Positions 1 to 64,000 of a stretch of 64,000 nucleotides of DNA are shown here, in pieces (the first letter of the stretch is position 1; every line of letters starts with the position of its first letter). Under the pieces are notes generated by a model that saw only the letters and a program-made list of their open reading frames with translations, searched no databases and was not told the DNA's origin. The stretch lies in assembly GCA_004794655.1 (NCBI GenBank), contig SMMW01000018.1, positions 2,248,501-2,312,500 on the forward strand, in the 5' to 3' direction. Both the position numbers and the translations under genes were made by a program. Source of the DNA: Marisa cornuarietis. Lineage: Eukaryota > Mollusca > Gastropoda > Architaenioglossa > Ampullariidae.

Positions 1-436
1 CAAAATAAAATTATGAAGCATAAATACATAAAAGAACAACACACAAACCTCGACTTTCATAAAACCCAGCATTTGACGCTGTTCTCTGAAGAGGGCGGTG
101 CACTGGTGTTCGGGTTTCTGCAATTCACTCTTTTATTCCATCGTAGGACCTTTCTTGCCATATAGACTTAATTGATTTTCCTGAGTGTACAGCAATTCTA
201 ATGTAGAGCAAGTAGAGGATAAATATATGCATGTTTCTGCTGCTGTACAAGTTATATCTGTCAGTAGTGGTGCCACTGAACTCTTCATCTGATGAAGACC
301 AATGTCTAAAATTGAACAAAAAATAAAAATGTTAACAAAAAGGTACAAGTTTCCACATCATGACGATACATTATTAATTAAGTTAAGAATAGATTAAAAA
401 CTTATCGAAGCAAAGTGTACATTTATGGCAATGACA

Positions 437-1550
437 CTAGTAGTAGCAATTAAAAACAAGTATCAAATTTAACCTTTTTTTTGGTGCAAGGCTCCTCCTC
501 CTCCTGCGGTTCTCTTCATTTTCGGATGTGATTTTCACCTCAGGAAAAGTCATTTTACCTTCCCACATACCCTTCTGAGTGCATTTATCACATCCATAGT
601 ATCCTGTATGACCTTTAACCTGCTTGACAAAACTCCGTGCAGGAGTATCACAAATAACACAGGATAAAGCTACCGTCACTTTCTCCACAACTCCTGGAAG
701 ATAATGAGACCCTTCTTGAAGCATGCGCATGAGCGCATCTCCCTCACAAAATCTGATAAATACTCATTAACATTGTTTGGTTTCTCTTTGCCACAATAAA
801 GACCAATAACAAAAGGGTCGGTAACAAATGGAGCTGAAACTCGGCCAAAACTGAGTCCCTGATGATTTAAAAAGTGGTAGGCCATCAATATTTATCTGTA
901 CCTGCACATAGCAAGTGCTCAAATTCAAATCCATTCCTGCAACAACATCTGTTAGTGTACTCCAAATCCCAAATCGGTAGTAAGAACCTGAGCCAACAGG
1001 TTTCACGATGCAATTCTGTGGTGTTTTTAGAAGTGTTCGAGGGTCTTTTGGCAGAGAAGGATGAAACTGATGAAGTATGTACAAAAACTCTTTTAATGCA
1101 GTCATTGTTATTTTATTTTTATATACCCAGGAACAAAGATCGTCCTGAAGTTTCTCGGACAGTTCATTTTCTTCACAGTCAAAATCTGAATCTGATTCTA
1201 CTCGACATTCTTCTTCTTCTTTCTCAAGCTCTGAAATAATAATATCTGAGAATGATGGCGTAGAATCCAAATTTCATTCGTTGTTGAAAGTGCTTTGCTC
1301 CTCGTCTCCTGAAGACTGACTTACATGCAAAGCACATCTGTTACTGCCGCTAGCCATGTGAGCCAAATTATTTGAGGTACAAGTAATATGACCCATGTCT
1401 GTAGGAATAACTATTTCCCCTATATTCTGAAGATCAGACGACGCCTTTTCTTCACAAGTGACTAATGCCGAAGAAGTGGATTCGCCATATATTTCATATG
1501 TTCTTTCACACTTCTTACAATTCTTCTTATTTTTGTCCAATATGACGATG
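437..1550 (-). pseudogene. CACTA-like transposase, copy 1 (N-terminal and central part, broken)
   Basis: Minus-strand reading runs downward from about 1550 to 437 in at least three frames. Recognisable pieces are a Lys/Cys-rich start, an acidic stretch, then HQFHPSLP, GSGSYYRFG and DGLPLFKSSGTQFWP, and after frameshifts FVTDPFVIGLYCGK, CDTPAR, GHTGYYGCDKC and GKMTFPE. These match blocks of a large metazoan transposon protein family that I relate to EnSpm/CACTA transposases, mainly because copy 2 continues into a PLDHMHLVCLG block resembling the D-x-MH block of plant tnp2. An in-frame TGA lies near 1272, and there are frame changes near 830-890 and 690-730. Superfamily assignment is inference; the homology to copy 2 is directly visible. 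Confidence 0.62.
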
Positions 1551-1559
1551 CCATCTTAA

Positions 1560-2590
1560 AATGTTTGCAAATAAAGGTAAGGCCGAAAACCCCGAATGCA
1601 AAAAAAAAAAAATGGTTGCGGTGCTTTTATTTTTACAAAAAAGAATTAAGGTATTATTTGAGTACTATTAGCACACTAACTCACAAGCGAACAGTATAGT
1701 GTCACTAAAACTCAAAAATATACGTCTGAAATTTTTAAGACTATGAATATTTCAATCCTTAGAAGTAACTGAATAAAGTTAAAAGAGTAGGAAAATATAT
1801 ACGTCTTCCAATGAAGTCAGCTCAAATTCAGCAAAACTGCCACTGACTTCACAAAGCACGAGGCGACAGCTCGCACGTTTTACCAAACCTGTCACGCGGT
1901 GAAGGACAATTCTGGGCTCTCTAAATAATAAAATCTCAAAAAATGCACAAAATAATTGTGTTCAAATTTTATAATACTTATATTAAATCCAAAATATTTT
2001 TTAACCGCTGTAAGTAATTTTGTTGTGCGTATAAACGAACTTACCACGAGAGAGCTCAAAGCATGAAAGGCTTGTCACGTGTGTAGCGCGTCAATCGTCT
2101 TTCCAGGCGTGACAAAGCAAGTGGGCAGCACCACCACTGCACTACCACTGCACCACCAGAGCCAACCAAGCGTATCGCGAACACGCGTGGTAGGTGGGCG
2201 GCCTATCACACGACCGCACTGAGCCAAACGGGACGAACCACTTTAAAGGGACATAACTGCGTTAAGCACAAAACTAATGGGCAGCTCATCAAGCGCTAGG
2301 CCCTGCCCCAGTGGGCTGCCCCTTAGTTGGGCCTATATTAGCCCACTAGCTTTGCAGGCTGGGTAGTAACGTAAATGTAGGTATGTTGTTATAACAACCT
2401 TAATAGATTATGAATTTAATAAACTTGTCATTGTGAAAACGCGTAAGTATAGACTATCAATTTATTTAGAAACAAAAGAAACACGAATTAAAATACCAAC
2501 TAAATAAGGCCCGTAGGCAGTCAAGCCTTTGGGGTCCGTAATAAAACATTAAAAACTCTTCTTCCTTAGTTTTGTAGTGGTGAAGTCATT
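1560..2590. other. Non-coding interval
   Basis: No supported gene. A compact palindromic stretch near 2278-2350 contains several inverted copies of GGGCAGC/GCTGCCC. It may be a small element end, but I could not find paired termini. Confidence 0.4.
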
Positions 2591-2596
2591 TAAAAT

Positions 2597-3060
2597 TCAT
2601 TGAAAGTCAATATTCTGCAACACGTCGTCTTCAGTGGCCATAATGGCGAGCGAATTCAATCGCTCTTGGGTCATTGACGCTCCATGAGAGTTTTTCAGAA
2701 TTTTCAACTTTAGAAAATGCTCGTTCGCTGGTCGCGTTTGTGATTATTAAAACATCTGTAAATTCGTAGTGCTGTCAAAATGTTTGGAAAAGTTGATTGA
2801 ACCATGTTAGAAATGAGAGCATAAGACTGCGACGCTGGTATTGTATAATCATCAGTATTTGCCACCTGCGATGCGAAATGCTTGAAATTCATCAGCAAGT
2901 TGTCTTTGTGACGTTAGAAAATTGGACAGTGATTTCAACAGATCAACAGCCGCTGTAGCTAAGTTCTATCTTTTCTTTCTACAGTGTTTTGCTGTCTGCA
3001 TCGATTCTTTCCGAGATAACAGCCCAGTAGACTGACATTACAGCAGTTTCCCTCTTCGAC
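2597..3060 (-). pseudogene. hAT transposase C-terminal dimerisation region, frameshifted relic
   Basis: Reading on the minus strand from about 3060 gives AVDLLKSLSNFLTSQRQ. It continues as TFPNILTALRIY, then in another frame TNATSERAFSK, and in the third frame KILKNSHGASMTQERL, LNSLAIMATEDDVL and a stop at 2597-2599. TNA(S/T)SER(A/S)FS followed by M(T/S)QERL(N/S)SLA is the classic hAT C-terminal dimerisation motif of ZMYM1-like and TTF-type hAT transposases in animals. At least two frameshifts separate the blocks, so it is a decayed 3' end. The rest of the transposase (DDE/RNase H core and BED finger) is not visible here. It lies between the two CACTA-like copies and on the same strand. Confidence 0.72.
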
Positions 3061-3585
3061 AGATCTTTTAGTTAAATATGTCAACTGTCATTGCCAATAG
3101 TTTTAAGACTCAACAAAAATTTACAACATAACATTAAACAGTTTACTTTACTTGAATTTCAAAAAATAGACAAAATTCACTTATTTAACAGAATTTCAAA
3201 AAAAGACATAAAAATAGAAAAATTCATCCCATGAGTGGAGTTCCTGTGGAAGAGAAGAAAAATCAATTACAATACATTTACATATCTTGATTTTTCCAAT
3301 GTAAGAAGAACAAATCTCCCACACTTAGATGCAATCTTAAAGGTTCCATAAATCTACCATAAATACTAGTGAGACTACAAAGAGATGAAATGTCGAATGA
3401 AAAGACATTGAATTTTTAATGTTTAGATGACGGCCATTTGAGATTTTTTAGATGCTATCTGAAGGTAGCCAATTTATCCTTAGTACAAAAGCTAAGGTAA
3501 ATAGGCCTACTGAATAAAACCCACAAAGAATGAAACTCTGCTCACATTAATAATTTAAACCTAAAAAACTTATAATTCCACTCAC

Positions 3586-5045
3586 CATTAGCTGCCACTG
3601 CCCGTCGCATTCTCCCACCATCTCTGTCTCTGGCATTTGAAAACCATTTTATCGTATTCAACTCTACCTCTGACTCCGAAGCCGATGGAAATGTTTTACA
3701 GACTGCGGCTGTGAACAGAGGAAACTGTAATTGTAGACTTAAAAACACTCCTATAATAATAAACTTGAATTGTAGAGAAAATAATACTTAGAATCATTAT
3801 TCTGAAAAATCCGTTTGGAAGATTTGTAAGGACAGACTGACACACACCTCAAAGAAGTCAAAACCAAAAACAAACAAAAACTACGCACCAATTAATACTT
3901 TCCGTAACTGAAGGGACTGAAAGCATTTTTTCCCTTTTGCTCCGCTGAAATTATACTGGCAACCTAAGTCCGGAGAGAAGAGCTGTCTTAGAATCCTCAG
4001 CACAAGAGAGGTGACGGAGTCTCCTCCGATGCAGGAGAGGTGATTCACCCGTTAAAAATAAATAAAAAAATAAAAAATCTGTAGTTGCCTAAACATGTAG
4101 AAACCTACAATACAAATGCAAAATGAAGATGCTGAACCCTACTCCCCCGATGAGTGACAAATGCTTGCAAGATGAATATAGGTACAATCCAGGCCCAGTC
4201 TCTTAAATAAACCTTTGGGGACCTCAGAGTAAATGGTATTGACTCAAATCAACATGTTAATTAAGTAAGATTCTAGTAAAAGTTCTTCTCCATGAAAGAA
4301 TAAAAAATTGTAGTGGTCATAATCAATAGCCACAGACTGCTCATTTTGACACTATAAAAAGTGAGTCACAAAATTGTTTTATAAATGAATTCTAAGTATA
4401 TTCCTAATAAACTATTGAATTATTTTGTCCTCCACAAAATTTGTTTTATTTGTACATACAAATTTACACTGAGCACTGGTCCTTGTTAACGGAGTTAATC
4501 TGTGAGCCGATGCTACACCCCGTCAGATTAGTAAATGATTTACTAAGATTGTATAGTATAACATGATGCACCTACACATTATATACATATATTTAATGAC
4601 ATACAAATTTTTGTGCTGAACTCCTTTTCTAATAGCTCCTCCTCCAGCTTGTTTATCTCCTGCTCATTGCTTAGGGGCAGGGATAAGCCCTCGGGCATCA
4701 CTGCTGATTCCATATCACCCCCCACATGCTGATACAGCAGCATTATCTGATTTTGCTTGTGTTCCACATTCTGAACTTTTTCCGTCAGCACTTCAACTTT
4801 GGCAAGCAGTCTTTTTAATAACGTATCTGAAATCAAAATGTTATTTTTAGTATTAAAAATAGATTTAAACTAGGCATGTAAGGCTATTGAAAATATTTTT
4901 TTTAATTAACGGAATGTTTAGATCATAACCTAGACCATGAAAAATACAAAACGTATGATTGTATAGTGTTCATCATGAAATCATACAGGGAGACAGAAAA
5001 TAAACTTACTGGTAAAATGAAGTGACCCAGTGCCATGTGCAGTAT
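3586..5045 (-). CDS. DUF4806-domain gene of a DNA transposon (partial, spliced)
   Basis: Likely exons on the minus strand: 5045-5010, 4826-4605, about 4048-3889 and 3708-3586. The second exon has a Leu/Glu-rich probable coiled coil (LAKVEVLTEKVQNVEHK), then LSLPLSNEQEINKLEEELLEKE. The third reads NHLSCIGGDSVTSLVLRILR and FSGAKGKKCFQ. The fourth reads FPSASESEVELNTIKWF and ARDRDGGRMRR. This order (LPL..eE...LE..L, L..IGG, T..E.E..I..W...A.DR.GGR) is that of DUF4806 proteins, which are widespread in cnidarians and molluscs and often lie beside transposase genes. Splice signals are canonical (CAG|AT, GTATGT, CACAG|CC, GTGAGT) except for the acceptor of the third exon, where no AG is seen. The 5' and 3' ends are not identified, and it may be decaying. 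Function unknown. Confidence 0.6.
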
Positions 5046-5332
5046 CTGCATTAGAGATTGTTATAATTAGTTCTTTCTGTCAATCAAGTAATATCAAATG
5101 AAAAATGGCATGCAGTATTCCAAGACAATAAAACATGAGTGAGCAAACGACAAATTTTGAGCATGGTTGAATAAGCTCATTTCATAGATTACAACTTCGA
5201 AGAAAGTTATTAATATTACACAAGAACGAGAATTCTTTTTTGTGTGCCTTGCCCTTATGTTTTAAACTTCTTGACTAGTTAAGCGACCTGCATGATTTTT
5301 CATTTAGTCATCCGAAGTAAATATGTTACGCC

Positions 5333-6440
5333 TTATTCAACATTTATCTTCCAAATCATGCACAAAAGTTCATTTGCATAATCAGCATTGATGTGACATA
5401 GGTTAGGATCCCAGAGTTTTAATGGCAACAACGAGCAAAAGAAAATGCTGGTAAAGCTGAGAAGAAATAGTTCCTTTTGAAACAACAATACTACTATAAA
5501 GCAAAAACTGTCTAAATTCTGTAGCCTTCCATCTGTCAAGCTCTGCCAGACTGCAACACTTTCGTGAAAATTCGCGTGGCAGGTATCTTCTCAGATCAAG
5601 AAGCAAACGTGACATTTCAGAAATGTTTTTATGACCAAGCCGAAATTCTTTAGCGAATGGGATTCTAATCCAGTACCAAAGCAACCTTCTAGTTACACCT
5701 AAGCAAACAAGATGCATGTGATCAAGAGGAAACTGGGTAACTATTCCAACTGCCAAATCTTTCAATGAGGAATGACCTGTATGGCGAGTTGCTTGTGCCA
5801 CTTCGTCCAACTGAATATCAGTACGTATTAGAGCACCTACATCAGGGAAAGTCATTTTACCATTCCATACACCTTTCTGGGAACATTTATCTTACCCATA
5901 ATAAACTGTGTGACTCTTTACTTGTTTAATAAAGGCTCTTGCAGGCGTGTCACAAATAAAACATGATAAAGATAATGTCACTCCTCAGCGACTCCTGGAA
6001 GACAATGACAACCTTCTTGCAGGGCACACATCTCTGTAACAAAATCATGCAAATAATCTTGAACATTGCTTGGTTTGTCTTTCCCACAGTAAAGACCAAT
6101 GACAAAAGGATCAGTCACGAAAGGATTAGAGACTCGACGAAGGATTGGCCAAAGCTGAGTTCCAGATGACTTAAAAAGTGGCAAACCATCAAAATTAACT
6201 TGGAGCATTACATTGCAACTTCCTAAACGTAAATTCAAACCTGAAAAGACATTAGTCAGTGAGTCTAAAATACCAAAATGGTAGTATGAACCAGATCCAA
6301 CAGCTTTCAGTTTGTAGTTCTGTGGTGTTTTCATTAGTGTTCTAGGACCCTTGGGAAGAGAAGGATGAAACTGATGCAGTAGGCACAAAATCTCTCCTAC
6401 TGCAGTCATAGGAATGTTGTTTTTTGACACCCATGAGCTC
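5333..6440 (-). pseudogene. CACTA-like transposase, copy 2 (central part, broken)
   Basis: The minus-strand frame 6430-5978 reads LCLLHQFHPSLPKGPRTL, GSGSYYHFGILDSLTNV, VNFDGLPLFKSSGTQLWPIL and DPFVIGLYCGKDKPSN, closely matching copy 1. After a frame change come CDTPARAF, HTVYYG, a TAA where copy 1 has Cys, then DKCSQKG, MTFPDV, FPLDHMHLVCLGVTRRLL, RKCCSLAELDRWKATEFRQF and LLLVVAIKTLGS. Another frame to 5333 extends the C-terminus (LCHINADYANELL). The MH following FPLD is the block I equate with the CACTA tnp2 'D-x-MH' segment. It lies directly upstream of the DUF4806 gene in the same orientation, suggesting a two-gene element. It is non-functional as read. Confidence 0.65.
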
Positions 6441-6539
6441 AGACCTATGTGCAGATTTTCTGAGATTTTTTCTCAGGACGGAACACTCTCATCCCTGAAT
6501 AATTTTAACCCATGTGGCCTTGTAATTACTGTGAATATT

Positions 6540-6785
6540 TAACATCATATTTCAACCAGTGTGCAATACATTTTACATAAGCATTTACAATGGGTATTAC
6601 CACATTCACCATAAATTATTCCATTTGGAGTTCTTGCTGTTCAAAATTTGTTTCAAAGCAAATAAATGGACTCTCTCAATAATGTTGTCGGCATACAGAC
6701 CCCACACATCAGAACCATACAGAAGGATTGAATTGGCTGATTTTGTGTACTGAATAGTTTGAGCAGCCGTTTCGCAAGACTCGTT
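6540..6785 (-). pseudogene. Non-LTR retrotransposon C-terminal fragment
   Basis: The minus-strand frame reads TKSANSILLYGSDVWG, then IIERVHLFALKQILN. In shifted frames it continues TPNGIIYGECG, then NAYVKCIAHWLK. 'LLYGSEVWG...IE..HL.F.K..L' followed by 'YGE.GRYPL.......KC..YWLK' is the usual segment downstream of the reverse transcriptase in many animal LINE ORF2 proteins. Frameshifts are present, and no RT core lies adjacent. Confidence 0.55.
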
Positions 6786-6838
6786 GTCACCGACCACAGA
6801 ATCATTCCACGGGTGATGCTGGACTCCTGGTCGCTTTC

Positions 6839-6918
6839 TCACATCACCGTCGCCAGGTTCCTATGCTTCCTCCTGATCTCACATCACCATCGCCTGGTTC
6901 CTGTGCTTCCTCCTGATC
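6839..6918. repeat. Two-copy 40-bp direct tandem duplication
   Basis: A unit beginning TCACATCACC and ending CTTCCTCCTGATC occurs twice back to back (about 6839-6878 and 6879-6918) with a few substitutions. It sits just upstream (minus sense) of the LINE fragment. Confidence 0.7.
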
Positions 6919-6919
6919 G

Positions 6920-8040
6920 CTTGCGGTAACCCTTGAACGTCTTCTTGCGAGTGTTGGTTGCCCTCGGCTGCCTTATCTTGCGCTTGCTGTTGCAGCATTG
7001 ATCCGTTGTCACTCTGGACTGAAGAGTTGCCAACTAAAGGTAAAGCTTCCTCAAGACGACCGACTTCAGCTCTCGGATTTTGTCTTTGGCTGCAGGGAAT
7101 CTTCACACAGAAGAAAATATGGCTACAATATACTTATTGGTTGACTGTAGAGGCTTTTGCTGTTTTTGCTGCTTCTGCTGGTGGACTGGTTGGATTTACG
7201 GAATCGTCCTTGTTTGGAGTGTCGGCGAAGTCCAATTGTTACGTCGGGATCTGATTTCACAACCTTTGTCTCACTTGCTAGTCTTCCTCGATAATAAAGT
7301 CGGAGAAGCGCGCGAGAGTTGAGCGGTCACAGTCAGCTTTCGGATCACAACAAGCACGTGACGGAAAACTTTTGACCACAGCTCGAAAAACTCCACAAGC
7401 AACTCGGGGTCAGAGGTGTTGTCAGTACATCTGTCCGGTCAGGTGTCACGAGAAATACGGGAGCTCGGTGACCACGGCCCCACACCCCTTCCAAACTCAC
7501 TCACCCACGCAGAACTTTCAAGCGTGCAAGATTTGAAAAATTTCATGTCTTGTCCCTTATGCACTGCTAACCTTAAATTATTCCTCATCTGTCTTTCACG
7601 TGAGATTTTAAGAGACCTTTTTGTAGACCCGGGCATTTGTAATTTATAAACTTTGCTTTCATAGTAGAAGTCTTTTGATGTTGCCATTTCGTAATTTCTC
7701 CAAAGAAGTTATAAAAGGACTTTGTACACGGTTACTCAAACGGTTTTGATCGATGGACTCTTCTACGAAGCCAATCATTGTCAGGTTTTGACATACTAGA
7801 AATTTTTGCTATACCTGACTAAAAGCGATAAAATGTGACACAATAGAGGAATATGATGGGGGAGGGGCTAAGTTAAGAATCTGTCGAGGAAATCCGTGGG
7901 GTGGCTGGTAAGGCAGGCTGTGGGTTCTGGGGCACAAGCTCTCAATGTTAGTCTCAAGCGGCCACCGCTGTGAACACGCAACACCTGTCACGTGACAGAG
8001 CGTGGTGCACGGAAAACACGGAGACTAATGCTCGAGTTGG
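6920..8040. other. Anonymous interval
   Basis: Short open frames exist on both strands near 6950-7320 and 7410-7690, but they show no recognisable domain, start context or splice structure. I see nothing supportable here. Confidence 0.35.
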
Positions 8041-8043
8041 GCG

Positions 8044-8046
<3 letters not shown>

Positions 8047-8106
<60 letters not shown>

Positions 8107-8175
8107 ACACACACAGACACACACACACACACACACACACACACCATCACCATCACCATCACCATCATCACCACC
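8047..8175. repeat. (CA)n microsatellite with CATCAC tail
   Basis: A long AC/CA run with a few CAGA interruptions passes into repeated CATCAC/CATCAT triplets. Open frames through it are low-complexity artefacts. Confidence 0.95.
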
Positions 8176-9407
8176 ATTTCTACTAATAACAACAATAATC
8201 AAGCTAAAATAAGACAAATATAGGTTTATAAGCACCCGGAGAGCTATTTCAGCCATCACATGCTAAATAAAGATCATATGAACAAATAGACATATACAGG
8301 CCATGTGTAGAGGACTCTTAAGATTAACACACAATTCCCTAACAGTATTCCACAATCTACTTCTTCTAACACTGTTCAAGTAGAGACAAGAACATGGAAG
8401 GGAGGGAGTGACAGAAGGACAACAGAGACAGCAATCTCACGGTCAACAGAAACAACACAATTCTTTAATAAACTCAGCCGACTTACACAATACTTTAACA
8501 GAATAAGCCCCAAATAAGGAAGAGTCACTAACATGTCCAACACTAACCTGCCTTTTGCACGTAGGGTTGTCTCTGTCTCCGCCTGGGGTCCCAGTCCTTC
8601 CGAATGGAGAAAGGAGAATCATAAAAAATATAGCCAGTCACCTTTTTTTTGTGCTTTTATCTACCGCACCGTCGCATATGGGATATGAACTTTTCTTTCC
8701 ACTAACCCGACCAGTTAGCGAGTGTTATGTGGTCAGCGCTTATGGGTAAAATCGCACTCCGTTATACACAAAATGAACAGACATACACACACACACATTA
8801 GCCATGTAGGTGCGTGCTAGGTACTGGTCACTTGCACGTTGCTGGGTCAGGCTTTCCCTGGTCACTCTTTGTAGCCAATGGCATATATTGTAAGATATGC
8901 GTGTGACTGTGGATCAGTTTAAGCTGTGTGAACTCAAAGCGCGGGTGAGTACAAGGTAAAGGCCAAGATCTTGCATTGCCACCAGCAGACCTTGACCGCT
9001 ATACACAGGTAGCTCTGTCCTCCAGAAGTGGAAACGTCACTACAACGTATTTCTCACGTAAACGTCCTGGAGACAGGGAAGATCAGCACCCGTAGTGTGG
9101 ACTCCTCACGTGTAACACTGAACACTGTGGCAGCAGTGTTGTCGGGTGAGCAGGTTGACAAATACACGAGATGAACTGTGCTGCACTCTCACCTGGGCAA
9201 TCTCGTTCTCGTGTCGGGGGTCAGGGGTCAATGGCAATCTGCGACGAATCCTGGGTGTCGTTTTTTTCTTCCCCGAGAAATTAAGAAAGTCAGCGCATGC
9301 GCGGTGACTAGGAAGGCCTCCACATCAGAGACTGTACAGCATTTACGAAACATGTGTTCGGCGAAGGTGTCGTTAGCAGTGACGATACATTGACTTACGT
9401 TTAATGC

Positions 9408-9482
9408 GATGGATGGATGGATGGATGGATGGATGGATGGATGGATGGATGGATGGATGGATGGATGGATGGATGGATGGGA
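9408..9482. repeat. (ATGG)n tetranucleotide microsatellite
   Basis: About 18 uninterrupted GGAT/ATGG units, followed by a short GA run. Confidence 0.97.
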
Positions 9483-9840
9483 GAGAGAGAGAATATTATG
9501 AATGGTAGAGATCATAATCATATTTACTACTCCAGTTATACTACAGCAATATTTTAGACTTGTGACATCCTGGTCTAACCATTGTTGATATTGTGTGTGA
9601 ATACTGTGCTGTATACCAATGTCTTAAAAGCAATCAGGAAATATAAAGATTGTTTTGAATACCATAATGTCTTGAGATTTATTTTGTGAATGAGAAAGCG
9701 GGGTGGAGGCTCGAGCTGTTGTTTAGACAGAACTACGTGGTGACGTTGTTAACGTTGTGTATGTTGACGTTGTGGGAAGTTAACCCACACCTACTGAAAT
9801 GTCTTATTTGCTGCAAGCAATCGCCTACTACCAAAGATTT

Positions 9841-10215
9841 AAAGAATAATAATAATAATCGTGTGACTGGTGTGACGCTGAATTACTCTCACGAATAAGC
9901 ATACTCTCAGCGCTTAAGAGAACGAGGAAACATAAACAGAAAACAAAGGACGGAATGAGAAACAACTGTGTAGACAGGTAATAAAAGACAAACATTTAAA
10001 GATACACAGAGAAATCAGGAAACAAACAATCAGGATGGAGAGTGTCATAAATCTGCAGACGAAGACGAGTAGGCGGACTAGTCAATTGACTATAATAATA
10101 AATATTGACAACCATACTGATTGGTGTAAAGAACAATGCTCGTGGAACAGACGTGCTTTTAGTGCACGTTTAAAATGTCGATGGTGGTGTCACAGCTCTA
10201 CAGCTATGTACGGAC
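9841..10215 (+). repeat. SINE-like dispersed repeat, diverged copy
   Basis: It starts with an AATAAT run, then has CATACTCTCAGCGCTTAAGA and, further in, an A-rich middle and GCTTTTAGTGCACGTTTAAA. The same order of landmarks (AATAAT, CATGCTCTTAGCGCTTA, GCGTTTTCAGTGCAGATTTG) is seen in the element at 28391-28845. Homology is clear at both ends and weak in the middle. Confidence 0.45.
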
Positions 10216-10483
10216 TAAATCAAAACATCAGGAAAACTCTGAATTCTTTTTTCGCTTGGACTGTCTGCCAGGCCTTTATATTGCCAGCTGCCCCGGTATG
10301 CTTCGTCTACAGTTCCTTGTCTTGTGTTTCTTTGTTTGTTTGCTGACATGTTTTAGTTTGTGGTTTTAATGTGTGTTCTGTAAATAATGTCTTTCCTATT
10401 GTACTTGCAGATTATTTTTACCCATGAAGAATGCATGTATCTTATGTTACTAAAACTGATTAAAGTGATCGAATCTTAATTAG

Positions 10484-10566
10484 GCTGCAGACACAAATCT
10501 TGCAGCCAATGTCATCTTTGTCCAAACGCGCACTTGATGGTCAGACACACGGCAGGTGTACAGAGT
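10484..10566 (-). pseudogene. Antistasin exon-4 relic
   Basis: Reverse-strand sequence resembles exon 4 of antistasin gene A over its whole length. It reads CTPAVCLTIKCAFGQ, then after a one-base shift DDIGCKICVC. The Cys spacing is that of an antistasin-like domain. There is no adjacent exon within several kb, and the frame is broken, so this is a decayed outlier of the cluster. Confidence 0.5.
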
Positions 10567-10569
10567 AGA

Positions 10570-12480
10570 GACAAAGATCATTGCATCTTGTTTGTAATTA
10601 GCGTTAACAGACACTCTTAGGCTGCTTGTACATTGAGATCACCACACCAATTTCTCAGTATGACAGGAAAACGCCCAGCGCCATCTGAGGTGCCGCAACT
10701 CGTCTCCGGTGTCCGTGCCTAGCCTTAGGGGAAAATACACAGAAACTAACGATTGATACCCATTGTCCTCCAGAAGAGGAACGAACATACTATCGACAAA
10801 GTAATTGTCACAGAGAGGTGACATGAGACCTAACAGCCAGTAAAGCGCGGGTGGCTGAGTTGCACCTGGCGCATGATTAACAAGTTGGTTTTTTTTAGAT
10901 ATAGAAAGGGACAAAAATTATTCGATTAATTTACACAAAAATTGTGGTCAATAATTATTTAAAGTATGAAAGTTATTTTTAAAATAATTATTTACAACAA
11001 AAAAAACCAATTGATTTACATAGAAGATAATTTAGAAAATAAGACGAAAACATCGCCCAGCAGGTACGGAAAGCAGAATCGTTGAACGTAGTAGCAATAG
11101 GTTGCTAGTCTAACGATGGAGAAAAAAATCTGTTTAAGCGGCCGAGAGAAGAAGATGGATTTAAAAAGAAGACGGCGACTAGTTTGGGCTAGCTGGAAAT
11201 GATTTAAGGGACTATATAGAGAGCGAGATGAACAAATGGCGCAAAACTAGAGCGCTTGAGAGCGAGCATGAGAAAGAGCGAGGATTACAGAGAGATAGAT
11301 GAGTCAGCTACAGGCACGAAGACAGGCGGACGGAGAAGGTCCGGACGCAGAGGGCTCGGCGTCCGCATTAACATGGCTCAGGTTGATGACAGGAAAGATA
11401 ACATAGAAGCTTATATAACCCTGTATTAAGACGTTAGCAAGAGCAAGCCACCTTCCCGAGGAAAGAAGTGTACAATGGGCTGTCAGAGGAAGAAGACCAG
11501 AATGTCCCCACACTTAATTTAAAATGGTTTTGTCCGAGCGAGGGAAGGTAGGACACACCCTGTCAGTCTTCCCTAATTGCTACCCCAACAACTAGGCAGG
11601 GTGGAGATCACAGGCGGTACCTTAGCAATCAAACGTCTTCCTCACCCGCCCAGTACTTGCTGTTGGGTTGAGAAAACTGAGGTGAATAACTAGGTTTGCA
11701 GCTGAACATACTGTCAGGGTTGGGACCGACAATTGAATGTATTCTCCATAAAATAATAAAAGAGAGAAAAGTAAAGGTGAGAAGGATGAACAGTGGAAAT
11801 GACACAAACATAAAGACAACTGAATTAGAAATTTTTCTGATTGGTTTCGTTTGTTTATCTTTCTCTGTATCTCTATATCTTTCTTTACTCATAAGCGGGG
11901 ATAACGATATTCAAAATTTTCAGTTTATTGCCCTGGTGACTGACATAAAGTAAATTTGGGTTTGGGTGCAATGTTCGTACTTTTACAAATAGGCAAGAAT
12001 TCACACCTGTAACACAGTACCCATTCACCATCTACAATAACGGCCCCATGGTCCTCTTTTGCTTATCTAACCCGACAATTATGCCGGGTGGAGGTTATCG
12101 ATGCTTTCGTCTTCCTGAGTCGACAAACTGTTGCAGCAAAAGGGTTAGGACCAGTTTAGCACTCTTAGTTTTCTTCCTGTGCCTGTATTCTCCATTATAT
12201 ATATATATAAAATGAACAAAGGTCATTTTGAAATTTTTGTCTCTTGCCATCTTGTACATGTTGTATGTCACTTGTGAAATGACAAGTAGGGACAAGTCTG
12301 GGATGTTAAGAAGTATACATCCAAACTTCTCGGTGCTGCTGAGGCTGATTGTTCAAGAGTATCACTTCGGCATCCCTCGCTGAGCAAAACACAGGCATTC
12401 AAGAATGTCTCGCAGTTGTGGGTTGCTGCTGATAAAGTTGGACTAACTAGGCAGGTTCAATCAAGGGGAAGAAACTGTAG
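10570..12480. other. Anonymous interval with dispersed repeats
   Basis: No supported gene. About 11100-11290 is similar to 50530-50660 (both contain GCGCAAAACTAGAGCG). About 12095-12480 is related to 25680-25930 and 58620-58880 and forms the 3' flank of the antistasin block carrying gene A. Confidence 0.5.
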
Positions 12481-12498
12481 TTCTCTTTCCGCATTTAC

Positions 12499-12500
12499 AT

Positions 12501-12547
<47 letters not shown>

Positions 12548-12567
12548 AAGAGAGAGAGAGAGAGAGG
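12499..12567. repeat. (CA)n plus (GA)n microsatellite
   Basis: A CA run is followed by AAAGAGAGAGAG. The counterpart in the other antistasin blocks is at 25941-26010 and 58912-59000, so this microsatellite predates the block duplications. Confidence 0.9.
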
Positions 12568-12995
12568 TCGGAGTAATAGAGGATGGCGAGTCTGTTTCTC
12601 CAAACAACTTGGTTTCAAAAGTATCTTCTGGTATGAGACTATACAGAACCAGACAATCAGGTTAAACTCAATGAAATGCTGGTGGGTTTGTGTGCTTTTT
12701 CACTCAAGTCTATGTATGCATACAGACAAAAGAAGCGTTTATTTTGACAACACAGATACACTTTATTTTATCATGCTTTTATGGGCTGCTACCAAAAGTA
12801 CAGACTAATTACTGACTAAGGCTCTAGTCTAAGTCAATGAAGTTATATATAATATATTCTGTTCTGGTGAGATAAGTGATTACTGTACTTTACATACTAT
12901 TTAACAGATCATTAGGCAGCAGACATTGGAACCTAACAAAGAGTCTCAGTTTGATTTGTAAACTACATAAATATCAAACTGCTTTTTTGCTAACA

Positions 12996-12996
<1 letters not shown>

Positions 12997-13039
<43 letters not shown>

Positions 13040-13055
13040 CATCATCATCATCATG
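12997..13055. repeat. (ATT)n / (ATC)n microsatellite
   Basis: An uninterrupted TTA/ATT run passes into ATC triplets. Confidence 0.95.
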
Positions 13056-13904
13056 ATCTCTTCAGATAGGATTGTCGTCTCTTTGATCCTCTGCCATCTC
13101 AACCTCCTTACTTTATACTATTCAGTATAGTGTCCTTTGTATCCGTTTAATTCCCACTTGGATTATTAAACACTTCTCTGCTGCAAAAATCTAGTTGTAA
13201 TCTATAAAGTTTCTGGACTTATATGTAGAAGCAAGGTATATTAATATGTGTAAGTGATCTAATCTGACACCAGAGATATGCTTTTCATTTCCTGCAGTAA
13301 ACAGGTCAGCCGGTGAGGTGATCGGTTTCTGATCAGCGATTCAGATGGTCAGTTGGGTCTTTACTTCCAAAATGAGTCAATAGTCTTCAAGGAGTGTTCA
13401 TGGGTCAGATGGTCGACCAATCATTTGCCAGTCATTAGCCGATCACACAGAGGGGCTGATGGACTGGTTAACGCAAGGACATTGCGCACACAATGCAGAC
13501 TTGATAAGAATACGGTCTTCACAAAACACCCCGCAAGTGTCTTGACACTTGTAAGCTGTAAAAAATCATATTACACGCATTCAGTTTAAAGCATTGGTGT
13601 GAGATGTGTATAACTGACAATTAGTGAAACTGATAAAATAACACGCTCTTTGTGCACCACAGAGTCTATGTAAGGTAATTCTTTGTTGACTAAAATAACA
13701 CTAATTACACAATTTTCCCAAACAGTACATCAGTAGCTATGGCTGACCACTCTATCCCTGTAAAATCTACAAAATCCAATTCTTCGCCAGCATAGGTGCA
13801 AGATTCCTGAATGTTGAGCAGGTAGCTTTGTAAAGCCTTATGCCTTAGTGCTGTACCCAGACAGAGAGAGGCGACAGACACTAAAAAATAAAATATCAAC
13901 AAGT

Positions 13905-15625
13905 TTAGTTACCACTTCGACAGGTACATGTTCGGCATCCATTTTTATAGACATATCCGTAAGGACAGTTGCGTGTACACTTGATGAGTGGACATTCTGG
14001 TCCTGCAAACGATTTTCCCGTGATTAAAACGTGTAAACGCCATTTTAACGACTGAAGAACTTGATGTGTACATTCTAAAGTTAGTTTTAAATGTTTCGTG
14101 TTCACTCAGCTGTAATGCTTTATGGAAATGTTGGATGGGTTAGTAGACTGCAAAAGTTTCTCAGTCTGGTCTTTTTTCTCCGCATAGTCTTTTCTGCAAG
14201 TCTCTTTTCTTTCAAAATTCTACCTGTACTGATTCTTACAACAAAAAACTGATAATAAAAATAATAAATAAAACAAAAACATATATGAAAATACATACTT
14301 GGTCGGCATGTACAAGTCTGGCATCCATTTACATACAGGTATCCATTTGGACACTCATTGCTACACCTCACTGGGTTACAGACTGGACCTGCAAACATTA
14401 TTTAAAATAGCTTCTTCATAAAATAGTTCTGATGTCTGTCGGGATGGAAAGTCTGAGATATGGTGGTGACAGTGATTTTACGAAGCACGATGAAAGCACA
14501 TACACATTTTATCGAGATTGAGAAAACAGACCGATTCTTACCTGGGTTGCACGCACAGATCTCGCAGCCATTCTCGTCTCGTTGCAGTCCGTACGCGCAT
14601 TTGATGGTTGGACACACTGCAGGTGTACAGTCTAAAGAAACAAAACAATATTACGACTGACTTAGATATGTCTATGCTAGCGCGCACACACACACACACA
14701 CACACGAACACACACACACACACACACACACACGACTTTTACCTTCTTCTTGGGTCTAAAGAATCCAACTTGGAAATATATCCTACAGCCATGCTGACAG
14801 TATTTCAGATTAATTCGGTGTCCAAAGATTTGATTTCTTCTTCTTCCTTCTACTATGTATCTAGTTTCATATCTTGCATTTAGTTTTACACGACGACATC
14901 TATTGTGTCAGTATGGTAATTAATATGTCAAGATAAAATTCTCAAAAATTCTATTTCTAAATATCAAGATTTCCCAGTTCTATATGTTCATGATTTATTG
15001 CGCACGTGTTATGTATAAATCACTGCGAATACAACATTTCGTTGACGAGATATTCAAGACTTTATTTCACACCTCTTACTCACATACAGTACCAAGTATT
15101 CACGCCCATATCTTTGTTCATTCGCATTTGACACATTTTCCCCCACAAACTTATCACATTCTTTAAATAAAACATGTTACAGATACGTATAAATTATTCA
15201 GCTCTATACATTATTAACAAAAACTGCAAACAAAAGTAAGCTCACCTGGTTTACAGGTACAAGTCTGGCAGCCGTCAATGTAGATGTAGCCGTTAGCACA
15301 CGGATGACATTTCAAAAGAGGGCAAACCGGTTCTGAACAGACAGTTTTGTATCTCGGTTGATCGAAAGTGAAACGGAGGTAACCTTACTTAGCTAATGGT
15401 TAACTAAATAGTGAATATAGCTGAAAACTACGTAGTGACTGAGTTAGCATTGGAAAATATCATCGATTGAAGATAATTTGTCATTTAAGAAATCTGAGTT
15501 AAAAATGGCGACTCTTTTGCGGACATAAAAATAAATAATAGTGAATGGTTACCAATTCTTAGTGTTGCTGTACTTACAATGATAACAAAAATACTGAAGC
15601 ATTTTTGTATTGAAGATTCAAACTG

Positions 15626-15697
<72 letters not shown>

Positions 15698-15884
15698 TTT
15701 TGGGGTAATGTTGTCAGCAGCCCATTTTTGTCAGTTGGCCTTCCAAGCAGCCTCCAGCTTCAGGGAAAATGTTAACTTACCATTTTACCAAGTGTATCTC
15801 CTTGCCTCTATTTGTGTGTGTGTGTGTGTGTGTGTGAGTGAGTGTGTGTGAGTGTGTGAGTGAGTGGTGTGTGTGTGTGAGTGA

Positions 15885-15924
<40 letters not shown>

Positions 15925-16303
15925 AGAGAGGCAGAGATGAATAAATCTTTTTATAGCTCACCTTTTATGCATCGACATGTTGGACATCCTCTTTCGTCAA
16001 CTACGTTTCCATAGAGGCAAGCAATAGCACACACTGGTCCACACTGGTTTAAAGGAGGGGCTGGAACAACTTTGAGATATTAACATACACACATACATGC
16101 ATAAAGTATATTGATTGTTGGTGTGAATATTTAACTTTAGTTTTCATGTATAAATATATATAGCTGACAACTACACCTACAAATCGATGAACAACTTTTA
16201 CAAACTGTTCGACGCCTATACATTAGTAAGTCTTACCTGCTCCTGCATTACCGACCATCAAGACCGCGAACGCAAGCAAAGCTGCAACCATCAGACTTGT
16301 CAT
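13905..16303 (-). CDS. Antistasin-like secreted proteinase inhibitor, gene A (six exons)
   Basis: Exons on the minus strand: 16303-16237, 16069-15962, 15332-15246, 14631-14542, 14388-14299, 14002-13905. They join through canonical GT/AG introns, all phase 1, into 540 nt, or 179 residues plus TAA. Exon 1 encodes a signal peptide (MTSLMVAALLAFAVLMVGNA). Each later exon encodes one antistasin-like domain, for example CGPVCAIACLYG...GCPTCRC, CHPCANGYIYIDGCQTCTC, CPTIKCAYG...GCEICAC and CPLIKCTRNC...GCRTCTC, giving five Cys-rich domains in all. Antistasin-family proteins (leeches, Hydra, molluscs) are secreted inhibitors of serine proteinases; the target here cannot be read from sequence. No stop or frameshift is seen, so this is the best-preserved copy. 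A TATA box lies about 110 bp upstream of the ATG. Confidence 0.85.
14686..14732. repeat. (CA)n microsatellite in intron 3 of gene A
   Basis: A CA run just upstream (minus sense) of exon 4. The same intron carries a CA tract in every paralogue (about 29235, 30987, 35090, 42955, 44152, 47294 and 60450). Confidence 0.9.
15631..15696. repeat. (GT)n microsatellite in intron 2 of gene A
   Basis: A near-perfect GT run of about 66 bp. A second GT/GA-rich tract follows at about 15812-15925. Confidence 0.95.
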
Positions 16304-16411
16304 CTCCGCCTGTTACTTGGTTTGAAAATTTGAAGCTCTGACCCAGAAGTGGGTGAAGGAAAGGATCAACAAGTTTCAGTAGTTCTCCGTTGTGTCGTCT
16401 GCTTGCAACGC

Positions 16412-16420
16412 TTTTTATAG
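16412..16420 (-). promoter_or_regulatory. TATA box of gene A
   Basis: CTATAAAAA on the minus strand, about 109 bp upstream of the ATG, lies in a stretch (GGAGACTATAAAA...GTTGCAAGCAGACG) that is almost unchanged in genes B, C and D. The predicted transcription start is about 25-30 bp downstream, giving a 5' UTR of roughly 80 nt. Confidence 0.65.
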
Positions 16421-16984
16421 TCTCCGCTATGTTGACATCCCCTACAGTTTGAGGTCCCATCCCATCATGGATGACGTACAGCTGTATTTTGATTGGTGGA
16501 TATCTGGGGACAGCACTGACCTCTCACACGGTTGAATTCCCGGATCTCTTAACTGACCCCCTCCAACCTCCTATTCGCCTCTGACGCAAAGGGGATCGTT
16601 TACCGGTATTTTTGGCTGTAAAGATCTTTGTAGAAACAGGAGGGAGTAGTTAGTAAACACGGCTCCAAAAACCTGCGGAAGAAAATGATTTAAGGGTACT
16701 TCGCGAGCTGAGGGTGGTAGTCAATGGTGGGGGATGTAAGTAGAGAGGAAAGCACTCATTATCGCTCTTTTTTTTAATAACAACGGACTGGGAGCTGACA
16801 GAACAAGTTCAGCAGTGTATTTTGTGTGGACACCCTGGCGACAAGGACCCCTACAGCCTAAAGTGTAATAAATGCAGGTTATACTTTAGAAGAAGGTTGA
16901 CGACCGATTTATTGCAAGAATGTGAATAGCATGTTGTCGTCTGATCAAATAAAAGACATTTCGAAATCTCAGCACAATCTCTCT

Positions 16985-17002
16985 CTCTCTCTCTCTCTCT
17001 CA

Positions 17003-17043
<41 letters not shown>
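16985..17043. repeat. (TC)n-(CA)n microsatellite
   Basis: A CT/TC run is followed directly by a CA run, upstream of gene A. Confidence 0.9.
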
Positions 17044-17046
<3 letters not shown>

Positions 17047-17224
17047 GCTTATTGAGCACTAAGACACACAAATATATGTATACGTATCAAGACACCTACC
17101 CATACCTACAAACGCGCAAACCCACAGACACACAACAGCAGTACATGTCTATGAAATTTTTTTTTTATTCTTCTTCTCAACATGACTAGCTCCAAAATGA
17201 CCTCTTTGTTTTGAGACCATAATT

Positions 17225-17335
17225 ATTATGGTGTATTTATATTTTTGTGAAGTGCTTTGAGCTAGCCTTTGATGGTAGGGAAAGCGCCTTTCTAAATTAA
17301 TTTTATTATTATTATTATTATTATTACACACATGT
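17225..17335. repeat. SINE-tail-like repeat ending in (ATT)n
   Basis: GTGAAGTGCTTTGAGCTAG, then GGGAAAGCGCCTTTCTAAAT and an ATT run. A related copy lies at about 33352-33395 (GTGAAGCGCTGTGAGCTAG) at the matching position upstream of gene B, so it was present before the blocks separated. Confidence 0.55.
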
Positions 17336-17436
17336 ACATACATACACACGTTCCCATATACACAGACGTGAGTATGCGTTTGTTTTCGATCTCTCTCTGT
17401 CCGAAGACATAGATCTATGAAAGACTGTGACTGCTG

Positions 17437-18265
17437 CTACAGCGACAACGACATACCAAACATCCGGAACTTATTCCGGACCTGATCACAATTCAGTTTG
17501 GTCATCTTAAGCTCTACATTTTGACTAGTGGCTCCCCTATCGTTCACAAACTGCCGGTAGAGAACTAGAGAGTGTTGATAGAAAAGATTTCCATTTGAAT
17601 TTGGAGTCGTAGTGTCTTCATCCGCTGCTCCCCGCACTGATGTTAAGAGGGGATTCTCTTCCTGTAATTTGATTAAACCATCCCTCGTGACATCCCATGG
17701 GGCTGTTGAAATTTCCATAGGGTGGAGAGAGTGCCTTTGTCGTTCTGCTTGTGGTCTCGTCAGGGCGACCACCGCTGGGTCTACTGTCTCAGGTTGATTA
17801 AACGAGACTTTCTTGGCTCCTTTTACATTTCCTATTATCAAGTCGGCTACAGGGTCCTTGATGACGCAGCACTCCAACGTTCCACTGTAACACGGAGTTT
17901 CCACGGGTATTTGAGATAAGGGAAATGTTTCTACCTTTCTCCCGAAGGTGATATAAGATTTCAACTTGTTTAGATAATCTTGGGGGTTAGCCAATGAGGC
18001 CCTGACTCCTGCAATGGTAGCTCCAGAGTCGCGCAGTACTTGCACGTGTTTTCCTCGAATGGTCCCAGGGTAGAGATGTAAACCTCGTGGTTGGAAACGG
18101 AGTACATGATGGCAACATTAGCTGGGGTTAGGTTGTTGTCCTCCCCCTTTTTATTCATTGTATTCCGGGGTTTATAGCTAGGACATTCCTTTGCTATTTG
18201 TCCGAGACCTCCACAGTTGTAACAACGTTGTGGTGGCGTAGTTGGATGCACACGCGCAGCTGCTC
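17437..18265 (-). pseudogene. Ty3/mdg4-like gag-pol fragment (zinc knuckle and aspartic protease)
   Basis: The minus-strand frame 18265-17970 reads a zinc knuckle, CYNCGGLGQIAKEC, in which the usual His of CX2CX4HX4C is Gln. After a frameshift, the frame 18045-17437 reads RDSGATIAGVRASL, the DSGAT active-site signature of retropepsins, and later PVADLIIGNVKG, matching the conserved (I/L)(I/L)G flap-side motif. It then continues into the variable linker that precedes reverse transcriptase in Ty3-type Pol. No RT, RNase H, integrase or LTR is visible nearby. The fragment starts where homology between the gene A and gene B upstream flanks stops (about 17490), so it was inserted at or near that block edge. 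The exchanged knuckle His and the frameshift indicate decay. Confidence 0.7.
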
Positions 18266-18289
18266 ACACAGTCAGCCCAAATGCTCAAT

Positions 18290-19385
18290 CAGTCTACCAG
18301 AGGCGGGACACGACGTGCCTATCGAACCCCTGATGAACGCAGACCACCACAAAGGCGAAAAGACCGTTACAAAAATAACTTAAATAACACACACAAAAAA
18401 GCGGAAAATACATAGACACATACACACACGCAAGAAGACACAGATGCCCCACACCCAATCAAAGAAAAAAAAGAGGCAAAAAGACAAAGATCTTAACTCA
18501 ACGTGTCGCTGTCTTATTAGGGCGCTAAGAGTTCTTGCCCTTGGATCCTTCGGACCCAGCGTTAGATCTAAAAGTTTGCAGTTTCTTTACACTTCGTTTA
18601 CGCTGTGTCGTTAGCCTTCAGTGGCATACCCACTGTCTTTTTGGCACACAGGGACCCTCTGGTGGTCCTCAGTCCAAGCTGCCTCGTTGACCACACGTCA
18701 CACGATGAAGGACAGGATGACGAAGGCGACGGACAGATGAAGCGAAGAGTTGACAAACGTAGAATAGATGCGACTCCCAGCACACAGGAGTGAAGAAGAA
18801 GCGAAGAAGGCGAAGACGAAGAACAGCAATGACGATAACGATGACAGGAGCGATTACAAGTACAGGACAGTGTAGATGATCAAGACGATTAGCAGAGGAA
18901 GAAAGTCAAAATAGATACTCAAGCCTGTGGACAAAACAAAGGGACATCTGTCACTAGGTGGCTTCAACATGAATTTACTTCCCCTTCCAAGCCCCACCTA
19001 TAGTTAAGAATAAACACGATCCCACTGAATTCTCCCTTCCCATCAACACTCTTAACAATAAAAGGATGCACGTCACAAGCGCCGTAACTCATCAATCACA
19101 TTCTGGACTGACAGACATTCACTGACTCGCACGGATCTAATTTACAAACGAGCAGAAATGTCTCGACTCTCGCACACAGCAAACACAGACTCGCGCACAC
19201 ATACACGCGCGGCCTCTGGATTGCTAATCTACAAGAAAGAAAAAAATTTTAAACCGGCAAAAATGTCTCATCACTCACCCACACGGCTTGTGAAAATGCC
19301 CGGCGGTCACTCGCGCACGAATTAGCACCGGAAAAACACATAAACGTCTTTCTCAGACACTGGCGGTTACCTCCCGGCTACAGCA
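18290..19385. other. Anonymous interval
   Basis: No supported gene. It contains purine-rich stretches (about 18690-18900) and CACAC-rich DNA, but nothing recognisable. Confidence 0.4.
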
Positions 19386-19390
19386 TGACG

Positions 19391-19529
19391 CAGTGGCGTA
19401 GGAAGATGCTCGGCTTTGGGGGGGGGGGGGCAAGCCCCATGCTGACAATGAATGACGTTCACATTCTTGCCTTCCCAGCATCTTTTTCTTGCCCCCCTTG
19501 CCCCCCTCCCCCCGGTTCCTACGCCACTG
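19391..19529. mobile_element. Hairpin MITE with CAGTGGCGTAGG termini
   Basis: The left end CAGTGGCGTAGGAA and right end TTCCTACGCCACTG are perfect 14-bp inverted repeats. The interior has a poly-G run on one side and poly-C on the other. Ends starting CAGNGGCGTAG are common among animal DNA transposons. I see no clear target-site duplication. Confidence 0.6.
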
Positions 19530-19531
19530 TT

Positions 19532-19903
19532 CAGTTACATACAACAGCCCCATGGACTTTCACTAGCTTCTAGTGGTGGCTACTGGCTACTATTCTCCCA
19601 ATATTACCAGCCTCCCGTTCCACTTCTAGCTTCTGTGATCTCTCCTGGCTGTATTCAGTCACATGCATCAGCCCCACGGACTTTCACTAGCTTCCAGTGG
19701 TCCCTACTGGCTACTGATCGCTCAACAGTACCAGCCTCCCGTCCCACTCCTAGCTTCTGTGATCTTTCCTGGCTGTATTCAGTCACATGCATCAGCCCCA
19801 CGGACTTTCACTAGCTTCCAGTGGTCCCTACTGGCTACTGATCGCTCAACAGTACCAGCCTCCCGTCCCACTCCTAGCTTCTGTGATCTTTCCTGGCTGC
19901 TTG
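19532..19903. repeat. 124-bp minisatellite, three copies
   Basis: A 124-bp unit starting near GCCCCAYGGACTTTCACTAG occurs at about 19547, 19671 and 19795. Units 2 and 3 look identical and unit 1 is diverged. 124 is not a multiple of 3, so the open frames through it are not a repeated protein. Confidence 0.88.
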
Positions 19904-19904
19904 T

Positions 19905-21920
19905 GCAGACTTCTGACACCTTCCCTAGCGGTCTCTCCCCGCTTTCAAACACGTCCTTCTACTTAGAGTGTCTCGAGAAGAGTGCTGCAGACGGACGCCG
20001 GCTCTGGGGTTCGCTACATTGTCTCCCAGGGGCTGGAACCAATCACCAACGCCCGCATCCCCGCGCCACGCTAAAGCGCGTGCAGGCCTTTCGCGCCAAA
20101 GCTGCGAGAGGGGTGGGGGAGACAACGAGCACCGAGCCCCCATTGCTAGATACATAGGCGAACTCAGCACTCCAGCAGACGACGTGTGACGTAACAGGTC
20201 ATGACCCATACTTTCTTTCCGTGAAATCGGACTGAAATAGTCCTGGCTCTAAAGACAATCGTCGCGGCTTGACTGTACTGAGTGCCTTTCTCGCACTTAA
20301 AGATCGCTGGTGTACAATAAAAATGGCTGACACGCGACACTTACCTACTGTGTGAATTATTCTTGACTTCAACACTCGTCTGCCACTAAGACTGTCGAAG
20401 ATGTCTCGTCGATTTATGCTGTCTCTGTGATCAACGCCAGTGAACAAGACTGAATGAGTGGAACTGTCTGCAGTGTCAACCCCCCCCTCCCCCCTTAACA
20501 ACAACATCAAGTCGTATAGGACCCGTCAACAAGGAAGAGTGTGTATGTCCCGTCATCGAGGAAGAGTGTGTATGTGAGAGAACTTGGAGAAAAACAGCCA
20601 ACCTCCAGCCCACCAGCCTACTCACTAACTCACAATCTCTTTATTGTAAGCCGTAATAAATCAGTTGATTGGTGTTGAACTTGACAATATGGTTGCTGTT
20701 GGGATGATTTTGAAACAGCTGATAATTACAGATCAAGATGCAGTACTTTAGCGAATTAGGTTTTCACATTCTTCCACTCCAATAGGGTTGTTTCCACGGG
20801 CCCCGACCTTCACCTTGGCTTCCGGCAGTGTGGGCAAAACCGAGTGGAAGCTACAGTTGATAATAACGTGAAATGATGAACAAACTTTGCAGTTATGGAA
20901 CATGTAAGAGCGAATCCAAGCATAAGGATCGAGATCACATGCAAGGGGTAGATTTATATACGATTTCTTCAACCGAAAGTTAATTTTTTAAGTATAAAAC
21001 ATGGTTAAAAGCGTGTGGCCGACCGAGTACGGGAAGTGATGTATTCACTGTCGAACTGGTCAATAAATTTATATTTACATGTACAAAACATTTCGTTGGT
21101 GCAAAAGGACCTACAAAAGAATATCATACACTATACCAGCTTTAGCATCGAACATATAGTTAAAATCATTTGAATGCAAAAAACGTAGAAAAGCGACCGT
21201 GTTTGCTTTAACGAAGAGAAAGAAGAGGAGCTCCATTTCTTCTTCGTTAACTGAACAAAGTAGTAAGTGAACAATGTTTTGTAGTGTTTTATTATTATAT
21301 ATTTATTATAATTTTGTTTTTTTTAACTTAAGAAATTTTTTTATTTAATCCACATCGAATTCAGACTATATTATTAGTGTTATGCACAGTATCAATAAGC
21401 AACTTCACATCCTCTTAAAACCAGGTCCAGTCACAAGAAAGTGAAATACTAAATAAAATTCTATGTAACAAAATATGGTTTTTATGGCAGATGATATAGA
21501 TATTTTATCAGATGTACAAGAAACTTTGTCAACAAACTTTGGCTTTCTTAAATATTTTGAGCAACTCTTTTGGCATTATTTGCTGAAGGCTTTGCTATGA
21601 ATTTTTTTTTTTTTTTTTACTGAAGCAAAAGTAGAGTTGGATAAATCTTGAACTTGTAATACTACATAGTATCCTTATAGGAACAGTTTTTAAAATCATA
21701 CAGCTCATAGGACATATTTGTTTACCAGCATGTATAATAGTGTTGTGAAAAAACAAAATGAACTAGTTCACCATATCTCCTCAATATAAAAAATAATGTT
21801 TAACTACTGAACATACCAAAATATGCATCTTTTGTAAACTTATTGTCTTTGAAGATTGTAGAAATGTGATTGTTTTGTGCATGCATCTTATTCCCAGTAA
21901 AAAATAATTCAGATCATTGT
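19905..21920. other. Anonymous interval with one dispersed repeat
   Basis: About 20590-20740 is strongly similar to 50830-51000 (shared CAACCTCCAGC, TTGACAATATGGTTGCTGTT). The rest shows no supported gene; open frames near 19925-20510 have no recognisable domain. Confidence 0.5.
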
Positions 21921-21929
21921 TGTTGTGTC

Positions 21930-22440
21930 AACAGGCAGTGCCACAGCACAAAGAGAAAGACAAACAGAATACTACCTGTGGAAGAAGAACTTATTTTGAC
22001 TGCATCTTGGAATGGATTTGGATGTCTTAACAGATTTGATGGGTATTTTGAGGGCTTCAGTAAGCAGAATCATCACTTCTTGGATATTTTTGTTAAACCT
22101 CGAGCTATCTTTCCTTGTTACATGGCCAACAAGGGTGCAAATAAAGACTTGAATGCCAAGAGCTTTTCATTTTTTCCCTAATACAAGTTATTATAGACTG
22201 TATAGAATTTCAGCCACAAAGGCATTCTTTGCTATCACCTCAAAGAAAAACTTATTCCTCATATAAACATAGGTATACAGGTAAATGTCTACTTGGCATC
22301 ACTCCTCGAGGTACACTTTCAGACAGAAAGATTGTGGAAAGATCTGGTTTCTTATATATATTGGAAAAGGTGATGATGTTATGGCTGATAGAGGATTTCT
22401 TATTCCTAACTTGGTGACATGGTTACAGGTAGTTTATTAA
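21930..22440 (+). pseudogene. IS5/Harbinger-type (DDE_4) transposase fragment
   Basis: Plus-strand reading begins LPVEEELILTASW (helical N-terminal region), continues PRAIFP, and then, in another frame after stops, IIDCIEFQPQRHSL, TYSSYKHRYTGKCLLGITP, LSDRKIVERSGFL, and after one more shift GDDVMADRGFLI. 'IIDCTEF..Q.P...YSSYK...T.K.L(V/L)GI.P.G' followed by 'SD.(E/K)IV..SG(L/F)L..LE.GD.(V/I)MADRGF' is the catalytic core of the IS5-like DDE transposases used by Harbinger and ISL2EU-type elements. The first two catalytic Asp are recognisable (DC-E, ADRGF). The third acidic residue is not visible. Several frameshifts make it non-functional. Confidence 0.72.
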
Positions 22441-23129
22441 AGCAATACTCTGGCTACAGACATTTCAAAATGTCACCACCACTAAACAAAGTCATATTCT
22501 TGATTTGATATGATATCCAGATATAAAACAGCCAAGGACCAGACATTGCAAGATTATAAGTAATTTATTAAAACAATACTATGGCTAAGCAAATTTGTAT
22601 AAAACAAACAAAATAATGTCACCACTACTAAACAGTCATGTTCTTTGGTTCAACAGAACAGAGTATCAAAATCATGAATATGAGTCTGTATCATGATCAT
22701 ATAAAAGTGGCAAAGTTTTCCAGTAATATGTGCCACTGTATCAAAATGTGTATATGGTTCATTATAGCTTGTTTTATAAATTATTGATTTTCTAAGCTTG
22801 ATTCATGTGCAATTTGTAGGTAAGTTAAAACAGGGTGCACAAATGTCCGTGTGGTTGCATTTGACAACATTCGTGTTGATTTTTTTAATCACTGTTTTAT
22901 TAAAATTAAAAAGTTGCAGTATGTCCTTTCAATGTTATGGTAAAGAACAAAACAGTTGACATAGGCTGACATTACAGTAATCTTTCTACAAGAAAAGTGC
23001 ACACTGAAGCGACTGCTATAACATTTAGAAGAAGTGACTAAAAATGGCATGCCAAATAAATGTTAGTATATACTAATTTATTAATACTTTGGTGCAATTA
23101 AAAATATTTCATCACGCTTGACAGATGTC

Positions 23130-23325
23130 TCATAGATATTGCTTTTCACAACCCATAAAGGAGGACCGTCCATCAGTCACAGACTTCACATTCATATCTT
23201 CTATGGCATATAAAACTGCACCTATATGTCTGCATACTCCATCAGCTCTGTCATGGAAACATACACATTTGTTAAAAATTCCATCAAAGCAACAAATAAG
23301 AAAAACATAATGCAGTAATTTCCAT
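23130..23325 (-). pseudogene. SWIM zinc-finger fragment
   Basis: Minus-strand reading: CVCFHDRADGVCRHIGAVL, then YAIEDMNVKSVTDG. The pattern CxC...CxH, then hydrophobic LY, is a SWIM zinc finger as found next to YqaJ-type nuclease domains in the second protein of some ISL2EU-like transposons. No YqaJ domain was found in the flanking sequence, and stops follow at 23130. It faces the transposase fragment at 21930-22440, as expected for a two-gene element with convergent genes (inference). Confidence 0.5.
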
Positions 23326-23349
23326 AGGTTTTTTTGTGATGTGCTCAAA

Positions 23350-24000
23350 GGTAAAGTTATGTTACCATGAATAAATCTTTAAGTAAACTAATTTTACAAC
23401 CATTAAATATAAAGCTTTAATAGCAATGCAGATGATCCGACGGCTCAAATAATTTTCATTTTTTAATATCGATCTTGTATGTAAAAACTTACCCTCCTGG
23501 GCACTGGCAATAAGCTTGTAGTATATCTCCGCCTTAACTGGTAATAATCCACATTTTGTATGTGGCCTTTTTCAGATACGTCTGTCTCTCTGTCGGTAGG
23601 ACTTTCTGTATATAAGCAACAATATTTCTCCAGTAGTTTACACTTACTCTTAACATTTGTATATCTTCCAATTTGCTTCGTAACTCGATCACGCTGGGTG
23701 TCAGACTCGACTATTAATCCAATTTCTAAGCACATTTGTCCAATTTTGCCAACTTTTCTTTCCTTTGATGATTGGTAATGATTCCACGCTTCTATAGATA
23801 CTCTTTTAGAGCTGCAACATTAAGATTTTCAAAACTTTGCTGCTATATTCGATCGGTGCGCTATGAAATGCCATGTTGTTTTGCCCACGCCAGGAAAACG
23901 CAACTCCGCACAAGCCAAGAACGATAAGCCGCGGAAACAGGTCCATTCACCCTATTATAAGGACACTGATGTTTATAATGGCATAGGCATATGATTCTGA
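23350..24000. other. Anonymous interval
   Basis: Short open frames on both strands at 23463-23780 lack any recognisable motif. Confidence 0.35.
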
Positions 24001-24577
24001 TTTTTGGTGTGGGATTTTCTTTCTTTTTTTTTTTGTTCTCAAATATGATGAATTCTCTGTAAAGCCTTTCATGAAGACCCACTGATTACTAAGCGAAACC
24101 GTATAATCTATCTGTGTAAAGACATATCGATAGACACTTACCTAATTTCTACTATCATACATTGATATCGAAATATAGATATTTTAGACTCACAGGTGAT
24201 AGAAATTGCTTAAGCTTAGTAATAACAGTTATTACGTTTGAAAGAGGATATTTTTATTTGTTACATAGCGTGTAATCTAACCTACTTAACATGCTACATC
24301 GTCTCACTTGTTTTCAACCATTTCCCCTTTCTAACGTCATTTAACGCTTATATATGATATCTACAAAATTATCTGGTATTTTCACATAAATCATGATCTT
24401 ATTAATCAACATTATTATTAAACTTGACTTATTCGTCGCTTAGTTGTATTACTATTTATGTAGTACGAGATACATATTGAGGCGTCAAGAGAAATGCAGG
24501 AAATCGCGTAGCTTACCGTCACCGCCACCCCCCCCCCAGTCCCCTAGCTGGTCCCCAGTGGGAAATCCCACCGCACG

Positions 24578-24957
24578 CCCATCCGTTATTTAATTATCCG
24601 CTACGATTCGTACTTACGATCAACAAGGGTCGCTGTCAGTGTACTACGTCACACTAGTGCACCATTCACAACACTGGCAGCAGTCAACAGAGAGAGAGAA
24701 TGAGCGACAGTTCGGATGCTGAAAGTCTGTATTTATCGTGGTTTTGAAAAACTGTTACTTTAGCACGAGAAAAGCACACTTTAACATCGGAATAATCCCA
24801 ACTGTCGCTCTCTCTCTCTCTCTGTTTGTTGTTGACGGCTGCCAATGTTGTGAATGGTGCACTAGTGTGACGTAGTACACTGTTAACGGCGCCCGTTGAT
24901 CGAAGGTGCGAATCGCGTACTTTGCTAGCGGATAATTAATTAACGGATGGGTTTTGG
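24578..24957. mobile_element. Long inverted-repeat (foldback) element, copy in block I
   Basis: The left arm starts CCCATCCGTTATTTAATTAT and the right arm ends as its complement (ATAATTAATTAACGGATGGG). Homologous inner arms, such as GTACTACGTCACACTAGTGC near 24640 and its complement near 24860, extend the pairing to about 130-150 bp per side. A short spacer lies around 24720-24795. A second copy is at 57392-57751. No coding capacity. Confidence 0.75.
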
Positions 24958-25142
24958 ACCTGCAATTTACAGGTTACTTTTTTAACGCCTATATCTACCG
25001 ATATCTGCAAGAAAATGCAAACCATTCAGGTTGGTCTTTTAATTGTCAAACTTACTTTGATGTTTACATGAAAATAATTATTTGAACTTGAATTAAATTT
25101 TTCATTCACTTCATAATTTTTGGAGTTGAAATTTCATTTTGA

Positions 25143-25173
25143 GGATTAAGTGTCTGGGGATTAAGTGTCTGGG
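25143..25173 (+). repeat. Two units of the 15-bp GGATTAAGTGTCTGG repeat
   Basis: Two tandem units at the block I edge, next to GTGGGGGGAACG. The same unit makes up the arrays at 51249-51763 and 57938-58012. Confidence 0.75.
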
Positions 25174-25938
25174 ATTCGTGGGGGGAACGTTAATAACAGT
25201 TATTATGAATGTAAAACGCATGAGATGACTATGTGAAGACAAATAAAAGAGTGTAGAAAAAGTAGCTTAATAACTATGATTTTGTAGTGAACAAATGTTG
25301 TGAACAGTTGCTGAAAACACATACTTATGCACACATATAAATATCAGAATATAAGCACACACATATAAACATGCACACGTAAACACTTACACATACAGAC
25401 ACACGCATACATATTTGCACACAATAGGCACTAAACAAACACATACACACGCAGACGGACAGAGAGAGAGAGATGGTGCAAAGTTTTTGGATGGACTGAA
25501 CATTAAGAGAACCTTCCCCCTGTTTACCGCGTGCCATAAATTTCGGGAAAATCGACTGTCCACCATCAAGGCAGGTGCTTCATTAAGACTTCACCGACCG
25601 CCTCGCGCAAATGTCGTCTGCCTGTCTTAGTCACAAACGTAAATAAAGTAAAGTACAGGTGAGGTCAGTTAGAATTGTTGTCTCTTGCAATCTCGTGCAT
25701 GTTATATGTCATTTGCGAAGTGTAATCAGGGACAAGCCTGGGAAGTCAAAAAGTATTCCAGCAAACTTAATGGTGCTGGCGTAGCAGACTGTTGAAGGAT
25801 ATTACTTTGACATCCCTCACTGAACACATCACAGGCGTAGAAGATTTTCTCGCAGTTGTGGGTTGTTGCTGATAAAGATGGTCTAACAAGAGAGGCCTAA
25901 TCAAGGTGAGAAAGTTTAGTCCTGAATACGCTTTCTAT

Positions 25939-25940
<2 letters not shown>

Positions 25941-25998
<58 letters not shown>

Positions 25999-26010
25999 GA
26001 GACAGAGAGG
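25941..26010. repeat. (CA)n microsatellite
   Basis: A CA run then AAAGAGACAGAGAGG; present at the same place in blocks A and III. Confidence 0.95.
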
Positions 26011-26299
26011 GAAGGGAGGTCGGGATAATAGTAGTGACAAGTCTGTTCCTCCAGACACCTTGGTTTCACAAGTATCTTCTGGTATGAAGGAACCAGAGAC
26101 CATACAGAAGCAGAAGTCACGATAAACTCAGTGAAATGCTGGTGAGTTTGTGTAGTTTTTCACTCAAGTCTACGTATGCATACAAACAAAAGAAACATTT
26201 GTTTTGACAACACAGATACACTTTATTGTATTATACTTTTATGAAGTGCTACCAAAAGTAAAGACTAATTACTAAGAATACGGATCACGTCTGTCAATG

Positions 26300-26380
26300 A
26301 AGTTGTTAATAAAAGAGCATGCTCTCTATTTTGTTTGTGAATATGCGCTATAAAAATCTTCATTATTATTACAATATATA
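26300..26380 (-). repeat. SINE-like 5' end, inverted relative to 28391-28845
   Basis: The reverse complement reads AATAATGAAGATTTTTATAG, CGCATATTCAC and GAGAGCATGCTCTT, matching the start of the 28391-28845 element. The counterpart in block III is at about 59250-59325. Confidence 0.6.
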
Positions 26381-26760
26381 TATACTACTCTGATAAGATA
26401 AATGATTAATGTACTTCACATACTACGTCATGTAATCTTATTCTTATTAATGTTATGAACTCAAGATAGGATTGTCAGCTCTTTGATCCTCTACCATATC
26501 CTTCTTTCATTCTCTAATTTACTTGTCGCTGTAAGCATTCAGTATGGTGTCCTTTGTATCGGTTACAAGCATCAGTATGGTGTCAATTATATCCGTTATA
26601 AGCAGTCAGTATGGTGTCTTTTTTATCCGTTAAAAGCATTCAGTATGGTGTCCTTTTGTAGAACGTCCTTTTGTGTAAGAATGTTTAGACCACTAACGAT
26701 CCCCTGGTCAAGTTGCCACCGCACCTGTTAAAGACCTACAAGGATGGTCGAGGCGGGGAT

Positions 26761-27889
26761 TGTAACGTTTCACGGCTCAAACCTTTTCTTTATGTTATAT
26801 AATCATTATCATTATTCATTTTTAGTAAGTGTCCAAAGGCCTCGGGAGGGGAACAGCGACACGTTCCTGAATAGTCTCGTGAGTTGTGACGTTGACCTGC
26901 GTATTGCGTCACACCATGACGTAGCTAAGAAACGGGAGATCTTTGTTTTGAGAACAAGTATGAAATCTTAGTGAAGGCATCATGGTGTGATGTGATAGTG
27001 TCCGCTACGGACTATTCAACGTGATGATCCATGCCGACTACAATTGTACAGAAGTTAGTATATGTAGTCAGTCGCCATGGATCCCGCACAGCGATCGAGT
27101 CGCCAGGCAATCCTCGTAGCAACCAAGCGGCTAGGGGCTTGATTGATGGAAAACCTGGGGGAAAAAGAATAGTTAGGCACGGGGGCGAACGATAGGATTC
27201 ATTCTGCGGCAACCACTGAGAGCAAACAGAGCTCCACGACGGCATTCATAGAAAACCGTTAGCGTCTCCACGTAGGAGTTGATCATGAGACAATCCACCA
27301 GAGACGGCAGACTGTCTCTGCAAACGATTAACTCTACTCCTGAGTGACTGATTCTGTGGCAAGCAGGTGGAGGAAAAAAATGTTCGGCACGGTTTTAGCA
27401 GGAGTCTTTACTGCAAACCGTCAGTGTCACGACTGTAGAGGACAGGTCATCAGAGAGAGAATTTACGGCATCGGCAGAAGCTTTGCTGCGAACAGGTAGC
27501 GTCTTCACCTCGGGGGTATGTCCAACTTCATAAACAATAATTTGGACGAATTGTTGTGACATTGTTTCATATTGGATTATCTGCACATCGGAACATCTGT
27601 CTACTCACTCATCGTACCTTGTAACGATTGGATACCAGTTTACCCGTTCACCTGTGTTGGATTACCTCATCTTCAGTTAGGTGGCACTGCCGCAGAGAGC
27701 ATATCGTTGTCCACACATAGTTAATCCCTTTATTCATTCACTCTTTTTTTGTTTAACATTAAATGTGGAAACCGTTGGTCGGCCCTTTTTGTTGAAAAAG
27801 GTAGAAGAGTGCCGCGAGCGCAGTTACATGAAGATGTACACACATGCTCGCACCCACTCATAAGAGCACTCTTCACACAAAACGCTACA
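26761..27889. mobile_element. About 1.1-kb block I insertion with TG...CA ends
   Basis: Blocks II and III read continuously across this point (GAGGCGGGGATCATTAATCTG in III, without the insert). In block I the sequence between two GGGAT copies (26756-26760 and 27890-27894) is 1129 bp, starting TGTAACG and ending CGCTACA. This resembles a solo LTR with a 5-bp target duplication. However, the last ~170 bp (27720-27889) resemble the block sequence just downstream at about 27980-28135, so a local duplication may be involved. No pol motifs are seen. Confidence 0.4.
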
Positions 27890-28390
27890 GGGATCAGTAA
27901 TCTGAACCAGTGACACGGGACACACTGGTAACAGGACCGCTGTGTTGATGATTTTTAGTACCTTCTAGCTTCCCTAACATCTTCGCCCCCGTTAATTTAG
28001 TTCACACGTTAGATATAAAATGTTTTAAGTGTTGGTCGGTCACTTTTGTTATTAAAAAAGCAGAAGAGTGCAGCGCGGCGTTGTCACACATACTTGTTCC
28101 CACACATCATCAGTGAGCACTCCACACTAAAACAATACAGTGTTGACTTATTTTTATTGATTCTTTGATTGCTTGAAGACAGGTACATGTTGGGCATACG
28201 TTTTCATAGACATATCAAGAACGACATTAGCTTGGACAGACGTTGAGTGGACATTTTAGTCCTGCAAACGATTTTTCCCGTGATTAAAACATGTAAACGG
28301 CATTAATTCTACGTCTGCTGATTTTACAAAACAAAATAAAAATAAAAATAATAAATAAACACATTTAACAAATACATACTTGGTAGGCAT

Positions 28391-28845
28391 AATAATAATA
28401 GTGAAGATTTTTATAGCGCATATTCACACTCATAGAGAGCATGCTCTTAGCGCTTAAAACGATGAAGAGACATGGACTAAGTAGACACAGAACAAAGGGG
28501 ACGAAAGAAAACGACAGTACTGACGAAACAGAAAACAAAAGGCATCAAGTAACAGGAACAGAAAAATATAGTGATTCTGCGAGAAAGATGGGTAAAGTAG
28601 CAAGAGGGAAGGGGGCGGGGTTAAGAAGGACGAGCATTGTGGACTGTGTTAGGAGTAATGCTCAAGGAAGAGGTGCGTTTTCAGTGCAGATTTGAAAGAT
28701 TCAGTTGTAGGAAGGTGGCAGATATGGAAAGGAAGAGAGTTCCATTGTTTTGCAGCAGAGTAGCCAAACGTCCTGTGACCATATGTTGTTGTTCTGGTGA
28801 CAACATGTACAAGTACAAGTACATGTACAAGTCTGTACATGTACA
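28391..28845 (+). mobile_element. SINE-like insertion destroying the exon 5b donor of gene B
   Basis: Paralogues read TTGGTAGGCATGTACAAG without interruption. Here AGGCAT occurs at 28385-28390 and again at 28846-28851, with 455 bp between. The insert begins AATAATAATAGTGAAG and TTTTTATAGCGCATATTCAC, has an A-rich middle, then CGTTTTCAGTGCAGATTTG and CCATATGTTGTTGTTCTGG, and ends with short TACAAGTACATG repeats. Related sequence occurs at 9841-10215, with partial ends at 26300-26380 and 59250-59325. Confidence 0.72.
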
Positions 28846-29231
28846 AGGCATGTACAAGTCTGGCATTTATTTACATACAGGTATTCATTTGGACACTGAT
28901 TACTGTACCTCAATGGGTCACAGACTGGACCTGCAAACATCGCCTACATCTTGAACAGTTCTGATGTTTGTCTGCATGTAAAGTCTGAGACGGGATGGTG
29001 ACTGTGATTTTAAAAAAATGAGGAAATCATTCTGTTACCGAGACTGACAGAAAAGACCGATTCTTACTTGGGTTGCACTCACACATCTCGCAGCCATTCA
29101 CGTCTCGTTGTTGTCCGTACGGGCATGTGATGGGTGAACATACTGGAAGTACACAGCCTGGAGAAAAACAATATTGCGACTAGTTTAGTCATGTTTATAC
29201 CAGCACATATCAACCACACGCGCACGCAGGA

Positions 29232-29271
<40 letters not shown>

Positions 29272-30281
29272 TGCGTCTAAAGAACATTAAAAATACATCC
29301 CACTGTCATGTTACACTCAGTCCTTCCTCATTATAAGGTGTTTAATTTTATGCAGTCATAGAAACCGTGTTTAATAAGATGCCTAATAATTGCAATATTA
29401 AACAAGTTCAAATACTGAACCTGCTTCGAATTCCAATGCAGTATTTATTTTTCAAATAATGTATCCTAGCACATGTAATAAGTGTGATTTTAAACACCTA
29501 AACTTACAAGTCAGTATTAAGCTTTAATTATTTTCTTTGTATATTGAAGATTAATTAGTCCACACAAATTTGACTTATCTTTTTTTCATAAGACTGTATA
29601 TTTCGTTTCATATCTCGCGTTTAGTTGTATACCACGACTTCTATTGTTTCAGTATGGTTATTAAAATGTCAAGATTATATTTGCAAATATTGTCCAAATT
29701 CTATATATTCATGATTTGTTGCGCACCGGTTATGTATAAATCACCACGTATACAAAAACTTATCTAAAATCAGTTCGCTGGGGAATTATTTAAGACTTTA
29801 TTTCACACCTCTTACTCACGTACCAAGTACCAAGTACTCACGGCCACATCTTTGTTCGTCCGCATTTGACACATTCTTCTACACTAACTTACCACATTCC
29901 TTAAATAAGAAATATGTTAGATACGAATGACTTCTTCAGGTGTAGACATTAGTAAGAGAAACTGCAACAAAAGTAAGCTCACCTTCACAGATACACGTCT
30001 GGCAGCCGTTTTTGTAGATGTAGTCCTTAGGACACGGAAGGCAATACACAGGAGGGCATGGAGGTCCTAAAGAGACAGTTTTGTATCTCGGTTAATCGGA
30101 AGTGGAACGGAGGTAACATTACATAACTGATGGCTATTTTACAGTGAAAATATTTCAATAAAACGCAGTGACTGAGTTCGCCTTGGAAAATTTCATCGAT
30201 TGAAGAGAATGAGTGTTTGTGAAATCTGTGTTAATACGGGCGACTCTATTGTGGACAGAAAACTAAATAATTCAAACTGAG

Positions 30282-30282
30282 C

Positions 30283-30360
<78 letters not shown>
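30282..30360. repeat. (GT)n microsatellite in gene B
   Basis: An uninterrupted GT run of about 78 bp; the matching tract in gene C is at 43433-43535. Confidence 0.97.
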
Positions 30361-30361
<1 letters not shown>

Positions 30362-31980
30362 GTGCTAAGCTCAGTCCTTCATCATCATAAGAGTTTTTGT
30401 TCAGTTTTAGAAACGGTGTTTAACAAGATGCCTAATACTAGCAATATTAAACACAAGTCGGTTCAAATACTGAACGTGCTTCGTATTCCAAAGCAGTATT
30501 TTATTTTTCAAATAATTTATCCTAACATCTGTAAGAAGAGTGATTTTAGACACCTAAACTTACAAGTTAGTAACAAGTTTTAATTATGTTCTTTGTATAT
30601 TTTAGATTAATTAGTCCAAACATCTTGACATCTTTTTTCATTAGACTGTACTTAGACACTGATTACTGCACCTCACTGGGTCACAGACTGGACCTGCGAA
30701 CATCGCCTACATCTTGAACAGTTCTGATGTTTGTCTGCATGTAAAGTCTGAGACGGGATGGTGATTGTGATTTTTAAAAAAATGAGGAAATCATTCTGTT
30801 ACCGAGACTGACAGAGAAGACCGATTCTTACTTGGGCTGCACTCACAGATCTCGCAGCCATTCACGGCTCGTTGTCGTCCATACGGGCAAATGAGGCGTG
30901 GACATACTGGACGTACACAAGCCTGGAGAAAAAAAATTGCGACTAGTTTAGTCATGTTTATACCAGCACACATCAACCACACGCGCACGCAGGAACACAC
31001 ACACACACACACACACCTTGCGTCTAAAGAACATTAAAAATACATCCCACAGTCATGTTACACTCAGTCCTTCCTCATTATAAGGTGTTTAATTTTATGC
31101 AGTTTTAGAAACCGTGTTTAATAAGATGCCTATTACAAAATATTAAACAATCTTAAGTTCAAATACTGAACGTGCTTTGCATTCCAATGCAGTATTTTAT
31201 TTTTCAAATAATGTATCTTACAAGTCAGCATATATATATATATATATGTATAAATCACCATGTATACAAAAACTTATCGAAAATCAGTTCGCTGGGGAAT
31301 TATTCAAGACTTTATTTCACACCTCTTACTCACCTACCAAGTACTCACGGCCACATCTTTGTTCGTCCGCATTTGACACATTCTTCTACACTAACTTACC
31401 ACATTCCTTAAATAAGAAATATGTTAGATACGAATGACTTCTTTAACTGTAGACATTAGTAAGAGAAACTGCAACAAAAGTAAGCTCACATTTACAAGTC
31501 TGGCAGCCGTTTACGTAGATGTAGCCGTAAGGACACACAAGGTATTTCACAGGAGTGCATGGTCCTGAACAGACAGTTTTCTATCTAGGGTAATCGGAAG
31601 TGGAACGGAGGTAACATTACATAGCAAATGGCTAATTAAATAGTAAAAATATTTTGAAAGAGCAGTGACTGAGTTCGCCTTGGAAAATTTCATCGATTGA
31701 AGAGAATGAGTCTTTGCGAAATCTGTGTTAATACGCGCGACTCTATTGTGGACATAAAACTAAATAATAATAATTCAAACTGAGTCTCTGCGTGCGCGTG
31801 TGTGTGTCTTTTGGTGTTATAGACACTGAAAAAAAAGTTCTGTTAACAGCCGCGGGCTAGCATAAGCAAAATCACGTCGTACGTTTTTGTCAGTCTGCCT
31901 TCCAAGCACCTTCTAGGGGGAAAAAACGCTTTCTTCGTTTACCAAGTGTATGTCTTCTCTTGTCTGTCTGTGCGTGTGTG

Positions 31981-31983
<3 letters not shown>

Positions 31984-32056
<73 letters not shown>

Positions 32057-32061
32057 AAAGA
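31984..32061. repeat. (GT)n-(GA)n microsatellite in intron 2 of gene B
   Basis: A GT run then GAGAGA, just downstream (minus sense) of exon 2, as in genes A, C and D. Confidence 0.93.
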
Positions 32062-32284
32062 AACAAAGATAATTAAATCTTTTAAACTCACTTTCTTTGC
32101 ATTTACATGTTGGACATCCTTCATCATCAAATACGTTTCCATAGGGGCAATAAATATCACAGACTGGTCCACATCGGGGAGCGGGTGGAACAGCTTGTAG
32201 ATGTTAACACACACATATATATATATATATATATTTAAAGCATATAGATTATTGGTGGGAATACTTAGCTTTATTTTTTATGTG

Positions 32285-32317
<33 letters not shown>

Positions 32318-32560
32318 CTGACAACTACACCTTCAAGTCCAAACACAACTTTTACAAACTGTTCGACGTCTTTACACGAGCAAGTCTTACCTACTGCTGC
32401 TTTGCCGACCATCAAGACCACGAACACGAGTAAAGCTGTAACCACCCGACTTGCCATTTCCACCTGTTACTTGGTAGACAAATGACGCACTAGTAAGGAA
32501 AGGATCAACAATTACAATTACTTTCAGTTGCTCTCCCTGGTGTCGTCTGCTTGCAACACG

Positions 32561-32568
32561 TTTTATAG
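32561..32568 (-). promoter_or_regulatory. TATA box of gene B
   Basis: CTATAAAA, 104 bp upstream of the ATG, in the context conserved in genes A, C and D. Confidence 0.6.
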
Positions 32569-33599
32569 TCTCCGCTATATTGACATCTTCTACAGGTGAG
32601 GTCCCATCCCATCATGCCACGTGCAACTGTATTTTTATTGGTGGATATCTGGGGACAACACTGACATTGCAAACGATTAAACTCATGGCCTGTATACTCC
32701 CCCGGATCTCTTAACTGAACCCCTCCACCTCAACCTCATGTTTATCAACATCTTTTGCTGTAAAGACCTTTGTAGAAACAGGGGGAGTAGTAACCACGAC
32801 TCTAATTTCTTTTACAAAAGCAAGCGGAAGAAAAGGATTTAAGGGTACTTCATGAGCTGAGGGTTGTAATCAATGGTGGTGGGTGTAAGTAGAGAGGAAA
32901 GGAATCATCATCCCTCTTTTTTTCAAAGAATGGACTTCAAGCTTTTAGTCTGAACAAGTTCAATGGTGTACTTTGTGTAGACACCCTGGCGACAAGAACC
33001 CCTACAGCCTCAAGTGTAATGAATGATTTCGAAGTGTCAGCACAGTGAGTGCACAGTAAATTTGAAGGGAATGAGTGATTACACATATTTAAACACACAT
33101 ACCCACCCACAAACACAAATATCCTCTCTTTTTATGTACTAACACACACAAAGACAAATATATGTACACATATGAAGACACACCTAATAATATCTACAAA
33201 CGCGCTTGTTCACACACACACACACACATATGTCAATGAAAGATTGTTTTTCGTTCTTTAGCATGAGTACCTACACTAATTGTGAACACAATGATGTACC
33301 TTTTTGTTTTGAGACCATTATTATAATTATTGTTGTTGTGTGTTTGTATTTTATGTGAAGCGCTGTGAGCTAGTATTTGATGGTATGGAAAGCTCATATA
33401 CACACACACGTATAGATGCGTTTGTTTTCGATCTCTCTCTCTCTGTCTCTGTCCGGAGACATAGACCTATGAAAGAGTGTGACTGTTGCTACAGCGACAA
33501 CGACATACCAAACATCCGGAACGGATTCCGGACCTGATCTCACTTCCACAACGAAAACAAACACCTGACTAGAACGCGTGAGGCGCGACACTGTTTCAG

Positions 33600-34670
33600 T
33601 CTCTTCCGCTTAATTTTGTACATTTCATAAACAGTCAAGGCTGCTGGCTTTTAACTGCATTATTTCTTTTGTTTCAAAAACTGAGGAGGCAGCCCATATA
33701 TATATATATATATCTCAAGTTCATGCCGGTTGAAATGACATTACGCGTAGTACAACGGCTGCGTGACTGTTTCGCACATACTTTTAGATCAGCGTGTACT
33801 ACATACGCAATCGTCTCTCCTCTTTTGTTTCTTATGTTTTTTTTAAATGCATATTTTAAAGATGTTTATAAAATTCCAAATATTTACTGTCATATAGCTT
33901 CGAGCTGACAGTAATCCTTAAGTGTGATTGTCTCCCTTGCATTAATGCACGGTCTTCGTTTGTAAAGGGAAGTAACTTGAATAAAGTTCTGTACATGCTG
34001 GTAGCACACCCTTTTAAAAACTGCTGCCATCTTGCAAATGTTACTTCAGTATATATATATATATATACATACTTTGAAACTTTCAGGTGAATATCAAGTG
34101 TATCTTTAATTGTTGACCGCCCATATGTTTTGACTCACCGCATGTGTCTCACACAAAAAAAGACATCGTGGAGTATTTATGTTTACATAAGCAAGTATGA
34201 TTAAATATGAGGACTGATAGTTGTCATCGTTTTGACCCATCCCACGGGGCACAATAACACTTTAATCCCACAGCTGGTCTGTCAAATAACTTCCTTATCG
34301 TCAGCTTGTGTCGTCCATTCATCTAATGTCATAGGCTGAAGTCCAAAGGTTATTAGCGGGGGAGATCCGTGAGATGAGGGGGGGGGGATTCAAGAAGACC
34401 TATTGTGAGTCTACCCCTAATTTCATAATTTCAGATGAGTGGCAGTATATCACAGCAGTGAGTTGTATAGCTGTCTGTATATACACGTGACGATGCTTAG
34501 AGATGTTACCTGCCCCAGGGTATGTGTCGGCCCCATCATTGCAGGCGGTCTCTTTGATTTGCTATGTTAGAAGGTCTTTCCCGCCATTTTTTTTTTTAAT
34601 TTTTACGTGTACTAATTTTTACAGTAAAAAACTGAAAATAAAAATAATAAATAAAACGAAAACATTTAAA
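33600..34670. other. Interval between genes B and E
   Basis: No supported gene. It holds small TA repeats (about 33690-33712 and 34050-34068) and a poly-G run near 34378. Confidence 0.45.
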
Positions 34671-34674
34671 TAAT

Positions 34675-35079
34675 AATACTTGGTAGGCATGTACAAGTCT
34701 GGCATCAACTGACATACAGGTATCCATTTGGACACTGATTGCTGCACCTCACTGGGTTACAGACTGGACCTGTATTTCAGCTTCTACATAAAACAGTTCT
34801 GATGTCTGTCGGGATAGAAAGTCTTAGATGGGGTGGCGACAGTGATTTTACAAAACACGAAGAAAGCACATACATTTTTTTACCGAGATTGACAGAAAAA
34901 CCAATTCTTACCTGGGTTGCACGCACAGATCTCGCAGCCATTCACGTCTCGTTGCTGTCCGTACGCGCATTTAATGACTGGACACACTGCAGGTACAAAA
35001 GCCTGGAGAAAAAAAATATTGCAACTAGTTTAGTCATTTTTCTACCAGAACATATCAACCACACGCGCACGCGCACACG

Positions 35080-35121
<42 letters not shown>

Positions 35122-36640
35122 TACATACGCACACACACATCTTCTTGCGTCTAAAGAAAATAGATTGGAAATACTTCCTTTTATCGTGCAAATCTCAGTC
35201 CTTCATCATGTTTAATTTTGTTTAGATTTAGAAACCATGTTTAATAAGATGCCTAATACTAGCAATATTAAACACAAGTCGGTTCAAATGCTGAACGTGC
35301 TTCGTATTCCAAGGCAGTATTTTTTTCAAATAATGTGTCATAACATCTGTAATAAGAGTAATTTTTAACAGCGTAACTTACATGTCAGTAGCAAGTTTAA
35401 ATTATATTCTTTGTATATTTCAAATAAATTAGTCCAAACAGCTATATTTCGTTTCATATCTTGCATTATACGACTTCTATTGTTTCAGTATAGTTATAAA
35501 TATGTCAAGATAATATTTGCAAAAATTATATATATATTTTTTTGCAAATTATATTTGCAAATATCGGTTTCTTCCGAATTTTATACATTCATGATTTATT
35601 GCGCACGTGTTATGCATCAATCCCCTCGTATACAAATACTTCTGAAATCATACTTCATTTCACACCTATCACTTACGTACCCTATGTCGCGTGTATCGAC
35701 GAATCCAATCGCTCTCCAGTGCAAAACAGACGACACACACACACACACGTGAGGATAATACAAATACACGTTTAATTAAAACTAAAAAGGAAAAAAAAAA
35801 CGGATGTAACAGAAACAAGGGAGAGAACAAAGAAACTATAGTGGGCCGGGGCAAAAAAAAAAAAAGACGCCTACCTGCCCAATACCACCCCCTCCCTGTC
35901 TATACCCTAAGATACCACCCCGCTCTGATGATCAGCACTCCGCTCGAACAGCAGACTAGCAGCCGAAGAAAGTCACGTTATTTATCCCACAGTCCTTCAA
36001 CTCCTCTGCCTTTTCACGACAGTCTCCCTTTTGCTTTCTTCGCTCTTCCATAACCACCCCTCTCTCTCCTCACGCGCCAATCACGTCAAAACCAACCAGA
36101 TTACAATGATTGCGTCAGATTATCATGACGCAGCAAACCCCCTCCCCCTTTAGAACTAAAGCTCGGACTGAGCCAGCATGCGACACGCGACATCCTACAA
36201 AGTATTTACGGCCATATCGTTGTTCATCCGCATTTGAAACATTCTTCAACACACACACACACACACTTCCCATATAACTTAGAGAAGAAATATTTTAGAT
36301 ACGAATGGCTTCTTAAGTTGTATACATTAGTAAAAGAAACTGAAGTGAATGAGTCTTTTGTGAAATCTGTGTTAATGATGGCGCCTCATGCAGCCTCTAG
36401 TTTAGGGGGAAAAATATGTCTTCTCTGTGTCTGTCTTTGCGTCCGTGCATGAGTGTGTGAGGGAGATACGAGAAACAACGATGGATAAATCTTTTTTTTT
36501 AACTCACTGTCTATACATCGACATGTTGGACATCTTTTTCGTCAAGTACATTTCCATAGAGGCAAGCAATACCACACACTGGTCCCCATTGGTGCACACT
36601 GGTCAGAAGGAGGGAATGGAACAGCTTTTAGACGTTTACA
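34675..36640 (-). pseudogene. Antistasin-like pseudogene E (exons 2, 4 and 5 only)
   Basis: Exon 2-like sequence at about 36630-36511 has a small internal duplication (GTGTGCACCA next to GGGACCAGTGTG) that breaks the frame. Exon 4 at 35002-34912 is 91 nt, one longer than the intact 90-nt exons, and reads CPVIKCAYG...GCEICAC in its own frame. Exon 5 at about 34771-34679 reads GPVCNPVRCSNQCPNGYLYV, then an in-frame TGA. Exon 3 is missing: its flanks (AGTAAAAGAAACTG and AATGAGTCTTTTGTG near 36340) are joined directly. Exon 1 is absent, and intron 1 is interrupted by the elements at 36649-40745. No exon 6 follows. A MITE sits at 35684-36193. Confidence 0.7.
35684..36193. mobile_element. 510-bp MITE with ATGTCGCGTGT termini and CCT duplication
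   Basis: The 11-bp ends ATGTCGCGTGT and ACACGCGACAT are perfect inverted repeats, flanked by CCT at 35681-35683 and 36194-36196. Paralogous introns read through this site (ACGTACAAAGTACTTACGG in gene C). No transposase is encoded. The 3-bp duplication fits several DNA-transposon superfamilies, so I do not assign one. Confidence 0.75.
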
Positions 36641-37465
36641 AAACACACTGTCAGGAACACACGGGACGTGCAGACGGGTCACATACAACACTCACTGTCC
36701 GCACGGCGTTCCTCACGTACTCTTTCACGCAAAAAACAAAACAAAACAAAGACCTGTAGTGGGTTCCTAAATCTCTATAATTTCCGGGTTCTTACTAGTT
36801 TTTATAGGGAAACAGCAAAATCAACCAATTTTAAATACTTTTTCAACAATATCAACAATTTTACATCTACATATCTTTCCACTACTACTGACTAGGTACA
36901 CCCTCTCAATAACTTGGGTTACTCTCTCTCTATATATATATATATTAACAATCAAGCATGAGAATCAAATCAACGACGTATATATCCCACCCTTCTCCAG
37001 TCCTCCGTTTTCAATAATAGTCTTCTCCTTCTATAAGTCAAATCTTCTTCCAATGGGTTCACCAACAGTTTCTCAGAAAAACAAATGACCAAACACACTG
37101 TCAACGTCCGGTCAGAACACACGCACTCACAGATATACACTTGCCTGTAATACTCCTCCTTGAAACGATCCAGATGATTAAAATACACAGCACTGCGAAT
37201 CTCTCCAAATACACAGCAATACTCCAATTATCAGAATCCGCCAGCAGACACACAGCAACTGGGGAATCTGTCCAAACACACAGCAATACTCCGAACGCAG
37301 ACGACCTTTTCTTTTTTCTCCAACCTTCTCTAACCGCCCGTTCTCACACGCTCCTCAGCAGATGACTCCTTTCTCCCAATCTCCCGGACAACACCTGACG
37401 TCATACCTTCTTTTACGTCATGCGTCCTAAACCATACTCCAAACGTACATTCAAGGGGCACTAAC

Positions 37466-40400
37466 ATCATCAGTCCTCATTGTGCCGTCTGGCGCGTGAG
37501 GCAACAGCTAGGGATCTCCAACTGGTTCTGTCTGCTACTGTTCTGGGGGCTGTTTCGAGTGACAGACCTCTGTTCTTGAGGTCCTTTTCGATGGATCGTC
37601 TCCACGTCTCTTTGGGCCTCCCTCTGTTCCTCTTTCCCTGTGGCGTCCATCGCAGGGCTGTTCTGGGGATTGAGTCTGGAGGCATGCGGCACACGTGACC
37701 TAACCATCGCCAGCGCCGCAGTTGGATTGCTTCTTCCAGGGTGCACACCCCCATCTGTTTGCGCAGTTCTTCGTTTGAGATGGTGTTGGGCAAGAAGATC
37801 TTTTTTATGCGCCGCAGACACTTGGTTTGAAACACTTCTAGTTTTTTATCGATGGAGGCTGTGGTCTTCCAGCACTCTGACCCATATAGGAGGACACTGA
37901 GAACGTTGCTCTTGAAGATCCTAATCTTTGTATGGCTGCTGAGGCCAGTGGATCTCCAGATGTGCTTAAGCATTGCAAAAGCTTGGTTAGCTTTGCTGAT
38001 TCTGGTGTTGACCTCCTGTTCACAGTCACCATCTGCTGTTACCTTGCTGCCTAGGTACACAAATTCTTTTACGTTCTCTAGTGGACTCCCACTGATTGTG
38101 AGAGGGTTATTGTTTGTCATGTTGTTCCTTAGGACTTGTGTTTTTCGAGTGTTCACTCTGAGCCCTATCATGCTGGCAGTCTTACTAAGGATTTCGGTCT
38201 TATCTTGAAGGTCTTGATGCCTATGGGATAGCAGACCTAGGTCGTCGGCGTAGTCTAGATCTTCCAAAACTGTAGTTAGAGTCCACTGTAGGCCCTGTCG
38301 TTTTCCCTGAGTGACACGATGCATGAGCCAATCAATGGCCAGTGAGAACAGTATTGGTGACAGGATGCACCCCTGCTTGACACCTGTGTCCACTCTAAAG
38401 GGTTCAGTCAGCTGGTTGTTGTGGATGACCTGGCATTCAAAATTTTCATATAAGGACTTGATGATGTTAACCAGTTTCCTTGGAATGCCATAGTGACGTA
38501 GAATCTTCCATAGAGAGGCACGGTGTAGGCTGTCAAATGCCTTCTCAAAGTCAATAAAGGCCATATACAGTGGACTGTTCCACTCCTGCGATTGTTCCAG
38601 GATCTGTCGCAGCACAAAGATATGGTCGATGCATTATCGTCCTTTCCGGAAGCCAGCTTGTTCTTGTCGGAGTATAGAGTCTACTGTTGTTGTAATGCGC
38701 TGGAGAATTATGCGGCTAAAAATTTTGCTGGTGACAGATAGCAGTGTGATGCCTCTCCAGTTATTACAGTCACCGAGGTCTCCTTTCTTTGGTATCTTGA
38801 CTATAACACCTTTACTCCACTCGTTAGGGATTTCTTCACTGTCCCAGATCTCCTGGAGGATTGTTTGTAGAATACGCGGTGTCTCTCCCTCTTCTGCTTT
38901 CAGCATTTCAGCACATACACCATCTCCTCCTGGTGCCTTGCCGTTCTTTGTTTTGTGAATGGCTTCCTTAATTTCTTGTAGTGCAATGGGTCCAGTGTTG
39001 ATATCTAGATCCTCTTCTGCTTCGATGATTTCAGGTAGCACTGATGGTTCTGGCTGGTTAAGAATCTGTTGAAAATGTTCCCCCCATCTCTTCAGTTTGG
39101 CTCGCTCTTCCGTGATGGGTGTGCCATCTGCTCTTTTAACCGGGAGGTCCTGGTTGTGCCTTTGGTCACCTCGTAGCTTCCTTATGTTTTGATAGGTCAC
39201 CTTCATGTCTTTTCGTTCGGCTGCTGCTTCGGCTTCAGCTGCGAGCTGCTCTATGTACTGTCGCCTGTCTCTCCTTGAGGAGGACTTGATCTGTTTGTCT
39301 AGCTCCCTGTATTGTGCTGCAGTCCTCTCTTTCAGCCTTGGGGATTTGGTGTTCAGGAGCTTCCTCTTCATCTCTTTCCTTTTTTCTATCAAGTTCCATG
39401 TGTGCACAGATATCCATACATTTTTGGGGCTTGTCCTGTAGCCAATGGTTTCTTTTGCTGCTTCTAATGTGGCTTTGTTAAAGGTATCGATCGTTATTGC
39501 TGCTTCATCTCGGAGGATGCTGAAGTTGTTTTTCAGTGCAATGCCGGATGCCTTTTTGATTGCTGGGTCTCCGAGTTTGGTCATATCCATACGCTGGTTT
39601 CTTTTCTGCCCAATCTTTGCTTTTCTCAACTTCAGCTTGAGCTTTGCAACTAATAGGTGGTGGTCACTGCCAACGTCTGCTCCTCGCTTGACTTGCACGT
39701 CTTGCAGGGAGTGTCTCCATTTGCTGTTGATGATGATGTAATCTATCTGGCTTTGTGTCCTTCCATCAGGTGATGTCCAGGTTAGTTTGTGGATTGTTTT
39801 GTGCGCAAACAAAGTACCACCAATAATAAGATCGTTCTCTTCACACAGACTAATGAGTCTCTCCCCATCGTCAGTAAGTTCTCCAGTTCCATGCCACCCC
39901 ATGACTCTTTCTCTGTTCTCGTTTTTGTTGCCTACTCTTGCGTTAAAATCGCCCATGAGAAGCATCACATCATGTTTGGGGATGTTTTCTAAAGCCGCTT
40001 GAAGTGCGCTATAAAATTTGTCTTTTTCTTCTTCGTCAGCGTTATCAATGGGGGCATAGGCTACTACAATAGAAAGTTTTGTGAACCTGGAGTTTAACCT
40101 CACGTAGAGTAGGCGTTCGCTTATGGGTTTCCACTGTAAGATGGCATCTGCATTTTTCCTGCTGATGATAAGGGCGACTCCTTCATGGTGGTGGTTGTCT
40201 TGCCTGCCAGACCAGATAATGGTTTCCCCAGAGTTAAGTACCTGTTTTCCCGTACCTGTCCATCTGGCCTCTGCTACTGCGAGCATTGTGAGGTTGTAGC
40301 TGTTCATTTCTTTAATTGTTTGCGACAACCTTCCTGTCTGGAATAAAGTTCGTACATTCCAGCAACCAATTCGCATGGTATGTTTTGGTGTCAGGAGTTC

Positions 40401-40609
40401 CACTGTCGGGCCAGAGACTTCCATTTGGCTTTGATCTCTTGCCGTCATAGGGCCAGTTGTCTGGACTGCATCACTCCTTCTACCAGATGAAGTTATTTCT
40501 CTAGCCGTTGTTTCCGTAGCATAAAAGTTTTTACGGGATAGGGTTGCTAGCCCTATGCCCAACCCTCCTCCTTTCTCATCCGGGCTTGGGACCGGCAATG
40601 GCGGAGTTG
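37466..40609 (-). mobile_element. RTE-like LINE, 3.14 kb, with 11-bp target duplication
   Basis: The element is bounded by GGGGCACTAAC at 37455-37465 and 40610-40620, a perfect 11-bp target-site duplication. On the minus strand it begins with the GC-rich CCGGTCCCAAGCCCGG leader (shared with the copy ending near 55215), then carries one long endonuclease-RT frame, and ends with the stop followed by TGATGAT, a very short repetitive 3' tail. Short 3' ends without poly(A) are typical of RTE-clade LINEs. Confidence 0.85.
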
Positions 40610-40616
40610 GGGGCAC
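37470..40616 (-). pseudogene. LINE endonuclease-reverse transcriptase (one premature stop)
   Basis: Two frames in the same phase, 40616-38634 and 38615-37470, are separated by a TAA where the paralogue at 53.3 kb has a Ser codon (RKG-R-stop-CIDHI versus [10 protein letters not shown]). Together they are about 1,040 codons. The N-terminal half is an AP-type endonuclease: IGCWNVRTL, EARWTGTG, GDFNARVG, SQIDYIIINS, GSDHHLL. The C-terminal half is the [67 protein letters not shown], then LYGSECW and RGRPKETWRR. These ORFs are often annotated in animals as 'craniofacial development protein 2-like'. The first in-frame ATG lies downstream of 40616. One nonsense change aside, it looks young. Confidence 0.85.
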
Positions 40617-42106
40617 TAACCCTGCTGCTTAAAACAAACAAGGGGGCTAACTCCATTTCTAACATTCCTTAAATGACACGCTTTTTCCGCTTTCAACACC
40701 CTACACACTCTCAACCAGTCAGGGCTATATCCACGATCCCTGACACACAACTATATATATATATATATAAAGTATATTGATTGTTGGTGTGAATATATGT
40801 ATACAGGGATGATATAGCCTTAGCTGCTGACTCGGCGTAAAACAGCCACTATTTACCCTCCCTCGCTCTTGGGGTGCGTGCCTAACGGGGCAGTCTGCAT
40901 GGGGTGATTTGTCATTAGAGACCTTCATCACGGTTTTAGTGAAAAACGCTGGAGTCAAACACTCATTCACCCGTAGAAATCGTCGTGTATGCATATTATA
41001 TTGTGGGGGGAGACGTTAATAAAAGTTATTATGTATGTAAAGCGCATGAAATGACTACATGAAGAAAAAGTAGCACAATAACTATGATTTTGTAGTGAAC
41101 GAATGTTGTAAACAGTTGCTGAAAACACATACTTCTACACACATATGAGCATCAGAATATAAGCACACACATATAAACATGAACACGTAAACGCTTACAC
41201 ATACAGACACACGCATACACATATACACACAACAGGCACTACACAGAGAGAGAGAGAGATGGTGTTAAAGAGATTTGCGTGCAAGATCTTAATACACACG
41301 AACACATAGACATTTAGGTACACACATATAGGCACAAGAATATATGGACAAATAATACAATGACAAACACACACACATTTACAGAGAAAGAGATATGTGC
41401 GTGCGTGCATGTGCTCGTGCAAAATTTTTGATTGACTAAAGAGTAAGAGAACCTTCCCCCTGTTTCCCGCGTGCCATAAATTTCGGGAAAATCGACTGTC
41501 CGCCATCAAGTCAGGTGCTTCAGTGAGACTTCACCGACCGCCTCGCGCAGATGTCGTCTGCTTGTCTTAGTCACCAACGTAAATAAAGTAATGTACATGT
41601 GAGGTCTCGTGCAATCTCGTGGATTCTGCATCTCACTTGTCGCTGTGAACATTCAGTATGGTGTCGTTTGTATCCGTTATGAGCAGTCAGTATGCCGGCA
41701 TTTGTATCCGTTAAAAACATTCAGTATGGTGTCTTTTTGTAGAAAGTCCTTTTATGTAAATATGTTAAGCCCAACAACGGTTCACTGGTCACATTGCCAC
41801 CGCACCTTTTTAATGACCTGCACGGATGGTCGAGGCGGGTTCATAAATCTGAGCCAGTGACTCGATACACACTGGTAACAGGACTGCTGTGTTGATGATT
41901 TTTAGTACCTTCTAGCTTCCCTGACATCTTCACCCGCGTTAGTTAAGTTCGCATTTCGTTTTTTTTTTTCTTTCTACGTTAGATATTAAATGTGTTGGTC
42001 GGTCGTTCTTGTTATTGAAAAAGGCAGCGCGGCGTGGTCACACATACCTGTTCACGCACCCCATCAGTGAGCACTCCACACTAAAACATTATGGTGTATA
42101 CATATT

Positions 42107-42112
42107 TTTATT
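42107..42112 (-). terminator. Candidate poly(A) signal of gene C
   Basis: AATAAA on the minus strand about 200 bp past the stop codon. The corresponding AATAAA in B (28153-28158) and D (59835-59840) lies much closer to the last exon because C has extra sequence here. Confidence 0.4.
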
Positions 42113-42311
42113 GATTATGCAGAAGCACCTGCTTGGAGGTCAATAACGTATTTAATGTCACATTAGTCACAGTTATCAACAACGCGACAGCACACCGTTA
42201 CAACAGGTGAGCCTGCATGTACAGGCACATAGGTGTACATCAACGATCCGTCACAACTGCGTATCCGTTATAAGCATTCAGTATGGTGTCCTTCGTATCC
42301 GTTATAAGCAT

Positions 42312-43430
42312 TCACTGTTGTGCTTCCCTCAAACAGGTACATGTTGGGCATCCATTTTCATAGACATATCCATAAAGACAGGAGTGGAGACACATCATGG
42401 GTAAACAATTCGGTACTGCAAACGATTTTTCACGAGATTCACATATGTTAACGGCATTAATTCTACGTGTGCTGATTAAATAAAAACAAACTGAAAATAA
42501 AAATAATAAATAAAAGCATTTAAACTTACATACTTGGTAGGCATGTACAAGTCTGGCATGTATTTACATACAGGTATTCATTTATACACTGATTACTGCA
42601 CCTCACTGGGTCACAGACTAGACCTACAAGCATCGCCTACATCTTAAACAGCTCTTTTAAAAAACAATTCTGATGTTTGTCTGGATAGAAAGTCGACGGT
42701 GATCTTACGAAACACGAGGAAATCATTCTGTTACCGAGACTGACAGAGAAGACCGATTCTTACTTGGGTTGCATTCACAGATCTCGCAGCCATTCACGGC
42801 TCGTTGTCGTCCGTACGGGCATCTGATGGGTGGACATTCTGGAAGTTCACAGCCTGGAGAAAAACAATATTGCGACTAGTTTAGTCATCTATACCAGCAC
42901 ACATCAACCACACACGCACGCAGGAACGCATTCAGGAACGCACGCAGGAACGCACACACACACACGCACACACAAACACACGCACGCGGACGCACACACA
43001 CACACACCTTGCGTCTAAAGAACATTAAAAATACATCCCACTGTCATGTTATACTCAGTCCTTAATCATTAAAAGATGTTTAATTTTGTAAGATTTAATT
43101 TTGTAATTAGTAAGAGAAACTGCAACAAAAGTACCCTCACATTTACAAGTCTTGCAGCCGTTTTTGTAGATGTAGCCGTTAGGACACGGACGGCATTTCA
43201 CAGAAGGGCAAGGTCCTAAACAGACAGTTTTGTATCTCGGTTAATCGGAAGTGGAACGGAGGTAACGTTACAGAACTAATGGCTAATTAAATAGTAAAAA
43301 TATTTTAAAAAAAGACAGTGACTGAGTTCGTCTAGGAAAATTTCATCGAATGAAGAGACTGAGTCTTTGTGAAATCTGTGTTAATACGGGCGACTCTATT
43401 GTGGACAGAAAACTAAATAATTCAAACGGA

Positions 43431-43471
<41 letters not shown>

Positions 43472-43500
43472 TGTGTGTGTGTCTGTGTTTGTGTGTGTGC

Positions 43501-43532
<32 letters not shown>

Positions 43533-44187
43533 GTGGTGCTAAGCTCAGTCCTTCCTTATCATAAGAGTTTTTGTTTAGTTATAAAAACCGTGTTTATTAG
43601 ATGCCTAATACTAGCAATATTAAACACAAGTCGTTTCAAATAAAAAACGTTCTTCGTATTCCAAGGGAGTATTTTTTTCAAATAATTCATCATAACATCT
43701 GTAAGAAGAGGGATTTTAAACAGCTAAACTTACAAGTCATTAACAAGTTTTAATGATGTTCTTTGTATATTTTAGATTAAGTAGTCCAAACAGCTTGACT
43801 TCTCTTTTTTCATTAGACTGTACTTAGACACTGATTACTGCACCTCACTGGGTCACAGACTGGACCTGCGAACATCGCCTACATCTTGAACAGTTCTGAT
43901 GTTTGTCTGGATGTAAAGTCTGAGACGGGATGGTGAAGAAATCATTCTGTTACCGAGACTGACAGAGAAGACCGATTCTTACTTGGGTTGCATTCACAGA
44001 TCTCGCAGCCATTCTCGTCTCGTTGTCGTCCATACGGGCATTTGATGGGTGGACATACTGGAGGTACACAGCCTGGAGAAAAACAATATTGCGACTAGTT
44101 TAGTCATGTTTATACCAGCACACATCAACCACACTCGCACGCAGGAACGCACACACACACACAAACACAAACACAGACACACACACA

Positions 44188-44229
<42 letters not shown>

Positions 44230-45601
44230 CACACACACACACACACACCTTGCTTCTAAAGAACATTTTAAAAAATCCCACTGTAATGTTACACTCAGTC
44301 CTTCCTCATTATAAGGTGTTTAATTTTATGCAGTTTTAGAAAATAAGATGCCTAATACTTGCAATATTAAACAATCTTAAGTTCAAAAATAGAACGTGCT
44401 TTGCATTCCAAGGCAGTATTTTATTTTTCAAATAATGTATCATAACATCTGTAGCAGCTTAACTTCTCTTTTTTCATTAGACTATATATTTCGTTTCATA
44501 TCTTGCGTTTAGTTGTATACCACGGCTTCTATTGTTTCAGTATGGTTATTAAAACGTCAAGATTATATTTGCAAAAATTGTCCAAATTCTATATATTCAT
44601 GATTTGTTGCGAACCTGTTATGTATAAATCACCATGTATACAAAAACTTATCGAAGATTACTTCGCTGGGGAATTTTTCAAGACTTTATTTCACACCTCT
44701 TACTCACGTACAAAGTACTTACGGCCACATCTTTGTTCGACCGCATTTGACACATTCTTCTACACTAACTTACCACATTCCTTTAAATAAGAAATATGTT
44801 AGATATGTTAGTAAGAGAAACTGCAGCAAAAGTAAGCTCACCTTGACAGGTACAAGTCTGGCAGCCGTTTTCGTAGATGTAGCCGCGAGGACACGGAAGG
44901 CAATCCACAGGAGGGCATGGAGGTCCTGAACAGACAGTTTTGTATCTTGGTTAATCGGAAGTGGAACGGAGAAAACATTACATAACTAATGGCTAATTAA
45001 ATAGTGAAAATATTTCAAAAAAAGGCAGGACTGATTTCGCCTTGGAAAATTTCATCGATTGAAGAATTCGGCCTTCCAAGCCCCTTCTAGGTTAAGGGAA
45101 AAAAATGCTTTCTTCGTTTACCAAGTGTATATCTTCTCTTGTTTGTCTGTGCGTGTGTGCATTTGGTGTATTTGTGTGTGTGTGATTGAGAGAGAGAGAG
45201 GAGAGAGATAGAGAGAAAAGAAACAAATATAATTAAATCTTTTAAACTCACTTTCTATGCATTGACATGTTGGACATCCTTCATCGTCAAGTACGTTTCC
45301 ATAGGGGCAATAAATATCACAGACTGGTCCACATCGGGGAGCGGGTGGAACAGCTTGTAGATGTTAACACACATATATATATATATATATATTTAAAGCA
45401 TATAGATTATTGGTGGGAATACTTAGCTTTAGTTTTTATGTATGTATATATATAGAGAGAGCTGACGACTACACACACGAGTCCAAACACAACTTTTACA
45501 AACTGTTCGACGCCTTTACACGAGCAAGTCTCACCTACTGCCTCTTTGCCGACCATCAAGATCACGAACACGAGTAAAGCTGTAACCACCCGACTTGACA
45601 T
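42312..45601 (-). CDS. Antistasin-like secreted proteinase inhibitor, gene C (eight usable exons)
   Basis: Exons on the minus strand: 45601-45535, 45353-45252, 44925-44842, 44072-43983, 43215-43135, 42853-42764, 42623-42534, 42415-42312. All junctions are GT/AG and phase 1, totalling 708 nt, or 235 residues and TGA. Exon 1 is a signal peptide (MSSRVVTALLVFVILMVGKE). Seven antistasin-like domains follow, e.g. CGPVCDIYCPYG...GCPTCQC, CLPCPRGYIYENGCQTCTC, CPPIKCPYG...GCEICEC, CRPCPNGYIYKNGCKTCKC and CLYGYVYENGCPTCTC. A truncated exon 5 remnant (43865 to about 43826) sits between the fourth and fifth exons. Skipping it keeps the frame open, while including it ends the protein early (CLSTV-stop). 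The order 3-4-5-3-4-5 shows an internal exon duplication. Expression is unproven. Confidence 0.7.
43433..43535. repeat. (GT)n microsatellite in gene C
   Basis: A GT run with CT and TT interruptions; homologous position to 30282-30360 in gene B. Confidence 0.95.
43826..43865 (-). pseudogene. Truncated antistasin exon 5 of gene C
   Basis: It has an acceptor (TTCGCAG) and GPVCDPVRCSNQC, then runs directly into intron-type sequence giving LSTV and a stop. Gene B carries the same truncation with the same junction at about 30649-30693. Confidence 0.75.
44152..44248. repeat. (CA)n microsatellite in gene C
   Basis: A CA run with CAAA, CAGA and CG interruptions, adjacent to exon 4. Confidence 0.95.
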
Positions 45602-45702
45602 CTCCACCTGTTACTTGGTAGACAAATGACCCACTCGTAAGGAAACGATCAACAATTTACTACTTTGAGTTGCTCTCCCTGGTGTCGTCTGCTTGCAACA
45701 AA

Positions 45703-45710
45703 TTTTATAG
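45703..45710 (-). promoter_or_regulatory. TATA box of gene C
   Basis: CTATAAAA, 102 bp upstream of the ATG, in the conserved context GCGGAGACTATAAAA. Confidence 0.6.
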
Positions 45711-46354
45711 TCTCCGCTATATTGACATTCTCTACAAGTGAGGTCCCATCCCATCATGCCACGTGCAACTGTATTTTGATTGGTGGATATCTGGGGACAA
45801 CACTGACATGAACTCATGGCCTGTATACTCCCCCGGATCTCTTAACTGACCCCCTCCACCTCTTCCTCCTGCTCCTCATAACACACACAGGATCGTTTAT
45901 CAACATCTTTTGCTGTAAAGACCTTTGTAGAAACAAGGGGGGGGTAGTAACCACGACTCTAATGTCTTTTACAAAAGCAAGCGTAAGAAAAGGATTTAAC
46001 TCACTGGAGTCGTGCCGATTAGGCACAGGCCATTCTCCTGGACGCACGAATTTTTATCATTTTCATAAAATTGTAAAAAAAATATATATCCATGTAGGTT
46101 ACAGCTACAGATTTTGATTTTTTCGATAGATCAATATTAGTAGAATTTAAACGTTTTTACCTGAATTCTTATGAAGCTCGACTTTTTTACAGTTAGATAT
46201 CCGGGAAGGTAAGTAAACGGTATTCTATAAAAATTGTTTTGGAGTAGACTTCCACACGAAACTAGCTCCTATTGACCTTTTCGTAATTAGGAGCGTGAAA
46301 AGACATGCGCAGAGGAGTTGCAGCCACATTACTTCCTGTTCAAACACTGCGAAC

Positions 46355-46531
46355 ATGGCTGAGACACGAACGAAGAATATCTCTGTGTCCCATCGAGATC
46401 TGCAATGTGTTCCTAATATTTCGTTCAGAGACATTGAAGAATTTAGTTCTAGAAGCTCGGCAAAGCGTGATCATGACCGTGGGTACAACTATTTCGCCGA
46501 GAAATATTTATTCAACGTTTCGGTTAAGTAG
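46355..46531 (+). CDS. Small unidentified ORF (possible transposon exon)
   Basis: Begins MAETRTKNISVSHRDLQC, then FRDIEEFSSRSS and GYNYFAEKYLFNVSV, and ends at TAG 46529-46531. A possible splice donor (CG|GTTAAGT) overlaps the last codons, so it may be a first exon. The GY.YF.E.Y....V pattern reminds me of the N-terminus of the YqaJ/SWIM protein of ISL2EU-type transposons, but the match is weak. No other exon was found in the following 500 bp. Confidence 0.3.
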   Translation: MAETRTKNISVSHRDLQCVPNISFRDIEEFSSRSSAKRDHDRGYNYFAEKYLFNVSVK

Positions 46532-46534
46532 ACA

Positions 46535-46990
46535 CGCTGCAGAGTGAATGTGCGATTGTGATCACAGCTTTTTATCTCAACGTTTCATTGACTTTATCAG
46601 TCTGATACATATAATTACAATATATATATATATATTCTTACATTAGAGATATATTCCACACACACTTGAAGTTAGTAACAGTGTAAATTTTCTTCTCAAT
46701 AAAATCATTGTTAAAGAGGCATAGTGAAACAAATAAGAGGAGAGAGAGAGAGTATATAATAAACTTTCTTTTCCTAACGATATAGGAACTCATGGTACAA
46801 AGTGTTGACACTCACAGGCAAGCATGAATATGCACAATTAAAGTAACACATACAAACTTCACATACTCTAACCGATCAGCCACCCAAAGTATATCTCAGG
46901 GCATGATAAGGAAAGAGTGATGTCCTTGAGAGTTTCCTCTGAAATTATTCTTCTTCATTTAAGAAATTACTATGTTTCCATCATAGAAAA
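46535..46990. other. Anonymous interval
   Basis: A TA repeat at about 46621-46636 and a GA run at about 46739-46752; nothing else seen. Confidence 0.4.
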
Positions 46991-46994
46991 TACA

Positions 46995-47290
46995 ATCGAA
47001 TTGAAATTGTATTTCAGCTTCTACATAAAACAGTTCTTATGTGTGTTGGGATGTGAAGTCTTAGATGGGGTGCCGAAAGTGATTTAACGAAGCACCAAGA
47101 AAGCACATACATTTTGTTACCGAGACTGACAGAAAAACCAATTCTTACCTGGGTTGCACGCACAGATCTCGCAGCCATTCACGTCTTGTTGCAGTCCGTA
47201 CTGGACACACTGCAGGTACAAATGCCTGGAGGAAAACAATATTGCAACTAGTTTAGTCGTTTTTCTACCATGCAGCACATATCAACCACA
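46995..47290 (-). pseudogene. Antistasin exon-4 relic F with flanking intron
   Basis: An exon-4-like segment at 47225-47149 is 77 nt, with a 13-nt internal deletion that removes the CPxIKC part. It keeps GLQQDVNGCEICACNP and a GTAAG donor. Flanks on both sides (CAGCTTCTACATAAAACAGT, ATTGCAACTAGTTTAGTC) match pseudogene E, so this is a detached piece of an E-like copy. Confidence 0.6.

Positions 47291-47293
<3 letters not shown>

Positions 47294-47363
<70 letters not shown>
47294..47363. repeat. (CA)n microsatellite
   Basis: A pure CA run in the intron next to relic F. Confidence 0.97.
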
Positions 47364-47367
<4 letters not shown>

Positions 47368-47379
47368 TTCGTCATCGTC

Positions 47380-50300
47380 ACGACAATCCAAGTCTAACAT
47401 AGCACGGAAGCAGTCGAAAATCGAAGAAAATGTAGAAGATTGAGAGCTTCAGAAGTCGCACAGCAAGAAGCGGCCATCTTAAATCTCCCTTCTTCTTAAA
47501 ATGTAAACGTGAAGTTCAGTCGTTTTTTTAAATAAGTATCACGAACTGAGACGATTGCACTGTTGTAGACGACAAAAGTGACAACGATGTGACTAGAAGT
47601 TAGATAACAGGGCAGATGGAAGAGGTGATTTTTGTGGCGATCATCGAGGCAAAACTCCCGAGTCTCCGCTTCACGCCGCCTCTGTGTCGTCTCCTTTTAG
47701 ATCTGCGACTGCGAGATGGAGAAATCAGTGGAATGTCGGCATGTAGCGCAGGAAAACACAGGATAACAGAGAGAGAGGAGTGAAGAAGAGGCAAAAGCTC
47801 ACTGGAGTAATAAAGCTGAGAGCTGGACCTAAATGAGGATCTGACCTTCATGTAGGTTCGTGCTAACGGACACAAACATCCGAAATGAATAATTAGGTCT
47901 AGCAAAGACCTTACACATGATCATCTTCATCACACACAGTCGCTACACTCCAAGTCTAACACATGTCAAGTACACAACGCAGGAGCACTCGAAAAACCAA
48001 AGAAACTATAGAAGACTTGGGAAAGAAAGAGCTGCAGACGTCGCACAAGGAGGAGCGGCCATCTTGGAAAAAATTGGCTTTCTAAGGACAATGTTCTATT
48101 AATTAGTACAACAGTTCACTTAGCCATAGCACTTACAATATTACATGCAAATATCTCTTCCTTGAACATTTTCTGGATATTACTTTTACCCTTATATATC
48201 CCTGAATTTCTTAATAATATTACTTCTGTCTGATTTTTTTCATGGTGCCACTGCCCACCACGAGTAGGCACAACACTCTAAGATCATCATTCAGAGCACC
48301 CATGATCGCTAGAGGAACAACTTGCTTGAGGACATAAAAGATCTTCCCGTGTTGACCTGTCTCGACATCATCCACTGGTGGCATACCAACGCCTACATTC
48401 CTTGATCAGGATCATACGAGGCATTAGGCGCATACTTGGTCACAAGAAGAGTGCTAAAGTTTGTAAGAAGAACAACTACAGTCCATAACTGATTCAAGCT
48501 ACCACATGAGATCAAAGGAATCTTTCCATGGTTTGGTAGGAGAGACCCCAAGCCAAACGTCTTTGTTTTAACGAAGAAGCTTCGACATGACACATCTTAG
48601 TCTGCAATAGTTTTAGTCGCTTTATACGAACACACACACACACACACACACAGACTGAAGATTGATAGCCATTGTCCTCGAAAGAAGAAAGAGCAAATTA
48701 TTAACTCATTCTCCCCGACGCATCGCTAATGCGCGGTAAATGGCCGCGATGGAAATTTCGACTGGTATTTTAAAATATTTATTTCCATTAACCTACAATA
48801 AAGACAAGAGGGATTAAAGGCTAACCCGATTGCTCCGAAAAAACCGCTGTAAATAGAGCATAAAGTATCACAAAAACGTATTCCGATGGTATTTTATGAC
48901 AAAGATGCAGGAGATATTTGATATAAATACTTTTCTATGAAGCACACCTGGATTTGTCGAGAAAACAGGAAGTGACGAAATGGAAGTATTTCTAAAAATA
49001 GCATCCTCTGCCTGAGCTGAATTCTGTTTTGACTTCTTACTCTCACTCCTTATTCTGCAACCTCTAATTCCCTACTCTTATCTGTCAACTCCCTTTCGGC
49101 TTTGTGCCATTTTTCTATATTCTCTACTTAAATGAAGCGATGTCATAGGTCGACTGTATAAGCTATAAATAATAATAGCTCTAGGACACAACAAATAAGA
49201 TGCAATCCGCCGTAAAAGAAAACTGACCAGGACACATTGTGCTGTTGCTGAATGTTCCCTTAGAAACTATGATGGAGTTAATTTTCACTCATTAAGGAAA
49301 TCTTAAAGATAATGGCAGCAAACGCCAGTGGATTAACTTTGTTCAAAGATGTGTATATACAGGTCTCTGTTTTGTTCAAACGTGCCGTACGAACTTCGTC
49401 CCCATACCGTACTCAAGAATTTGCTCAAAACATTTCAAAATCGATTGTTATCCAGTGACTTATACAATACAAGCAAGTCTTGGACTTTCAGTAAAATGAA
49501 GAAATCTTATTCCTACAGCAGTGCTTACTATACAACAGCACGAGATGTTAAAACTAACTACGACTGCTGGTAGATCAAGCACCAGATATACAACATCGAC
49601 AGTTTCTTCACCGTCTGGTCTACAAGTAACATCGTGCGACAGTTACAAACACATCATCAGTGGTATCTGTATCCAGCATAATGTTAACAACAACTGACTG
49701 TGTGAGGCCACCATTGATGTGCGTGATCGAAACAGCTAAAAAAAAAAAAACATAATTGAGGTTGATAAATGAATATGGAGCTTAAACCGGAACACGTGCG
49801 AGTATCAGCAAGTAAATAGTAAATTTTACATGCAGCTAAATGAGGAAGAAATAAGTTTTTACATCGATAAACATTTTCAAACTATCATTATATTTTTAAT
49901 TGAAAAAACAAATCCTTATCAGCAGTCTAAAAAAATAAAATGCGATGCCTGAAATGAACCATCAAATAAAAAAGAATTACAGGAGTTTATCTTAGAAAAA
50001 CACATTTAAAAGTTTTTTTTTAAATTTTATTAACAATAACACACATGGGAAAATTAACTAAAATGCGCCCACTTACTAACAGAGAATCAATAATAATACA
50101 ACATAGACTGTAATGACCGGGATTGTTGCCCATTAAATTTTGATCTGATTGACTTACCAGTCTGTTGAATGAATTCAGTTTGGACCATTTAATTATTTTT
50201 CAACTTCTTCTGAAGCTTTTAATTAAAGTTTCAATCTGTAGGGCTGTAAGGATGTGTTTCGTTTTCTGGGCAAAAAATTGCTTCTTGAACACGACAACCT

Positions 50301-50520
50301 GAGCGATGTTTCTTCATTTAACTTGAAGACATGCACACTTGCTGTTACAAATACTCAGGGCGCGTAAGAGAATTTTTCAGTATAGGAGAGTAATTTTTCC
50401 CGCTTTCCTAGTGGCAGGTGAGAATGCCGATGTTTGAAGGCTTCTATCTTTAAAACTAAGCATAATTATGTACTCATATTTTAGGAATTATTATTTCAAA
50501 ATGAACTTATCCCGATCATA
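47380..50520. other. Anonymous interval with one duplicated segment
   Basis: Two similar segments of about 120 bp occur at 47384-47490 and 47940-48070 (both ...CCAAGTCTAACA... and GCGGCCATCTT). Open frames near 48393-48593 and 49349-49573 have no recognisable domain. I see no supported gene. Confidence 0.4.
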
Positions 50521-51248
50521 AAAAAGTGTTGCGATCGGCTTGTCCTTTAAGGGACTATCAAGAGAATGAGATGAATGAATAGCGCAAAACTAGAGCGGTT
50601 GAAAGCGAACGTGAGAAAGAGCTATAATTGCAGAGAGAGTCAGCTGTCACAGGAAGAAACCCAGGGATTCCCCCACCGAACAGTCTCTTTATTTGTAGTC
50701 TTATTTGTACTACACCACACTAAGCTCGAATCTGAAAGGGAAAATGCTCTTCAATAACAATAATAATAATCATTATTTTTGTTATTGCTGTTATGGTGGT
50801 GGAAAATATTTGATTAAATTTAGCAGATGTGAAACAGCCAGCCAACCTCCAGCTCACCATTCTACTCACTAACTCAGAATCTTTTTATTGTAAGCCATAA
50901 TAAATCAGTTGATTGTTGTTGAACTTGACAATATGGTTGCTGTTGGGATGATTTTGAAACATCTGATTATTACAAATCAAGATGTAGTGCTTGTTCACAT
51001 TTTCCCCCTCCAATTCACCTCATTATAAGGACACTGATATTTATAATGGCATAGACTCTGATTTATCTTTTTATTTAATCTGATTTATCTTTTTTATTTA
51101 ATCTTCTATTTTATCTGTTTATTTAATCTTCTATTTTATCTTTTTATTTAATCCTACCTTAATGCTAACATTTTGTTTGTTCATAAGTTTGTGTATGACT
51201 ATTAAAAGAAGACAAAATAATATTTAATAGTTATGGTGTCCAGTCATG

Positions 51249-51763
51249 TTAATCCCCAGACATTTAATCCCCGACACTTAATTCCCTAGACTTTTAATCC
51301 CTAGACACAGAATCCCCAGACACTTAATCCTTTATAAAGAATTGTTATAGATGTTGAAATGACGTTGAAGTTAATAGCATGATTTACATATTATTAATGT
51401 ATTTAAATATTTATTTTAATTCTCTAACTTATTGTGATGTTTATATGAAAAATAATTATTTGAATTTGATTAAAATTTTTCACTCACTTCATAATTTTTA
51501 TAGTTGAAATTTCATTTTTAGGATTAAGTGTCTGGGGATTAAGGGCTTATGGATTAAACGTCTAGCTGATTAAGTGTCGGAGAGTAAGTGTCTGGAGACT
51601 AAGTGACTGGGAAACACTCATTCACCCTTAGTAATAGTCGTGCATGCATACTATATTGTGGGGGGAGGTGACCGGTCACTTAATCGCCAGACATTTAATC
51701 CCCGACACTTAATCCCCTAGACATTTAATCCCTAGCCACTCAATCCCCAGACACCTAATCTTC
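51249..51763. mobile_element. Foldback-like element built of 15-bp repeats
   Basis: Three arrays of one unit (GGATTAAGTGTCTGG and variants): about 5.5 units in reverse orientation at 51249-51330, six units forward at 51521-51611, and six units reverse at 51677-51763. The unique sequence between the first two arrays (about 51335-51520, including AATAATTATTTGAATTTGAT) is found beside single or few units at 24980-25173 and 57780-58012. Inverted arrays of short tandem units around a unique core is the architecture of foldback (FB/TU-type) transposons. Confidence 0.6.
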
Positions 51764-51874
51764 AAAACTGCACCCCAAATCATGAAACAACACTCAAAAT
51801 GGCTCTAAAACTAAAGAGAAATTACATTTTAATAAAACAAATTTTCTGATTGGATGCGGAGTAAGCTGGTCTTC

Positions 51875-54800
51875 TTATTCCTGTACTCTCCCAGTGGAGC
51901 ATAGGGCCGCAACCACACCCCGCCAACGGACCCGGTTCTGGGCACTCTTTTCTAGTTGGGACCATGTTATGCCAGCTGTCTCTGCCTCTCTGTGGACTGA
52001 TCTCCTCCACGTCTCTCTGGGTCTCCCAACCCTGCGCCTCCCCTGTGGGTTCCAGCCCAGGGGCCAGTTGCACAACACATTTCTAAGTTTAAACACTTTT
52101 AGACCTTAACTCTATTTAGATAATTATTGTAAAGTGCACACCACAATTTTAGAATTTTTAAAACTAAAACTGCTTTATTTAAGATAAAGTTGTTTAAGTC
52201 TGACTTTCTGTCCTGTCAGTACAATTTTTTTATGTTTTTCTGCAAAGAATCAAAATGGCTTAGAAGAGATTTTGCCTCTTTAGAACAGTTTTAAGGTTTA
52301 GAAACGTGTTGTGCAACTGGCCCCAGAGCTTGGTCGTAAGGTGTGACCAATCCAGCCCCACCTCCGCTTCCTGATGTCGTGGCTGGCAGGTTTTTGATTG
52401 GTTCTCTCCCACAGGTCTGTATTGGAGATCTTCTCAGGCCATCTGATGTTGAGGATGTGGCGCAGATATCTGTTGACGAATGTCTGTATCTTGTTAGTAA
52501 TGGCATTTGTCACCCGCCATGTCTCGGATCCATATAGAAGTATTGCCTTTACATTTGTGTTAAAGATGCGGATCTTGGTGTGTAAAGATAGAGCCTTGGA
52601 GTTCCAGATAGGTCTTAGGGTGTGGAATGCAAGCCTGGCTTTGTTTGTTCGGCTTCTTACATCCTCATCTGAACCTCCATCTTTGCTGACTATGCTGCCA
52701 AGGTAGGTGAAACGGTCAGACTCTGTAATGCATTCCCCATGCAGTTGTAGTGGGGCTTCTTGCTTGTTGTTGACCCGCATTACTTCCGTCTTCTTGATGT
52801 TGATGGTCAGGCCCGTCATCGCTGCTTCTTCTGCGAGCCGAGTGAGCTGTGTTTGTGCGTGTTGTTGTTTGTGGGACAGCAGGCTGATGTCGTCTGCAAA
52901 GTCGAGATCTTCAAGTTGCCTGGCGAAGGTCCACTGAACGCCCGTGTTACTGTTAGAGGTTGTTCTTCTCACGATCCAGTCTATGACGATCAGGAAGATT
53001 GTCGGTGAGAGCATACAACCTTGCCTCACTCCAGTCCTCACTGCGAAGGGGTCAGTTAGCTTTCCGTTGTAAATCACCTGGCATGTCGAGTCCTCATACA
53101 GCTGCTGGATGATGGCAATAAACTTTGGTGGAAATCCGAAGTGCTGCATCAGTATCCAGATGGTTTCCCTGTCTACGGAGTCAAAGGCTTTCTCAAAATC
53201 CACAAAGGCTATGTATAGTGGTGCCTGCCATTCAATGGACTGTTCAATAATATTTCGTAGTGTAGCGATTTGGTCTATGCATGATTTTCTCTGCCGAAAG
53301 CCTGCCTGTTCTTGCCTCAGTCTCTTGTCTAGTGCGTCTTTTAGTCTCTCCAGGATGATTCTGGTCAGCACCTTGCTAGGAGTGGACAACAGCATAATCC
53401 CACGCCAATTGCTGCATTGTGTAAGGTCGCCTTTTTTTGGGTAGCTTTACTAGGTAGCCAAGCTTCCAGTCTGCTGGAACTTGTTCCTGTTCCCAAATTT
53501 TCTTCAGCAGTGGGTGTAAAATCTCTGCTGCGGCTGTTGGATCTGCCTTTAATGCTTCTGCAGGAATGCCATCTGGGCCTGCCGCCTTGCCAGACTTCAA
53601 GGACTTGATGACTTTGATTATTTCTGCCTTGGTTGGTGGGTTGGTGTTTACTTGAATCTGTTCGGCGGCTGGGGGAATGTCCAAAGTGTTTGTTGTTGGT
53701 GGTCGATTAAGTATTTCATCAAAATGTTCCACCCAGCGTGATCTTTGTTCTGCATCTCCGGTGATGGCGCTGCCATTCTTATCCTTTATTGGTCTTTTTC
53801 TTCCTGCCAGAGTTCTTGTAATTTCGTATAGTCTCTTTGTGTTATATTGCCCAGCTGCTTGTTCTGCCTCTTCTGCCATCTTGTGTGTGAACTGTCTCTT
53901 GTCATCTCTTGCGCTCTTTTTTACTACCCAGTATTTTGCTCTGAGTTCATTTTCCTGCTGGTCTTGACATTGGTTGATCTTCTGCTTCAGCTCTTTCCTT
54001 TCCTCTATTTTTTGCCAGGTCCTTATATTCAGCCATTCCTTATGCTGTTTTCCTTTCTTCCCCAGAACGTGTGTGCAGGAAGTTTTCCAGGTCTCTTGTA
54101 TTCTTGTCCAGTGGTTGGTCACTGTTTCTTCCAAGAGTCCTTTCAGTGCTGCAAACCTGTTTTTTACTTCGCAGTTGAACTCTTCTTGCTTTTTCCGATC
54201 TCTAAGAAACTGCACGTTGAATTTGTGGTGCGATCTGTCTGATGAGTCGTGGAAGGACCTCAGCTTTATCTTCATAGTTGCCACAAGTAGGTGGTGGTCT
54301 GTGGCTGCATCTGCACCTCGCTTTACTCTGACATCCAGCAGACTCCTTCTAAACTGTCGATCGATAGTGATATGATCGATCTGGTTTTCTGTATTTCCAT
54401 CTCGTGAAGTCCAGGTGGTCTTGTGAATAGTTTTGTGAGAAAAGACTGTGCCTCCGACTACAAGGTCGTTGAACAAGCAGAAGTCTGTGAACAGCTCATC
54501 ATTCTCATTGCAGTTGCCCGCACCGTGCTTTCCCATTATGTGTTCTTTGTCCGTGTTGTCATCTCCAACTTTGGCATTCATGTCGCCCATGATGATCTTC
54601 AGGTCTCGTCTTTGAGTACGATCAACCAGCGCTTGTAGGGAGTGGTAAAAGTCCTCCTTCTCCTCTGCGTTGGTAGGTGCATAGCACTGGATGATGGTGA
54701 TCTTTCTTCCTTTGGAGTTGAACCGAGCTGACATGAGTCGTGGTGAAACTGGTTCCCATGTTATTAGTGCTCTTGCAGCCTCTGTGTCATCAGTACTGCT

Positions 54801-55020
54801 ACTCCTTTTGAGTGGTCATGGTCAGGGTCTTCATGTCCAGAGTAGATGATAGTCTCCCCTGACGAGAGTTTGGTCTGACCGCTACCATTCCATCTGGTCT
54901 CGCACAGGCCAAGGAGCTTGATGCCATAGTTCTTCATCTCCTGTGCTACCTGATTTCCCTCTCTCGTATAGGGTTCTGATTGTTCCAGGTCCCTAATCTG
55001 GTTTTTGCCTTGGCCGTGAG
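51875..55020 (-). pseudogene. LINE copy 2 endonuclease-reverse transcriptase
   Basis: Blocks on the minus strand: in broken frames at 55010-54740, LGTWN, CETRWNGSGQ, GETIIYSGHE and WEPVSPRL; then in frame 54734-53376, MSARFNSKGRK, IIQCYAPTNA, GDMNAKVG, NQIDHITI and ATDHHLL (endonuclease), and GKAAGPDGIPAEAL. A shift in an A-run near 53436 separates the RT, whose frame 53395-52298 has [54 protein letters not shown] and LYGSETW. The last part (LGWNPQGRRRVGRPRETWRR) lies beyond the MITE at 52061-52323. It is more decayed than the 37.5-40.6 kb copy, and their proteins differ widely, so they are separate subfamilies or old relatives. Confidence 0.8.
52061..52323. mobile_element. 263-bp MITE inside the LINE RT gene
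   Basis: The left end GGGCCAGTTGCACAACAC and right end GTGTTGTGCAACTGGCCC are perfect inverted repeats, extending imperfectly through TTTCTAARYTT. CAG flanks both sides (52058-52060 and 52324-52326), consistent with a 3-bp target duplication. Removing it brings the two parts of the RT C-terminal region (QALG / WNPQGRRR) together. It has no coding capacity. Confidence 0.8.
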
Positions 55021-55457
55021 AAGATAGGTCGGCGAGCTGACTTCCCGAAGGCTTTCGCCAGCACGCGTCATAGGCCCCTCCAAAGAGGAATCTTCCCGTC
55101 TAGGCTCTCGTTGTGGTAATGTTTTAGTTGCGGTTTCTGTAGCAGGGTTGTTTTACAGGGTGGGGTTGCTAATCCCACGCCCAACCCTCCTCCTTCATCC
55201 GGGCTTGGGACCGGCAGGGTTTGTCAGAGGGTTTGTGCCTCTATTGAGTACAGAGTTAGTAAGAATATTTGTATTCATCGTTGAACTGCTATTTTGTGAA
55301 CTTGAAATATTATAACCGTAAGAGAAATGTGTCGCGTGGTAACTCTAATGAGACGTAACAATCGCGATGACCGCTTTTCGAGAGAAGTTTCAGTCGTGTA
55401 GAGTAACGGGATGTTACTTTTAGTTAAGTCAAGTGGTATTACACAGAGTCACTGAAA

Positions 55458-55745
55458 TTGTGTATGAGAAGTGACTATGAAGAAAACGAAGAGCTACGTG
55501 GAATGATCAGATGCCTCCCAGCACTTGCCTATGTACGTGAAGAAGACATTGTTGATTCTTTCGAAATGCTTGCAGAGTCAATGCCACAACATGATTGCAA
55601 GCCGGAACTTCTATCCTACTTCGTATGTACGTGGTCACAGACTGCGTGGTAGAGGAGATAACTATGCTTCAGCTTTATTCCCTCCAGATACTTGGAACAA
55701 ATACCTGTACGCTGAATTGGCCATGTGAATTAGCAACAGCGATAT
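55458..55745 (+). pseudogene. MULE-type transposase C-terminal fragment
   Basis: Plus-strand reading: NEELRGMIRCLPALAYVREE, DIVDSFEMLAESMP, LLSYF, then in the next frame YVRGHRLRGRGDN and ALFPPDTWNKYL. This follows the common animal pattern 'EEFR..I....ALAFV...DV...FE.L...P......LL.YFE..YIGR..RRG.R..P.F....WN.Y' found after the MULE domain and ahead of the NN.(I/V)EGWH motif. A frameshift lies near 55620, and the downstream motif is lost. The N-terminal catalytic region is not present. Confidence 0.6.
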
Positions 55746-55849
55746 GTGGCAATGAATCGTCTTCTGTACCTCCAATCATTAGCTTACGTGTCATATTGAT
55801 TAACAACACTGTTCATATCATAATTATTGTTGAAGAACATTGAATTTAA

Positions 55850-56730
55850 TAGCTCACATGAACTTGAACTAATGTTATAGATGTTGAAGTTAAGTATTGT
55901 TTTAAAGACCAACCTGAATGGTTTTTGAAGTTTTCATATATCAGTAGATGCAGGCGATATAAACCTAACCTGTAAATTTTAGCCTCCAAAACCCAGTGGC
56001 GTGCTGTCCGTGGACATGGGGGACTAGGCTAGTTCCCTAAGAGTCACAAGTAATCATTTTTATATTTGACGATATTTTAACGTAAAGCGTTTTAGAATTA
56101 TTGAAAAGCGCAGGTGAAAAATGCGTCTTGCCTATCTTCAAACCACCAAGCGCCTGCTGCACTCAGGGAACTGACCTTCGCAGTCACTACCGCGTTCTGC
56201 CTGCTGTTGAATAGTATAGATCGCGTTGTCTGGGGACTCGGACCATTGCTCCGCTTCCCGTCATGCCTTTAGCGCCTGTGTTAGCGCCAGCTTGTCCCGT
56301 GTGTCAAGTTACGTGCGAAGTTTCTACTAAAGATTGACAGGAATCCGTGGTTGCACAGTCACAATCTCCAATCTAAGTTTGTTAGTGCATTTTGGTGTCC
56401 AATGAGCGTACTTAACTCAGGATTGACTGAAAACAAAAATCTTTTTTGTAAATGGAGAGGGACTCGGTTGAAAAAATTTGTTCCCTCCAATACATCATCA
56501 GGAGCCAGTGATGGCTCAGTGCAACCTTGCTTTCAATCTTTGCCAGCTATGAAACTTGCTATGGCGCTAAGTTCAACGACGTTTAAACATTATGAAGGGC
56601 TGCATACAGTTAATGGTGACAGGCAAAATAACTCAATACCTAAAACTTATGACAGGTTAAGGTAAAATAAATGATGGTTTAAAACAACCGAGACGATGTA
56701 GCTTGTTAAGTAGGTTAGTTTACACACGAA
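55850..56730. other. Anonymous interval with an empty foldback-type site
   Basis: About 55890-56030 is, in inverted orientation, the sequence that flanks the foldback element in block III (ACCATTCAGGTT...CCTGTAAATT...CCAAAACCC AGTGGCGTGC), here without the element. The open frame at 56351-56665 (+) shows no recognisable motif. Confidence 0.5.
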
Positions 56731-56734
56731 GCAC

Positions 56735-56811
56735 AGCAATGTCTTAATGGTGTAGTTGTTAAACGAGGTGCCTTTTCTCTGAAAGGTATTGGGTTCGAAT
56801 CCTGAGTGTTT
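56735..56811 (+). repeat. tRNA-like sequence (possible SINE head)
   Basis: TCTTAATGGTGTAGTTGTTAAA resembles a D-arm/A box and GGGTTCGAATCCTG is a near-perfect T-arm/B box, with a stem-loop CCTTT...AAAGG between them at anticodon-arm distance. The 5' and 3' acceptor halves do not pair, so it is not called a functional tRNA. Confidence 0.35.
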
Positions 56812-57391
56812 GTTTGTTTGTTTGGGTTTTTTTTTTTTTTTTTTTGGTTAGGGATTTTTTTTTTCTCAAATATGATGAATTCTCTCTAAAGCCTTTCATG
56901 AAGACCCACTGATTACTAAGCGAAACCGTATAATCTATCTGGTGTAAAGTCTTATCGATAGACACTTACCTAATTTCTATTATCATACATTGATAACGAA
57001 ATATAGATATTTTAGACTCACAGGTGATAGAAATTGCTTAAGCTTAGTAATAACAGTTATTACGTTTGAAAGAGGATATTTTTATTTGTTACATAGCGTG
57101 TAATCTAACCTACTTAACATGTTACATCGTCTCACTTGTTTTCAACCATTTCCCCTTTCTAATGTCATTTAACGCTTATATATGGTATCTACAAAATTAT
57201 CTGTTATTTTCACATAAATCATGATCTTATTAATCAACATTATTATAAAACCTAATTTGTTCGTCGCTTACTTGTATTACTATTTACGTAGTACGAGGCC
57301 ACAAGAGAAATGCAGGAAATCGCGTAGCTTACCGACACCCCACCCAGTCCCCTAGCTGGTCCCCAGTGGGAAATACCACCGCACGCCACTG

Positions 57392-57751
57392 CCAAAACCC
57401 ATCCGTTAATTAATTATCCGCTACGATTCGTACTTAGATCAACAAGGGTCGCCACCAACACCAAACAGAGAGAGAATGAGAGACAGTTCGACAGTTCGGG
57501 TTATTCGGACGCTGAAAGTCTGTATTTCTCGTGGTGTTGAAAAAACTGCTACTTTAGCACGAGAAAAGCAGACTTTAACGTCGGAATAATCCCAACTGTC
57601 GCTCACTCTCTCTCTCTGTTTGGTGTTGACGGCTGCCAATGTTGTGAATGGTGCACCAGTGTGACGTAGTACAATGTTAACGGCGCTGGTTGATCACAGG
57701 TGTGAATCGCGTACTTTGCTAGCGGATAATTAATTAACGGATGGGTTTTGG
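57392..57751. mobile_element. Long inverted-repeat (foldback) element, copy in block III
   Basis: Ends CCAAAACCCATCCGTTAAT and the complementary ATTAACGGATGGGTTTTGG. It is slightly shorter than the 24578-24957 copy because part of the left arm is deleted around 57450. Confidence 0.72.
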
Positions 57752-57937
57752 AGCTGCAATTTACAGGTTACGTTTATATCGCCTATATCTACTGATATCT
57801 GCAAGAAAACGCAAACCATTCAGGTTTGTCTTATAATTGTCAAACTTATTTTGATGTTTACATGAAAATAATTATTTTGAATTTGAATTAAATTTTTCAT
57901 TCACATCATAATTTTTTGAGTTGAAATTTCATTTAGA

Positions 57938-58012
57938 GGATTAAGTGTCTGGAAATCTAGGGGATTAATTGTCTGGGATTAAGTGTCTGGGTATTAAGTG
58001 TCTGGGATTAAT
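57938..58012 (+). repeat. 15-bp GGATTAAGTGTCTGG array at block III edge
   Basis: About four diverged units, immediately before ATGGGGGGAACGTTAATAAC. Confidence 0.75.
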
Positions 58013-58256
58013 GGGGGGAACGTTAATAACAGTTATTATGTATGTAAAACGCATGAGATGACTATGTGAAGACAAATAAAAGAGTGTAGAAAAAGTAGCT
58101 TAATAACTACGATTTTGTAGTGAACGAATGTTGTGAATCGTTGCTGAAAACACATACTTATGCACACATATAAAGATCAGAATATAAACACACACATATA
58201 AACATGCACACTTAAACACTTACTCATACAGACACACTCATACACATTTACACACA

Positions 58257-58366
58257 TCATCATCATTATCATCATCATCATCATTGTTTGTTACTCCTCG
58301 AGGAGCATAGGGCCGAAATAACACCTCGCCAGCGAACCCAGTATTGGGCAGCCCCCCTCAGCTGGG
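58257..58366 (-). mobile_element. 5'-truncated LINE 3' end, 110 bp
   Basis: ATTTACACACA occurs at 58246-58256 and 58367-58377, a perfect 11-bp target duplication. Between them, on the minus strand, lies the last ~80 bp of a LINE related to copy 2 (counterpart at 51890-51960) followed by an ATG-repeat tail. Block I has the empty site (about 25409-25430, CATATTTGCACACAATAGG). Confidence 0.88.
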
Positions 58367-58905
58367 ATTTACACACAATAGGTACTAAACAAACACATAC
58401 ACACACAGACGGAGAGAGAGAGAGATGGTGCAAAGTTTTTGGATGGACTCAAAGAGTAAGAGAACCTTCCCCCTGTTTATCGCGTGCCATAAATTTCGGG
58501 AAAATCGACTGTCCGCCATCAAGTCAGGTGCTTCAGTGAGACTTCACCGATCGCCTCGCGCAGATGTCGTCTGCCTGTCTTAGTCACAAACGTAAATAAA
58601 GTAAAGTACAGGTGAGTCAGTTAGAATTGTTGTCTCTTGCAATCTCGTGCATGTTATATGTCATTTGCGAAGTGTAATCAGGGACAAGCCTGGGAAGTCA
58701 ACAAGTGTTCCAGCAAACTTAATGGTGCTGGCGTAGCAGACTGTTGAAGGATATTACTTTGAGATCCCTCACTGAACACATCACAGGCGTAGAAGATTTT
58801 CTCGCAGTTGTGGGTTGTTGCTGATAAAGATGGACTAACAAGAGAGGCCTAATCAAGGCGAGAAAGTTTAGTCCTGAATACGCTTTATATAAATATATAT
58901 ATATA

Positions 58906-58911
<6 letters not shown>

Positions 58912-58985
<74 letters not shown>
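58912..58985. repeat. (CA)n microsatellite
   Basis: A CA run with one CATA interruption. Confidence 0.95.
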
Positions 58986-58988
<3 letters not shown>

Positions 58989-61465
58989 GAGACAGAGAGG
59001 AAAGGGAGGTCGGGGTAATAGAGAGTGGCAAATCTGTTCCTCCAAACACCTTGGTTTCACAAGTATCTTGTGGTATGAAGCAAGCAGAGACCATACAGAA
59101 GCAGAAGTCACGATAAAGTCTACGTATGCATACAAACAAAAGAAATATTTGTTTTGACAACACGTATTCACTTTATTGTATTATACTTTTATGCACTGCT
59201 ACCAAAAGTAAAGACTAATTACTAAGAATACGAATCTAGTCTGTCAATGAAGCATGCTTTCTATGAGTGTGAATATGCGCTATAGAAATCTTCATTATTA
59301 TTATTATTATTGTTGTTGTTGTTGCTGTGATCAGATAAATGATTAATGTACTTCACTTACTACTTCATGTAATCTTATTCTTATTAATGTTATGAACTCA
59401 AGATAGGATTGTCAGCTCTTTGATCCTCTACCATATCCTTCTCTCATTCTCTATTTTACTTGTGGCTGTAAGCATTCAGTATGGTGTCCTTTTTATCCGT
59501 TAAAAGCATACAGTATGGTGTCCTTTTGTGTAAGAATGTTTAGACCACCAACGATCCCCTGGTCAAGCTGCCATCGCACCTGTTAATGACCTACAAGGTT
59601 GTTCGAGGCGGGGATCATTAATCTGAACCAGTGACACGGGACACACTGGTAACAGGACCGCTGTGTTGATGATTTTTAGTACCTTCTAGGTTCCCTGACA
59701 TATTCACCCTCGTTAATTTAGTTCACACGTTAGATATAAAATGTTTTAAGTGTTGGTCGGCGTTGTCACACATACTTGTTCCCACACATCATCAGTGAGC
59801 ACTCCACACTAAAACATTATAGTGTTGACTTATTTTTATTGATTCTTCGATTGCTTAAAGACAGGTACATGTTGGGCATCCGTTTTCATAGACATATCCA
59901 GAACGACATTAGCTTGCGCAGATGTTGAGTGGACAGTTTGGTCCTGCAAACGATATTTCCCGTTATTAAAACATGTAAACGGCATTACTTCTACGTAATC
60001 TGATTTTACGAAACAAAATAAAAATAAAAACAATAAATACATTTAAAAATACATACTTGGTAGGCATGTACAAGTCTGGAATTTATTTAAATACAGGTAT
60101 TCATTTGGACAGTGATTACTACACCTCACTGGGTCACAGACTGGACCTGCAAACATCGCCTACATCTTGAACAGTTCTGATGTTTGTCTGGATGTAAAGT
60201 CTGAGACGGGATAGTGACTGTGATTTTAAAAAAAATGAGGAAATCTTTCTGTTACCGAGACTGACACAGAAGACCGATTCTTACTTGGGTTTCACGCACA
60301 GATCTCGCAGCCATTCACGTCTCGTTGTCGCCTGTACGATCATACGAGGAATGGACATCCTGAAAGTAAACAGCCTGAAGAAAAACAATATTGCGACTAG
60401 TTTAGTCATGTTTATACCAGCACACATCAACCACACCCGCACGCAGGAACGCACACACACACACACCTTTGCGTATAAAGAACATTAAAAATACATCAAA
60501 CTGTCATGTTGCACTCAGTCGTTCCTCATTATAAGGTGTTAAATTTTATGCAGTATTAGAAACCGTGTTTAATAAGATGCCTAATACTTGCAATATTAAA
60601 CAATCTTAAGTTCAAAAATAGAACGTGCTTCGTATTCCCAGGCAGTATTTTATTTTTCAAATAATGTATCCTAACATCTGTAATAAGAGTGATTTTAAAC
60701 ACCGAAACTTACAAGTCAGTATAAAGTTTTAATTATGTGCTTTGTATATTGAAGATTAATTGGTTCACACAGCTTGACCTCTTTTTTCATAAGACTGTAT
60801 ATTTCGTTTCATATCTCGCGTTTAGGTGTATACCACGACTTCTATTGTTTCAGTATGGTTATTAAAACGTCAAGATTATAGTTGCAAAAATTGTCCAAAT
60901 TCTATATATTCATGATTTGTTGCGCACCTGTTATGTAGAAATCACCACCTATACAAAAACTTATCGAAAATCAATTCGCTGGGGAATTATTCAAGACTTT
61001 ATTTCACACCTCTTACTCACGTACCAAGTACCAAGTACTCACACCACATCTTTGTTCATCCGCATTTGACACATTCTTCTACACTATCTTATCACATTCC
61101 TTAAATTAGAAATATGTTAGATACGAATGATTTCTTCATCTGTAGACATTAGTAAGAGAAACTGCAACAAAAGTAAGCTCACATCTACAAGTCTGGCAGC
61201 CGTTTATGTAGATGTAGCCGTTAGCACACGGGTGGCATTCCACAGGAAGGCATGGAAGTCCTGAACAGACAGATTTGTATCTCGGTTAATCGGAAGTGGA
61301 ACGGAGGTAACATTACAGAACTAATGGCTAATTAAATATTTAAAAAAAAAACGCAGTGACTGAGTTCGCCTTGGAAAATTTCTTCGATTGAAGAGAATGA
61401 GTCTTTGTGAAATCTGTGTTAATACGGGCGACTCTATTGTGGATAGAAAACTAAATTAGTCAAAC

Positions 61466-61473
61466 TCTGTGTG

Positions 61474-61505
<32 letters not shown>

Positions 61506-61518
61506 TGCGTGTGTGTGT
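61466..61518. repeat. (GT)n/(GC)n microsatellite in gene D
   Basis: A GT run changing to GTGC units in the middle. Confidence 0.9.
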
Positions 61519-61894
61519 ATTTCTTTTGGTGTTATAGACACTGAAAAAAAGTTCTGTCAACAGCCGTGGGCTAGCATAAGCAAAATCACGTCGTTTACGT
61601 TTTTGTCAGTCGGCCTTCCAAGCATCTTCTAGGTTAAGGGGAAAAATGCTTTCTTTGTTTACCGAGTATATGTCTTCTCTGTGTCTGTCTGTGCGTGCGT
61701 GCATGGGTGTGAGAGAGAGAGAGAAAGAGAGAGAGAGAAAGAAACAAAGATAATTAAATCTTTTTAACTCACTTTCTATGCATTGACATGTTGGACATCC
61801 TTGTTCGTCAAGTACGTTTCCATAGGGGCAATAAATAGCACAGACTGGTCCACATTGGTCAGAAGGAGGGGTTGGAACAGCTTTTAGATGTTAA

Positions 61895-61895
61895 A

Positions 61896-61942
<47 letters not shown>
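61895..61942. repeat. (CA)n-(TA)n microsatellite in intron 1 of gene D
   Basis: A CA run followed by a TA run; TA runs lie in the same place in B (32216) and C (45373). Confidence 0.92.
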
Positions 61943-62240
61943 AAAGCATATAGATTGTTGGTGGGATACTTTGCTTTAATTTTCATGTATATATATGTAG
62001 CTGACGACTACACCTACAAGTCCAAACACAACTTTTACAAACTGTTCTACTTCTTTACACGAGCAAGTCTTACCTACTGCTGCTTTGCCGACCATCAAGA
62101 CCACGAACACGAGTAAAGCTGTAACCACCCGACTTGACATTTCCACCTGTTACTTGGTAGACAAATGATCCACTAGTAAGGAAAGGATCAACATTTACTG
62201 CTTTCAGTTGCTCTCCCTGGTGTCGTTTGCGTGCAACGTG

Positions 62241-62248
62241 TTTTATAG
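62241..62248 (-). promoter_or_regulatory. TATA box of gene D
   Basis: CTATAAAA, 101 bp upstream of the ATG, in the shared context; intact although the gene is damaged. Confidence 0.55.
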
Positions 62249-62682
62249 TCTCTGCTATGTTGACATCTTCTACAGATGAGGTCACACCTATCATGCCACG
62301 TGCAACTGTATTTTGATTGGTGGATATCTGGAGACAACACTGACATCGCAAAGGTTTGAACTCATGGCCTCTCTACTCCCCCGGATCTCTTAACTGACCC
62401 CCTCCACCTCTACCTCCGGCTCCTCATAACACACACACAGGATCGTTTATCAACATCTTTTGCTGTAAAGACTTTTGTAGAAACACGGGGGGAGTAGTAA
62501 CCATGACTCTTATGTCTTTTACTAAAGCAAGCGAAGAAAAGGATTTAAGGGTGCTTCGTGAGCTTATGGTGGTAATCAACGGTGGGGGTTGTAAGTAGAG
62601 AGGAAAGGAATCATCATCGCTCGTTTTTTCAAAGACTAAACTGCGAGCTTTTAGTCTGCATAAGTTCAACGGTGTACTTTGT

Positions 62683-62685
<3 letters not shown>

Positions 62686-62734
<49 letters not shown>

Positions 62735-62800
62735 AGGTTATTTTTATAGCGCAAAATCCCAGCCCTAAGAGAAGGCTCATGGCGCTTTACAAATGATACA
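62686..62800 (+). repeat. (ATT)n microsatellite with SINE-like sequence
   Basis: An ATT run (to about 62732), then AAGGTTATTTTTATAGCGCA and CTCATGGCGCTTTACAAATG, resembling the start of the SINE-like repeats at 26.3 and 28.4 kb. Confidence 0.7.
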
Positions 62801-62890
62801 AATGATACTAATTATAACAACAATAATCATATAAGGGAGAAATTGAAGAAACCAACCAAGACGACAGGAAAGAAAATGGGATAGAAACGG

Positions 62891-62892
<2 letters not shown>

Positions 62893-62956
<64 letters not shown>
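62893..62956. repeat. (AAT)n microsatellite
   Basis: An uninterrupted AATAAT run of about 63 bp. Homopolymer-like open frames here are artefacts. Confidence 0.97.
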
Positions 62957-62958
<2 letters not shown>

Positions 62959-62959
62959 C

Positions 62960-63470
62960 GTAGTGCTGTCTGATAAATAACTTCAAGAATACGGTACTTC
63001 ATTATCCATCGAGTCTATGAAATGAAAACAAATGCATAAATTGTTTTAAAAAGTCCTGGCGACAGAAGAAAACTGAAGACCAGATTTTGTAGACTGGCGA
63101 CACGTTTCACTTCCGAAGATTTAGAGTTTAAATCTGCAATTGCTTGTCATTGGAGAAGTCATCAGAAAGAATAGGTCAAGAATGCTGAGGATAAATCTCC
63201 ACATTTAAAAAAAAATGTAGACAGTTTTGCTGCCTCGAGTCATCAAAAAGTTTAGCCACAATGAACATGTTTCATCTCGCTGTCGATTTGCACAAACAAG
63301 AAACTGGATTGAGATGAAAATGGCGTCGTGGAAGAAAAGACTGTTAGTCAGTAGATCAACAGAAGCCGTAGAAGTGAAACAAAATGTCACAATCAAGAAA
63401 CACAGTCCAGCACATCACTAGGATGACGACAGGTCAAACAATGGACTCGAAAATGAAAATCAGCTTATAC
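62960..63470. other. Anonymous interval
   Basis: No supported gene or element. Confidence 0.4.
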
Positions 63471-63474
63471 AAAT

Positions 63475-64000
63475 AACCCCCCGTGGGACCCCGGGGTATT
63501 CTTGCCTAGCGAGCATTGTAAGAATAGGGTCCCTGCTATCCAGCCAGGCATGTCATAAGAGGCGACTAAGGTGGACACCTCACCTAGAGGTAAATTAGGT
63601 TGTGGTAAAAAATAGCAAGTTACAGAAACCAAAACCAGAGTACTCATTACGAATGGCGAAAGGTAATGAAACACACCAGGGAACTGGACTTATGACGGAC
63701 GACAGTCAAACCCGAGAGGGAGCTGGCGCCCCGATGGTGGATTTACTTAAGCCGAAGCAGAAGTTGAGGGTACGTCCAGACTTTGTATCAGACTGGCAGG
63801 TTGCCCCAACTAGTCAAGGAGTTTGACAATTACAACTTGGACATCCTGGGTGTCAGCGAGGTCAGATGGACCGGCACGGGAAAGAGAAGACTATCATAAG
63901 GACATACTATCCTGTTCTCAGGAAGATCAGACGACCAACACTTTGAAGGAGTAGCACTACTCCTCAATAGGAAAACTGAAAAGACACTGCTAGAATGGAA
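63475..64000 (+). mobile_element. LINE copy 3, 5' end (runs off the window)
   Basis: The GC-rich leader (CGTGGGACCCCGGGG, CATAAGAGGCGACTAAGG) and then broken plus-strand frames reading GAGAPMVDLLKPKQKLRV, LVKEFDNYNLDILGVSEVRW, TGTGKR, ILFSGRSDDQHFEGVALLLN and KTLLEW form the N-terminal half of an AP-endonuclease domain like that of the copies at 37.5 and 52 kb. The central WN-R segment is replaced by a frameshift near 63775, and an in-frame stop lies near 63896. The remainder lies beyond 64000. Confidence 0.75.

Follow-up and report, generated by a model that had tools for sequence, protein, structure and literature searches.

The locus studied here raises the question of whether a series of neighboring antistasin-like sequences in the snail Marisa cornuarietis represents a single gene family caught at several stages of birth and decay and, if so, what its genes would encode. 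We analyzed a 64,000-nucleotide stretch of contig SMMW01000018.1, hereafter called the window, and all positions given below are those of the window. We conclude that multi-module antistasin genes very probably form a tandem cluster there, together with the traces of its birth-and-death history.

The copies were first detected by scanning the six reading frames for the cysteine pattern, followed by a comparison of the window with itself, in which the copies and their flanks appeared as direct repeats. Seven antistasin loci were found between 10.4 and 62.1 kb, all on the minus strand: genes A, B, C, and D, each with a signal-peptide exon, the degraded gene E, and relics at 47.2 and 10.5 kb. Each copy named in a preliminary description of the sequence, which had proposed a one-strand tandem cluster of at least five gene copies plus two relics, was recovered on that strand. 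Three plus-strand rows returned by the loosest cysteine pattern did not look antistasin-like and were rejected. Exon profiles were then made from the copies found, meaning that the re-finding of exons III (8 copies), II (6), IV (5), V (4), and SP/I (4) is by construction. Outside the profile-building set, the profiles matched the exon III relic of the 10.5-kb locus (10593-10441; E = 5.8e-21), exon I of gene E (E = 5.9e-37), and partial exons IV at 47069-47015 (E = 7.5e-9), 43929-43822 (E = 8.2e-33), and 30757-30650 (E = 2.1e-32). In the reversed-sequence control, profiles II, III, IV, and V matched nothing, and SP/I returned a single row (E = 0.0067). A match at 40796-40743 corresponded to a TA/TG simple repeat and was not counted, and four weak plus-strand rows of the protein profile (iE 0.24 to 1) were set aside, the control there having two rows (0.93 and 1.7). 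Overall, the window contains nine exons III, six exons II plus a scrap in E, five full and three partial exons IV, four exons V, five exons I, and four signal-peptide exons.

Two of the genes, A and C, have spliced frames that are open from end to end, with GT-AG at every intron, while B, D, and E carry lesions, as had been described. Gene A (13443..16303, minus strand) consists of a signal peptide, five antistasin modules (I to V), and a Cys-rich tail, with exons at 16303-16237, 16069-15962, 15332-15246, 14631-14542, 14388-14299, 14002-13913, and 13555-13443. The preliminary description had ended this gene at a stop at 13905. The gene is indeed open, but its end needs revision: the exon V donor sits just before that stop, and splicing past it to a seventh exon that had been missed (13555-13443; acceptor ttttacag, phase 1) is possible. 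The predicted product has 214 amino acids, or 179 if translation continues through exon V to the stop at 13905. The tail exon was located from protein P0001 of Pomacea canaliculata, an apple snail (Ampullariidae), and is 82% identical over 28 amino acids to the C terminus of that protein. Its cysteines follow the spacing C-3-C-3-C-10-C-2-C-1-C, the same as in module I of A. No second copy of this exon was found in the window, and the tail had no Pfam match at E values up to 10. A wider protein search with module V plus the tail returned nothing either, a weak null result given that it also missed P0001 despite the common tail. By eye, a cysteine pattern resembling the tail follows the modules in P0009, P0010, P0011, and the first half of P0008.

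Gene C (42312..45601, minus strand) is predicted to encode 233 amino acids with seven modules. Its exons are SP (45601-45535), I (45353-45252), II (44925-44842), III (44072-43983), II2 (43215-43141), III2 (42853-42764), IV (42623-42534), and V (42415-42312), and the profile match at 43929-43822 adds a shortened extra exon IV. No tail exon was found for C, whose stop comes just after module V; the second half of P0008 likewise ends just after V. Module IV of C is without the Gly usual before the fourth cysteine.

Every module exon of A and C begins in phase 1 and every internal one also ends in it, so that modules can be doubled or skipped without loss of frame. The exon finder required phase 1-1 and listed several AG/GT pairs for each exon; the frames were also inspected freely, and we picked as borders those pairs that retained a whole module and agreed among copies. 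With this procedure, the common exon plan and intron phase proposed earlier proved real for A and C. Each gene would thus encode a secreted string of six-cysteine modules, one per exon, with phase-1 borders. The codon of the last cysteine, rather than lying wholly within exon II, is split by the intron (T|GC with the usual exon III) in exon II of B (31490), II2 of C (43141), and II of D (61183), all on the minus strand. The signal-peptide exons of A (16303-16237), B (32457-32391), C (45601-45535), and D (62140-62074), all on the minus strand, come from a scan for phase-1 donors only; a signal peptide is predicted in the four genes from the hydropathy of this first exon and from its 65 to 78% identity to the start of P0001. 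The common promoter context that had been claimed was also seen, by eye, as TATAAAA and CCAAT-like motifs at matching places upstream of the ATG in genes A to D.

With regard to family membership, both open genes exceeded the curated cut-off of Pfam PF02822 (21.2 bits). Gene A without its last exon scored 83.1 bits (E = 1.9e-23), with four stretches passing alone for five modules, and with the tail 60.9 bits (E = 1.6e-16); gene C scored 83.6 bits (E = 1.3e-23), with three stretches passing alone for seven modules. By count, the six-cysteine core is present in all 12 modules of A and C, the sixth cysteine of C_II2 coming from the intron-split codon. When C, the only query used, was compared to the PDB, the sole match at E values up to 0.1 was leech antistasin (1SKZ; E = 4.8e-5, residues 61-171). 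Mapped on this alignment, the reactive position (P1) of the leech protein, which we take to be an Arg, corresponds in module I to Ala (A and D) or Asp (B and C), and the spacing differs in the other modules, which makes any placement of P1 there unsafe. Given this replacement at the presumed position, a factor Xa-type, anticoagulant-like specificity is not predicted, and the blood-feeding role of the leech antistasins should not be transferred to the snail copies. Judging by family, inhibition of serine proteases outside the cell is the most likely role, and we consider it probable. The proteins would be extracellular serine-protease inhibitors in which a conserved disulfide scaffold presents one exposed loop per module and has a surface that changes fast. 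The missing Arg in module I, at the position assumed above, would also suit modules that are mainly structural, as part of a mucus, shell, or egg-fluid matrix, rather than working inhibitors. In the same direction, limpet shell-matrix proteins contain antistasin-like domains together with WAP domains, as stated in part of PMC3374290. This explanation bears on function alone and shares ground with the cluster history; we find it rather unlikely, since the non-cysteine positions change fast. Such change is commoner in interaction surfaces than in structural repeats. Secreted inhibition remains the role that we prefer, and portions of PMC12297450 attribute immune roles to antistasins in marine gastropods.

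The remaining copies are decayed to various degrees, and all lie on the minus strand. Gene B (28171..32457) retains SP (32457-32391), I (32193-32092), II with a cysteine lost (31564-31490), III (about 30919-30832), a shortened extra IV (30757-30650), II2 (30066-29983), III2 (29157-29068), IV (about 28930-28846), and V (28326-28171, a profile match). The usual acceptor of its exon III is in the wrong phase, and another AG upstream, at 30943, would retain the phase; exon IV has no donor at the usual place, and exon V has stops. Gene D (59853..62140) comprises SP (62140-62074), I (61880-61773), II (61260-61183), III with stops (about 60445-60232), IV with a cysteine lost (60146-60057), and V with stops (60008-59853). 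The V exons of B and D have a stop in common, which is thus probably older than the B/D split. In the degraded gene E (34679..36642), the frame of exon I is broken (36642-36485) and is followed by a scrap of the II region (36387-36339), an exon III whose first cysteine is lost (35072-34860), and an exon IV with a stop (34832-34679). The exon relic described at 47.2 kb exists, but it is larger than had been thought (47015..47299), retaining exon III sequence at 47299-47097 and, at 47069-47015, a portion of the exon IV region. The relic at 10.5 kb (10441..10593) is an exon III with a profile E value of 5.8e-21.

Other elements lie between and beside the genes. A LINE-like element at 37470-40628 (minus strand) has an endonuclease and a reverse-transcriptase domain, spread over two neighboring stop-to-stop frames, and a second one at 52298-55099 (minus strand) has an RVT_1 domain and an endonuclease just under the cut-off; the two are alike over 212 bases at 67.9%. 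Two open stretches on the minus strand, 437-1273 and 5403-6472, are related to each other (73% DNA identity over 608 columns), had no Pfam match at the cut-off, and are perhaps an unclassified mobile element. Upstream of A, the frames at 17437-18263 (minus strand), one of which falls just short of the cut-off for a CCHC zinc knuckle (20.3 versus 20.8 bits), are perhaps a retroelement remnant. A 124-bp unit is repeated three times in tandem at 19530-19899.

To reconstruct how the copies arose, we compared exon trees. In the joint tree of exons III and IV, E grouped with the 47.2-kb relic as its sister (95.5/96; support for this pair from exon III alone was 83 or 71), and B, C, and D stood apart from A and E (100/100). 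An unrooted protein tree of six sequences, two of them from Pomacea, likewise recovered a B/C/D clade (98.9/98) and grouped A with Pomacea. Within this clade, B and C each have the additional shortened exon IV, which was absent from the first reading and adjoins an internal duplication whose junction is the same in both genes (30650-30652 and 43822-43824). The trees conflict at this level: B is nearer to C at the 5' end and nearer to D at the 3' end. Indeed, B grouped with C in the SP/I DNA tree (94 to 95) and in the SP+I+II protein tree (96.3/99), and exon I differs by 4 bases between B and C and by 16 bases between B and D, although B-D is the pair with the highest raw SP/I identity (91.5%). 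At the 3' end, B grouped with D in exon V (97) and exon IV (87), while B2 plus D was unsupported in the joint III-IV tree (0/23) and the exon II and III trees were weak inside B/C/D. If B and D are sisters, the extra module pair was lost in D or the 5' part of D was exchanged; we infer from the conflict an exchange between copies. A claim of gene conversion between B and D was dropped: a 467-bp block at 96.1% seemed exceptional, but its surroundings were close as well by mismatch count. This block, in the 3' flanks of the B and D units (25474-25939 versus 58426-58891), lies within a longer collinear duplicate.

The closeness of B and D, whose 3' flank alignments contain 73 mismatches (122 gaps) in 1460 columns and 62 (108 gaps) in 1218 columns, is what could be expected if the extra copies were an assembly artefact, with diverged haplotypes placed end to end. 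However, the noncoding distance around SP/I is already 0.096 for this pair, the smallest of the six, and reaches 0.333 for A-C. Moreover, the module pair of B is absent from D, the lesions of the two genes differ save for the common stop in V, and two LINEs lie between them that are alike over only 212 bases at 67.9%. Because of this divergence and the unlike module content, haplotypic copies are unlikely, and we consider an artefact extremely improbable.

We therefore keep to the reading of a birth-and-death family, which is supported by tandem duplicates of differing age and by open, lesioned, and relic copies side by side; the B/C/D clade, set apart from two Pomacea sequences in the unrooted tree, may represent lineage-specific duplicates. 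Gene A would be the core member that has been conserved, and B/C/D would be a second lineage that arose by duplication, gained and lost module pairs by unequal exchange, and retained a single open copy (C) amid dead ones. In this respect, birth and death here appear to be of the ordinary kind for a gene family, and the cluster a clear instance of them.

The open genes A and C were compared over five aligned modules, for which C, having two II-III pairs, contributed one of them. None of the 30 cysteines was changed, versus 48 of the 117 other residues, a pattern with a hypergeometric chance of about 1.3e-6. The corresponding rates were Ks 0.25 and Ka 0.21 (Ka/Ks 0.86), and the open exons of B and C gave a Ka/Ks of 1.04; ratios of single exons were too noisy for use. 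Taken alone, these two ratios would fit relaxed constraint, and the value for A-C, together with lesions in three of five gene copies, could mean that the family has ceased to be needed and that every copy, including A and C, is a dying relic. We regard this as very unlikely, because the A-C cysteines are all kept against 48 of 117 other changes, splice sites are usable throughout, promoter-like motifs are retained, and the identity of A to Pomacea proteins is about 76%. The pattern fits a disulfide scaffold that stays fixed and a surface that changes freely or quickly, although it is no proof of positive selection.

The phase-1, one-module-per-exon plan also leads to a prediction on exon skipping. 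With its internal module exons in phase 1-1, the array might constitute a damage-tolerant, re-shuffling inhibitor arsenal: a copy lesioned in one module might still be expressed as a shorter inhibitor if the damaged exon is skipped, and seeming pseudogenes such as D would then still contribute to a rapidly changing repertoire directed at proteases of parasites or pathogens. Short forms of this sort are annotated at least once, since Pomacea P0001 (named isoform X3) is without III and IV and in frame. Some skips would fail, exon II of B joined directly to II2 leading to a stop, and we offer this idea only as an improbable one.

To place the cluster among known systems, we considered other snails. 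The top matches of both protein searches were Pomacea canaliculata proteins, and A is 76.4% (110 sites) and 75.7% (107 sites) identical over SP+I+II+V to two Pomacea sequences, P0001 and the second half of P0008. Other named snails followed at about 40% (Nucella 42%, Batillaria 39%, and Littorina 39%), interspersed with proteins from Hydra, a bryozoan, bacteria, and metagenomes. By themselves, these matches point to an apple snail or a near relative as the likely host. Both Pomacea sequences agree with A in signal peptide and in the order of the modules (I-V in P0008; I-II-V in P0001), and P0001 also has the same tail, reading SP-I-II-V-tail, with III and IV absent without loss of frame. The contig listed for P0001, P0008, and P0009 has the same length in each case (34,737,321). 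In contrast, the B/C/D lineage with its doubled II-III pair was not encountered among these proteins; as only these three Pomacea proteins were compared, a B/C/D ortholog may have been lost or be unannotated in Pomacea. The cluster is a compact case in which both whole genes and single modules can be seen, next to one another, to have been gained or lost, with Pomacea as an outside reference.

Our literature search on antistasin in Pomacea and on antistasin with exon shuffling found no report of this cluster. Compared to the leech antistasin/hirustasin type, whose repeats have 10 cysteines (a figure given in part of PMC10671345), the snail genes differ in having a six-cysteine module per exon. 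Closer in arrangement is the SudRes1 region of Biomphalaria sudanica, a different snail, in which sections of PMC12297450 place antistasin genes beside RPTP genes, in several divergent neighboring copies; the likeness lies in these neighboring snail copies. The same sections describe the region as associated with schistosome resistance, and the pace of change in clusters of this type therefore bears somewhat on snail immunity. Overall, the Marisa cluster is of a known kind and more elaborate than first described.
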